DNA of 64,000 nt, taken from Meandrina meandrites. Lineage: Eukaryota > Cnidaria > Anthozoa > Scleractinia > Meandrinidae. This document shows positions 1-64,000 of the stretch, piece after piece (the stretch's first letter is position 1; each line of letters begins with the position of its first letter). Position numbers and translations under genes: made by a program. Location: NCBI GenBank assembly GCA_963693305.1, contig OY855912.1:312501-376500 (forward strand), read 5' to 3'. Under the pieces are notes generated by a model, which saw only the letters and a program-made list of their open reading frames with translations, was not told the DNA's origin and did not search any database.

Positions 1-893
1 GCCCAACAACCCGTGGACCGATCTGCCGCCTACCTGAGCGTGGCGTGCGCCCTCTTTCTCGGCACTTCTCCCCTCGCGCCTTCGACGGATGAATGGACCG
101 GCGTCGTCGGAGAACCGGACGGACCGCGATTTGCAGCTTGCATGGAGCGCGCGTGTCGAAAGGCCGACTCCCTCGAAGCCACCTTCCCGGCATCTTCCGA
201 AGTCGCGCTGCGCCTGGCAGCCGTTCTCACGCACTTCGAACGGTGGGAGCAGCAGCCTCGCGAGAACACCATCAAGCTGACGAGCGGGAAGGGACGCGCC
301 GCATTCGAGGCGGCCTTGGAGGCGATAGACGCCTGCGTCGACGGCTCGTTGACGGACACGTGGTGGTGCAAGTGGAACGTTGCTCACAGTGCCGTTTTCC
401 TGGGCATGGCGACGACGCTCGGACGCTGGTTGGCGCGCGTGACCGGCGTTCACGACCAAGTCAAGAGAACCGTCCACCAGCACCTGCGGATCGCAGCGGC
501 GTGCCTCGCCTCCACCTGGCGTTCATGGCCGCGTTGGTGGCACTCTTGGGACGGACGCCCCTCGACGACCGCGGAGCACTCGAGACCGGCAGGGACGAGA
601 GCACGCTTTCGGGGGTTTCGCAGATCGCTCGAGCGTATGCCATGCCTGCGTTCGCCATCGACAGGCACACGAATCGAGGACATAACTGCCTCGACACCGC
701 CGCGCGACTCAAGGGATACTGCGACACCCTGCAGCTCCCACTGCCCTGCGACGCGTGGAAGAGTCACGGGCCGTCGCCGCACGCGCCACGTCGGATGGGC
801 TTCGAAGAGTTCGTGGAGCACGTTCAGCGATGCGAGCGGGAAAACGGAGGCGGCAGGGCTCCGCTGTTCGCGGAGGAGGCGCTTGCACTGTAG
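1..893 (+). pseudogene. Broken virus-like gene, 5' partial, possible AAA+/clamp-loader-like C-terminal region
   Basis: Coding character is clear in one frame from the window edge to about 495-515, then moves to another frame that stays open to a TAG at 891-893, followed directly by TGA. A single-base frameshift near 500 explains this. The second segment holds the motif DRHTNRG (about 655-675), preceded by a helical, Trp/Cys-rich stretch in the first frame. From memory, a DxHTxxG motif occurs downstream of the helical domain in some AAA+ clamp-loader-like ATPases of bacteria and large DNA viruses; this assignment is tentative. Base composition is strongly GC-rich, unlike the right end of the window. 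The 5' end lies outside the window. The next coding region (942-2,015) is in the same frame as the second segment, so the two may once have been a single gene. Confidence 0.5.
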
Positions 894-941
894 TGACAGC
901 AGGATCCCGGTAGAAGGAAGCGCGTCGCCGTGGTGGAACGG

Positions 942-2015
942 ATGCTTGCCCTCGACGACGGCTCGCCACCCCGGCCGCCGCCTCCCAAGAAAAACCCGAA
1001 GCGCGGTACGCTACCCGGGACGGCGACGAGTTCGACGACGACGACGACGACCGCGCATTCGTCTGCGGACGAGAAGACGCTCAGGCGCTGGATCAGCGGG
1101 CAGCAACCGTCGGCTATCGGTTCCGAGGTGCGATGGCACGAATTGCCGTCGCGGTTTCCGATGGCCCAGCTGCCCGCAGGTCGCAAACCGGCCGTGTTCG
1201 TCGACTTCGAGGAAGAGCGGGTCATCAAGGGGCCATTCTCGAACTGCTCGTCGCCCTTGCGGAGCGCCTGTCTGACTTGTCTGGCGCGCGACGCGCTCGG
1301 GCTCTCTGCGTGCGTGCCAGAAGTGTTGGCCTTCGCGGACGAAGCGACCGAGCAGATCGGCTTGTCGAGTCCCATGATCGGTAGAAAAGAACCCGCCGCG
1401 TCCACGTTCGCCGCCGGCCCGAAGGCCATGTCGGAGAACGCCGACCGAGGAATGCAGAAGTTGCACGATTACTTCGCGAGCAGCGGCAGCATACGCCTGG
1501 GCCACCCGCTGGACCTGCTCAAGATAGTTGTCGCGAAGGCCGCGCTCGGTTCCACGGACAACAACACGTCCAACGTGGTGGTGGTCTTAAACGATGCAGA
1601 GGTCCGCGACGGCGACCGCCGACCACCCCCGCCGCCGCCGCGCGTGTACGGATTGGATTTCGGGGGACGAGCGGACTTTGCCAAGCTCGCAGAGAACGCG
1701 GCGCGAGCCGCTCGACGAAGCCCGCCGACTATCTCTTGGGCGTTCTCCAAGACGCCTCGCATGGAAGTGATGCGACGGATCGACGAACTGGCCAATGCCG
1801 GGTCGACGGGGATGTCCGCCTGGCTACTGGAACTGCAGAGCGCGGCGGGACTGAGGCGTTTCGAGGACGTGTGCCGCGCCTTTCCGGCCGGTGTGGCTAC
1901 CGCGATCGAGGATTACTCGCACGCGCTGAGCCTGTTTGTCGCGCACTTTGCGAGGCTGCACCGGCGGCCCGATGCTGCCACCGGCCCGGCGGCCGCAGCT
2001 TTCAGACCCCGATAA
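942..2015 (+). CDS. Virus-like ORF with possible kinase-like fold motifs, 357 aa
   Basis: An uninterrupted ORF from ATG at 942 to TAA at 2,013-2,015. I do not recognise the family with confidence. Visible features are a Pro-rich and Thr-rich N-terminal linker (residues 8-40), a strand ending in VIKGPF with a Lys near residue 96, a Leu/Lys-rich helix, then VYGLDFGG with an Asp near residue 239, after a poly-Pro insert. A Lys in a beta strand followed much later by a DFG-like Asp loosely recalls protein or lipid kinase folds, but no HRD-type catalytic loop is evident. The reading frame is open upstream as far as two adjacent stops (891-896) and matches the end of the preceding broken gene. It may therefore be the C-terminal half of one larger viral protein. 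An AATAAA signal follows 80 bp after the stop. Confidence 0.55.
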   Translation: MLALDDGSPPRPPPPKKNPKRGTLPGTATSSTTTTTTAHSSADEKTLRRWISGQQPSAIGSEVRWHELPSRFPMAQLPAGRKPAVFVDFEEERVIKGPFSNCSSPLRSACLTCLARDALGLSACVPEVLAFADEATEQIGLSSPMIGRKEPAASTFAAGPKAMSENADRGMQKLHDYFASSGSIRLGHPLDLLKIVVAKAALGSTDNNTSNVVVVLNDAEVRDGDRRPPPPPPRVYGLDFGGRADFAKLAENAARAARRSPPTISWAFSKTPRMEVMRRIDELANAGSTGMSAWLLELQSAAGLRRFEDVCRAFPAGVATAIEDYSHALSLFVAHFARLHRRPDAATGPAAAAFRPR

Positions 2016-2094
2016 TTTTTATCGTCGGCGGTAGTATTGTAAGAGAAGAAGAGAGGGGGGGAAGCCCTTCCCATCTAAAAGAAAAAAAAACGGA

Positions 2095-2100
2095 AATAAA
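2095..2100 (+). terminator. Polyadenylation signal AATAAA
   Basis: AATAAA lies 80 bp downstream of the stop at 2,015, after a purine-rich stretch, and about 107 bp before the next start at 2,207. It fits a eukaryotic or eukaryotic-virus mRNA end for the 942-2,015 gene. Confidence 0.5.
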
Positions 2101-2206
2101 GAGCATCGTTTGTTGTTTGTTTTATTGCAGTCGTTTGGTTTTTTGGCGAAAAGGGCGCTGGTGGCGGGAGAGGGGAGGAGACGCGCGTTAAGCGGTCGAG
2201 GGGACG

Positions 2207-5200
2207 ATGCCGAAGAGAAAAGAGTCGAAGATCCGGCGGTATGGGAAAGAAGAGCGCCACCGCCGTCGGACGGATTGCTTCTTCTTTCCCGCCGGCTGGA
2301 AGTTTCGCTGCCCCTACGACGGCAACGACAAGTGCAGGTGCTGCGCCTTTGCCCGTCTTAGCGTCTCGATGGGACCGTACCGACCGCCGACCCTTTGGCC
2401 GCGCGCATTGTTCTTAACGGTCCGCGAAGACGCGCGTCCGCCGACGATGGACAATTACGTCGAGTACGCTTTTGCTATCAAAGTCACCGTGTCCCTCCAG
2501 ACGACGCCGTCTCGGACGAGCAATCGTTGTCCCGAAGAACTGTGTCCGTTGTACTTGAGGTTCTTGCACGCTCGCTACTCGTTCACCGGCGCTCGGTACT
2601 TGGACTACGACGCGGAAGACCGAGAGCCCGCCGCCGACGGCCGCCGACGCGTAGACGACGACGACGACGACTGCAACCGCCCTGGCCGCCCCGATCGTGT
2701 CATGTGGTTGTTGAACTACGTCAAGCTGGGAATCTCCAATTCTCGTCTCTGCCGCTTCTGGGGGGCAGACGGCGCGTCTGCCACCTGGCGGCTCGTTCTG
2801 GAGGCGCAGCCCCTCTACACGGCGATCGACGCGATCGACGCCACGTTTGCGCTCGCTCTGTCCCAGTGGCGGCGTCACCCCGCCCATCTGTGCGCGAAGT
2901 TCGACGAGCGCGGAGTTTTGCCGAGCATCGTGGCGGGTGGTCTGTGCTACCTGCTCGCGAAATGCTGCCGCGGACAAGCGGGGGTAGACCGAGGAGGAGA
3001 GGAGAGCAGGGACCGACAAATGGCGGCCATCCTCGTCGCCCTTTCCCACGGGCTACAGGCCATTCCTTTGCAGTTTATCGATCCGCGATGGCACGAGCGA
3101 CGAGGCGAGACAGTTGCCCGCGACCTCGAGTCGACGACGCTGTTGTCCAAATTGCTGACCGAACACTTTGAGGAGTTTGCACCCTGCTCCATCCAGATCG
3201 AAAACGGCCACAACGCGCGCGTGCCTTCCAGGCACCTCGTTGACGCCGTGCGCGAGTGGCTGTGGTCGGCGCCGTCTCTCGCCCCCGCCAAGGCCGCCGC
3301 GACCGCCGCGACCGCCGCGTCTTCGTCGACGACCGATACGCTGCGCGTACTCGCGTCGGTCGAGTTCGCACGACTCTGTCATCGCCTGTTGCTGGAGCAG
3401 TTGCCCAGGGAGAGCCACCGGGACCGGTTGCACCGGCATCGTTGCCGCTGGCGCCGTTCGCGAGAGACCACCGTGCCGAATCCCGTGTCGAGGATCTGCA
3501 TCTTCGCCGACAAGGCGCGGCGACGGGTCGTACCGCCGTCCTCGGCCAACGAAGTGGGTCTCGTCTTCGACGCTTCGACAAAGCGCTGGATGGCAGACGA
3601 GCGAGTCAGACCGGCGTTGTTGGGGATCCAGCACTGGCTGCAGGAATGTCCGATGGCCTGCGACGCCATCGTCAAAGGGATGGCGGCGTCCCGCGAAAGT
3701 TGCAATCGACCGACGTGCGGTACCGAGATCGACGACAGCGGGAACCCCTGGCTGCTCTTCGGGTATCGACGCCCGCCGAGCAGGGGGAAGCGAAAACGGA
3801 CGAGAGAGCGCGACGACAATCGCTCCGACGAAGTTATCGCATGGAAAAAATGCAAATTATTTGATGCAGACGACGGGGGAGCGGACGGACATCGGCAAGG
3901 AGCTGGAGCGAGAGTGGAAGGATGTAGGGGAGGACCGAGAGGAAAAGACAGGGAACGGTGGGAGATGCGCGACACTCCATACACGACGATGCTGCCGCGT
4001 CGATGGGGGACGGTTCTCTCACTTCTTCCCCGCCTTCTTTATTGTCACCGGTTGACGTGCGGCTTCTACTGTCGCGTCGAAGAGGGCGACGACGGCGACG
4101 GCTGCGCTGTCACCGAGGACTGCCCGTGCATGGGTTTTCTGCAGGAGACCGTGAAAGCGGGACCGCTAATCGATCCCGACGACGTTGACGACGCGAACGC
4201 TTGGACGCCACCGGCCCTGGTCTTGCGCAACCCGCTTTCGCGAGCGTCGCTGCGACCGCGGTACCTCGACTCGTACTTCGCATACGCCGCGTGCGTGTCG
4301 TTTTGCGCTGGCTGCACGAACCGCGCCACTCGCCTTCGCCCCTACTACTACTGCGACGACCCCGGGGTGGCAGTTTCCCCTCCTCCTTCCTCTCCTCTTC
4401 CTCCTCTGAGCTCCAGTGGTGGTCGACCCTACTGGCGAGGCAGGTCGGTGTGTTCCGGACACGCAGCCTGGCTCGGCAACCAAGAGGCGCGCCGTCACTT
4501 CTGGCACTTGCCGACGCAGGCGTCGATCCTCGACGTGTTGGTCAGGTACGATTTCCTTCGGCTGTCCGTGCTTCGCGATGCGCCTCGCCGTTGAATCGGC
4601 GTACCGTACCAGCAGAGACTGCTCGCCCGCCTGAAGGAAACCGGCCCTCAGGGTTCGTCGCTCGCTTCGAAGTCGGCCGTCGCAATGCTCGTCGAGCTGC
4701 TTTGCGGTCGCCTTTTCGATTTCGTCCTCGGTCGATCCGACGGGCTCGACCCGGTCCTGGCGTGGTATGCGGCCACCGCGGCCTTTCAGTGGCTCTCCCA
4801 CTGGATGGAGCGCTACGAGGACGACGACGACGATGACGACGACGGCGGCCGCCGGGAAGGGGGCGCGCAGACGGCTCGGGCCAGACAGAGCGTGCACGCC
4901 GCCGCGTCGTTTTTGCTGCAAGCGTTTCCCCTGGGTGCCACCACCGTGGACGACGTGCGAAGGGTGCACGCGTACCTGCAACGACGTTGACTCGCGGTCG
5001 ACTACGGACCCAACAGGGGCGTTCCCCTCGAGCAGTTGACCGCGGCGCTCCTTTTGCGACGTGAGCCGGCACTGCCTCAGTTCTCGGCGTCGCGCCTGCA
5101 CCGGCTATCCATCTTGGTGGCTCGACGGGCCACGGAGATGTGCGTCGCATTCGTCCACCGCGCCGTCGCGTCGTCTGGCGGTGGCACGGGGCGTCGGCGT

Positions 5201-5848
5201 TGGCGACGGCTTAGACGTTGGCCGGACTGGTTAATACCCGGACCGAGAGTCGCAGTGGCGCTCGTGGCGGAATCGATGCTCGTGGAGGGCTCGCTCGACG
5301 CGACGACGGCCAAGTCTAGGCGCCTGCGGAACCGATGGCACCCGCTACGGGCCGAGATGGCAGCCGTGCTTCGATTCTCCGAGGAGCAAAGGAGCGAAGT
5401 CCTAGAAGCGTGGTGGTCCGAGGAGTCTGTCATCGTTGGTCTGTGCACCCTCGACGCACTGGTCAATGGGCCGACGGACTCGGGCAAGCATCTCGCGTGC
5501 GCGATCGGCGCCGTCGACGAGATTCTCGCCAGGTCGCCGCCGCGGCCGGTGCTATTGACGCCCGAGAATCTCTGCGAGGGCCTCCTCTTTCGCGGCAACG
5601 GATAGGGAGAGGGGGAGAGCGAAGACGATGGCGCGCCGGACGAAAAGGAATCGGACGGAGAGTGGGAGCAGGAGGAGGAGGAGGAGGAGGAGGAGGAGGA
5701 GATGAAGGAGGCGGAAGGGTTTCGCCCGGCCGAGATGATGGGATGGGCGGTAGTGGGTCACCATTTCAGAGGGGGCGCTTGCCTTGTCGGCGTCGAGCGT
5801 CTCCCGACCACCGATCGCAACGACGAAGACGCCCAATCGTCGCACTAA
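2207..5848 (+). pseudogene. Large virus-like protein gene with three in-frame nonsense codons
   Basis: One frame stays protein-like from ATG 2,207 to TAA 5,846-5,848 (about 1,213 codons) but is cut by TGA at 4,592-4,594, TGA at 4,988-4,990 and TAG at 5,603-5,605. Coding character on both sides of each stop is in the same frame, so these look like point mutations, not gene ends. Both TGA codons sit in a TTGA context that a single C-to-T change in a CpG (CGA, Arg) would create, as expected from methyl-CpG decay. The product would have a basic, Cys-rich N-terminus, several Asp runs (around 2,655-2,670 and 4,816-4,842), an Arg/Lys-rich centre near 3,790-3,830, and an acidic tail after 5,606 containing a poly-Glu run. 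I recognise no family. Size, acidic runs and GC-rich composition suggest a structural or tegument-like protein of a large DNA virus, but that is inference. Confidence 0.55.
5671..5702 (+). repeat. (GAG)n trinucleotide run
   Basis: A run of GAG codons encodes poly-Glu in the frame of the large broken gene at 2,207-5,848. It lies after the third in-frame stop, which supports the view that coding once extended past 5,605. Confidence 0.75.
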
Positions 5849-5897
5849 CGAACAAAGCAAAACAAAAAACTTGCAGGACAGAAAAAAGTCTCCTTGC

Positions 5898-5903
5898 TTT
5901 ATT
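5898..5903 (-). terminator. Polyadenylation signal AATAAA on the minus strand
   Basis: TTTATT on the plus strand reads AATAAA on the minus strand, one base beyond the TAA (5,907-5,905) that ends the leftward gene. The two convergent genes end only 56 bp apart, a spacing typical of compact viral genomes. Confidence 0.5.
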
Positions 5904-5904
5904 T

Positions 5905-7330
5905 TTACTTTTCCTGCCTACATTTTTTCGCGTTCTCGTTTTCGCGCGCCCCCTCTCTCTTCCTCTTGTTTTCCCGCATCCTCCGCTTGACGTTGTGCCA
6001 GTCGGCGAAGACCTCTCGGGGATAGTTCGCGTACTCCGACCGGACCCGGGCGATGTCGTCGTCGTCGAACACGGGCGCGTCTTCCTTGGGCAAAGCAGTG
6101 TCGCGCCTCTCGCGGCGCCAGTCGTAGAGTCGGAGGGTGTTCTTGTCGGCCAGCTCTTCCGAGCATTTGAATCGGGCTCGGAGTCTCCGGGCAGCGGCGC
6201 GAAACGTGCGAACGGGCACTTCCTTTCGGGTCAGCGCGTAGTCCAATCTGAAGTCTCGCCTGTTCGGTCCGTGGCGTGCCGCGATCTAGACCAGCCCCTC
6301 CGAAGAAAGAGTCGGCATCATCGCGTCCTCGTCCATACGTGCGACATCGGTCCGCACGGTCTCCTCGACGTGAAACAGGAGCACGCTTTCGTCGTTACGC
6401 AAGACGGGCACAAATACCCGGAATCCGCCATTCGACTTGGGGTGGAGCACGCCGCCCTCCGAATCCAGCACGATGTAATCCGTAGCGTCGAGGGTCACTT
6501 TTTGGATGTTACCCTCGCCGGTCGGGTATATTAGCGACGAGATGCTCCACAGCGTCGTCTGTCCGTGTTTGAACTCTTCCTCGACCAACGCAGCTGGTCG
6601 TCTCGACGGCCTTCTCCGACGTACAGGTAGACGCGCACATAGCCCCCGTTCGACACGAACTCGATGCCTAGCGCATAGCCCTGCTTGCAAGTCGCCGCCG
6701 TAGTCGCCCAACTGACACCATCGTGGAGCAGGAGCCAACGGCGCGCATCGCGTACCGTGAACGACATCTCGCCGTTGCTCCCGAACTGCACGGGACATTC
6801 CCGGTAGACGGCGTCGCCGCGAGACCCGCCAAGTTCTAGGGACGGCGAAGGCGGCGTCTGGGCAACCCCCTGCTGATGCGCCTCGACCCCCGCAGGGCAG
6901 GCTTCCGTTGCTCGAAAGGGACTCCGAGACGTTCCTTCTGCTCGGCTCTTTCCGCCTGCGGTTCAGCGTTTCCGCCGCCTCCTCCTCCCCTCTGACAGTG
7001 CTCTTTGACCTCCACCACCTCTAGGCGCAACATCTCCAATTCGCCCCTGCACAGTTCCACGGTCTTTTCCAGCTGCAGCAACCTCGTCCCTAACTCTCCG
7101 ACCTCTCCGGCGTTCTCGTCTATTTCGCGACTGCGTAGTTGCAAATTCCGCGAGAACTGCCTGCTTCGAGCTTCCAGGAGCGCCAGGCGCGATTCCGCCA
7201 CGAGTTTGGCGTGGTGGTGGCTCCGAGTGCCGCCGCTCTTGCCGCCGCCGCGGCCGTCGCCCGCCGTCTTTCCCGGCTCCGCGTCGGCATCAGCGTCGAA
7301 CCGTCGTCGCCGCGATCCTTGAACGATCGC
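5905..7330 (-). pseudogene. Leftward virus-like coiled-coil protein gene, broken, cut at the satellite junction
   Basis: Reading leftward from the satellite edge near 7,330, the first segment (to about 6,880) is a Gly/Arg-rich stretch followed by a long Leu/Glu-rich region with heptad-like spacing, probably a coiled coil, then a Gly run. Coding then changes frame near 6,870 and continues through a compact, beta-rich segment to about 6,600. Another frame change there leads into a third segment ending at TAG 6,288-6,286. The same frame continues past that stop to TAA at 5,907-5,905 with a very basic C-terminus. I see at least two frameshifts and one nonsense codon. The upstream open frame runs directly into 152-bp satellite sequence, so the true 5' end is lost or displaced. 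No family recognised. Confidence 0.5.
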
Positions 7331-7676
7331 TGCTTGGAAAAGCCCACCCAAAATGGTGGCATGAAACCGAAACTGTAAAATTCGATCCCAAGGGTGTTTT
7401 CTCGTTTCGCCCGATGGGGAAAGATGAAAAAGCGCGTTTTGAACGCAATTGGACGACCTTCGTCAATCCGGCTTTTTCCGCTGCTTGGAAAAGCCCACCC
7501 AAAATGGTGGCACAAAACCGAAATTGTAAAATTCGATCCCAAGGGTGTTTTTTCGTTTCGCCCCGATGGGGAAAGTTGAAAAAACGCGTTTTGAACGCAA
7601 TTGGACGACCTTCGTGAAACCGGCATTTTCCGCTGCTTGGAAAAGCCCACCCAAAATGGTGGCAGGAAACCGAAAT
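7330..7676 (+). repeat. 152-bp satellite, inverted edge segment (about 2.3 monomers)
   Basis: This segment runs in the orientation that reads CCACCCAAAATGGTGG, the same as the large right-hand array but opposite to the adjoining 7,677-10,432 segment. It abuts the broken leftward gene on its left. The orientation switch at about 7,676 has no spacer. Confidence 0.85.
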
Positions 7677-9310
7677 GTCGGGTGGGCTTTTCCAAGGAGC
7701 GGAAAAAGCCGGGTTGACGAAGGTCGTCGAATTGCGTTCAAAACGCGTTTTTTCAACTTTCCCCATCGGGGCGAAACGAAAAACCACCCTTGGGATCGAA
7801 TTTTACAATTTCCGTTTCCTGCCACCATTTTGGGTGGGTTTTTCGAAGCAGCGGAAGAAGCCGGTTGACGAAGGTCGTCCAATTGCGTTCAAAATGCGTT
7901 TTTTCAACTTTCCCCATCGGGGGGAAACGAAAAAACACCCTTGGGATCGAATTTTAAAATTTCGGTTTCATGCCACCATTTTGGGTGGGCTTTTCCAAGC
8001 AGCGGAAAAAGCCTGGTTGACGAAGGTCGTCCAATTGCGTTCAAAATGCGTTTTTTCAACTTTCCCCGTCGGGGCAAAACGAAAAAACACCCTTGGGATC
8101 AAATTTTACAATTTCGGTCTCCTGCCACCATTTTGGGTGGGCTTTTCCAAGAAGCGGAAAAAGCCGGGTTGACGAAAGTCATCCAATTGCGTTCGAAACG
8201 CGTTTTTTCAACTTTCCCCATCGCGGAGAAACGAAAAAACACCCTTGGGATGGAATTTTAAAATTTCGGTTTCCTGCCAACATTTTGGGTGGGCTTTTCC
8301 AAGCAGCGGAAAAAGCCGGGTTCACGAAGGTCGTCCAATTGCTTTCAAAACGCGTTTTTTCAACTTTCCCCATCGGGGCGAAACGAAAAAACACCCTTGG
8401 GATCGTATTTTACAGTTTCGGTTTCATGCCACCATTTTGGGTGGGCTTTTCCAAGCAGCGGAAAAAGCTGGGTTGACGAAGGTCGTCCCATTGCGTTCAA
8501 AAAACGGGTTTTTTCAACTTTCCCCTTCGGGGCGAAGCGAAAAAACACCCTTGGGATCGAATTTTACAATTTCGGTTTCCTGCCACCATTTTGGGTGGGC
8601 TTTTCCAAGCAGCGGAAAAAGCCGGGTTCACGAAAGTGGTCCAATTGCGTTCAAAACGCGTTTTGTTAAATTTCCTTATCGGGGGGAAACGAAAAAACAC
8701 CCTTGGGATCGAATTTTAAAATTTCGGTTTCATGCCACCATTTTGGGTGGGCTTTTCCAAGCAGCGGAAAAAGCCGGGTTCACGAAAGTTGTCCAATTGC
8801 GTTCAAAACGCGTTTTGTTAAATTTCCTTTTCGGGGGGAAACGAAAAAACACCCTTGGGATCGAATTTTAAAATTTCGGTTTCATGCCACCATTTTGGGT
8901 GGGCTTTTCCAAGCAGCGGAAAAAGCCGGGTTCACGAAAGTGGTCCAATTGCGTTCAAAACGCGTTTTGTTAAATTTCCCCATCCGGGGGAAACGAAAAA
9001 ACACCCTTGGGATCGAATTTTAAAATTTCGGTTTCATGCCACCATTTTGGGTGGGCTTTTCCAAGCAGCGGAAAAAGCCGGGTTGACGAAGGTCGTCCAA
9101 TTGCGTTCAAAACGCGTTTTTTCAACTTTCCCCATCGGGGCGAAGCGAAAAAACAGCCTTGGCATCGAATTTTACAATTTCGGTTTCATGCCACCATTTT
9201 GGGTGGGCTATTCCAAGCAGCGCAAAAAGCCGGGTTGACGAAGGTCGTCCAAATGCGTTCAAAACGCGTTTTTTTCGACTTTCCCCATCGGAGCGAAACG
9301 CAGAAACACC
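7677..9310 (-). repeat. 152-bp satellite, left arm, type A monomers
   Basis: About eleven tandem monomers of roughly 152 bp. Type A carries AAACGCG and GAATTTTACAATTTCGG. Three adjacent monomers (about 8,630-8,980) share a private variant with GTTAAATTTCC and an altered GTGGTCC/GTTGTCC site. One monomer near 9,205 has GGGCTATTCC. Each monomer holds short inverted repeats: GGCTTTTCC paired with GGAAAAAGCC, CCACC with GGTGG, and CCCC with GGGG. Long ORFs here arise because monomers lack stops in some frames; none is a credible gene. Confidence 0.9.
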
Positions 9311-10432
9311 CTTGAAATCGAATTTACCAATTTCGATTTCATACCACCATTTTGAGTGGGCTTTTGCAAGCAGTGCAAAAAGCCGGGTTGACGAAGGACG
9401 TCCAATTGCGTTCAAAACGCGTTTTTTCGAGTTTCCCCATCGGGGCGAAACGAAAAAACACTCTTGGGATCGAATTCCACGAGGTCGGTTTCACACCACC
9501 ATTTTGGGTGGGCTTTTCCCAGCAACGCAAAAAGCCGGGTTGACGAAGGTCGTCCAATTCCGTTCAAAACTCGTTTTTTCGACTTTCCCCATCGGGGCGA
9601 AACGAAAAAACACCCTTGCGATCAAATTCCACAAGGTCGGTTTCATACCACCATTTTGGGTGGGCTAGCTTTTACAAGCAGTGCAAAAAGGCGGGTTGAC
9701 GAAGGTCGTTTTTTCGACTTTCTTCCTCGGGGCGAAACGAAAAAACACCCTTGGGATCGAATTCCACGAGGTCGGTTTCATACCCCTGTTTTTGCTGGGC
9801 TTTACCAAGCAGCGGAAAACGCCAGGTTGACGAAGGTCGTCCAATTGCGTTCAAAACTCGTTTTGTCCAGTTTCCCAATCGGGACGGAGCAAAAAAACAC
9901 CCTTGGGATCAAATTCCACGAGGTCGGTTTCATACCACCATTTTTGCTGGGCTTTTGCAAGCAGTGCAAAAAGGCGGGTTGACGAATGTCGTCCAATTGC
10001 GTTGAAAACTCGTCTTTTCGAGTTTCCCCGTCGGGGCGAAACGAAAAAACACCCTTTGGATCGAATTCCACGAGGTCGGCTTCATACCACCATTTTGGGT
10101 GGGCTTTTCCCAGCAGCGCAAAACGCCGGGTTGACGAAGGTAGTCCAATTGCGTTCAAAACTCGTTTTTTCGACTATCCCCATCGGGGCAAAACGAAAAA
10201 ACACCCTTGGGATCGATTTCCACGAGGTCGGTTTCATACCACCATTTTGGGGTGGATTTACCAAGTAGCGGAAAACGCTGGGTTGACGAAGGTCGTCCAA
10301 TTGCGTTCAAAACTCGTTTTTTTGAGATTCCCCATCGAGGCGAAACGAAAAAAAACCCTTGGGATTGAATTCCACGAGTTTGGTTTCAAACCACAATTTT
10401 GGGTCGGTTTTTGCAAGCAGCGCAAAAAGCCA
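9311..10432 (-). repeat. 152-bp satellite, left arm, type B monomers
   Basis: About seven and a half monomers in which the type A blocks are replaced by AAACTCG and GAATTCCACGAGGTCGG, so most carry an EcoRI-type GAATTC. The boundary monomer (about 9,290-9,370) is intermediate, with ACCAATTTCGATTTC and GAGTGGG, and recurs mirrored at about 59,160-59,250. One shortened monomer near 9,664-9,715 carries a GCTAGC insert and lacks about 21 bp. The array ends at CAGCTG (10,431-10,436), where the heptamer satellite begins. Confidence 0.9.
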
Positions 10433-13400
10433 GCTGTGTAGTGCACAGAGTACAGTGTACCGTGTCTAGTGCAGAGAGTACAGTGTACCGTGTATGGTGC
10501 ACAGTGCACAGTGCACAGAGTACAGTGTACCGTGTATAGTGCACAGCGCACAGAGTACAGTGTATATACCTTGTATATACCGTATATACTACTATACCGT
10601 GTATAGTGCACAGTGCACAGAGTACAGTGTACCGTGTATAGTGCACAGTGCACAGTGCACAGAGTACAGTGTACCGTGTATAGTGCACAGTGCACAGAGT
10701 ACAGTGTACCGTGTATAGTGCACAGAGTACAGTGTACCGTGTATAGTGTACAGTGCACAGAGTACAGTGTACAGAGTACAGTGTACCGTGTATAGTGAAC
10801 AGAGTACAATGTGCCGTGTATAGTGCACAGAGTACAGTGTACCGTGTATAGTTCACAGTGCACAGAGTACAGTGTACCGTGTATAGTACACAGTGCACAG
10901 GGTACAGTGTACCGTGTATAGTGCACAGTGCACAGAGTACAGTGTACCGTGTTTAGTGCACAGGGCATAGAGTACAGTGTACCGTGTATAGTGCAGAGTA
11001 CAGTGTACTGTGTATAGTGCACAGTGCACAGAGTACAGTGTACCGTGTATAGTGCACAGTGCACAGCGTACAGTGTACCGTGTATAGTGCACAGCACACA
11101 GAGTACAGTGTACCGTGTATAGTGCACAGTGCACAGAGTACAGTGTACCGTGTATAATGCACAGAGTACAGCTTACCGTGTATAGTATACAGTGCACAGA
11201 GTACAGTGCACAGAGTACAGTGTACCGTGTATAGTGAACATAGTACAGTGTACCGTGTATAGTGCACAGAGTACAGTGTACCGTGTTTAGTGCACAGTGC
11301 ACAGAGTACACTGTACCGTGTATAGTGCACAGTGCACAGAGTACAGTGTACCGTGTATAGTGCACAGTGCACAGAGTACAGTGTACCGTGTTTAGTGCAC
11401 AGGGCAAAGAGTACAGTGTACCGTGTAAAGTGCAGAGTACAGTGTACTGTGTATAGTGCAAAGTGCACAGAGTACAGTGTACCGTGTATAGTGCACAGTG
11501 CACAGCGTACAGTGTACCGTGTATAGTGCACAGTGCACAGAGTACAGTGTACCGTGTATAGTGCACAGTGCACAGAGTACAGTGCACCGTGTATAGTGCA
11601 CAGTGCACAGAGTACAGTGTACCGTGTATAGTGCACGGTGCACAGAGTACAGTGTACCGTATATAGTGCACATTGCACAGAGTACAGTGTACCACGTATA
11701 GTGCACAGGGCACAGAGTACAGTGTACAGTGGATAGTGCACAGAGTACAGGGTACTGTGTATAGTGGACAGTGCACAGAGTACAGTGTACCGTCTATAGT
11801 GCACAGTGCACAGTGTACCATGTATAGTGAACAGAGTACAGTGTACCGTGTATAGTAAACAGTGCACAGAGTACAGTGTACCGTGTATAGTGCACAGAGT
11901 ACAGTGTACCGTTTATAGTGCACAGTGCACAGAGTACAGTGTACTGTGTATAGTGCACAGAGTACAGTGTACCGTGTAATAGAAAACAGTGCACAGTGCA
12001 CAGAGTACAGTGTACCGTGTATAGTGCACAGTGCACAGAGTACACTGTACCGTGTATAGTGCACACTGCACAGTGCACAGAGTACAGTGTACCGTGTATA
12101 GTGCACAGCGCACAGAGTACAGTGTACCGTGTATAGTGCACAGAGTACTGTGTACCGTGTATGGTGTACACTGCACAGAGTACAGTGTACCGTGTATAGT
12201 GAACAGAGTACAGTGTGCAGTGTATAGTGCACAGAGTACAGTGTACCGTGTATAGTGCACAGTGCACAGAGTACAGTGTACCGTGTATAGTACACAGTGC
12301 ACAGGGTACAGTGTACCGTGTATAGTGCACAGTGCACAGAGTACAGTGTACCGTGTATAGTGCACAGAGTACTGTGTACCGTGTATGGTGTACAGTGCAC
12401 AGAGTACAGTGTACCGTGTATAATGAACCGAGTACAGTGTGCCGTGTATAGTGCACAGAGTACAGTGTACCGTGTATAGTGCACAGTGCACAGAGTACAG
12501 TGTACCGTGTATAGTACACAGCGCACAGGGTACTGTGTACCGTGTATAGTGCACAGAGCACAGAGTACAGTGTACCGTCTTTAGTGCACAGGGCATAGAG
12601 TACAGTGTACCGTGTATAGTGCACGGAGTACTGTGTACCGTGTATGGTGTACAGTGCACAGAGTACAGTGTACCGTGTATAGTGCACAGTGCAGAGAGTA
12701 CAGTGTACCGTGTATTGTGCACAGAGTACAGTGTACCGTGTATGGTGCACAGTGGACAGAGTACAGTGTACCGTGTATAGTGCACAGAGTACAGTGTACC
12801 GTGTATAGTGCACAGAGTACAGTGTACCGTGTATAGTGCACAGAGTAAAGTGTACCGTGTATAGTGCACAGTGCACAGAGTACAGTGTACCGTTCATAGT
12901 GCACAGTGCAGAGAGTACAGTGTACCGTGTATAGTGCACAGAGTACAGTGTTCTGTGTATAGTGCAAAGAGTACAGTGTACCGTGTATAGTGCACAGAGT
13001 ACAGTGTACCGTGTATAGTGCACAGTGCACAGAGTACAGTGTACCGTGTATAGTGCACAGTGCACAGTGCACAGAGTACAGTGTACCATGTATAGTGCAC
13101 AGAGTACAGTGTACCGTGTATAGTGCACAGAGTAGAGTGTACCGTGTATAGTGCACAGTGCACAGAGTACAGTGTACCGTGCATAGTGCACAGTGCACTG
13201 AGTCCAGTGTACAGTGCACAGTGCACAGTGCACAGAGTACAGTGTACCGTGTATAGTGCACAGTGCACAGTGCACAGAGTACAGTGTACCGTGTATAGTG
13301 CACAGCGCACAGAGTACAGTGTACCGTGTATAGTGCACAGAGTACTGTGTACCGTGTATGGTGTACAGTGCAAAGAGTACAGTGTACCGTGTATAGTGAA

Positions 13401-14806
13401 CAGAGTACAGTGTGCCGTGTATAGTGCACAGAGTACAGTGTACCATGTATAGTTCACAGTGCACAGAGTACAGTGTACCGTGTATAGTACACCGTGCACA
13501 GGGTACAGTGTACCGTGTATAGTGCACAGTGCACAGAGTACAGTGTACCGTGTTTAGTGCACAGGGCATAGAGAACAGTGTACCGTGTATAGTGCAGAGT
13601 ACAGTGTACTGTGTATAGTGCACAGTGCACAGAGTACAGTGTACCGTGTATAGTGCACAGTGCACAGCGTACAGTGTACCGTGTATAGTGCACAGTGCAC
13701 AGAGTACAGTGTACCGTGTATAGTGCACAGTGCACAGAGTACAGTGTACCGTGTATACTGCACACTGCACAGAGTACAGTGTACCGTGTATAGAGCACAG
13801 TGCACATAGTACAGTGTACCGTGTATAGTGCACAGAGTACAGTGTACCGTGTATAGTGTACAGTGCACAGAGTACAGTGCACAGAGTACAGTGTACCGTG
13901 TATAGTGAACATAGTACAGTGTACCGTGTATAGTGCACATAGTACAGTGTACCGTGTATAGTGCACAGTGCACAGAGTACAGTGTACCGTGTATAGTGCA
14001 CAGTGCACAGAGTACAGTGTACCGTGTATAGAGCACAGTGCACTGAGTCCAGTGTACCATGTATAGTGCACAGTGCACAGAGTACAGTGTACCTGTATAG
14101 TGCACAGTGCACAGAGTACAGTGTACCGTGTATAGTGCACAGTGCACAGTGCACAGAGTACAGTGTACCGTGTATAGTGCACAGCGCACAGAGTACAGTG
14201 TATATACCGTGTATATACCGTGTATATACCGTATATACTACTATACCGTGTATAGTGCACAGTGCACAGAGTACAGTGTACCGTGTATAGTGCACAGTGC
14301 AAAGTGCACAGTGTACAGTGTACCGTGTATAGTGCACAGAGTACAGTGTACCGTGTATAGTGCACAGAGTAGAGTGTACCGTGTATAGTGCACAGTGCAC
14401 AGAGTACAGTGTACCGTGCATAGTGCACAGTGCACTGAGTCCAGTGTACAGTGTATAGTGCACAGTGCTCAGAGTACAGTGTACCGTGTATAGTGCACAG
14501 TGCACAGAGTACAGTGTACCGTGTATAGTGCACAGTGCACAGAGTAATGTGTACCGTGTATAGTGCACAGAGTACAGTGTACCGTGTATAGTGTACAGTG
14601 CACAGAGTACAGTGCACAGACTACAGTGTACCGTGTATAGTGAACATAGTACAGTTTACCGTGTATAGTGCACATAGTACAGTGTACCGTGTTTAGTGCA
14701 CAGTGCGCAGAGTACAGTGTACCGTGTATAGTGCACAGTGCACAGAGTACAGTGTACCGTGTATAGTGCACAGTGCACAGAGTACAGTGTACCGTGTTTA
14801 GTGCAC
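10433..14806 (-). repeat. Heptamer-built satellite, left (inverted) segment
   Basis: This is the same satellite as 14,807-49,107 on the opposite strand. Read on the minus strand, units begin with GTACACT, then GTACTCT, then one to three copies of GTGCACT, and end with ATACACG, giving 28-, 35- or 42-bp units. TATA-rich variant blocks occur at 10,562-10,598 and 14,201-14,247. The minus strand contains almost no stops, which produces long spurious ORFs of Val-His-Cys-Thr-Leu-Cys type. The orientation switches at about 14,806 without spacer. Confidence 0.93.
10582..10589 (-). other. Empty target site GTATATAC, mirror counterpart of the element 2 insertion site
   Basis: On the minus strand the context is TATAGTA, GTATATAC, then CGG, followed by GTATATAC and the private spacer CAAGG. 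The same private CAAGG follows the right end of element 2 at 48,919-48,944, and the adjoining units down to the CAGCTG junction match closely. This is the unoccupied inverted-arm copy of that locus. Confidence 0.75.
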
Positions 14807-17800
14807 GGTACACTGTACTCTGTGCACAATACACGGTACACTGTACTCTCTGCACTGTGCACTATACACGGTACACTGTACTCTCTGCAAAGTACACCAT
14901 ACACGGTACACAGTACCCTGTGCACTATACACGGTACACTGTACTTTATGCCCTGTGCACTAAACACGGTACACTGTACTCTGTGCACTGTTGACTATAC
15001 ACGGTACACTGTACCCTGTGCACTGTGTACTATACACGGTACACTGTACTCTGTGCACTGTGCCCTATACACGGTACCATGTACTCTGTGCACTATACAC
15101 GGCACACTGTACTCTGTTCACTATACAAGGTACACTGTTCTCTGTGCACTGTACACCATACACGGTAGACAGTAGTCTGTGCACTATACACGGTACACTG
15201 TAATCTGTGCACTGTGCACTACACACGGTACACTGTACCCTGTGCACTGTGTACTATACACGGTCCACTGTACTCTGTGCACTGTGCACTATACACGGTA
15301 CACTGTACTCTGTGCACTTTGCACTATACACGGTACACTGTACTCTGTGCACTGTGCACTATACACGGTACACTGTACTCTGTGCACTGTGCACTATACA
15401 CAGTACACTGTACTCTGCACTTTACACGGTACACTGTACTCTATGCCCTGTGCACTAAACACGGTACACTGTACTCTGTGCACTGTGCACTATACACAGT
15501 ACACTGTACTCTGAGCACTGTGCACTATACATGGTACACTGTACTCTGTGCACTGTGCACTAAACACGGTACACTGTACTATGTGCACTATACACGGTAC
15601 ACTGTACTATGTTCACTATACACGGTACACTGTACTCTGTGCACTGTAATCTGTGCATTGTACACTATACACGGTACACTGTACTCTGTGCACTATACAC
15701 GGTACACTGTACTCTGTGCACTGTGCACTATACATGGTACACTGTACTCTGTGCACTGTGCACTATACACGGTACACTGTACTCTGTGCACTGTGCACTA
15801 TACATGGTACACTGTACTCAGTGTGCTGTGCACTATACACGGTACACTGTACGCTGTGCACTGTGCACTATACACGGTACACGGTACTCTGTGCACTGTG
15901 CACTATACACAGTACACTGTACTCTGCACTATACACGGTACACTGTACTCTATGCCCTGTGCACTAAACACGGTACACTGTACTCTGTGCACTGTGCACT
16001 ATACACGGTACACTGTACCCTGTGCACTGTGTACTATACACAGTACACTGTACTCTCTGCACTGTGCACTATACACGGTACACTGTACTCTGTGCACTAT
16101 ACACGGCACACTGTACTCTGTTTACTATACACGGTACACTGTACTCTGTGCACTGTACACCATAGACGGTACACAGTACTCTGTGCACTATACAAGGTAC
16201 ACTGTACTCTGTGCGCTGTGCACTATACACGGTACACTGTACTCTGTGCACTGTGCACTGTGCACTATACACGGTACACTGTACTCTGTGCACTGTGCAC
16301 TGTGCACTATACACGGTACACTGTACTCTGTGCACTGTGCACTATACACTGTACACTGGACTCAGTGCACTGTGCACTATGCACGGTACACTGTACTCTG
16401 TGCACTGTGCACTATACACGGTACACTCTACTCTGTGCACTATACACGGTACACTGTACTCTGTGCACTATACACGGTACACTGTACTCTGTGCACTGTG
16501 CACTGTGCACTATACACGGTACACTGTACTTTGTGCACTGTGCACTATACACGGTATAGTAGTATATACGGTATATACACGGTATATACACGGTATATAC
16601 ACTGTACTCTGTGCGCTGTGCACTATACACGGTACACTGTACTCTGCGCACTGTGCACTGTGCACTATACACGGTACACTGTACTCTGTGCACTGTACTC
16701 TGTGCACTGTACACTATACACGGTACACTGTACTCTGTGCACTATACACGGTACACTGTAATTTGTGCACTGTGCACTATACATGGTACACTGTACTCTG
16801 TGCACTGTGCACTATACACGGTACACTGTACTCTGTGCACTGTGCACTATACACGGTACACTGTACTCTGTGCACTGTGCACTATACACGGTACACTGTA
16901 CTCTGTGCACTGTGCACTATACACTGTACACTGTACTCTGTGCACTGTGCACTATACACAGTACACTGTACTCTGTGCACTGTGCACTATACACGGTACA
17001 CTGTACTCTGTGTGCTGTGCACTATACACGGTACACTGTACGCTGTGCACTGTGCACTATACACGGTACACTGTACTCTGTGCACTGTGCACTATACACA
17101 GTACACTGTACTCTGCACTATACACGGTACACTGTACTCTATGCCCTGTGCACTAAACACGGTACACTGTACTCTGTGCACTGTGCACTATACACGGTAC
17201 ACTGTACTGTGTGCACTGTGCACTATACACGGTACACTGTACTCTGTGCACTATACACGGCACACTGTACTCTGTTAAATATACACGGTACACTGTACTC
17301 TGTGCACTGTACACCATACACGGTACACCGTACTCTGTGCACTATACACGGTACACAGTACTCTGTGCGCTGTGCAGTATACACGGTACACTGTACTCTG
17401 TGCACTGTGCACTGTGCACTATACACGGTACACTGTACTCTGTGCACTGTGCACTGTGCACTATACACGGTACACTGTACTCTCTGCACTGTGCACTGTG
17501 CACTATACACGGTACACTGTACTCTGTGCACTGTGCACTATACACTGTACACTGGACTCAGTGCATTGTGCACTTTGCACGGTACACTGTACTCTGTGCA
17601 CTGTGCACTATACACGGTACACTCTACTCTGTGCACTATACACGGTACACTGTACTCTGTGCACTATACACGGTACACTGTACTCTGTGCACTGTGCACT
17701 GTGCACTATACACGGTACACTGTACTCTGTGCACTGTGCACTATACACGGTATAGTAGTATATACGGTATATACACGGTATATACACGGTATATACACTG

Positions 17801-20800
17801 TACTCTGTGCGCTGTGCACTATACACGGTACACTGTACTCTGCGCACTGTGCACTGTGCACTATACACGGTACACTGTACTCTGTGCACTGTACTCTGTG
17901 CACTGTACACTATACACGGTACACTGTACTCTGTGCAATATACACGGTACACTGTAATTTGTGCACTGTGCACTATACATGGTACACTGTACTCTGTGCA
18001 CTGTGCACTATACACGGTACACTGTACTCTGTGCACTGTGCACTATACACGGTACACTGTACTCTGTGCACTGTGCACTATACACGGTACACTGTACTCT
18101 GTGCACTGTGCACTATACACGGTACACTGTACTCTGTGCACTGTGCACTATACACGGTACACTGTACTCTGTGCACTGTGCACTATACACGGTACACTGT
18201 ACTCTGTGTGCTGTGCACTATACACGGTACACTGTACGCTGTGCACTGTGCACTATACACGGTACACTGTACTCTGTGCACTGTGCACTATACACAGTAC
18301 ACTGTACTCTGCACTATACACGGTACACTGTACTCTATGCCCTGTGCACTAAACACGGTACACTGTACTCTGTGCACTGTGCACTATACACGGTACACTG
18401 TACTGTGTGCACTGTGCACTATACACGGTACACTGTACTCTGTGCACTATACACGGCACACTGTACTCTGTTAAATATACACGGTACACTGTACTCTGTG
18501 CACTGTACACCATACACGGTACACCGTACTCTGTGCACTATACACGGTACACAGTACTCTGTGCGCTGTGCAGTATAGACGGTACACTGTACTCTGTGCA
18601 CTGTGCACTGTGCACTATACACGGTACACTGTACTCTGTGCACTGTGCACTGTGCACTATTCACGGTACACTGTACTATGTGCACTGTGCACTATACACG
18701 GTACACTGTACTCTGTGCACTGTGCACTATACACTGTACACTGGACTCAGTGCACTGTGCACTATGCATGGTACACTGTACTCTGTGCACTGTGCACTAT
18801 ACACGGTACACTCTACTCTGTGCACTATACACGGTACACTGTACTCCGTGCACTATACACGGTACACTGTACTCTGTGCACTGTGCACTGTGCACTATAC
18901 ACGGTACACTGTACTCTGTGCACTGTGCACTATACACGGTACACTGTACTCTGTGCACTATACACGGCACACTGTACTCTTTTCACTATACACGGTACAC
19001 TGTACTCTGTGCACTGTACACCATACACGGTACACAGTACTCTGTGCACTATACACGGTACACTGTACTCTGTGCGCTGTGCACTATACACGGTACACTG
19101 TACTCTGTGCACTGTGCACTGTGCACTATACACGGTACACTGTACTCTGTGCACTGTGCACTGTTCACTGTACACTGGACTCAGTGCACTGTGCACTATG
19201 CACGGTACACTGTACTCTGTGCACTGTGCACTATACACGGTACACTCTACTCTGTGCACTATACACGGTACACTGTACTCTGTGCACTATACACGGTACA
19301 CTGTACTCTTTGCACCGTGCACTATACACGGTACACTGTACTCTGTGCACTGTGCACTATACACGGTACACTGTACTCTGTGCACTGTGCACTATACACG
19401 GTACACTGGACTCAGTGCACTGTGCTCTATACACGGTACACGGTACTCTGTGCACTGTGCACTATACATGGTACACTGTACTCTGTGCACTGTGCACTAT
19501 ACACGGTACACTGTACTCTGTGCACTGTGCACTATACACGGTACACTGTACTCTGTGCACTGTGCACTATACACGGTACACTGTACTCTGTGTGCTGTGC
19601 ACTATACACGGTACACTGTACGCTGTGCACTGTGCACTATACACGGTACACTGTACTCTGTGCACTGTGCACTATACACAGTACACTGTACTCTGCACTA
19701 TACACGGTACACTGTACTCTATGCCCTGTGCACTAAACACGGTACACTGTACTCTGTGAAATGTGCACTATACACGGTACACTGTACCCTGTGCACTGTG
19801 TACTATATACGGTACACTGTACTCTGTGCACTGTGCACTATACACGGTACACTGTACTCGTTGCACTATACACGACACACTGTACTCTGTTCACTATACA
19901 CGGTACACTGTACTCTGTGCACTGTACACCATAGACGGTACACAGTACTCTTTGCACTATACACGGTACACTGTACTCTGTGCGCTGTGCACTATACACG
20001 GTACACTGTACTCTGTGCACTGTGCACTGTGCACTATACACGGTACACTGTACTCTGTGCACTGTGCACTATACACGGTATAGTAGTATATACGGTATAT
20101 ACACGGTATATACACGGTATATACACTGTACTCTGTGCGCTGTGCACTATACACGGTACACTGTACTCTGTGCACTGTGCACTGTGCACTATACACGGTA
20201 CACTGTACTCTGTGCACTGTGCACTATACACGGTACACTGTACTCTGTGCACTGTGCACTAAACACGGTACACTGTACTATGTGCACTATACACGGTACA
20301 CTGTACTATGTTCACTATACACGGTACACTGTACTCTGTGCACTGTACTCTGTGCACTGTACACTATACATGGTACACTGTACTCTATGCACTATACACG
20401 GTACACTATACTCTGTGCACTGTGCACTATACACGGTACACTGTACTCTGTGCACTGTGCACTATACACGGTACACTGTACTCTGTGCACTGTGCACTAT
20501 ACACAGTACACTGTACTCTGTGCACTGTGCACTATACACGGTACACTGTACTCTGTGTGCTGTGCACTATACACGGTACACTGTACGCTGTGCACTGTGC
20601 ACTATACACGGTACACTGTCATCTGTGCACTGTGCACTATACAAAGTACACTGTACTCTGCACTATACACGGTACACTGTACTCTATGCCCTGTGCACTA
20701 AACACGGTACACTGTACTCTGTGCACTGTGCACTATACACGGTACACTGTTCCCTTTGCACTGTGTACTATACACGGTACACTGTACTGTGTGCACTGTG

Positions 20801-23800
20801 CACTATACACGGTACACTGTACTCTGTGCACTATACACGGCAAACTGTACTCTGTTCACTATACACGGTACACTGTACTCTGTGCACTGTACACCATACA
20901 CGGTACACAGTACTCTGTGCACTATACACGGTACACAGTACTCTGTGCGCTGTGCACTATACACGGTACACTGTACTCTGTGCACTGTGCACTGTGCACT
21001 ATACACGGTACACTGTACTCTGTGCACACTGCACTGTGCACTATACACGGTACACTGTACTATGGGCACTGTGCACTATACACGGTACACTGTACTCTGT
21101 GCAATGTGCACTATACACTGTACTCTGGACTCAGTGCACTGTGCACTATGCACGGTACACTGTACTCTGTGCACTGTGCACTATACACGGTACACTCTAC
21201 TCTGTGCACTATACACGGTACACTGTACTCTGTGCACTATACACGGTACACTGTACTCTGTGCACTGTGCACTGTGCACTATACACGGTACACTGTACTC
21301 TGTGCACTGTGCACTATACACGGTACACTGTACTCTGTCCACTATACACGGCACACTGTACTCTTTTCACTATACACGGTACACTGTACTCTGTGCACTG
21401 TACACCATACACGGTACACAGTACTCTGTGCACTATACACGGTACACTGTACTCTGTGCGCTGTGCACTATACACGGTACACTGTACTCTGTGCACTGTG
21501 CACTGTGCACTATACACGGTACACTGTACTCTGTGCACTGTGCACTATACACGGTACACTGTACTATGTGCACTGTGCACTGTTTTCTAATACACGGTAC
21601 ACAGTACTGTGTGCACTATACACAGTACACTGTACTCTGTGCACTGTGCACTATAAACGGTACACTGTACTCTGTGCACTATACACGGTACACTGTACTC
21701 TGTGCACTGTGTACTATACACGGTACACTGTACTCTGTTCACTATACATGGTACACTGTGCACTGTGCACTATACACGGTACACTGTACTCTGTGCACTG
21801 TCCACTATACACAGTACACTGTACTCTGTGCACTATCCACGGTACACTGTACTCTGTGCCCTGTTCACTATACGTGGTAATTTGTACTCTGTGCACTGTG
21901 CACTATACACGGTACACTGTACTCTGTGCACCGTGCACTATACACGGTAAACTGTACTCTGTGCACTGTGCACTATACACGGTACCCTGTACTCTGTGTG
22001 CTGTGCACTATACACAGTACACTGTACGCTGTGCACTGTGCACTATACACGGTACACTGTACTCTGTGCACTGTGCACTATACACAGTACACTGTACTCT
22101 GCACTTTACACGGTACACTGTACTCTATGCCCTGTGCACTAAACACGGTACATTGTACTCTGTGCATTGTGCACTATACACGGTACACTGTACTCTTTGC
22201 ACTGTGCACTATACACGGTACACTGTACTCTGTGCACTGTGCACTAAACACGGTACACTGTACTATGTGCACTATACACGGTACACTGTACTATGTTCAC
22301 TCTACACGGTACACTGTACTCTGTGCACTGTACTCTGTGCATTGTACACTATACACGGTACACTGTACTCTGTGCACTATACACGGTACACTGTACTCTG
22401 TGCACTGTGCACTATACACGGTACACTGTACTCTGTGCACTGTGCACTATACACGGTACACTGTACTCTGTGCACTGTGCACTATACACGGTACACTGTA
22501 CTCTGTGCACTGTGCACTATACACGGTACACTGTACTCTGTGTGCTGTGCACTATACACGGTACACTGTACGCTGTGCACTGTGCACTATACACGGTACA
22601 CTGTACTCTGTGCACTGTGCACTATACACAGTACACTGTACTCTGCACTATACACGGTACACTGTACTCTATGCCCTGTGCACTAAACACGGTACACTGT
22701 ACTCTGTGCACTCTGCACTATATACGGTACACTGTACCCTGTGCACTGTGTACTATACACGGTACACTGTACTCTGTGCACTGTGCACTATACACGGTAC
22801 ACTGTACTCTGTTCACTATACACGGTACACTGTACTCTGTGCACTGTACACCATACACGGTACACAGTACTCTGTGCACTATACACGGTACACTGTACAC
22901 TGTGCTCTGTGCACTATACACGGTACACTGTACTCTGTGCACTGTGCACTATACACGGTACACTGTACTCTGTGCACTGTGCAATATTCACTGTACACTG
23001 GACTCAGTGCACTGTGCACTATGCACGGTACACTGTACTCTGTGCACTGTGCACTATACACGGTACACTCTACTCTGTGCACTATACACGGTACACTGTA
23101 CTCTGTGCACTATACACGGTACACTGTACTCTGTGCATTGTGCACTGTGCACTATACACGGTACACTGTACTCTGTGCACTGTGCACTATACACGGTACA
23201 CTGTACTCTGTGCACTGTGAACTATACACGGTACACTGGACTCAGTGCACTGTGCTCTATACACGGTACACTGTACTCTGTGCACTGTGCACTATACACG
23301 GTACACTGTACTCTGTGCACTGTGCACTAAACACGGTACACTGTACTATGTGCACTATACACGGTACACTGTACTATGTTCACTATACACGGTACACTGT
23401 ACTCTGTGCACTGTACTCTGTGCACTGTACACTATACACGGTACACTGTACTCTGTGCACTATACACGGTACACTGTACTCTGTGCACTCTGCACTATAC
23501 ACGGTACACTGTACTCTGTGCACTGTGCACTATACACGGTACACTGTACTCTGTGCACTGTGCACTATACACGGTACACTGTACTCTGTGCACTGTGCAC
23601 TATACACGGTACACTGTACTCTGTGTGCTGTGCACTATACACGGTACACTGTACGCTGTGCACTGTGCACTATACACGGTACACTGTACTCTGTGCACTG
23701 TGCACTATACACAGTACACTGTACTCTGCACTATACACGGTACACTGTACTCTATGCCCGGTGCACTTTACACGGTACACTGTACTCAGTGCACTATACA

Positions 23801-26800
23801 CGGTACTCTGTACTCTGTGCACTGTGCACTGTGCACTATACACGGTACACTGTACTCTGTGTGCTGTGCACTATACACGGTACACTGTATGCTTTGCACT
23901 GTGCACTATACACGGTACACTGTACTCTGTGCACTGTGCACTATACACAGTACACTGTACTCTGCACTATACACGGTACACTGTACTCTATGCCCTGTGC
24001 ACTAAACACGGTAAACTGTACTCTGTGCACTATACACGGTACACTGTACTCTGTGCACTGTGCACTGTGCACTATACACGGCACACTGTACTCTGTTCAC
24101 TATACACGGTACACTGTACTCTGTGCACTGTACACCATACACGGTACACAGTACTCTGTGCACTATACACGGTACACTGTACTCTGTGCGCTGTGCACTA
24201 TACACGGTACACTGTACTCTGTGCACTGTGCACTGTGCACTATACACGGTACACTGTACTCTGTGCACTGTGCACTGTGCACTGTGCACTGTGCACTATA
24301 CACGGTACACTGTACTCTGTGCACTGTGCACTATACACGGTACACTGTACTCTGTGCACTGTGCACTATACACGATACACTGGACTCAGTGCACTGTGCA
24401 CTATGCACGGTACACTGTACTCTGTGCACTGTGCACTATACACGGTACACTCTACTCTGTGCACTATACACGGTACACTGTACTCTGTGCACTATACACG
24501 GTACACTGTACTCTGTGCACTGTGCACTGTGCACTATACACGGTACACTGTACTCTGTGCACTGTGCACTATACACGGTACACTGTACTCTGTTCACTAT
24601 ACACGGTACACTGTACTCTGTGCACTGTACACCATACACGGTACACAGTACTCTGTGCACTATACACGGTACACTGTACTCTGTGCGCTGTGCACTATAC
24701 ACGGTACACTGTACTCTGTGCACTGTGCACTGTGCACTATACACGGTACACTGTACTCTGTGCACTGTGCACTGTGCACTATACACGGTACACTGTACTC
24801 TGTGCACTGTGCACTATACACGGTACACTGTACTCTGTGCACTGTGCACTATACACTGTACACTGGACTCAGTGCACTGTGCACTATGCACGGTACACTG
24901 TACTCTGTGCACTGTGCACTATACACGGTACACTCTACTCTGTGCACTATACACGGTACACTGTACTCTGTGCACTATACACGGTACACTGTACACTGTG
25001 CACTGTGCACTGTGCACTATACACGGTACACTGTACTCTGCGCACTGTGCAATATACACGGTATAGTAGTATATACGGTATATACACTGTATATACACGG
25101 TATATACAATGTACTCTGTGCGCTGTGCACTATACACGGTACACTTTACTCTGTGCACTGTGCAATGTGCACTATACACGGTACACTGTACTCTGTGCAC
25201 TATGCACTATACACGGTACACTGTACTCTGTGCACAGTGCACTATACACGGTACACTGGACTCAGTGCACTGTGCTCTATACACGGTACACTGTACTCTG
25301 TGCACTGTGCACTATACACAGTACACTGTACTCTGGGCACTGTGCACTAAACACGGTACAATGTACTATGTGCACTATACACGGTACACTGTACTATGTT
25401 CACTATACACGGTACACTGTACTCTGTGCACTGTACTCTGTGCACTGTACACTATACACGGTACACTGTACTCTGTGCACTATACACGGTACACTGTACT
25501 CTGTGCACTGTGCACTATACACGGTACACTGTACTCTGTGCACTGTGCACTATACACGGTACACTGTACTCTGTGCACTGTGCACTATACACGGTACACT
25601 GTGCTCTGTGCACTGTGCACTATACACGGTACACTGTACTCTGTGTGCTGTGCACTATACACGGTACACTGTACGCTGTGCACTGTGCACTATACGCGGT
25701 ACACTGTACTCTGTGCACTGTGCACTATACACAGTACACTGTACTCTGCACTATACACGGTACACTGTACTCTATGCCCTGTACACTAAACACGGTACAC
25801 TATACTCTGTGTACTGTGCACTATACACAGTACACTGTACTCTGCACTATACATGGTACACTGTACTTAATGCTCTGTGCACTAAACACGGTACACTGTA
25901 CTCTGTGCACTCTGCACTATACACGGTACACTGTACCCTGTGCACTGTGTACTATACACGGTACACTGTACTCTGTGCACTGTGCACTATACACGGTACA
26001 CTGTACTCTGTTCACTATACACGGTACACTGTACTCTGTGCACTGTACACCATACACGGTACACAGTACTCTGTGCACTATACACGGTACACTGTACTCT
26101 GTGCGCTGTGCACTATACACGGTACACTGTACTCTGTGCACTGTGCACTGTGCACTATACACGGTACACTGTACTCTGTGCACTGTGCACTGTTCACTGT
26201 ACACTGGACTCAGTGCACTGTGCACTATGCACGGTACACTGTACTCTGTGCACTGTGCACTATACACGGTACACTGTACTCTGTGCACTATACACGGTAC
26301 ACTGTACTCTGTGCACTATACACGGTACACTGTACTCTGTGCACTGTGCACTGTGCACTATACACGGTACACTGTACTCTGTGCACTGTGCACTATACAC
26401 GGTACACTGTACTCTGTGCACTGTGCACTATACACGGTACACTGGACTCAGTGCACTGTGCTCTATACACGGTACACTGTACTCTGTGCACTGTGCACTA
26501 TACACGGTACACTGTACTCTGTGCACTGTGCACTAAACACGGTAACCTGTACTATGTGCACTATACACGGTACACTGTACTATGTTCACTATACACGGTA
26601 CACTGTACTCTGTGCACTGTACTCTGTGCACTGTACACTATACACGGTACACTGTACTCTGTGCACTATACACGGTACACTGTACTCTGTGCACTGTGCA
26701 CTATACACGGTACACTGTACTCTGTGCACTGTGCACTATACACGGTACACTGTACTCTGTGCACTGTGCACTATACACGGTACACTGTACTCTGTGCACT

Positions 26801-27788
26801 GTGCACTATACACGGTACACTGTACTCTGTGTGCTGTGCACTATACACGGTACACTGTACGCTGTGCACTGTGCACTATACACGGTACACTGTACTCTCT
26901 GCACTGTGCACTATACACAGTACACTGTACTCTGCACTATACACGGTACACTGTACTCTATGCCCGGTGCACTTTACACGGTACACTGTACTCTGTGCAC
27001 TATACACGGTACTCTGTACTCTGTGCACTGTGCACTGTGCACTATACACGGTACACTGTACTCTGTGTGCTGTGCACTATACACGGTACACTGTATGCTG
27101 TGCACTGTGCACTATACACGGTACACTGTACTCTGTGCACTGTGCACTATACACAGTACACTGTACTCTGCACTATACATGGTACACTGTACTCTATGCC
27201 CTGTGCACTAAACACGGTACACTGTACTCTGTGCACTATACACGGTACACTGTACTCTGTGCACTGTGCACTGTGCACTATACACGGCACACTGTACTCT
27301 GTTCACTATACACGGTACACTGTACTCTGTGCACTGTACACCATACACGGTACACAGTACTCTGTGCACTATACACGGTACACTGTACTCTGTGCGCCGT
27401 GCACTATACACGGTACACTGTACTCTGTGCACTGTGCACTGTGCACTATACACGGTACACTGTACTCTGTGCACTGTGCACTGTGCACTGTGCACTATAC
27501 ACGGTACACTGTACTCTGTGCACTGTGCACTATACACGGTACACTGTACTCTGTGCACTGTGCACTATACACGATACACTGGACTCAGTGCACTGTGCAC
27601 TATGCACGGTACACTGTACTCTGTGCACTGTGCACTATACACGGTACACTCTACTCTGTGCACTATACACGGTACACTGTACTCTGTGCACTATACACGG
27701 TACACTGTACTCTGTGCACTGTGCACTGTGCACTATACACGGTACACTGTACTCTGTGCACTGTGCACTATACACGGTATAGTAGTAT
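14807..27788 (+). repeat. Heptamer-built satellite, main segment
   Basis: Roughly 13 kb of 28/35/42-bp units, nearly all multiples of 7 bp. The plus strand has almost no TAA, TAG or TGA in any frame, so ORFs up to 1,240 codons appear; the minus strand meets a TAG about once per unit. TATA-rich blocks containing several GTATATAC palindromes lie at about 16,554-16,601, 17,749-17,798, 20,078-20,126 and 25,060-25,109, and a split one ends at 27,788. Longer stretches recur almost unchanged (for example about 16,200-17,300 and 17,400-18,480), so higher-order repetition of roughly 1.2 kb is present. No gene is supported. Confidence 0.93.
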
Positions 27789-28032
27789 TTATGCCGAGAG
27801 CGGCGCTTATTTCAATAATAAACCTAGTGCACCAAGGACTAGAATGAAATGCTTATAATCGCGGTCGTGCATGCGGCCAGAAAAACACTGAATCACGTAG
27901 ACACTAGTGTGGATTAATTTGGCCACTCACGTGGCGTTTATTTCAAAACGTTCAAATGCTAAGGTGTCAAATTAATCAATTAAACATCGCTATATTTGAT
28001 TCAGTGAATAAAGTTGGGGCGAAAAACAGCCA
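27789..28032 (-). repeat. Element 1 split direct repeat B2
   Basis: A 244-bp copy of B1 at 28,322-28,565. It differs from B1 by T/C in the CCTAG(T/C)GCACC segment and by T/G in CACG(T/G)AGAC. It begins TTATGCC at the satellite junction. A 58-bp unique spacer (28,033-28,090) separates it from A2. Confidence 0.92.
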
Positions 28033-28090
28033 GCCAAGTAAGAGGTAGCAAGAGCAGAGGAGGAGCTCAGGGGATGGTGGAGGGCCGACG

Positions 28091-28321
28091 AAAGAAACTG
28101 AAAATACCCTTTGAAAGCTAAACAGCTATCACTATCGGCGTTGGCAGAAAAAGGGGCGAGTAATAGCAGAGCTCACGAATTTAAACCTTGCTCTGCGTGT
28201 GGTGACTCGCCCATAATCGTTATGGCTATCTACCTCTGCAGCTTGTACCGTAAGATAAGATAAGATAAGGCCCCGCCCCAGCATAAAACCCATTATCGCC
28301 CTTTAGTCAATAAAGGGCCAT
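28091..28321 (-). repeat. Element 1 split direct repeat A2
   Basis: A 231-bp copy of A1 (34,040-34,270), apparently identical. It contains four GATAAG-like repeats and ends in a perfect inverted repeat, GCCCTTTA paired with TAAAGGGC, one to two bases before the A2/B1 junction. Confidence 0.92.
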
Positions 28322-28565
28322 TTATGCCGAGAGCGGCGCTTATTTCAATAATAAACCTAGCGCACCAAGGACTAGAATGAAATGCTTATAATCGCGGTCG
28401 TGCATGCGGCCAGAAAAACACTGAATCACGGAGACACTAGTGTGGATTAATTTGGCCACTCACGTGGCGTTTATTTCAAAACGTTCAAATGCTAAGGTGT
28501 CAAATTAATCAATTAAACATCGCTATATTTGATTCAGTGAATAAAGTTGGGGCGAAAAACAGCCA
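28322..28565 (-). repeat. Element 1 split direct repeat B1
   Basis: A 244-bp copy of B2, directly abutting A2. The A2/B1 junction (CCAT then TTATGCC) is the sequence expected at the join of a circular intermediate. Confidence 0.92.
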
Positions 28566-28814
28566 CAAGCCACATCCTGTGGCGAGCCCCAACCCAAGCC
28601 GCAGGCACGCACACACGCACGCAAGCACGCACTATGAAATAGTGCACACTGAGTGCAGAAACGACAAACTATAAAGATACATTTGTAATGTAAAGGCATC
28701 AGAAACACCAGGCCAATCTCTGACATGTCCCTAAAGCCCCTACGAATAACAGCTAGATCTCGGGCTCGGCAAGAGCACGCTTTCTAGCGCTCTAGATTAA
28801 CTTCTCTAGCGTAC

Positions 28815-29160
28815 AATTGATGCCCCAGCCCTTGACTGACAGGCAAACTAACTCTGGAGATGAGCCAAAGTTTGGCTCACGCTATGATTAATAATAGTCA
28901 GAACACTAACTCGAAAAGTAAAATAAGATCTACTAGGCTAAAATTGCCGCCCCAGCCCATGCCTGGAAGGCGAGCGTTGATCTTAGCTACAGCTAACAGC
29001 TGAAGTAGTTCGCTGAAGACCAGGAATAATAATATTACTGCCCCAACCCATGCCTGTAAGGCGAACGTTGATCTTAGCTACCGCTAACAGCTGAGTAGTT
29101 TAATGAAGAATAGAATTAATTATATTATTGCCCCAGCCCCTGACTGAAAGGCAGGCTTAA
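28815..29160 (-). repeat. Imperfect ~95-125-bp tandem repeats in element 1 3' region
   Basis: Four degenerate copies of a segment with GCCCCAGCCC, then an ACTG/CCTG core and AAGGC, start near 28,818, 28,944, 29,037 and 29,128. The middle two also share GTTGATCTTAGCTA and GCTAACAGCTGA. They lie directly after the recombinase stop. Confidence 0.7.
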
Positions 29161-30074
29161 GTCTTAAACACCTCTGAAGGTTGACGAATGTATAGTTTAA
29201 ATGCGTCGGATTTCCAACGGCCAAGGTGGCGAATCTGAGCGTCGGATAAGCCTTTGTCAGCCGCCCAAGATGCGGCGCCGATCCGGAAAGAATAAGATTT
29301 GTATTTGGATGAATCAAGACCACAAAAATTTAGTGCGTGCCGAAGTTGTTTTGTAAAATGGCTAGTTTTAACCGGAGAACCATCGGAAAAGCAGAACAAG
29401 GCGCCCGGAATTGTGCCTCGCATAGCACAGTAACGTTGTAAATAATTCACTGGGCAAAACTCTGCCCCCGATGCGCAGTGCAAAACAATTGCAAAGGGGC
29501 GCCTTTCCGAGTTATGTTTGAAGTCGGTGATGACAATTGTCGCGGCGGTCACGCAATTGTCTTTAAATTGGAAATGAAGGTCTTGAATTTTTACTAAAGG
29601 TTTCAAATTCGCACCCTTGGCCGTGAGTTCGCCTACTCGGAAAAAACCATAGAAGGCCACCACAAACATCGTTCGGTACAACAGCCTTTGATATGCTGAT
29701 GAGTTGGTATGATTTAATGCGAGAACTAATCGTTGCAAAACACTACGTGTTATTGGAAGCCTAACATCTGGTGAAGAGTTTAGCTTACTGTGAGCCGCTA
29801 GAATCTTCTGCACTAAAAATTGTTTAGTCGGATCAGGGAAATTAGCCAACTTGTGAACGTAACTTAACGCGGAGACATATGTCGAGATTGTCGAGGATGC
29901 AAACTTCCTCGATGAGAGATAAGATATAAACAACGCTAAATTATTTACTGAGACCGGAAGGAGCGAGGCACCCGACTCGCAAAATTCGGTGGAAAAATCG
30001 ACATATGTTGACCAAGCTCTTTGGTAAGTCTTACGCGAACCCTCTGTAATGGCTGAGTGCAGAAGGTCGTTCAA
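29157..30074 (-). CDS. Element 1 tyrosine recombinase (integrase), about 305 aa
   Basis: A phage-integrase-fold recombinase that would integrate the circular cDNA. The N-terminal SAM-like DNA-binding region (residues 1-100) is followed by a catalytic domain. Box I Arg is R146 in FFRVGEL. Box II is YSFRIG with R264, then LGRW with W287, and the nucleophile is Y295 in LYIR. The usual first His of HxxR is Tyr (Y261) here, whereas element 2 has His. The frame overlaps the RT/RNase H stop by a few bases and lies at -1 relative to it. The first codon of the ORF is TTG and there is no nearby ATG, so expression by frameshift or reinitiation is likely. The ORF is intact. Confidence 0.9.
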   Translation of the reverse strand: MNDLLHSAITEGSRKTYQRAWSTYVDFSTEFCESGASLLPVSVNNLALFISYLSSRKFASSTISTYVSALSYVHKLANFPDPTKQFLVQKILAAHSKLNSSPDVRLPITRSVLQRLVLALNHTNSSAYQRLLYRTMFVVAFYGFFRVGELTAKGANLKPLVKIQDLHFQFKDNCVTAATIVITDFKHNSERRPFAIVLHCASGAEFCPVNYLQRYCAMRGTIPGALFCFSDGSPVKTSHFTKQLRHALNFCGLDSSKYKSYSFRIGAASWAADKGLSDAQIRHLGRWKSDAFKLYIRQPSEVFKT

Positions 30075-31648
30075 GTGATTTGCCAGTTGTTGGGTAGTAA
30101 GCCCGCCGGAACCGGCGTCGGTTGTTCGTCTGCGTAAGGCGCTAGTGCTCTGAATTTCTCTACCTGTAAGCGAGATAAAGCATCGCTCTCGCGGTTAACG
30201 CAACCCGCGATGTGCTTAGCATGAAACAAAATATTGTATTTAAGAGTGCAGAGAACAAAGTGCCTAAGCAAGGCCATAACTGAACGATCTTTAGAAGTTT
30301 GCTTATTGATTATCTCAACAACTGCCTGATTATCCGAAAAGAAAACAATACATTTGTCACGCATAAGCGGTCCCCAAATCTCAATCGCCAGGACAATCGG
30401 AAATAACTCTAAGATAGTAATATTGAAATTTTTCCAAGCGGCCGGCCACTCTCCAAAACACCAATGTTTGCCAAATACTGCGGCGTAACCCAAGGAACCC
30501 GCCGCGTCCGTAAATAAATTGAGGTGTTGGGAAGTGGCCCATCGCGAACCGAGGAAAAAAGATTTGCCATTGTACACGCTCAAAAATTCCCGCCATACGT
30601 TGAGATCGTGTTTACATTCCTTGGTTAATCTAACGTGATGTGTGGGTTTCCGAATACCTTTAGTCAAGTCTATCAAACGGCGAAGAAAAGCACGCCCGGG
30701 AACCACAACACAGCAGGCAAAATTGAGAAGCCCTATTAAAGATTGCAGCTCTTTCAGCGTGACGCTTTTACGAGAGCAGAAATCCGCCAACTGGGCACGG
30801 CATTTGGCAAGCTTGTCCTCCGGAAGACGAGCCTCCATCAATTCCGTATCTAAGGTGATCCCTGCGAATTGCAGGGCATTGGTGGGGCCCATAGTTTTCT
30901 CATCGGCTATAGGAACACCTATACGACGGCACAAGCAAAGAAAATTATCTAGATCTACCTGACATTTCGCCTCGGAAGGCCGAATAAATAAGAAGTCATC
31001 TAAAATATGGATGACCGACGACGCGTGCAATTTATTTTTAGCGATCCACTCTAACGCAGTGCTGAATGTTTCAAATATATTACAGGATGACGAGCATCCC
31101 GTTGGAAGGCATTTGTCAAAGTAGAATTTCCCCTGCCATTCCATCCCGAGCAATGGAAAATCGCGGGTTGCTACGGGAATGATACGAAAAGCGGATTTTA
31201 TGTCTGTCTTAGCCAGAAAACAGCCTCGTCCTATAGCTTTAATGAGCCGAACAGCATCATCGATAGTTGCATATCTTACGGTGGCTAACTCTTTAGGAAT
31301 ACCATCATTAACAGATAAGCCCTCCGGGTAAGACAAATGATGAATTAACCTAAATTCTCCTGGCAACTTTTTGGGGACGATGCCTAGGGGCGATACCCTG
31401 AAAGTTTCAAAGGGAGGCGTATCAAACGGACCTACAATTCTGCCCGCTGTGAGCTCTTTTGACAACTTATCATTCACGCTAGTAGGATTGTCCATGGCGC
31501 TCTTCAGATTTGGGGATCGGATTGCAAGGAGAGAACCAAAATATCGTATTGAGAAACCGTGAATAAAACCGTGTATAAGATAGTCCGAAGTTACGTTGTT
31601 ATAACCCTTAAGGTAAAATGCGAGACGGTCGGGCCTTACCGGCGTTGG
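30071..31648 (-). CDS. Element 1 reverse transcriptase/RNase H
   Basis: Copies element RNA into DNA. The open frame extends back to 32,053 (660 codons), but the first ~135 codons overlap gag in another frame and are probably untranslated shadow. Homology to element 2 starts at PTPV near 31,648. With ORF numbering, RT motif A is AKTDIKSAF (D284), motif B LPTGCSSS (317-323), and motif C HILDDF (D352, D353), with Leu in place of the usual Tyr. RNase H follows: FTDAAG (D516), LELFP (E549), FSDNQA (D574) and ESDALSR (D624). No protease, methyltransferase or integrase of DDE type is present. The frame is +1 relative to gag with no usable ATG at the overlap. The ORF is intact. Confidence 0.93.
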   Translation of the reverse strand, partial: PTPVRPDRLAFYLKGYNNVTSDYLIHGFIHGFSIRYFGSLLAIRSPNLKSAMDNPTSVNDKLSKELTAGRIVGPFDTPPFETFRVSPLGIVPKKLPGEFRLIHHLSYPEGLSVNDGIPKELATVRYATIDDAVRLIKAIGRGCFLAKTDIKSAFRIIPVATRDFPLLGMEWQGKFYFDKCLPTGCSSSCNIFETFSTALEWIAKNKLHASSVIHILDDFLFIRPSEAKCQVDLDNFLCLCRRIGVPIADEKTMGPTNALQFAGITLDTELMEARLPEDKLAKCRAQLADFCSRKSVTLKELQSLIGLLNFACCVVVPGRAFLRRLIDLTKGIRKPTHHVRLTKECKHDLNVWREFLSVYNGKSFFLGSRWATSQHLNLFTDAAGSLGYAAVFGKHWCFGEWPAAWKNFNITILELFPIVLAIEIWGPLMRDKCIVFFSDNQAVVEIINKQTSKDRSVMALLRHFVLCTLKYNILFHAKHIAGCVNRESDALSRLQVEKFRALAPYADEQPTPVPAGLLPNNWQIT

Positions 31649-32720
31649 CCCGCGGCTCAACAACCGATGCTCGTCCCTGACTGTCACTCCCAGAGGGCAT
31701 GCTGGAGGCTGCGTTGCTTGTATTATTGTTCGGTCTGTTCGCGCTGCATTGGCTTGCGGGATGGACTGCCCCGCACTTGAAGCAAGAGTGTTTGAAATTG
31801 CAGCCTCTGCAGAACTGGCCGGAATGAAATCTCCAACACACCCCTTTTGGAAAGGACTGAAAGGGACGCTGGTTGGGCCGCCTTGTACGAAAATCATAGT
31901 TCGAGTTTTGGCGTGAGGTGGTGAGGGAGCTATGCATGGCCTGGTGCCATAATTCCCAAGCCACGTTATCCCATGGGTATTTTTCTGGTTTAGACTGGCG
32001 AAGAAATCGGAACTGCTCGTCATAATAACGCCAGTTACCTGATTTTGCTGCAATGTCCCTGACCACCTCGCAATACTTCATCAGAGAACTTATCGCATTA
32101 GGAACCTTAATTGTATAAACAGCTACAAACACATTAAATGCAGTCACCCATTGGTCGATGGATAAGCTACGCCGTTTTGGCTTAACGTGCTCAAGGCAAA
32201 GACTTGGGTGATCATGGTCATTTGTGACAGATAGCCGATATTTGGACTCGTCCGGTGAGACAGTTAGGAGAGACCCGAAATCAACATATTCGTTTGCCCA
32301 TATCTTTGCCTTGATACGATCCGAAACGCGAGACTCGAGGTCAAAAGTGACACTAGAAAACGTGCCGTCCGGTTTCTCGGACTCAAAGGTTAGCCTACCC
32401 GCAGCTACGCTTTTCGTCAGATCTGCAATCTCTTTTGAAGCGGCATCTTCCACCACGCTGGGCTGCGACGTGGACTGATTACTTGGTCGCTGTTCGCCAA
32501 CTGCGGGTGAGACGTTGAGAGTGCCGATGCCGGCCGACTGTAAGGCCCCAGAAATCGCGCTTGATATCAATTCACTCAGTGCGGTGGGGCTGAACTGTGG
32601 TGTGGACGTCGTGCTGTTAGGCAGGGACGCAAACTCACCCTCTGATCGGCGCTGTTTCGCCGATTTCGCTGTTGTGGAGCTTTTTGCCGCCTGGCGCTTA
32701 GAGGCTCGTTTAGGAGGCAT
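31608..32720 (-). CDS. Element 1 gag-like nucleocapsid protein, 370 aa
   Basis: Starts at a true ATG (32,720-32,718) with a Lys/Arg-rich N-terminus that could serve as nuclear localisation signal. Residues 130-260 form a conserved block shared with element 2, including SDRIKAKIWANEYVDFGSLL and WRYYDE. A Cys/His cluster follows at residues 295-325 (CWRF, CRGC, HSCFKCG, HP, C), the zinc-binding arrangement usual in DIRS/Ngaro gag-like proteins. It presumably packages element RNA. Its 3' end overlaps the RT frame by about 40 bp of conserved coding sequence. Confidence 0.88.
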   Translation of the reverse strand: MPPKRASKRQAAKSSTTAKSAKQRRSEGEFASLPNSTTSTPQFSPTALSELISSAISGALQSAGIGTLNVSPAVGEQRPSNQSTSQPSVVEDAASKEIADLTKSVAAGRLTFESEKPDGTFSSVTFDLESRVSDRIKAKIWANEYVDFGSLLTVSPDESKYRLSVTNDHDHPSLCLEHVKPKRRSLSIDQWVTAFNVFVAVYTIKVPNAISSLMKYCEVVRDIAAKSGNWRYYDEQFRFLRQSKPEKYPWDNVAWELWHQAMHSSLTTSRQNSNYDFRTRRPNQRPFQSFPKGVCWRFHSGQFCRGCNFKHSCFKCGAVHPASQCSANRPNNNTSNAASSMPSGSDSQGRASVVEPRANAGKARPSRILP

Positions 32721-32881
32721 GCTTATGAAAAATTGAAATTGTATTACCCAAACGTATATCAGATTAAAACGCTGTGAAGCTCAAAATTAGTGGGTGTACT
32801 CCCTTTTTCCTAGCAGGCTGGAAACACTTCAGCCAATGAGCCAAGGGCAATTAATAATTATGAAATCAACTGGCACAAACA

Positions 32882-33228
32882 AATCCGAGACATTCAGTAA
32901 AGGCTTACGTAACAGCCAACGAATGTCAAGTACACGTACAGAGCAGGCAACATGACAAAAACCAACCATCCGAGACATTTCAAAAAGGACAGTTGTCCTA
33001 TAATGGCCTGGGTGTGTTGGGCACACTAATGCAGTTAAACAATAGCCGCCAGGTGATAACACACTAATTACGCCATAAATGTCAAGTGCAATACTGCAAA
33101 AACAATCCGAGACATTTCAAAAGGACTATTGTCCCATAATGGCCTAAGTGTGTTGGGCACACTACTGCAGTATAACAATAGCCGCCAGGTGATAACACAC
33201 TAATTACGCCATAAATGTCAAGTGCAAG
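32882..33228 (-). repeat. 137-bp tandem repeats between SGNH and gag ORFs of element 1
   Basis: Two close copies start at 32,968 and 33,105 (both ATCCGAGACATTTC), sharing GCCGCCAGGTGATAACACAC and ATAAATGTCAAGTGCAA. A degenerate third copy begins near 32,882. They occupy the non-coding gap between the first two ORFs. Confidence 0.8.
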
Positions 33229-33343
33229 TAATTACAAATTCCAATATAGCCTGCGAAATTTGTATATATGATGCATGTTGTAAATATTTTGCGATACCGC
33301 CGTTAAAAGATCAAAATGGCTACGTGGCCTTTGGCAATTGCAT

Positions 33344-33925
33344 TTAAACGGCGGACACACCCACTAACTTTACAGACTTCAAAATAGCCCCTCGAATACT
33401 ACGCATAAATTTATAGTAGCCTAAATTGTTTAGATGGACCCCATCAGATAAATAAAGGTCTCGTTTGCAGTTCCAGAAACCTCTGTGACGCCAGTAATAA
33501 CAAAAGGGCAACTGCTCGAGCACTACCTTAAGATATCGGTGGAGTTTGCCCACCTTGCAATTGTACTCCTCCGAGTCCGGCGTACGTCGCCGCAATACCT
33601 GCCCTACTACGATAAATTCGACGGAACATACACTGTGAAGATCGCGAACTAATTTTTCTAGCTCTGAACCAACAGTTTCAGGCGCGACCTTGACGAGATC
33701 ATTGGAGCCAAGCTCCAAAATAATGATCTTGGGGGCGATTTGGCGAACGACTTGAAAGTCAAACTTACGGAATTTCTCAATTGTGCGGCCCCCCACGCCA
33801 TGAAAATGAATATCCGCAATATCGCTAAGACTGTTAAACGCATGCATGTGCCGCTTCTTCTGCACAAACGCCTCAAGTCGGTGAACGAATGAGTGCCCAA
33901 TTATTAACACGCGATGTTTAGCCAT
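33344..33925 (-). CDS. Element 1 SGNH-family hydrolase, 193 aa
   Basis: A complete SGNH/GDSL-type esterase-like domain. Block I is LIIGHSF (nucleophile S12), block II GVGGRT (G45), block III ELGSND (N75), block V DGVHLN (D161, H164), so the whole catalytic set is present. It starts at a true ATG and is the first ORF of the element, 115 bp downstream of A1. SGNH-type ORFs have been reported in some Ngaro-group elements; their role in retrotransposition is unknown. Substrate cannot be inferred. No signal peptide is seen, so the protein is probably cytosolic. Confidence 0.88.
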   Translation of the reverse strand: MAKHRVLIIGHSFVHRLEAFVQKKRHMHAFNSLSDIADIHFHGVGGRTIEKFRKFDFQVVRQIAPKIIILELGSNDLVKVAPETVGSELEKLVRDLHSVCSVEFIVVGQVLRRRTPDSEEYNCKVGKLHRYLKVVLEQLPFCYYWRHRGFWNCKRDLYLSDGVHLNNLGYYKFMRSIRGAILKSVKLVGVSAV

Positions 33926-34039
33926 AGATGTAGAAATTGAGAGGGCACTAACGGCAACTTGAAACGAAGCTGAACAATAGCCAAAATGGAAAAGGAAAAA
34001 ATAATATGAATAAAGGTAAGCACTTGCCTGATACCGACC

Positions 34040-34270
34040 AAAGAAACTGAAAATACCCTTTGAAAGCTAAACAGCTATCACTATCGGCGTTGGCAGAAAA
34101 AGGGGCGAGTAATAGCAGAGCTCACGAATTTAAACCTTGCTCTGCGTGTGGTGACTCGCCCATAATCGTTATGGCTATCTACCTCTGCAGCTTGTACCGT
34201 AAGATAAGATAAGATAAGGCCCCGCCCCAGCATAAAACCCATTATCGCCCTTTAGTCAATAAAGGGCCAT
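34040..34270 (-). repeat. Element 1 split direct repeat A1 (5' end)
   Basis: The 231-bp 5' terminal repeat of element 1. On the minus strand it contains a TTATC-rich run, a GGGGCGGGG box and the terminal inverted repeat GCCCTTTA/TAAAGGGC. It presumably includes the element promoter. It ends CCAT against satellite ATACGG. Confidence 0.9.
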
Positions 34271-37200
34271 ATACGGTATATACACGGTATATACACGGTA
34301 TATACACTGTACTCTGTGCGCTGTGCACTATACACGGTACACTGTACTCTGTGCACTGTGCACTGTGCACTATACACGGTACACTGTACTCTGTGCACTG
34401 TGCACTATACACGGTACACTGTACTCTGTTCACTGTGCACTATACACGGTACACTGGACTCAGTGCACTGTGCTCTATACACGGTACACTGTACTCTGTG
34501 CACTGTGCACTATACACGGTACACTGTACTCTGTGCACTAAACACGGTACACTGTACTCTTTGCACTATACACGGTACACTGTACTCTGTGCACTATACA
34601 CGGTACACTGTACTCTCTGCACTGTGCACTATGCACGGTACACTGTACTCTGTGCACTGTGCACTATACACGGTACACTCTACTCTGTGCACTATACACG
34701 GTACACTGTACTCTGTGCACTATACACCATACACGGTACAGAGTACTCTGTGCACTATACACGGTACACTGTACTCTGTGCGCTGTGCACTATACATGGT
34801 ACACTGTACTCTGTGCACTGTGCACTATACACGGTACACTGTACTCTGTGCACTGTGCACTGTGCACTATACACGGTACACTGTACTCTGTGCACTGTGC
34901 ACTATACACGGTACACTGGACTCAGTGCAATGTGCACTTTGCACGGTACACTGTACTCTGTGCACTGTGCACTATACACGGTACACTCTACTCTGTGCAC
35001 TATACACGGTACACTGTACTCTGTGCACTATACACGGTACACTGTACTCTGTGCACTGTGCACTGTGCACTATACACGGTACACTGTACTCTGTGCACTG
35101 TGCACTATACACGGTATAGTAGTATATACGGTATATACACGGTATATACATGGTATATACACTCTACTCTGTGCGCTGTGCACTATACACGGTACACTGT
35201 ACTCTGTGCACTGTGCACTGTGCACTGTGCACTATACACGGTACACTGTACTCTGTGCACTGTGCACTATACACGGTACACTGTACCCTGTGCACTGTGT
35301 ACTATACACGGTACACTGTACTCTGTGCACTGTGCACTATACACGGTACACTGGACTCTGTGCACTGTGCACTATACACGGTACACTGGACTCAGTGCAC
35401 TGTGCTCTATACACGGTACACTGTACTCTGTGCACTGTGCACTATACACGGTACACTGTACTCTGTGCACTATACACGGTACACTGTACTCTTTGCACTA
35501 TACACGGTACACTGTACTCTGTGCACTATACACGGTACACTGTACTCTCTGCACTGTGCACTATGCATGGTACACTGTACTCTGTGCACTGTGCACTATA
35601 CACGGTACACTCTACTCTGTGCACTATACACGGTACACTGTACTCTGTGCACTATACACGGTACACTGTACTCTGTGCACTATAAACGGTACACTGTACT
35701 CTGTGCACTGTGCACCATACACGGTACACTGTGTACTCTTTGCACTGTGCACTATACACGGTACACTGTACTCTGTGCACTGTACACCATACACGGTACA
35801 CAGTACTCTGTGCACTATACACGGTACACTGTACTCTATGCCCTGTGCACTAAACACAGTACACTGTACTCTGTGCACTGTGCACTATACACGGTACACT
35901 GTACCCTGTGCACTGTGAACTATACACGGTACACTGTACTCTGTGCACTGTGCACTATACACGGTACACTGTACTCTGTGCACTATACACGGCACACTGT
36001 ACTCTGTTCACTATACACGGTACACTGTACTCTGTGCACTGTACACCATACACGGTACACAGTACTCTGTACACTATACACGGTACACTGTACTCTGTGC
36101 ACTGTGCACTATACACGGTACACTGTACCCTGTGCACTGTGTACTATACACGGTACACTGTACTCTGTGCACTGTCCACTATACACGGTACACTGTACTC
36201 TGTGCACTATACACGGCACACTGTACTCTGTTCACTATACACGGTACACTGTACTCTGTGCACTGTACACCATACACGGTACAAAGTACTCTGTGCACTA
36301 TACACGGTACACTGTACTCTGTGCGCTTTGCACTATACACGGTACACTGTACTCTGTGCACTGTGCACTGTGCACTATACACGGTACACTGTACTCTGTG
36401 CACTGTGCACTATACACGGTACACTGTACTCTGTGCACTGTGCACTGTTTTCTAATACACGGTACACTGTACTCTGTGCACTATACACAGTACACTGTAC
36501 TCTGTGCACTGTGCACTATAAACGGTACACTGTACTCTGTGCACTATACACGGTACACTGTACTCTGTCCACTGTGTACTATACACGGTACACTGTACTC
36601 TGTTCACTATACATGGTACACTGTGCAGTGTGCACTATACACGGTACACTGTACTCTATGCACTGTCCACTATACACAGTACCCTGTACTCTGTGCACTA
36701 TCCACGGTACCCTGTACTCTGTGCCCTGTGCACTATACAGGGTACACTGTACTCTGTGCACTGTACACCATACACGGTACACAGTACTCTGTGCACTATA
36801 CACGGTACACTCTACTCTATGCCCTGTGCACTAAACACGGTACACTGTACTCTGTGCACCGTGCACTATACACGGTACACTGTACTCTGTGCACTGTGCA
36901 CTATACACGGTGCACTGTACTCTGTGCACTGTGCACTATACACGGTACACTGTACTCTGTGTGCTGCGCACTATACACGGTACACTGTACGCTGTGCACT
37001 GTGCACTATACACGGTACACTGTACTCTGTGGACTGTGCACTATACACAGTACACTGTACTCTGCACTTTACACGGTACACTGTACTATATGCCATGTGC
37101 ACTAAACATGGTACACTGTACTCTGTGCACTGTGCACTATACACGGTACACTGTACTCTGTGCACTGTGCACTATACACGGTACACTGTACTCTGTGCAC

Positions 37201-40200
37201 TGTGCACTAAACACGGTACACTGTACTATGTGCACTATACACGGTACACTGTACTATGTTCACTATACACGGTACACTGTACTCTGTGCACTGTACTCTG
37301 TGCACTGTACACTATACACGGTACACTGTACTCTGTGCACTATACACGGTACACTGTACTCTGTGCACTGTGCACTATACACGGTACACTGTACTCTATG
37401 CACTGTCCACTATACACAGTACCCTGTACTCTGTGCACTATACACGGTACACTGTACTCTGTGCACTGTGCACTATACACGGTACACTGTACTCTGTGCA
37501 CTGTGCACTATACACGGTACACTGTACTCTGTGCACTGTGCACTATACACGGTACACTGTACTCTGTGTGCTGGGCACTATACACGGTACACTGTACGAT
37601 GTGCACTGTGCACTAAACACGGTACACTGTACTATGTGCACTATACACGGTTCACTGTACTATGTTCACTATACACGGTACACTGTACTCTGTGCACTGT
37701 ACTCTGTGCACTGTACACTATACACGGTACACTGTACTCTGTGCACTATACACGGTACACTGTACTCTGTGCACTGTGCACTATACACGGTACACTGTAC
37801 TCTGTGCACTGTGCACTATACACGGTACACTGTACTCTGTGCACTGTGCACTATACACGGTACACTGTACTCTGTGTGCTGGGCACTATACACGGTACAC
37901 TGTACGCTGTGCACTGTGCACTATACACAGTACACTGTACTCTGCACTATACACGGTACACTGTACTCTATGCCCTGTGCACTTAACACGGTACACTGTA
38001 CTCTGTGCACTGTGCACTATACACGGTACACTGTACCCTGTGCACTGTGTACTATACACGGTACACTGTACTCTGTGCACTGTGCACTATACACGGTACA
38101 CTGTACTCTGTGCACTATACACGGTACACTGTACTCTGTGCACTATACACGGTACACTGTACTCTGTGCACAATACACGGTACACTGTACTCTCTGCACT
38201 GTGCACTATACACGGTACACTGTACTCTGTGCACTGTACACCATACAAGGTACACAGTACTCTGTGCACTATACACGGTACACTGTACTCTATGCCCTGT
38301 GCACTAAACACGGTACACTGTACTCTGTGCTCTGTGCACTATACACGGTACACTGTACCCTGTGCACTGTGTACTATACACGGTACACTGTACTCTGTGC
38401 ACTGTGCACTATACACGGTAAACTGTACTCTGTGAACTATACACGGCACACTGTACTCGGTTCACTATACACGGTACACTGTACTCTGTGCACTGTACAC
38501 CATACACGGTACACAGTACTCTGTGCACTATACACGGTACACTGTACTCTGTGCACTGTGCACTATACACGGTACACCCTACCCTGTGCACTGTGTACTA
38601 TACACGGTACACTGTACTCTGTGCACTGTGCACTATACACGGTACACTGTACTCTGTTCACTATACACGGTACACTGTACTCTGTGCAGTGTACACCATA
38701 CACGGTACACAGTACTCTGTGCACTATACACGGTACACTGTACTCTGTGCGCTGTGCACTATACACGGTACACTGTACTCTGTGCACTGTGCACTGTGCA
38801 CTATACACTGTACAGTGTACTCTGTGCACTGTGCACTATACACGGTACACTGTACTCTGTGCACTGTGCACTGTTTTCTAATACACGGTACACTGTACTC
38901 TGTGCACTATACACAGTACACTGTACTCTGTGCACTATACATGGTACACTGTACTCTGTGCACTGTGCACTATACACGGTACACTGTACTCTGTGCACTG
39001 TGCACTATACACGGTACACTGTACTCTGTGCACTGTGCACTATACACGGTACACTGTACTCTGTGTGCTGGGCACTATACACGGTACACTGTACGCTGTG
39101 CACTGTGCACTATACACAGTACACTGTACTCTGCACTATACACGGTACACTGTACTCTATGCCCTGTGCACTTAACACGGTACACTGTACTCTGTGCACT
39201 GTGCACTATACACGGTACACTGTACCCTGTGCACTGTGTACTATACACGGTACACTGTACTCTGTGCACTGTGCACTATACACGGTACACTGTACTCTGT
39301 GCACTATACACGGCACACTGTACTCTGTTCAGTATACACGGTAAACTGTACTCTGTGCACTGTACACCATACACGGTACAAAGTACTCTGTGCACTATAC
39401 ACGGTACACTGTACTCTGTGTGCTGTGCACTATACACGGTACACTGTTCTCTGTGCGCTGTGCACTGTGCACTATACACGGTACACTGTACTCTGTGCAC
39501 TGTGCACTGTGCACTATACACGGTACACTGTACTCTGTGCACTGTGCACTATACACGGTACACTGTACTCTGTACACTGTGCACTATACACGGTACACTG
39601 GACTCAGTGCACTGTGCACTATGCACGGTACACTGTACTCTGTGCACTGTGCACTATACACGGTACACTCTACTCTGTGCACTATACACGGTACACTGTA
39701 CTCTGTGCACTATACACGGTACACTGTGCACTGTGCACTGTGCACTATACACAGTACACTGTACTCTGTGCACTGTGCACTATACACGGTATAGTAGTAT
39801 ATACGGTATATACATGGTATATACACGGTATATACACGGTATATACACGATATATACACGGTATATACACTGTACTCTGTGCGCTGTGCACTATACACGG
39901 TACACTGTACTCTGTGCACTGTGCACTGTGCACTATACACGGTACACTGTACTCTGTGCACTGTGCACTATACACGGTACACTGTACTCTGTGCACTGTG
40001 CACTATACACGGTATAGTAGTATATACGGTATATACACGGTATATACACGGTATATACACGGTATATACACGGTATATACACTGTACTCTGTGCGCTGTG
40101 CACTATACACGGTACACTGTACTCTGTGCACTGTGCACTATACACGGTACACTGGACTCAGTGCACTGTGCTCTATACACGGTACACTGTACTCTGTGCA

Positions 40201-42612
40201 CTGTGCACTATACACGGTACACTGTACTCTGTGCACTATACACGATACACTGTACTCTTTGCACTATACACGGAACACTGTACTCTGTGCACTATACACG
40301 GTACACTGTACTCTCTGCACTGTGCAGTATGCACGGTACACTGTACTCTGTGCACTGTGCACTATACACGGTACACTCTACTCTGTGCACTATACACGGT
40401 ACACTGTACTCTGTGCACTATACACGGTACACTGTACTCTGTGCACTATACACGGTACACTGTACTCTGTGCACTGTGCACCATACACGGTACACTGTAC
40501 TCTGTGCACAATACACGGTACACTGTACTCTCTGCACTGTGCACTATACACGGTACACTGTACTCTGTGCACTGTACACCATACAAGGTACACAGTACTC
40601 TGTGCACTATACATGGTACACTGTACTCTATGCCCTGTGCACTAAACACGGTACACTGTACTCTGTGCTCTGTGCACTATACACGGTACACTGTACCCTG
40701 TGCACTGTGTACTATACACGGTACACTGTACTCTGTGCACTGTGCACTATACACGGTACACTGTACTCTGTGCACTATACACGGCACACTGTACTCGGTT
40801 CACTATACACGGTACACTGTACTCTGTGCACTGTACACCATACACGGTACACAGTACTCTGTGCACTATACACGGTACACTGTACTCTGTGCACTGTGCA
40901 CTATACACGGTACACTGTACCCTGTGCACTGTGTACTATACACGGTACACTGTACTCTGTGCACTGTGCACTATACACGGTACACTGTACTCTGTTCACT
41001 ATACACGGTACACTGTACTCTCTGCTGTGTACACCATACACGGTACACAGTACTCTGTGCACTATACACGGTACACTGTACTCTGTGCGCTGCGCACTAT
41101 AGACGGTACACTGTACTCTGTGCACTGTGCACTGTGCACTATACACGGTACAGTGTACTCTGTGCACTGTGCACTATACACGGTACACTGTACTCTGTGC
41201 ACTGTGCACTGTTTTCTAATACACGGTACACTGTACTCTGTGCACTATACACAGTACACTGTACTCTGTGCACTGTGCACTATAAACGGTACACTGTACT
41301 CTGTCCACTATACACGGTACACTGTACTCTGTGCACTGTTTACTATACACGGTACACTGTACTCTGTTCACTATACATGGTACACTGTGCACTGTGCACT
41401 ATACACGGTACACTGTACTCTCTGCACTGTCCACTATACACAGTACCCTGTACTCTGTGCACTATCCACGGTACCCTGTACTCTGTGCCCTGTGCACTAT
41501 ACGTGGTAAACTGTACTCTGTGCAATGTGCACTATACACGGTACACTGTACTCTGTGCATCGTGCACTATACACGGTACACTGTACTCTGTGCACTGTGC
41601 ACTATACACGGTGCACTGTACTCTGTGCACTTTGCACTATACACGGTACACTGTACTCTGTGTGCTGTGCACTATACACGGTACACTGTACGCTGTGCAC
41701 TGTGCACTATACACGGTACACTGTTCTCTGTGCACTGTGCACTATACACAGTACACTGTACTCTGCACTTTACACGGTACACTGTACTCTATGCCCTGTG
41801 CACTAAACACGGTACACTGTACTCTGTGCACTGTGCACTATACACGGTACACTGTACTCTGTGCACTGTGCACTATACACGGTACACTGTACTCTGTGCA
41901 TTATACACGGTACACTGTACTATGTTCACTATACACGGTACACTGTACTCTGTGCACTGTACTCTGTGCACTGTACACTATACACGGTACACTGTACTCT
42001 TTGCACTATACACGGTACACTGTACTCTGTGCACTGTGCACTATACACGGTACACTGTACTCTGTGTGCTGTGCACTATACACGGTACACTGTACGCTGT
42101 GCACTGTGCACTATACACGGTACACTGTACTCTGTGCACTGTGCACTATACACAGTACACTGTACTCTGCACTATACACGGTACACTGTACTCTATGCCC
42201 TGTGCACTAAACACTAAACACGGTACACTGTACTCTGTGCACTGTGCACTATACACGGTACACTGTACCCTGTGCACTGTGTACTATACATGGTACACTG
42301 TACTCTGTGCACTGTGAACTATACACGGTACACTGTACTCTGTGCACTATACACGGCACATTGTACTCTGTTCACTATACACGGTACACTGTAATCTGTG
42401 CACTGTACACCATACACGGTACACAGTAGTCTGTGCACTATACACGGTACACTGTACTCTGTGCGCTGTGCACTATACACGGTACACTGTACTCTGTGCA
42501 CTGTGCACTGTGCACTATACACGGTACACTGTACTCTGTGCACTGTGCACTGTGCACTATACACGGTACACTGTACTCTGTTCACTGTGCACTATACACG
42601 GTATAGTAGTAT
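34271..42612 (+). repeat. Heptamer-built satellite between elements 1 and 2
   Basis: Same satellite and orientation as 14,807-27,788. TATA-rich blocks: the split one continuing at 34,271-34,307, intact ones at about 35,113-35,161, 39,788-39,869 and 40,011-40,081, and a second split one ending at 42,612. The 39,788 and 40,011 blocks are longer, with five to six GTATATAC copies. Long ORFs are spurious. No gene seen. Confidence 0.93.
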
Positions 42613-42831
42613 TTATGCTTCAATTCACCCACAAAATGTCAAACCTTAATCAGAAAGAAAAATTGTGCTGTGCTCTGTTCGTAAAGGCAATACAAACAAT
42701 ATAATGGTGAAAAATGGCTATGTGAAAATTGACACATAGCCGGTTTATTAAACTCTAAATAGCCAATATAAATACAAATTCAAACTTTCATTAAACATGT
42801 ATTGCCAACGAAGGTGAGGGCAAACAACCGC
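42613..42831 (-). repeat. Element 2 split direct repeat B2
   Basis: A 219-bp copy of B1 (43,101-43,319) with two single-base differences (A/T in CAGAA(A/T)GAAA, G/C in GAGG(G/C)CAAAC). It starts TTATGCT at the satellite. A 56-bp spacer (42,832-42,887) separates it from A2. Confidence 0.92.
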
Positions 42832-42887
42832 TAGAAAAATTAAATACCATATAACAAGAATGAGGCAGGAATGGGGAGGAGGAGGGT

Positions 42888-43100
42888 TGAAGAAAAAATT
42901 TTGTGTGTCAACGAGATCAAGAACGCGACATCCATTATACGAGGATCCAAAAATACGACATTAGCTGCAGACGCCATGTTGAATTCAAAATTTAAATCTG
43001 CACCCTCGATTCCATGTTCCTAACCTCTCTACATAACTCAGAAAATACAATAGTGGCTACATTGTCGCATAAAATTTTTATTTGCAGGCAAATAATGTAT
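42888..43100 (-). repeat. Element 2 split direct repeat A2
   Basis: A 213-bp copy of A1 (48,706-48,918) with two differences near TTATAC(G/A)AG(G/A-T) at about 42,940. It ends with the inverted repeat TATTTGC/GCAAATA six to seven bases before the A2/B1 junction. Confidence 0.92.
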
Positions 43101-43319
43101 TTATGCTTCAATTCACCCACAAAATGTCAAACCTTAATCAGAATGAAAAATTGTGCTGTGCTCTGTTCGTAAAGGCAATACAAACAATATAATGGTGAAA
43201 AATGGCTATGTGAAAATTGACACATAGCCGGTTTATTAAACTCTAAATAGCCAATATAAATACAAATTCAAACTTTCATTAAACATGTATTGCCAACGAA
43301 GGTGAGGCCAAACAACCGC
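43101..43319 (-). repeat. Element 2 split direct repeat B1
   Basis: A 219-bp repeat joined directly to A2, giving the circle-junction sequence GTAT then TTATGCT. The following 180 bp up to the recombinase stop is unique non-coding DNA. Confidence 0.92.
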
Positions 43320-43499
43320 CAAAGCGCTTGCAAAGCAAGGGCACGCCCCACCCCAGCGCAATTTTCATTCTGGCTAAGAAATATGTCAAAATTTCAACCA
43401 GTAGATTATTCACACAAGGTTCAAGAAATCAAATACTGGGTTCCTGAAGTTGTGCTGCCCCTGCAAGCATCAACATCACATCACCCATGACACATAGAA

Positions 43500-44432
43500 T
43501 TAAGAAACAGATTCTAGAGAAGTTATCCTGATGTACTTTTTGAAAGCATCAGATTTCCATCTACCCAATTGCCTAATCTTGGTGTCAGAAAGGCCTTGTT
43601 CAGCTGCATAAGTAGCGGCACCAATCCTAAAGCTGTGTCCCTTATATCTATTGTGGTCCAAATTGCATAGCTGAATAATTGAACCAAGAATCTTACTGAA
43701 CTCGCTTCTCAAAAAAGGGGACCCATCTCGATTGATAAAAAGTGGGCCATGTAATGTGCCACGAACAGAAGCATAATCCAAGAATGATTCAACAGGACAC
43801 GCTTTAGGTTGTCTAGTTAAAACTATTGAAAAAGGAATTTGATTGTAATTATGTTTATAGTTTTTGAATGTAATTATCAAGGACACTACATTGCCCTTCC
43901 CACAGCATTGCTTAGAAACTTGATTCAGTTGTAAAAGGTTACTATTGATACTTTCTCGCTTTGACACTGTGATTTCACCAATACGAAGAAATGCAAAAAA
44001 TGCCATAGAACACATTGCTTTGAACATATATGATTGGTACTGAGAAACACAAACACTATCAGAAGCTCTCATGATGCAAACTAAAATGGGAAGGGTAATG
44101 GGTAATCGTGAGTCCAATTTGTGACTAATCTTACCATAACCTTTAAGCATCTCACTAATGTAAAATGTTTTAGTAGGGTCAAGAAGACCCGCTAAACGAT
44201 GGAAATACCCAAGGGCAGAAACATAAGTATTTACTGTGGAAGAAGCATACCCACGATTAAATAAATACGCAATAAATAATGCCAATGTGGCTGGCATCAC
44301 TGGTAAAGAAACGTGTGAGTTATGAAAAACACTTATTTGAAATTCCTGATAAAGTTTCCATGCTCTACGGTATGTTGGTACTGAAGACTTCTGTAAGCTA
44401 GCAGACAGAAGATCATGAGCTATAGATGCCAA
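43500..44432 (-). CDS. Element 2 tyrosine recombinase, about 310 aa
   Basis: Homologue of the element 1 recombinase with a full catalytic set: R150 (FLRIGEI), H266 and R269 (HSFRIG), W292 (LGRW) and nucleophile Y300 (KKYIR). The N-terminal part has the expected helical DNA-binding region with YRRAWKLY and STVNTYVSALGY. The ORF is intact. It overlaps the end of the RT/RNase H frame by 13 bp, is at -1 relative to it, and starts at TTG with no ATG for dozens of codons. It would join element circles to the target. Confidence 0.92.
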   Translation of the reverse strand: MASIAHDLLSASLQKSSVPTYRRAWKLYQEFQISVFHNSHVSLPVMPATLALFIAYLFNRGYASSTVNTYVSALGYFHRLAGLLDPTKTFYISEMLKGYGKISHKLDSRLPITLPILVCIMRASDSVCVSQYQSYMFKAMCSMAFFAFLRIGEITVSKRESINSNLLQLNQVSKQCCGKGNVVSLIITFKNYKHNYNQIPFSIVLTRQPKACPVESFLDYASVRGTLHGPLFINRDGSPFLRSEFSKILGSIIQLCNLDHNRYKGHSFRIGAATYAAEQGLSDTKIRQLGRWKSDAFKKYIRITSLESVS

Positions 44433-46018
44433 TTTGCAGGGAGAAGATGTGATGGGATTACTGTTGGCATAGGATCCATGTAAGCTGGTGCTAGTTGCTT
44501 GAAACGTTGGATCTGCAAACGAGATAGTGCATCCGCAAGAGTGTTCTTAAAACCCGAAATATGCTTGGCTTTAAACAAAACATTGTGCTTCAAACAAACT
44601 AGCACAAGTTTACGAACAAAAATCATTAAAGAGGTATCCCTACAGGTTGTCTTATTAATTACATGTACTAATGCTTCATTATCAGTAAAGAATGTAATAC
44701 ACCTGTCCCTAATATGGTCGCCCCACAAAAATAAACTCAGAATAATTGGGTAAAATTCCAGGATAGCAATATTTTTACCCAGCCATTCTTTAGGCCATTC
44801 ACCATAGCACCAGTGAGTACCAAATACAGCTCCAAAACCGTGCGCCCCTGCTGCATCGGTAAATAACTGTAGGGTCACACTATTTTCCCATCTATCATTA
44901 AGAAAAACTGATTTGCCATTATATTCTTGAAAAAACGATTGCCATGTTAACAAATCAGCCTTAACCTCCTTGGAAACACGAACAAAATGACCTGGCCTTT
45001 TGAGGCCAATGGTCAAGTCAATAAGTCGTCTTAAGAAGGAACGCCCTGGAACAACAACTGAACATGCAAAATTTAGTACTCCAGTAAGAGACTGCAACTC
45101 TCTTAATGTTGCTTTCTTCTTTTTCATAAATTCGGTGATCAATCGTTTACATTTCAATAACTTATCTTCAGGTAGGCGTGATTCACAACGGATAGTGTCT
45201 AGTTCAACGCCTGCAAATGTCAAAATTGTAGAAGGGCCAAATGTTTTTTCAGGTGCCATGGGAATGCCTAAAAAATCACATAATTCTAAGAAAAGTTGAA
45301 GACTTCTTGAGCACTGACTTTTTGTTGGTTGAATGAGTAGAAAATCATCTAGCAGGTGAATAAGTTTAGCTATTCCAAGCTTATCTTGTGCAATCCACTC
45401 AATTGCTGTACTGAAACTTTCAAAGGTTTTACATGAGCTGGAACACCCCATAGGCATGCATTTATCATAAAAATATTGGTCATTCCATTTTATGCCTAAA
45501 AGATGATAATCTTGGGGATTGATGGGTAGAATCCTGAAAGCACTCTTGATATCTGTTTTAGCCAAATAAGAACCAACACCTGCTTGTTTTATCATTCTAA
45601 TAGCTTGGTCAATATTAGCATACTGAACACTGGAATTTTCACGGGAAATTCCATCATTTACCGATTTCCCCATTGGATATGACAGGTGATGGATCATACG
45701 AAATTCCCCTGGGGCTTTCTTTGGAACGATACCCAGTGGTGATACTCTGAAAACAGGAAAAGGTGGTGCATCAAAAGGTCCAGCCAACCTATGGGTTTCC
45801 AGCTCCTTTTTGAATTTTTGTTCAACTATTTTGGGCTGTTGTCTAGCAGATAACAAATTAGGAGATTCATACGATCTACTTTGACCAACAGAAAAAATAT
45901 GAAATCCATACTTAAATCCATTAACTAAGAACATACGATTTTGAAAATCATACCCTTCAAGCAAAAATTCAAGTCGCTTTACCTTTACTGGTGTTGGGAG
46001 CGGTAAGGTTGGCAGCAA
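44420..46018 (-). CDS. Element 2 reverse transcriptase/RNase H, about 532 aa
   Basis: Intact RT with motif A AKTDIKSAF (D156), motif B MPMGCSSS (188-194) and motif C HLLDDF (D224, D225). RNase H residues are D388 (FTDAAG), E421 (ILEFYP), D446 (FTDNEA) and D496 (LADALSR). The first codon of the open frame is TTG and overlaps the end of gag by about 50 bp, in the +1 frame relative to gag, just as in element 1. The conserved start of homology is PTPVKVKRLEF. Family membership is certain; exact start is not. Confidence 0.92.
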   Translation of the reverse strand: MLPTLPLPTPVKVKRLEFLLEGYDFQNRMFLVNGFKYGFHIFSVGQSRSYESPNLLSARQQPKIVEQKFKKELETHRLAGPFDAPPFPVFRVSPLGIVPKKAPGEFRMIHHLSYPMGKSVNDGISRENSSVQYANIDQAIRMIKQAGVGSYLAKTDIKSAFRILPINPQDYHLLGIKWNDQYFYDKCMPMGCSSSCKTFESFSTAIEWIAQDKLGIAKLIHLLDDFLLIQPTKSQCSRSLQLFLELCDFLGIPMAPEKTFGPSTILTFAGVELDTIRCESRLPEDKLLKCKRLITEFMKKKKATLRELQSLTGVLNFACSVVVPGRSFLRRLIDLTIGLKRPGHFVRVSKEVKADLLTWQSFFQEYNGKSVFLNDRWENSVTLQLFTDAAGAHGFGAVFGTHWCYGEWPKEWLGKNIAILEFYPIILSLFLWGDHIRDRCITFFTDNEALVHVINKTTCRDTSLMIFVRKLVLVCLKHNVLFKAKHISGFKNTLADALSRLQIQRFKQLAPAYMDPMPTVIPSHLLPANWHL

Positions 46019-47123
46019 CAGGTTTTCCAGTGGAGTTACGAAAATTATGGCAATTTATCATTTGATGATTCTTTTGACAAAGTGGACAATAGTGTTTAAA
46101 ATTGCATCCAACACATTTTAAGCCTTTATGATACTTCCAGCAGTAACCTTTGGGAACTCGAAGACCTGCTTTCAATTCACCCTCAAACTTCTTTGTCTGC
46201 GAAAAACTATTTCTGGGTGGCTGTGATCTGATCCACAACTCCCAATGTACAGAACCCCAAGGATAAGCTTTGGGGTCTTTTTGCCGGAGATAGCGAAAAT
46301 TCTCATCATAGTAACGCCAGTTGTATCCCCTTGCTGCCAAATCCCTAATAATCTCACTATATTTCATCAATAATGGAGCTTCAACATGATATTTCTGTGT
46401 GTAGACACCCACAAAGATCTGGTAAGCCGTGACCCACATTTCAATTGAAATAATTTGCTTTGCCTTTTGCTTGGGCTCCAATGTGATGAGTGGGTGTTCT
46501 GTTGGCGATTTTGTATCATTTGAAAGGCAAAGATGAAAACTCTCATGTTCTTTCTTGTTATTCAAGAGCAATCCAAGATCAACATATTCATGGGCCCATA
46601 TTTTTCTTTTTAGTCTATCGGAAACTGACATGTCAATTGGGATGTCTGATGGCACAAAAATATCTTTTGGCTTAGAAATTAGACTATTGCTTCCTGACAA
46701 GCTATCCAATACAGCCGCAATTGACCCCTGTACAATTGTTGCTGATGAGCTAGCCTGATCCGAAGTATTCACAATTTCTAGATTATTTTCATTCACATGC
46801 AAACCACTTAACGATCTGATTCCTGGTTCAGCAACAACTGACCCCTGTACAGCTGAGGCTGTTCCAGACAACCAATGGTTTTCATTACCTGCAGTAGCAC
46901 TGTCAATTGACTTTGTTTTTAACTTTTCTAATACAGCATTAGTCACCCTCTCGATCATCTGTTCAATACCAGCATTTGAAGGACTTGTTTGGCCTTGGAC
47001 ATGATGTTCCTGTACATGATCTTCGCCTTGTTCCACTCGTCTACGGCGACTTGCCGGTTGTTGTTCCGACTCTTGCAAAAGAGTAGTTTTCCTCTTTACT
47101 CTAGCAGATACCCGGCGAGACAT
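45969..47123 (-). CDS. Element 2 gag-like nucleocapsid protein, 384 aa
   Basis: Starts at ATG 47,123-47,121. The basic N-terminus (residues 1-30) is followed by a low-complexity linker, a conserved block (165-300) matching element 1 (SDRLKRKIWAHEYVDLG, NWRYYDE) and a Cys/His cluster at 328-358 (C328, C337, C340, H344, C346, C349, H353, C358). It presumably binds and packages the element RNA. Uninterrupted. Confidence 0.88.
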   Translation of the reverse strand: MSRRVSARVKRKTTLLQESEQQPASRRRRVEQGEDHVQEHHVQGQTSPSNAGIEQMIERVTNAVLEKLKTKSIDSATAGNENHWLSGTASAVQGSVVAEPGIRSLSGLHVNENNLEIVNTSDQASSSATIVQGSIAAVLDSLSGSNSLISKPKDIFVPSDIPIDMSVSDRLKRKIWAHEYVDLGLLLNNKKEHESFHLCLSNDTKSPTEHPLITLEPKQKAKQIISIEMWVTAYQIFVGVYTQKYHVEAPLLMKYSEIIRDLAARGYNWRYYDENFRYLRQKDPKAYPWGSVHWELWIRSQPPRNSFSQTKKFEGELKAGLRVPKGYCWKYHKGLKCVGCNFKHYCPLCQKNHQMINCHNFRNSTGKPVAANLTAPNTSKGKAT

Positions 47124-47710
47124 GCTGGAATATAAAATAACTCAACACCAGTATAAGGTAGAAAAAGCTCATGTACAGTAAGCCATTCTTTTGCTGGTTA
47201 AGTTGTTATGTCCAAATGATGTAACAAATGAAAATTGGAAAAATTCAGCAAATTCCAAATCCAACAATAAAATTTAAAAATGATAATTTTGAATTACAGA
47301 ACAATTCCCAACAATAATGGGGGAATCATAAAGTTTTGTTATCAATAATAATATTATTTTGCAGTGTTAGTCATATGACAAAGATCTCAACAATGTTATT
47401 AAGCTCATAAACTACGGGATATATGGCACTCCAAATTACCCATGTATCCAAAAAATGTAACATGTACATTCTTATATGACAATATAAAACCTTCCAACAA
47501 CCGCTGGTTGGAAAAAATTCAGAAATAACCAACCCATCAATTGGTAAGTAATCTGACTTTGTACAGATTTGAACAAACTCAAAATAATAGTAAAAGAGTT
47601 AACAAGACATCACAACATGAACAGTAACATGAACAATGGCAGGGATGGCTTGGCAGACTACACATGTCGCCGAAACATTTAAAATGCCTGTCCCTACAAC
47701 GCCACAAAAA

Positions 47711-47920
47711 CATTCCAACAACCTCTTGTTGGACAAAAGCATTTAGACCAAATATATCAAGTGGTCACAAATCCATGCATAGCATGGGATAAACATAAAC
47801 AAAACAAGAACATTCCAACAACCTCTGGTTGGACAAAAGCAAAGAGACCAAACTTATAAATTGGTCACAAATCCATGCACAGCATGACGCAAAAACATAA
47901 AAAGTATCGACAAAACAAGA
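47711..47920 (-). repeat. 100-bp tandem repeats upstream of element 2 gag
   Basis: Two copies of a ~100-bp unit start with CATTCCAACAACCTC at 47,711 and 47,811. A related fragment with CCAACAACCGCTGGTTGG lies near 47,494. CCAACAACCTCTGGTTGG can form a short hairpin. As in element 1, tandem repeats occupy the gap between SGNH and gag, but the sequences are unrelated. The rest of 47,124-48,167 is AT-rich with no gene visible. Confidence 0.75.
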
Positions 47921-48167
47921 CATATCACATACGCATAAATAATTTAAAATTATGAAATCTGATGTCAAACAGCTTGTAGCAACATGTAGTAATAATCATA
48001 CGTTTATTTGCATCGAATTGACCTGAAGCTTACATTCCATATGAGTTTTAAGCTGAGAATAGATTTTAAATTTCTTTACAAAGTAATTTGTAATATGATC
48101 TTATCATAATATACAGTTTAAAAAAGCAGAAGACTGTCAACAGGGCATAATGCCATGAAAAGTACAT

Positions 48168-48725
48168 TCACTCTAACTTATTCAAAATCTTTACAGCCTT
48201 CAAAATTGCTCCTCGGTAACTTCTATAAAGTGCATACTGGCCATAAGGATTTAAGTGTACTCCATCTTCCAAGAGAAAATCGTGTTTTGGTGAATCCAAA
48301 ATCTTATGTCGCCAGATAAAAACTTTCGGGTCATCGAGGACGACACTTAAATAGTGATTTAAGACTTCAATCCTCTGATTGAACATTGTGTCCGATCGCC
48401 GAATAACCTGACAAACTCCGACAACCCTTACAGAAAAGTGGTTCAACAACAACTGGACTAATTCGTCAATTTGAAAACCAACCGTTTCAGGTGATTCACA
48501 ACACAGGTCATTTGTACCTATCTCCAAAATCACAGCATCTGGTGCGAAACGAGATACATTTGCAAGGTCAAATCTTTTAACCTTATTAACCGTCCTTCCC
48601 CCAACACCAAACAAACGGACGTTGACATCTTTTAGTTCGAAGTTGCTTTTAGCACGATCGTCAAAACGCTGTTCCAAGTCGCCGTTTAGGCATCGTACAG
48701 AAGAATGAAGAAAAAATTTTGTGTG
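48168..48725 (-). pseudogene. Element 2 SGNH-family hydrolase, N-terminus lost at the A1 repeat
   Basis: The domain keeps block II GVGGRT, block III EIGTND and block V DGVHLN, so the Gly, Asn, Asp and His positions are intact. The homologous frame extends upstream of the first TTG (48,677) as far as 48,706, where the A1 repeat begins. There the block I segment reads LHSS where element 1 reads GHSF, and the frame meets a TGA at 48,728-48,726. No ATG lies between that stop and block II. The start codon and the beta strand before the nucleophile are missing, as if A1 had replaced the 5' end of the gene. It could be a 5'-truncated pseudogene, or be expressed from a non-AUG start. Confidence 0.75.
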
Positions 48726-48918
48726 TCAACGAGATCAAGAACGCGACATCCATTATACAAGATTCCAAAAATACGACATTAGCTGCAGACGCCATGTTGA
48801 ATTCAAAATTTAAATCTGCACCCTCGATTCCATGTTCCTAACCTCTCTACATAACTCAGAAAATACAATAGTGGCTACATTGTCGCATAAAATTTTTATT
48901 TGCAGGCAAATAATGTAT
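48706..48918 (-). repeat. Element 2 split direct repeat A1 (5' end)
   Basis: A 213-bp 5' terminal repeat. It carries the TATTTGC/GCAAATA inverted repeat near its outer end and finishes GTAT against satellite ATACGG. Unlike element 1, there is no gap between A1 and the SGNH coding region. Confidence 0.9.
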
Positions 48919-49107
48919 ATACGGTATATACAAGGTATATACACTGTACTCTGTGCGCTGTGCACTATACACGGTACACTGTACTCTGTGCACTGTGCAC
49001 TGTGCACCATACACGGTACACTGTACTCTCTGCACTGTGCACTATACACGGTACACTGTACTCTCTGCACTACACACGGTACACTGTACTCTGTGCACTA
49101 CACAGCT
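48919..49107 (+). repeat. Heptamer-built satellite, right edge
   Basis: The last 189 bp of the array: remainder of the TATA block with the private CAAGG spacer, then about five units ending at CAGCTG (49,103-49,108). Reverse-complemented, it matches 10,433-10,598 nearly base for base, including GTGCACCATACACGG, with one extra unit. Confidence 0.9.
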
Positions 49108-50326
49108 GGCTTTTTGCGCTGCTTGCAAAAGCCGACCCAAAATTGTGGTTTGAAACCAAACTCGTGGAATTCGATCCCAAGGGTGTTTTTTCGTTTCGCC
49201 TCGATGGGGAATCTCAAAAAAACGAGTTTTGAACGCAATTGGACGACCTTCGTCAACCCAGCGTTTTCCGCTACTTGGTAAATCCACCCCAAAATGGTGG
49301 TATGAAACCGACCTCGTGGAAATCGATCCCAAGGGTGTTTTTTCGTTTTGCCCCGATGGGGATAGTCGAAAAAACGAGTTTTCAACGCAATTGGACGACC
49401 TTCGTCAACCCGGCGTTTTGCGCTGCTGGGAAAAGCCCACCCAAAATGGTGGTATGAAGCCGACCTCGTGGAATTCGATCCAAAGGGTGTTTTTTCGTTT
49501 CGCCCCGATGGGGAAACTCGAAAAAACGAGTTTTCAACGCAATTGGACGACATTCGTCAACCCGCCTTTTTGCACTGCTTGCAAAAGCCCAGCAAAAATG
49601 GTGGTATGAAACCGACCTCGTGGAATTTGATCCCAAGGGTGTTTTTTTGTTCCGTCCCGATGGGGAAACTCGACAAAACGAGTTTTCAACCCAATTGGAC
49701 GACCTTGGTCAAACCGGCGTTTTGCGCTGCTTGGAAAATCCCACCCAAAATGGTGGTATGAAGCCGACCTCGTGGAATTCGATCCAAAGGGTGTTTTTTC
49801 GTTTCGCCCCGATGGGGAAACTCGAAAAAACGAGTTTTCAACGCAATTGGACGACATTCGTCAACCCGCCTTTTTGCACTGCTTGCAAAAGCCCAGCAAA
49901 AATGGTGGTATGAAACCGACCTCGTGGAATTTGATCCCAAGGGTGTTTTTTTGTTCCGTCCCGATGGGGAAACTCGACAAAACGAGTTTTCAACCCAATT
50001 GGACGACCTTGGTCAAACCGGCGTTTTGCGCTGCTTGGAAAATCCCACCCAAAATGGTGGTATGAAACCGACCTCGTGGAATTCGATCACAAGGGTGTTT
50101 TTTCGTTTCGCCCCGATGGGGAAACTCGACAAAACGAGTTTTGAACGCAATTGGACGACCTTCGTCAACCCGGCGTTTTCCGCTGCTTGGTAAAGCCCAG
50201 CAAAAATAGGGGTATGAAACCGACCTCGTGGAATTCGATCCCAAGGGTGTTTTTTCGTTTCGCCCCGATGGGGAAAGTCGAAAAAACGACCTTCGTCAAC
50301 CCGCCTTTTTGCACTGCTTGTAAAAG

Positions 50327-52574
50327 CTAGCCCACCCAAAATGGTGGTATGAAACCGACCTTGTGGAATTTGATCGCAAGGGTGTTTTTTCGTTTCGCCC
50401 CAATGGGGAAACTCAAAAAAAACGAGTTTTCAACCCAATTGGACGACCTTGGTCAAACCGGCGTTTTGCGCTGCTTCGAAAATCCCACCCAAAATGGTGG
50501 TATGAAACCGACCTCGTGGAATTCGATCACAAGGGTGTTCTTTCGTTTCGCCCCGATGGGGAAACTCGACAAAACGAGTTTTGAACGCAATTGGACGACC
50601 TTCGTCAACCCGGCGTTTTCTGCTGCTTGGTAAAGCCCAGCAAAAATAGGGGTATGAAACCGACCTCGTGGAATTCGAACCCAAGGGTGTTTTTTCGTTT
50701 CGCCCCGATGGGGAAAGTCGAAAAAACGAGTTTTGAACGCAATTGGACGACCTTCGTCAACCCGGCTTTTTGCGTTGCTGGGAAAAGCCCACCCAAAATG
50801 GTGGTGTGAAACCGACCTCGTGGAATTCGATCCCAAGGGTGTTTTTTCGTTTCGCCCCGATGGGGAAACTCGAAAAAACGAGTTTTCAACGCAATTGGAC
50901 GACATTCGTCAACCCGCCTTTTTGCACTGCTTGCAAAAGCCCAGCAAAAATGGTGGTATGAAACCGACCTCGTGGAATTTGATCCCAAGGGTGTTTTTTT
51001 GTTCCGTCCCGATGGGGAAACTCGACAAAACGAGTTTTCAACCCAATTGGACGACCTTGGTCAAACCGGCGTTTTGCGCTGCTTGGAAAATCCCACCCAA
51101 AATGGTGGTATGAAACCGACCTCGTGGAATTCGATCACAAGGGTGTTTTTTCGTTTCGCCCCGATGGGGAAACTCGACAAAACGAGTTTTGAACGCAATT
51201 GGACGACCTTCGTCAACCCGGCGTTTTCCGCTGCTTGGTAAAGCCCAGCAAAAATAGGGGTATGAAACCGACCTCGTGGAATTCGATCCCAAGGGTGTTT
51301 TTTCGTTTCGCCCCGATGGGGAAAGTCGAAAAAACGACCTTCGTCAACCAGCCTTTTTGCACTGCTTGTAAAAGCTAGCCCACCCAAAATGGTGGTATGA
51401 AACCGACCTTGTGGAATTTGATCGCAAGGGTGTTTTTTCGTTTCGCCCCAATGGGGAAACTCAAAAAAAACGAGTTTTCAACCCAATTGGACGACCTTGG
51501 TCAAACCGGCGTTTTGCGCTGCTTCGAAAATCCCACCCAAAATGGTGGTATGAAACCGACCTTGTGGAATTTGATCGCAAGGGTGTTTTTTCGTTTCGCC
51601 CCAATGGGGAAACTCGAAAAAACGAGTTTTCAACCCAATTGGACGACCTTGGTCAAACCGGCGTTTTGCGCTGCTTCGAAAATCCCACCCAAAATGGTGG
51701 TATGAAACCGACCTCGTGGAATTCGATCACAAGGGTGTTCTTTCGTTTCGCCCCGATGGGGAAACTCGACAAAACGAGTTTTGAACGCAATTGGACGACC
51801 TTCGTCAACCCGGCGTTTTCCGCTGCTTGGTAAAGCCCAGCAAAAATAGGGGTATGAAACCGACCTCGTGGAATTCGAACCCAAGGGTGTTTTTTCGTTT
51901 CGCCCCGATGGGGAAAGTCGAAAAAACGAGTTTTGAACGCAATTGGACGACCTTCGTCAACCCGGCTTTTTGCGTTGCTGGGAAAAGCCCACCCAAAATG
52001 GTGGTGTGAAACCGACCTCGTGGAATTCGATCCCAAGGGTGTTTTTTCGTTTCGCCCCGATGGGGAAACTCGAAAAAACGAGTTTTCAACGCAATTGGAC
52101 GACATTCGTCAACCCGCCTTTTTGCACTGCTTGCAAAAGCCCAGCAAAAATGGTGGTATGAAACCGACCTCGTGGAATTTGATCCCAAGGGTGTTTTTTT
52201 GTTCCGTCCCGATGGGGAAACTCGACAAAACGAGTTTTCAACCCAATTGGACGACCTTGGTCAAACCGGCGTTTTGCGCTGCTTGGAAAATCCCACCCAA
52301 AATGGTGGTATGAAACCGACCTCGTGGAATTCGATCACAAGGGTGTTTTTTCGTTTCGCCCCGATGGGGAAACTCGACAAAACGAGTTTTGAACGCAATT
52401 GGACGACCTTCGTCAACCCGGTGTTTTCCGCTGCTTGGTAAAGCCCAGCAAAAATAGGGGTATGAAACCGACCTCGTGGAATTCGATCCCAAGGGTGTTT
52501 TTTCGTTTCGCCCCGATGGGGAAAGTCGAAAAAACGACCTTCGTCAACCCGCCTTTTTGCACTGCTTGTAAAAG
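50327..52574 (+). repeat. 2,248-bp higher-order satellite unit, copy 1
   Basis: Two sub-blocks of 1,048 and 1,200 bp, each starting at a CTAGC-marked short monomer. The same 1,048/1,200 pattern repeats at 52,575-54,822 with near-identical sequence. Confidence 0.85.
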
Positions 52575-54822
52575 CTAGCCCACCCAAAATGGTGGTATGA
52601 AACCGACCTTGTGGAATTTGATCGCAAGGGTGTTTTTTCGTTTCGCCCCAATGGGGAAACTCAAAAAAAACGAGTTTTCAACCCAATTGGACGACCTTGG
52701 TCAAACCGGCGTTTTGCGCTGCTTCGAAAATCCCACCCAAAATGGTGGTATGAAACCGACCTCGTGGAATTCGATCACAAGGGTGTTCTTTCGTTTCGCC
52801 CCGATGGGGAAACTCGACAAAACGAGTTTTGAACGCAATTGGACGACCTTCGTCAACCCGGCGTTTTCCGCTGCTTGGTAAAGCCCAGCAAAAATAGGGG
52901 TATGAAACCGACCTCGTGGAATTCGAACCCAAGGGTGTTTTTTCGTTTCGCCCCGATGGGGAAAGTCGAAAAAACGAGTTTTGAACGCAATTGGACGACC
53001 TTCGTCAACCCGGCTTTTTGCGTTGCTGGGAAAAGCCCACCCAAAATGGTGGTGTGAAACCGACCTCGTGGAATTCGATCCCAAGGGTGTTTTTTCGTTT
53101 CGCCCCGATGGGGAAACTCGAAAAAACGAGTTTTCAACGCAATTGGACGACATTCGTCAACCCGCCTTTTTGCACTGCTTGCAAAAGCCCAGCAAAAATG
53201 GTGGTATGAAACCGACCTCGTGGAATTTGATCCCAAGGGTGTTTTTTTGTTCCGTCCCGATGGAAAAACTCGACAAAACGAGTTTTCAACCCAATTGGAC
53301 GACCTTGGTCAAACCGGCGTTTTGCGCTGCTTGGAAAATCCCACCCAAAATGGTGGTATGAAACCGACCTCGTGGAATTCGATCACAAGGGTGTTTTTTC
53401 GTTTCGCCCCGATGGGGAAACTCGACAAAACGAGTTTTGAACGCAATTGGACGACCTTCGTCAACCCGGCGTTTTCCGCTGCTTGGTAAAGCCCACCCAA
53501 AATAGGGGTATGAAACCGACCTCGTGGAATTCGATCCCAAGGGTGTTTTTTCGTTTCGCCCCGATGGGGAAAGTCGAAAAAACGACCTTCGTCAACCAGC
53601 CTTTTTGCACTGCTTGTAAAAGCTAGCCCACCCAAAATGGTGGTATGAAACCGACCTTGTGGAATTTGATCGCAAGGGTGTTTTTTCCTTTCGCCCCAAT
53701 GGGGAAACTCAAAAAAAACGAGTTTTCAACCCAATTGGACGACCTTGGTCAAACCGGCGTTTTGCGCTGCTTCGAAAATCCCACCCAAAATGGTGGTATG
53801 AAACCGACCTTGTGGAATTTGATCGCAAGGGTGTTTTTTCGTTTCGCCCCAATGGGGAAACTCGAAAAAACGAGTTTTCAACCCAATTGGACGACCTTGG
53901 TCAAACCGGCGTTTTGCGCTGCTTCGAAAATCCCACCCAAAATGGTGGTATGAAACCGACCTCGTGGAATTCGATCACAAGGGTGTTCTTTCGTTTCGCC
54001 CCGATGGGGAAACTCGACAAAACGAGTTTTGAACGCAATTGGACGACCTTCGTCAACCCGGCGTTTTCCGCTGATTGGTAAAGCCCAGCAAAAATAGGGG
54101 TATGAAACCGACCTCGTGGAATTCGAACCCAAGGGTGTTTTTTCGTTTCGCCCCGATGGGGAAAGTCGAAAAAACGAGTTTTCAACGCAATTGGACGACC
54201 TTCGTCAACCCGGCTTTTTGCGTTGCTGGGAAAAGCCCACCCAAAATGGTGGTGTGAAACCGACCTCGTGGAATTCGATCCCAAGGGTGTTTTTTCGTTT
54301 CGCCCCGATGGGGAAACTCGAAAAAACGAGTTTTCAACGCAATTGGACGACATTCGTCAACCCGCCTTTTTGCACTGCTTGCAAAAGCCCAGCAAAAATG
54401 GTGGTATGAAACCGACCTCGTGGAATTTGATCCCAAGGGTGTTTTTTTGTTCCGTCCCGATGGGGAAACTCGACAAAACGAGTTTTCAACCCAATTGGAC
54501 GACCTTGGTCAAACCGGCGTTTTGCGCTGCTTGGAAAATCCCACCCAAAATGGTGGTATGAAACCGACCTCGTGGAATTCGATCACAAGGGTGTTTTTTC
54601 GTTTCGCCCCGATGGGGAAACTCGACAAAACGAGTTTTGAACGCAATTGGACGACCTTCGTCAACCCGGCGTTTTCCGCTGCTTGGTAAAGCCCAGCAAA
54701 AATAGGGGTATGAAACCGACCTCGTGGAATTCGATCCCAAGGGTGTTTTTTCGTTTCGCCCCGATGGGGAAACTCGAAAAAACGACCTTCGTCAACCCGC
54801 CTTTTTGCACTGCTTGTAAAAG
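52575..54822 (+). repeat. 2,248-bp higher-order satellite unit, copy 2
   Basis: Repeats the 1,048 + 1,200 bp organisation of 50,327-52,574. The next markers are spaced 440, 1,048, 1,352 and 1,199 bp, so later copies are rearranged or partial. Confidence 0.85.
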
Positions 54823-57800
54823 CTAGCCCACCCAAAATGGTGGTATGAAACCGACCTTGTGGAATTTGATCGCAAGGGTGTTTTTTCGTTTCGCCCCAAT
54901 GGGGAAACTCAAAAAAAACGAGTTTTCAACCCAATTGGACGACCTTGGTCAAACCGGCGTTTTGCGCTGCTTCGAAAATCCCACCCAAAATGGTGGTATG
55001 AAACCGACCTCGTGGAATTCGATCACAAGGGTGTTCTTTCGTTTCGCCCCGATGGGGAAACTCGACAAAACGAGTTTTGAACGCAATTGGACGACCTTCG
55101 TCAACCCGGCGTTTTCCGCTGCTTGGTAAAGCCCAGCAAAAATAGGGGTATGAAACCGACCTCGTGGAATTCGATCCCAAGGGTGTTTTTTCGTTTCGCC
55201 CCGATGGGGAAAGTCGAAAAAACGACCTTCGTCAACCCGCCTTTTTGCACTGCTTGTAAAAGCTAGCCCACCCAAAATGGTGGTATGAAACCGACCTTGT
55301 GGAATTTGATCGCAAGGGTGTTTTTTCGTTTCGCCCCAATGGGGAAACTCAAAAAAAACGAGTTTTCAACCCAATTGGACGACCTTGGTCAAACCGGCGT
55401 TTTGCGCTGCTTCGAAAATCCCACCCAAAATGGTGGTATGAAACCGACCTCGTGGAATTCGATCACAAGGGTGTTCTTTCGTTTCGCCCCGATGGGGAAA
55501 CTCGACAAAACGAGTTTTGAACGCAATTGGACGACCTTCGTCAACCCGGCGTTTTCCGCTGCTTGGTAAAGCCCAGCAAAAATAGGGGTATGAAACCGAC
55601 CTCGTGGAATTCGAACCCAAGGGTGTTTTTTCGTTTCGCCCCGATGGGGAAAGTCGAAAAAACGAGTTTTGAACGCAATTGGACGACCTTCGTCAACCCG
55701 GCTTTTTGCGTTGCTGGGAAAAGCCCACCCAAAATGGTGGTGTGAAACCGACCTCGTGGAATTCGATCCCAAGGGTGTTTTTTCGTTTCGCCCCGATGGG
55801 GAAACTCGAAAAAACGAGTTTTCAACGCAATTGGACGACATTCGTCAACCCGCCTTTTTGCACTGCTTGCAAAAGCCCAGCAAAAATGGTGGTATGAAAC
55901 CGACCTCGTGGAATTTGATCCCAAGGGTGTTTTTTTGTTCCGTCCCGATGGAAAAACTCGACAAAACGAGTTTTCAACCCAATTGGACGACCTTGGTCAA
56001 ACCGGCGTTTTGCGCTGCTTGGAAAATCCCACCCAAAATGGTGGTATGAAACCGACCTCGTGGAATTCGATCACAAGGGTGTTTTTTCGTTTCGCCCCGA
56101 TGGGGAAACTCGACAAAACGAGTTTTGAACGCAATTGGACGACCTTCGTCAACCCGGCGTTTTCCGCTGCTTGGTAAAGCCCACCCAAAATAGGGGTATG
56201 AAACCGACCTCGTGGAATTCGATCCCAAGGGTGTTTTTTCGTTTCGCCCCGATGGGGAAAGTCGAAAAAACGACCTTCGTCAACCAGCCTTTTTGCACTG
56301 CTTGTAAAAGCTAGCCCACCCAAAATGGTGGTATGAAACCGACCTTGTGGAATTTGATCGCAAGGGTGTTTTTTCGTTTCGCCCCAATGGGGAAACTCAA
56401 AAAAAACGAGTTTTCAACCCAATTGGACGACCTTGGTCAAACCGGCGTTTTGCGCTGCTTCGAAAATCCCACCCAAAATGGTGGTATGAAACCGACCTTG
56501 TGGAATTTGATCGCAAGGGTGTTTTTTCGTTTCGCCCCAATGGGGAAACTCGAAAAAACGAGTTTTCAACCCAATTGGACGACCTTGGTCAAACCGGCGT
56601 TTTGCGCTGCTTCGAAAATCCCACCCAAAATGGTGGTATGAAACCGACCTCGTGGAATTCGATCACAAGGGTGTTCTTTCGTTTCGCCCCGATGGGGAAA
56701 CTCGACAAAACGAGTTTTGAACGCAATTGGACGACCTTCGTCAACCCGCCTTTTTGCACTGCTTGCAAAAGCCAGCCCAAAATGGTGGTATGAAATCGAA
56801 ATTGGTAAAATCGATTCCAAGGGTGTTTCTGCGTTTCGCTCCGATGGGGAAAGTCGAAAAAACGAGTTTTGAACGCAATTGGACGACCTTCGTCAACCCG
56901 GCTTTTTGCGTTGCTGGGAAAAGCCCACCCAAAATGGTGGTGTGAAACCGACCTCGTGGAATTCGATCCCTAGGGTGTTTTTTCGTTTCGCCCCGATGGG
57001 GAAACTCGAAAAAACGAGTTTTCAACGCAATTGGACGACATTCGTCAACCCGCCTTTTTGCACTGCTTGCAAAAGCCCAGCAAAAATGGTGGTATGAAAC
57101 CGACCTCGTGGAATTTGATCCCAAGGGTGTTTTTTTGTTCCGTCCCGATGGGGAAACTCGACAAAACGAGTTTTCAACCCAATTGGACGACCTTGGTCAA
57201 ACCGGCGTTTTGCGCTGCTTGGAAAATCCCACCCAAAATGGTGGTATGAAACCGACCTCGTGGAATTCGATCACAAGGGTGTTTTTTCGTTTCGCCCCGA
57301 TGGGGAAACTCGACAAAACAAGTTTTGAACGCAATTGGACGACCTTCGTCAACCCGGCGTTTTCCGCTGCTTGGTAAAGCCCAGCAAAAATAGGGGTATG
57401 AAACCGACCTCGTGGAATTCGATCCCAAGGGTGTTTTTTCGTTTCGCCCCGATGGGGAAACTCGACAAAACGAGTTTTGAACGCAATTGGACGACCTTCG
57501 TCAACCCGGCGTTTTCCGCTGCTTGGTAAAGCCCAGCAAAAATAGGGGTATGAAACCGACCTCGTGGAATTCGATCCCAAGGGTGTTTTTTCGTTTCGCC
57601 CCGATGGGGAAAGTCGAAAAAACGACCTTCGTCAACCAGCCTTTTTGCACTGCTTGTAAAAGCTAGCCCACCCAAAATGGTGGTATGAAACCGACCTTGT
57701 GGAATTTGATCGCAAGGGTGTTTTTTCGTTTCGCCCCAATGGGGAAACTCGAAAAAACGAGTTTTCAACCCAATTGGACGACCTTGGTCAAACCGGCGTT

Positions 57801-59190
57801 TTGCGCTGCTTCGAAAATCCCACCCAAAATGGTGGTATGAAACCGACCTCGTGGAATTCGATCACAAGGGTGTTCTTTCGTTTCGCCCCGATGGGGAAAC
57901 TCGACAAAACGAGTTTTGAACGCAATTGGACGACCTTCGTCAACCCGCCTTTTTGCACTGCTTGCAAAAGCCAGCCCAAAATGGTGGTATGAAATCGAAA
58001 TTGGTAAAATCGATTCCAAGGGTGTTTCTGCGTTTCGCTCCGATGGGGAAAGTCGAAAAAACGAGTTTTGAACGCAATTGGACGACCTTCGTCAACCCGG
58101 CTTTTTGCGTTGCTGGGAAAAGCCCACCCAAAATGGTGGTGTGAAACCGACCTCGTGGAATTCGATCCCAAGGGTGTTTTTTCGTTTCGCCCCGATGGGG
58201 AAACTCGAAAAAACGAGTTTTCAACGCAATTGGACGACATTCGTCAACCCGCCTTTTTGCACTGCTTGCAAAAGCCCAGCAAAAATGGTGGTATGAAACC
58301 GACCTCGTGGAATTTGATCCCAAGGGTGTTTTTTTGTTCCGTCCCGATGGGGAAACTCGACAAAACGAGTTTTCAACCCAATTGGACGACCTTGGTCAAA
58401 CCGGCGTTTTGCGCTGCTTGGAAAATCCCACCCAAAATGGTGGTATGAAACCGACCTCGTGGAATTCGATCACAAGGGTGTTTTTTCGTTTCGCCCCGAT
58501 GGGGAAACTCGACAAAACAAGTTTTGAACGCAATTGGACGACCTTCGTCAACCCGGCGTTTTCCGCTGCTTGGTAAAGCCCAGCAAAAATAGGGGTATGA
58601 AACCGACCTCGTGGAATTCGATCCCAAGGGTGTTTTTCCGTTTCGCCCCGATGGGGAAACTCGACAAAACGAGTTTTGAACGCAATTGGACGACCTTCGT
58701 CAACCCGGCGTTTTCCGCTGCTTGGTAAAGCCCAGCAAAAATAGGGGTATGAAACCGACCTCGTGGAATTCGATCCCAAGGGTGTTTTTTCGTTTCGCCC
58801 CGATGGGGAAAGTCGAAAAAACGACCTTCGTCAACCAGCCTTTTTGCACTGCTTGTAAAAGCTAGCCCACCCAAAATGGTGGTATGAAACCGACCTTGTG
58901 GAATTTGATCGCAAGGGTGTTTTTTCGTTTCGCCCCAATGGGGAAACTCGAAAAAACGAGTTTTCAACCCAATTGGACGACCTTGGTCAAACCGGCGTTT
59001 TGCGCTGCTTCGAAAATCCCACCCAAAATGGTGGTATGAAACCGACCTCGTGGAATTCGATCACAAGGGTGTTCTTTCGTTTCGCCCCGATGGGGAAACT
59101 CGACAAAACGAGTTTTGAACGCAATTGGACGACCTTCGTCAACCCGGCTTTTTGCACTGCTTGCAAAAGCCAGCTCAAAATGGTGGTATG

Positions 59191-60668
59191 AAATCGAAAT
59201 TGGTAAAATCGATTCCAAGGGTGTTTCTGCGTTTCGCTCCGATGGGGAAAGTCGAAAAAACGCGTTTTGAACGCATTTGGACGACCTTCGTCAACCCGGC
59301 TTTTTGCGCTGCTTGGAATAGCCCACCCAAAATGGTGGCATGAAACCGAAATTGTAAAATTCGATCCCAAGGCTGTTTTTTCGCTTCGCCCCGATGGGGA
59401 AAGTTGAAAAAACGCGTTTTGAACGCAATTGGACGACCTTCGTCAACCCGGCTTTTTGCGCTGCTTGGAATAGCCCACCCAAAATGGTGGCATGAAACCG
59501 AAATTGTAAAATTCGATCCCAAGGCTGTTTTTTCGCTTCGCCCCGATGGGGAAAGTTGAAAAAACGCGTTTTGAACGCAATTGGACGACCTTCGTGAACC
59601 CGGCTTTTTCCGCTGCTTGGAAAAGCCCACCCAAAATGGTGGCATGAAACCGAAATTTTAAAATTCGATCCCAAGGGTGTTTTTTCGTTTCCCCCCGATG
59701 GGGAAATTTAACAAAACGCGTTTTGAACGCAATTGGACCACTTTCGTGAACCCGGCTTTTTCCGCCTCTTGGAAAAGCCCACCCAAAATGGTGGCAGGAA
59801 ACGGAAATTGTAAAATTCGATCCCAAGGGTGTTTTTTCGCTTCGCCCCGATGGGGAAAGTTGAAAAAACGCGTTTTGAACGCAATTGGACGACCTTCGTC
59901 AACCCGGCTTTTTCCGCTGCTTGGAAAAGCCCACCCAAAATGGTGGCATGAAACCGAAATTGTAAAATTCGATCGCAAGGGTGTTTTTTCGTTTCGCCCC
60001 GATGGGGAAAGTTGAAAAAACGCGTTTTGAAAGCAATTGGACGACCTTCGTGAACCCAGCTTTTTCCGCTGCTTGGAAAAGCCCACCCAAAATGGTGGCA
60101 GGAAACCGAAATTGTAAAATTCGATCCCAAGCGTGTTTTTTCGTTTCTCCCCGATTGGCAAAGTTCAAAAACGCGTTTTGAACGCACTTGGACGACCTTC
60201 GTCAACCCGGCTTTTTCCGCTGCTTGGATAAGCCCACCCAAAATGGTGCCATGAGATCGAAATTGTAAAATTCGATCCCAAGGGTGTTTTTTCGTTTCGC
60301 TCTGAATGGGAAAGTTGAAAAAACGCGTTTTGAACGCAATTCGACGACCTTCGTGAACCCGGCTTTTTCCGCTGCTTGGGAAAGCCCACCCAAAATGGTG
60401 GCAGGAGACCGAAATTGTAAAATTCGATACCAAGAGTGTTTTTTCGTTTCTCCCCGATGGGGAAAGTTGAAAATACGCGTTTCGAACGCAATTCGGCGAC
60501 CTTCGTCAACCCGGCTTTTTCCGCTGCTTGGAAAAGCCCACCCAAAATGGTGGCATGAAACCGAAATTGTAAAATTCGATCCCAAGGGTGTTTTTTCGCT
60601 TCGCCCCGATGGGGAAAGTTGAAAAAACGCGTTTTGAACGCAATTGGACGACCTTCGTCAACCCGGCT
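59191..60668 (+). repeat. 152-bp satellite, right arm, type A monomers
   Basis: About ten monomers with AAACGCG and AAATTGTAAAATTCGAT. Variants match the left arm in mirrored order: the boundary monomer with GAAATTGGTAAAATCG, two monomers with GGAATAGCCC and AAGGCTG, then one with AAATTTAACAAAACGCG and CCACTTTCGTG. The array stops abruptly at 60,668 in CCCGGCTTTT and AT-rich DNA begins. Confidence 0.9.
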
Positions 60669-60883
60669 TTTTTTTAATTTAAGGAGAAACATTTTTTTTG
60701 TTGCCGTTAAGCAACAGTTGTTTACGCAAAGTATGTTCCCAGCGTGGCTAAACTGGGAAACATTTGCGTCCGCAAAATTGTTTCGGCAACAGTGTTTCCT
60801 AGTTTACACAGGTATAAACGTCTCAGTTATCATGTTTCAAGCCTACCAAGTGTTGAACTAGAGGTTTGTTTTGGATATTTTAG
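60669..60883. other. AT-rich spacer between satellite and TRAF/MATH exon
   Basis: I see no gene, RNA or repeat here. It may be the 3' part of an intron whose 5' part is the satellite, or upstream flank. A candidate 3' splice site (TATTTTAG) ends at 60,883. Confidence 0.4.
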
Positions 60884-61151
60884 ACCGACTGTTCTGGTGC
60901 ATCGAATTACTAACAACACCGATCTTTTCTATGACAATTTTAAAACACCTTTATTATTACTGTATCCTAGGAAAGAATTGCAAATCCATCTATTGACTTG
61001 CGATGAAATGCAACGGGAGTGCGAAATCAAGGGCTGCCATTTCTTTGGCAATCTCCAAAGCATGGATGTACACACGTGCCAGCAAGCAGAAAAACACGTG
61101 GAACTGTTAAAAGAAGAAAAGGAAAAAATTCTAGATGCTATTCTGAACAAG
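60884..61151 (+). CDS. TRAF-type zinc-finger exon (5' partial gene)
   Basis: An open frame with coding character runs through this interval. It includes a segment of TRAF-type zinc-finger pattern: PRKELQIHLLTC, then ECEIKGCHF and MDVHTC, with paired Cys and His residues in the expected order, followed by a charged helix (KHVELL, KEEKEKIL) that could start a coiled coil. A good 5' splice site (AACAAG, then GTACAT) ends the exon in phase 0 at 61,151. The next exon also begins in phase 0 and encodes a MATH domain, giving the TRAF-like order of zinc finger, coiled coil and MATH. Such proteins usually act in receptor signalling or as ubiquitin-ligase adaptors. Left boundary is uncertain; no RING exon is visible in the window. 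Confidence 0.55.
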
Positions 61152-61346
61152 GTACATAATTCTGTTCCACATCACACGTTTAATTCCATCAAGGTTGTTT
61201 GTACAACTCCTCCAATTCCTCAAGACATATGAACGCTTACAGTTCTTTTATACAGTTTTGCATTCTGGAGATCTTTAAACGGTTGTGCTTTATAACAATT
61301 TAGAAAACAGTCCTAAGAAAATACGCGCGCTGATTGGTTAAAAATC

Positions 61347-61427
61347 GTGTTTCTATAACTCGATAGAAAAACATTAACAAGTTAACAAGTTGTTTTCGTT
61401 ATTTTTCTAAAAGAAATAGAAAACATG

Positions 61428-61459
<32 letters not shown>
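61347..61459. repeat. Perfect 23-bp inverted repeat in intron
   Basis: Arms 61,347-61,369 and 61,437-61,459 are perfect reverse complements (GTGTTTCTATAACTCGATAG and onward). Related ATAGAAACAC segments recur near 61,805-61,818. This suggests a degenerate hairpin transposon (MITE-like) inside the intron 61,152-61,912; no target duplication was established. Confidence 0.6.
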
Positions 61460-61466
<7 letters not shown>

Positions 61467-61912
61467 AGTTTGGGAGAACTCGAAAAAGCTGTGGAAACAC
61501 AGCATTTCTCTCTTCCACTAGTGTTTCTATTAAACAATTAGATTATGAGCTCGAAATTTCTATCACGCATAGAAATCGAGAGCGAATAACCTACTTGTTC
61601 TAGTATAAATCTTTTCTGGAACAGCCTCGACCAGTAAACTGTCTAAATCTTCTTCACGGACACTTCGAAAACATAAAGAAGCGGCCGCCATTTTGTTAGC
61701 AAGAGCATACTGCAACGCTGCTCAATATCTATCACAGAATAGATAGTGGGTAGCGTCAGAGCGCGGAATTTGTGATAGAACGCTAGGAGATTTATACTAA
61801 AACTCGATAGAAACACGGTACGTGTTTTCTATTTCTTAAATTGCTTAACCGTTATCAGAGTTAGGAAAAGGACACGTATGTTCAAAATTTTTTTTCCTAA
61901 TCTTCTTCACAG

Positions 61913-62148
61913 AGCAAGAGCGCTATGAAAAAGCGAAGTTTGAAGATGGCATGCTTCTCGTGGACGATCGATGGCTTCAAAATTAGGGCTTCACAGATTT
62001 TGCAAAGCAAAGATAAGAAGCCCATGACAAGCGGAGATTTCGAATTTGACGGGATGCGATGGAGGATGGTTCTGTTCATCGAATCGATAAAATGCAACCT
62101 TTACCTCCAACTAAAGACAGCTGTGAATCCAGTGAGGGCTGCAATCAG
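61913..62148 (+). CDS. MATH-domain exon, first half
   Basis: The exon follows a strong polypyrimidine tract and CACAG acceptor and ends at CAATCAG, then GTAAAC. It opens in phase 0 with a Lys-rich segment. It then encodes the start of a MATH/TRAF-C beta sandwich: FSWTIDGFK, a central SGDFEFDGMRWRMVLFI and YLQLKTA. These match the MATH pattern of an F-x-W-x-I strand, then Ser-x-x-Phe, then G-x-x-W-x-hydrophobic. It ends in phase 2, matching the next exon. Confidence 0.7.
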
Positions 62149-62463
62149 GTAAACATTTAACATAAATCCCAGCATAAAACACAGGTGTGCAATGTCAGTA
62201 ACTCTATTTTTTAGGGAAAGAAAAATGAAAAAAAATAATAAAAAGTGCTCGATCAAATGTTTGGAATAGAGAATACAGAAAAGAGTTCCTTTGACGTTTA
62301 TTGGACGGACTGTCAATTGAATTAACGAGCCAGTGACGCTATTTCATTCTTTTTTTTTTTTCTCGTGCGACCAAAGTTTGGTTGAAATTTAAGGAAAATC
62401 ATAAATAATACTCCTTTGGCAGAGAAAAACCAAGAAGTTCAAAGAAACAAAAATGAAAAATGA

Positions 62464-62547
<84 letters not shown>

Positions 62548-62587
62548 TATTATTATCATTATTATTAAATTCCTCTATTTCTTACAG
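62149..62587 (+). other. Intron with long (TTA)n tract
   Basis: GT at 62,149 and AG at 62,587 bound an AT-rich intron. It contains a (TTA)n microsatellite at about 62,464-62,567 that reaches within 20 bp of the acceptor. Confidence 0.65.
62464..62567 (+). repeat. (TTA)n microsatellite
   Basis: About 34 TTA units with two interruptions (TTACTA, ATCATT). Poly-Ile and poly-Leu ORFs over it are artefacts. Confidence 0.95.
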
Positions 62588-62771
62588 ATTTGTAATCGGG
62601 TCGACCTTACAAGCACCCATGGTTATAAACCTGGAACCTGAAGAACGCATCAAGGAAGGACAAATGTATGGCACGGAGTTGTCGCTTAGCTCCATGGAAA
62701 AGTTGGCGGAGGAAAGCTCAGGATTTTTGTCCATTGACATTTTTATTGAAATAATTTGTTTTTCGATGTAG
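62588..62771 (+). CDS. MATH-domain exon, second half, with stop
   Basis: It starts after CTTACAG in phase 2 and continues the MATH domain in frame: a strand at the junction, a Leu/Ser-rich segment, then ESSGFLSIDIFIEI. This fits the final strands of the MATH fold (GFL then hydrophobic alternation). TAG at 62,769-62,771 ends the protein. Matching phases across both introns support the gene model. Alternative donors inside the last codons cannot be excluded. Confidence 0.65.
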
Positions 62772-64000
62772 GAAAGCAAGGGTGAGTTAAGACCGTATCA
62801 TTGGTTTGACAAAGTTGGCAATTTTTTCATGTTTGGCATTTGCAATTCCTCGTAATCTTCATAAATCAAAACGATCCTTGTTTATTTTCAGGTGATTATT
62901 GCTTGATAGGCGTTTTTCTACGTCAGAAAAAAAAATATTTAGATAATTTCTTTAATTTGAAACTAATCAGAAAAATGACTTTAAAATACAGTGACAAAGC
63001 CCCTGAAAATAGATGTAAATCAAATTCTCTTGATGAAAATAGTTTTGTTTTCTGCTGCGGAGAGGACATATTGTGTAAAAGATTAAGATATCTGTACATA
63101 TGGATTCACAGTGACTAAAGCAAAAAAAAAGAACTTGTTGCGTCAAAAATCAAGTGCCCTGTTTATCTAAAAGTTCTGTTTGTTTTGAACAAAGAATTTT
63201 TCAGGCTAAGACAATGGGAAACAGATTAATTTAGTTGTATGCGACTTTTAAACGAAAGAACGATGTAAATGTGTGATGAACGCCGATATATTTTTAGCTT
63301 GACTGAAAATACAAAAGAGTACAATGTTCAGAATAAAAGTTCATGTTTTTTAGCCACTTGTGTGTAATAACTTAGTTTTCAAATTAGATCAAAAGAAAAA
63401 CATTTAAATAATATTTTAAAAGAAATGTCATCCACGTCATAACAAAAAAAAAAGGAGTAGCAAGAGACAAAGTAAACAACGTAACATTCAAATAAAGTTG
63501 GTGTCTCGTGAAGGCGAAATTTCAGTTCCAAGCATTACGCTTGGAAAAGTTAAGGTACATAGCTATAGTGCATATACGACCCATACATTCACGTCGTATT
63601 GGGGGACAAATCCGAGTGAATGTTAGAAATAACTTTAACTTTTACTTCTCTTACTCAAAACAAGAGAGTGCCGAAGTATAAATAATGAACGTGAACCAAG
63701 CGTATTAAATTTAGGGATCACAACCACTTGTCACCATGCTAGTGGTATAATCTAAAACACTTGTGCGGGGATCGTTGTTTAGGACTAGGAGACTGTGTTT
63801 AGCCTGTTTATAAATTAACAGCACAGTGCCCTGCGCTTGAGACCTGTGGAATGTGAACCAGCAGTGGTAAGAAAGTCTTTCTTAGAGGGGGTGGGGAAGA
63901 ATACTGGCAATCATGATAACTTCTAAAAATTTGAGCTCTTGAACACTATCACCCATTTCGGTGCAGCGGCAGGAGATCGCCAACATAATGGCGACGTTAA
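62772..64000 (+). other. AT-rich 3' flank
   Basis: No convincing coding region on either strand; the short ORF at 62,840-63,118 has no coding character. Possible polyadenylation signals AATAAA lie at 63,332-63,337 and 63,491-63,496. I see no RNA gene or mobile element. Confidence 0.5.
63332..63337 (+). terminator. Candidate AATAAA polyadenylation signal for the MATH gene
   Basis: The first AATAAA downstream of the stop at 62,771, about 560 bp away, followed by a T-rich stretch. A second copy lies at 63,491-63,496. AT-rich context makes chance occurrence easy. Confidence 0.35.

What the first reader, a model, noticed from the sequence alone, without database searches (positions are those of the whole stretch)
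27785..48922. Two diverged tyrosine-recombinase retrotransposons inserted at the identical satellite position and orientation
Elements 1 and 2 have unrelated terminal repeats and diverged proteins, yet each splits the same context: TATAGTA, then GTAT^ATAC, then CGG. The cut is at the dyad centre of the 8-bp palindrome GTATATAC. Both are in minus orientation and both begin TTATGC and end in AT. Later GTATATAC copies in the same block (flanked by ACG) are not hit. Two independent insertions at one position in about 21 kb of satellite are unlikely by chance. Either the lineage integrates site-specifically into this satellite, or the second insertion used the first as a landing guide. A satellite-homing Ngaro-type element would be a new behaviour for this group as far as I know.
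Basis: partly seen in the sequence, partly recalled or inferred. Interest (0 to 1): 0.88.

Follow-up and report, generated by a model that had tools for sequence, protein, structure and literature searches.

The report
Satellite-homing retrotransposons sharing one docking site
Two distantly related jumping genes sit at exactly the same spot of the same 17-letter word in two different copies of a repeated (satellite) DNA unit, and they most likely arrived separately, each apparently using its own recombinase enzyme to pick that word as a docking site.

Summary
Two Ngaro-type tyrosine-recombinase (YR) retrotransposons, EL1 (27789-34270) and EL2 (42613-48918), both minus strand, split the satellite word TATAGTAGTAT^ATACGG at the same base. 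The word occurs 11 times in the window: 2 filled, 9 empty. EL2's joined flanks match a mirrored empty copy at 10586 exactly for 30 bases left and 90 right of the cut; nothing is lost or duplicated beyond a 2-bp (EL1) or 4-bp (EL2) overlap. The filled sites lie on different branches of the satellite's repeats, and a tree joining them is rejected. The elements belong to separate lineages (RT 56%, YR 40% identical). So these are two independent insertions, not one duplicated insertion with a swapped interior. A chance second hit on the word is about 4e-4. Whether the address is the whole 17-mer or only its GTATATAC core is unsettled (11 of 46 cores). The genome-wide test could not be run: the search machine did not complete. 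YR elements in simple repeats have precedents (TATE, CryptonV, nimaviruses); I saw none for Ngaro. New variant of a known kind, resting on two insertions.

The parts
27789..34270 (-). EL1, complete Ngaro-type YR retrotransposon (ends ambiguous by 2 bp, AT)
   Evidence: split direct repeats, ORFs, exact empty-site context
34034..34270 (-). EL1 5' split direct repeat (A1)
   Evidence: 237 bp, 1 mismatch to 28085-28321
33347..34066 (-). EL1 SGNH/GDSL hydrolase open frame, 5'-most
   Evidence: Pfam Lipase_GDSL_2 E 1.6e-8, above cut-off
31611..32780 (-). EL1 gag-like open frame
   Evidence: position and Cys-rich tail; 36% identical to EL2 counterpart; no Pfam match
30074..32077 (-). EL1 RT/RH open frame
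   Evidence: RVT_1 E 8.1e-9, above cut-off; RNase H match below cut-off
29160..30194 (-). EL1 tyrosine recombinase open frame
   Evidence: Phage_integrase E 8.8e-4, below cut-off; predicted fold matches Cre, Foldseek E 9.9e-11
28320..28565 (-). EL1 3' repeat B1
   Evidence: 246 bp, 2 mismatches to 27787-28032
28085..28321 (-). EL1 3' repeat A2
27787..28032 (-). EL1 3' repeat B2 (terminal; first two bases shared with the target)
42613..48918 (-). EL2, complete Ngaro-type YR retrotransposon (ends ambiguous by 4 bp, GTAT)
48706..48918 (-). EL2 5' split direct repeat (A1)
   Evidence: 213 bp, 3 mismatches to 42888-43100
48171..48725 (-). EL2 SGNH/GDSL hydrolase open frame, running into the 5' repeat, no ATG before the conserved block
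   Evidence: Lipase_GDSL_2 E 2.7e-12, above cut-off; frame
45972..47141 (-). EL2 gag-like open frame
   Evidence: no Pfam match
44423..46054 (-). EL2 RT/RH open frame
   Evidence: RVT_1 E 2.7e-10, above cut-off; RH not matched
43503..44546 (-). EL2 tyrosine recombinase open frame
   Evidence: Phage_integrase E 3.2e-6, just above cut-off
43097..43319 (-). EL2 3' repeat B1
   Evidence: 223 bp, 2 mismatches to 42609-42831
42888..43100 (-). EL2 3' repeat A2
42609..42831 (-). EL2 3' repeat B2 (terminal; first four bases shared with the target)
27778..27788 (+). filled target, left half TATAGTAGTAT at EL1 (right half ATACGG at 34271)
42602..42612 (+). filled target, left half TATAGTAGTAT at EL2 (right half ATACGG at 48919)
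10586..10596 (-). empty target, mirrored paralogue closest to EL2's site over 1400 bp upstream
14235..14245 (-). empty target
16555..16565 (+). empty target
17751..17761 (+). empty target, closest to EL1's site over 1400 bp upstream
20079..20089 (+). empty target, same branch as EL2's site
25062..25072 (+). empty target, closest to EL1's site over 500 bp upstream
35115..35125 (+). empty target
39790..39800 (+). empty target
40013..40023 (+). empty target
10435..14803 (-). 35-bp satellite (five 7-mers), inverted arm
   Evidence: inverted copy of the right boundary
14804..49107 (+). 35-bp satellite, main arm, interrupted by EL1 and EL2 (right end within a few bases)
   Evidence: sequence

Best explanation
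EL1 and EL2 are two Ngaro-type tyrosine-recombinase retrotransposons from separate lineages that occupy the same base, in the same orientation, of two different copies of the 17-bp satellite word TATAGTAGTAT^ATACGG, and they most likely got there by two independent site-specific integrations of circular DNA catalysed by their own tyrosine recombinases. Shown: anatomy, identical junctions, nine empty copies of the word, no gain or loss of target bases beyond the 2-4 bp overlap, and flank histories that differ. Inferred: the reverse transcript is circularised so that its two ends meet; the recombinase pairs that junction with the GTATATAC palindrome in the target, exchanges strands within the shared AT (GTAT in EL2), and reads asymmetric flanking bases to set the orientation. 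The satellite offers many copies of the word where insertion would cost the host little. The two lineages would have either kept or separately evolved this preference.
For: Structure A1-[SGNH, gag, RT/RH, YR]-B1-A2-B2 in both. Predicted EL1 YR fold like Cre. Junctions identical. Word 2 filled, 9 empty of 11. EL2 joined flanks vs mirrored empty site: 98.1% over ungapped columns (2195 columns, 133 with gaps), exact for 30 bases left and 90 right of the cut. A flank tree of all 11 sites puts EL2 with 10586 (100/98) and EL1 with 25062 (86/91); holding EL1 and EL2 together costs 103.6 log units. RT tree of 38 rows: EL1 and EL2 in separate groups, each 100/100. Chance of a second hit on the same word 4.2e-4.
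Against: Only two insertions; copies elsewhere in the genome were not seen. The finer address beyond GTATATAC is not significant (11/46). The word is among the most easily melted stretches of the array (1.2% of positions weaker; 347 positions as weak or weaker, of which 11 are the word, 3.2%), so local DNA softness could be part of the cue. EL1's own end junction does not resemble the target better than the array at large: within 5 bases either side, 781 of 51,730 positions match better and 2,236 equally, so simple likeness of element end and target does not explain EL1. EL1's YR has Tyr where 20 of 21 aligned sequences have His, so this copy may no longer be active. The nearest empty relative depends on the stretch compared: at 1400 bp upstream EL1 is closest to 17751, at 500 bp EL2 is closest to 20079; over 180 bp downstream EL1 is closest to 20079 (98.9%) and EL2 to 39790 (96.3%), EL1 and EL2 are 92.9% alike, and EL2 and 10586 only 88.6% (a 35-bp gap counts against them).
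Confidence: 0.75

Rival explanations
1. The recombinases need only the GTATATAC core (or a short AT-rich palindrome), and both elements landed in the TATAGTA copies of it by luck; the satellite is simply rich in this core. This is a narrower form of the best explanation, so the two confidences overlap.
For: 46 cores in the array, 11 in the word; both falling in the word has p 0.057, the second alone 0.24.
Against: Both are in the word and in one orientation, although the core itself is symmetric.
Confidence: 0.3
2. No sequence recognition: insertion favours easily melted or exposed DNA in this satellite, and the word is one of the softest stretches.
For: Word at -16.99 kcal/mol per 16 bp; only 1.2% of positions are weaker; all 35 other GTATATAC are more stable.
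Against: Among 347 positions as weak or weaker only 11 are the word (3.2%), and both insertions share the exact base and orientation.
Confidence: 0.1
3. One old insertion was duplicated with the satellite and its interior later replaced by a different element.
For: The satellite does amplify in blocks, with an inverted copy of the right boundary.
Against: Filled sites are on different branches, each with an empty nearest relative; the one-clade tree is 103.6 log units worse; terminal repeats differ between the elements and agree within each.
Confidence: 0.03
4. The second element used the first, or an earlier resident since precisely excised, as landing site, as DIRS-1 is reported to insert into its own copies.
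For: YR reactions can be reversed (general knowledge); DIRS-1 precedent (PMC5633606, passages).
Against: blastn of both elements against the window finds no match outside the elements themselves, so no trace of a resident at the nine empty words, and no EL1-like DNA at EL2 or EL2-like DNA at EL1.
Confidence: 0.05

Closest known systems
Ngaro-like YR retrotransposons (Xenopus DIRS-53_XT; Cafeteria Ngaros)
   Same: A1-[ORFs]-B1-A2-B2 repeats, gag, RT/RH, YR, SGNH hydrolase in some (PMC9210276, PMC8547959, passages)
   Different: SGNH frame lies 5' of gag here but after YR in amphibian elements (PMC9210276, passage). Two Cafeteria types prefer virophage DNA, and no fixed base or word was reported in the passages I read.
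TATE (VIPER-like, Leishmania braziliensis)
   Same: YR retrotransposon at the same relative position in a tandem repeat, telomeric hexamers cut between GGG and TTA (PMC6681497, passage)
   Different: Different YR-retrotransposon group, telomere instead of this satellite, one element type; here two lineages share one word.
CryptonV
   Same: YR element, some families specific to microsatellites (PMC8869645, passage citing a Repbase report titled as from cnidarians)
   Different: DNA transposon, so without the RT found here; split repeats are not described for it in what I read.
Endogenous nimaviruses with YR
   Same: YR-associated insertion into telomere repeats or 28S rDNA (PMC10871703, passages)
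   Different: Large DNA viruses; their telomere-associated YRs are reported there as not close to DIRS.
DIRS-1 (Dictyostelium)
   Same: YR retrotransposon clustered in one repeat environment, circular intermediate (PMC5633606, passages)
   Different: Inserts into its own copies without apparent sequence preference; inverted repeats.

Membership tests
Ngaro-like | split direct repeats A1-[ORFs]-B1-A2-B2 | tested here: met
   both elements
Ngaro-like | tyrosine recombinase in place of DDE integrase | tested here: met
   Pfam (EL2 just above cut-off, EL1 below) and Cre-like predicted fold for EL1
Ngaro-like | reverse transcriptase | tested here: met
   RVT_1 above cut-off in both
Ngaro-like | RNase H | tested here: inconclusive
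   RT_RNaseH E 0.065 in EL1, below cut-off, none in EL2 at E 0.1
Ngaro-like | no adenine methyltransferase domain (present in DIRS) | tested here: met
   none matched at E 0.1 in the eight frames scanned
Ngaro-like | SGNH hydrolase ORF (some members) | tested here: met
   both, but 5' of gag; the EL2 frame lacks an ATG before the conserved block
Ngaro-like | groups with named Ngaro RTs in a tree | not tested
   the tree held no element named Ngaro by its source; EL2 groups with cnidarian proteins whose sources call them uncharacterized or hypothetical
VIPER-like (TATE) | phylogenetic grouping with VIPER/TATE | not tested
   no such sequences were
DIRS-like | inverted terminal repeats with internal complementary region | tested here: not met
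   0 inverted pairs of 30 nt or more (14-base seed) in either element
Crypton | YR without reverse transcriptase | tested here: not met
   RT present
Site-specific element | most copies at the same target | not testable with these tools
   two of two seen here; the own-genome search did not complete (and 22 repeats)

The most novel reading that the evidence does not exclude
A satellite DNA carries a built-in docking word, amplified with its higher-order repeats, and at least two long-separated Ngaro lineages home to that exact word and orientation with their tyrosine recombinases: the YR counterpart of R2 in rDNA, but in a satellite, with the address shared across lineages.
Probability: 0.35. 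Interest if true: 0.75.

Novelty: new variant of a known kind. Interest (0 to 1): 0.56.

Why it matters
If it holds genome-wide, Ngaro retroelements join the site-specific retroelements, and a YR retroelement would come with a native target word, its many empty copies and two diverged recombinases to compare. That makes target choice by YR retrotransposons directly testable, and it would show a satellite acting as a low-cost reservoir for mobile elements. The native recombinase-word pair could also be of use as an integration tool.

Tried and rejected

Relatives in public contigs: of 37 genome contigs stretches that matched a peptide pattern, 2 encode a relative, both short contigs of a MAG named as a tubeworm symbiont, and no split repeats were found in them. 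The protein scan of viral contigs gave none of 33. The exact 30-base satellite pattern is absent from viral contigs, a 791-base satellite stretch has no near match in plasmids, and the EL2 RT gene none in phages.

Idea that the target is chosen because it resembles the element's joined ends: fits EL2 (within 5 bases each side, 1 of 51,730 positions better and 55 equal, the 11 words among these) but not EL1 (781 better, 2,236 equal). Rejected as a common rule.

Idea that the finer context explains why other GTATATAC copies are not hit: not significant.

Rfam: no family at gathering threshold in the window.

Left end of the window (1-7300): no Pfam match at E 0.1 in the eight frames tried, one frame without a match in phages; not pursued.
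Full report
What is there. Two elements of 6.5 and 6.3 kb interrupt a satellite built from 35-bp units (five 7-mers). Both lie on the minus strand and have split direct repeats in the order A1-[ORFs]-B1-A2-B2. The open frames, in coding order, are an SGNH/GDSL hydrolase, a gag-like protein, RT/RH and a tyrosine recombinase. RVT_1 and GDSL pass Pfam's cut-offs in both; the integrase family passes in EL2 and not in EL1; RNase H passes in neither. EL1's recombinase was modelled (mean pLDDT 75, pTM 0.57), and its best structural matches are Cre (Foldseek E 9.9e-11, TM 0.47 by query length, rmsd 13: domains probably right, domain arrangement loose). Repeat pairs differ at 3 of 483 positions in EL1 and 5 of 436 in EL2; if the pairs were nearly alike at insertion, as the published model implies (PMC6681497, passage), both insertions are young.

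The target. The word TATAGTAGTAT occurs 11 times; at two places an element follows it, at nine the sequence runs on as ATACGG. The junctions are GTAT|TTATGC on the left and AT|ATACGG on the right for both. Nothing is duplicated or lost beyond an overlap of AT (EL1) or GTAT (EL2). EL2's joined flanks align with a mirrored empty copy at 10586 with 98.1% identity over ungapped columns of a 2195-column alignment (133 columns with gaps), exact for 30 bases left and 90 bases right of the cut. For EL1 the joined flanks give 95.1% ungapped to the empty copy at 25062 (225 of 2430 columns with gaps) and 96.0% to that at 17751 (256 of 2450).

Independent insertions. I compared the flanks of all 11 sites. 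Over 500 bp upstream EL1 is nearest to empty 25062 (97.4%) and EL2 to empty 20079 (93.1%) and 10586 (91.6%); over 1400 bp EL2 is nearest to 10586 (93.2%) and EL1 to 17751 (89.1%). EL1 and EL2 upstream flanks are only 82-85% alike. The short stretch downstream is less telling: over 180 bp EL1 is nearest to 20079 (98.9%), EL2 to 39790 (96.3%), EL1 and EL2 are 92.9% alike, and EL2 and 10586 88.6% with a 35-bp gap counted. In a tree of all 11 sites (500 bp up, 180 bp down) EL2 groups with 10586 (100/98), then 20079 (100/99), and EL1 with 25062 (86/91); forcing EL1 and EL2 together costs 103.6 log-likelihood units (the printed p is far too small to be taken literally, and gene conversion between repeats is a caveat). 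The elements themselves are 56% (RT), 40% (YR), 36% (gag) and 43% (SGNH) identical over the aligned parts. In an RT tree of 38 rows (EL1, EL2, 29 unnamed and 5 named proteins that I picked from the best 120 listed in each, and 2 loci), EL2 sits in a 19-row group (100/100) with proteins of Oculina, Nematostella and Dendronephthya, while EL1 sits in another 7-row group (100/100) outside it.

How specific. The array without elements is 25,885 bp. Given the first insertion, the chance that the second lands on the same word is 11/25,885 = 4.2e-4, half that with orientation. Both on any GTATATAC core: 3.2e-6. But given that cores are used, the second on the word rather than another core has chance 11/46 = 0.24. 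So targeting of the core or something containing it is well supported, and the longer address is only suggested.

How it likely works. From the established picture of these elements, as summarised in papers I read in passages (PMC5633606 for circular DIRS-1 intermediates; PMC6681497 for repeat-guided reverse transcription), the YR would integrate a circular DNA whose junction joins the two ends. In both elements that junction, as kept in the internal repeat boundary, reads ...AT|TTATGC.... Exchange within the AT shared with GTAT|ATAC gives exactly the observed junctions with no target-site duplication. Likeness between junction and target is high for EL2 and not for EL1, so I infer protein recognition of the target rather than mere pairing. 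Orientation must come from bases outside the symmetric core. Circles, binding and recombination are inferred, not shown.

Setting. Among the few listed relatives that bear a species name most are cnidarian (Oculina, Nematostella, Dendronephthya, Porites), with Glandiceps, a hemichordate by recall, and a weak MATH-domain match lies at 61901-62149; an animal, perhaps an anthozoan, is my guess.

Literature. Ten searches over the open-licence PMC library; most listings were capped. In those listings and in the passages of ten papers I saw no report of a Ngaro element with a fixed target word. Most subscription papers are not held, and I did not look up the founding Ngaro papers. Precedents, all read as passages only: TATE at one position in telomeric hexamers (PMC6681497), CryptonV in microsatellites (PMC8869645), nimaviruses (PMC10871703), DIRS-1 into its own copies (PMC5633606), and Cafeteria Ngaros of which two types prefer virophage DNA (PMC8547959). 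PMC3783388, PMC9210276, PMC12477816, PMC6387122 and PMC3212892 were also read as passages.

Verdict. A real, precise double insertion and good evidence for targeted integration, but only two events; the genome-wide count that would settle it could not be made.

Noticed in passing
window 7680-14803: Inverted copy of the right array boundary (152-bp satellite next to 35-bp satellite), 87% over 7397 columns to the 38-52 kb side without EL2; it provides the mirrored empty site.
   Followed up: partly
window 1-7300: GC mostly 58-66% with long overlapping frames (one of 800 aa at 2192-4591), unlike the rest of the window; no Pfam match in the eight frames tried, unidentified.
   Followed up: partly
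window 29160-30194: EL1 recombinase has Tyr at residue 301, where 20 of 21 aligned sequences have His, in the HxxR motif (catalytic by recall); possibly a disabled copy.
   Followed up: no
window 48171-48725: EL2 hydrolase frame runs into the 5' repeat and has no ATG before the conserved block; truncated or spliced.
   Followed up: no
window 33347-34066 and 48171-48725: Hydrolase frame is 5'-most in both elements, whereas amphibian Ngaros carry it after the recombinase (PMC9210276, passage).
   Followed up: no
window 28949-29152, 32964-33227, 47704-47886: Short internal tandem duplications (91, 136 and 100 bp) outside the four main frames of the elements.
   Followed up: no
window 61901-62149: Weak MATH-domain match (E 0.0063, below cut-off), perhaps an exon of an animal gene.
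   Followed up: no
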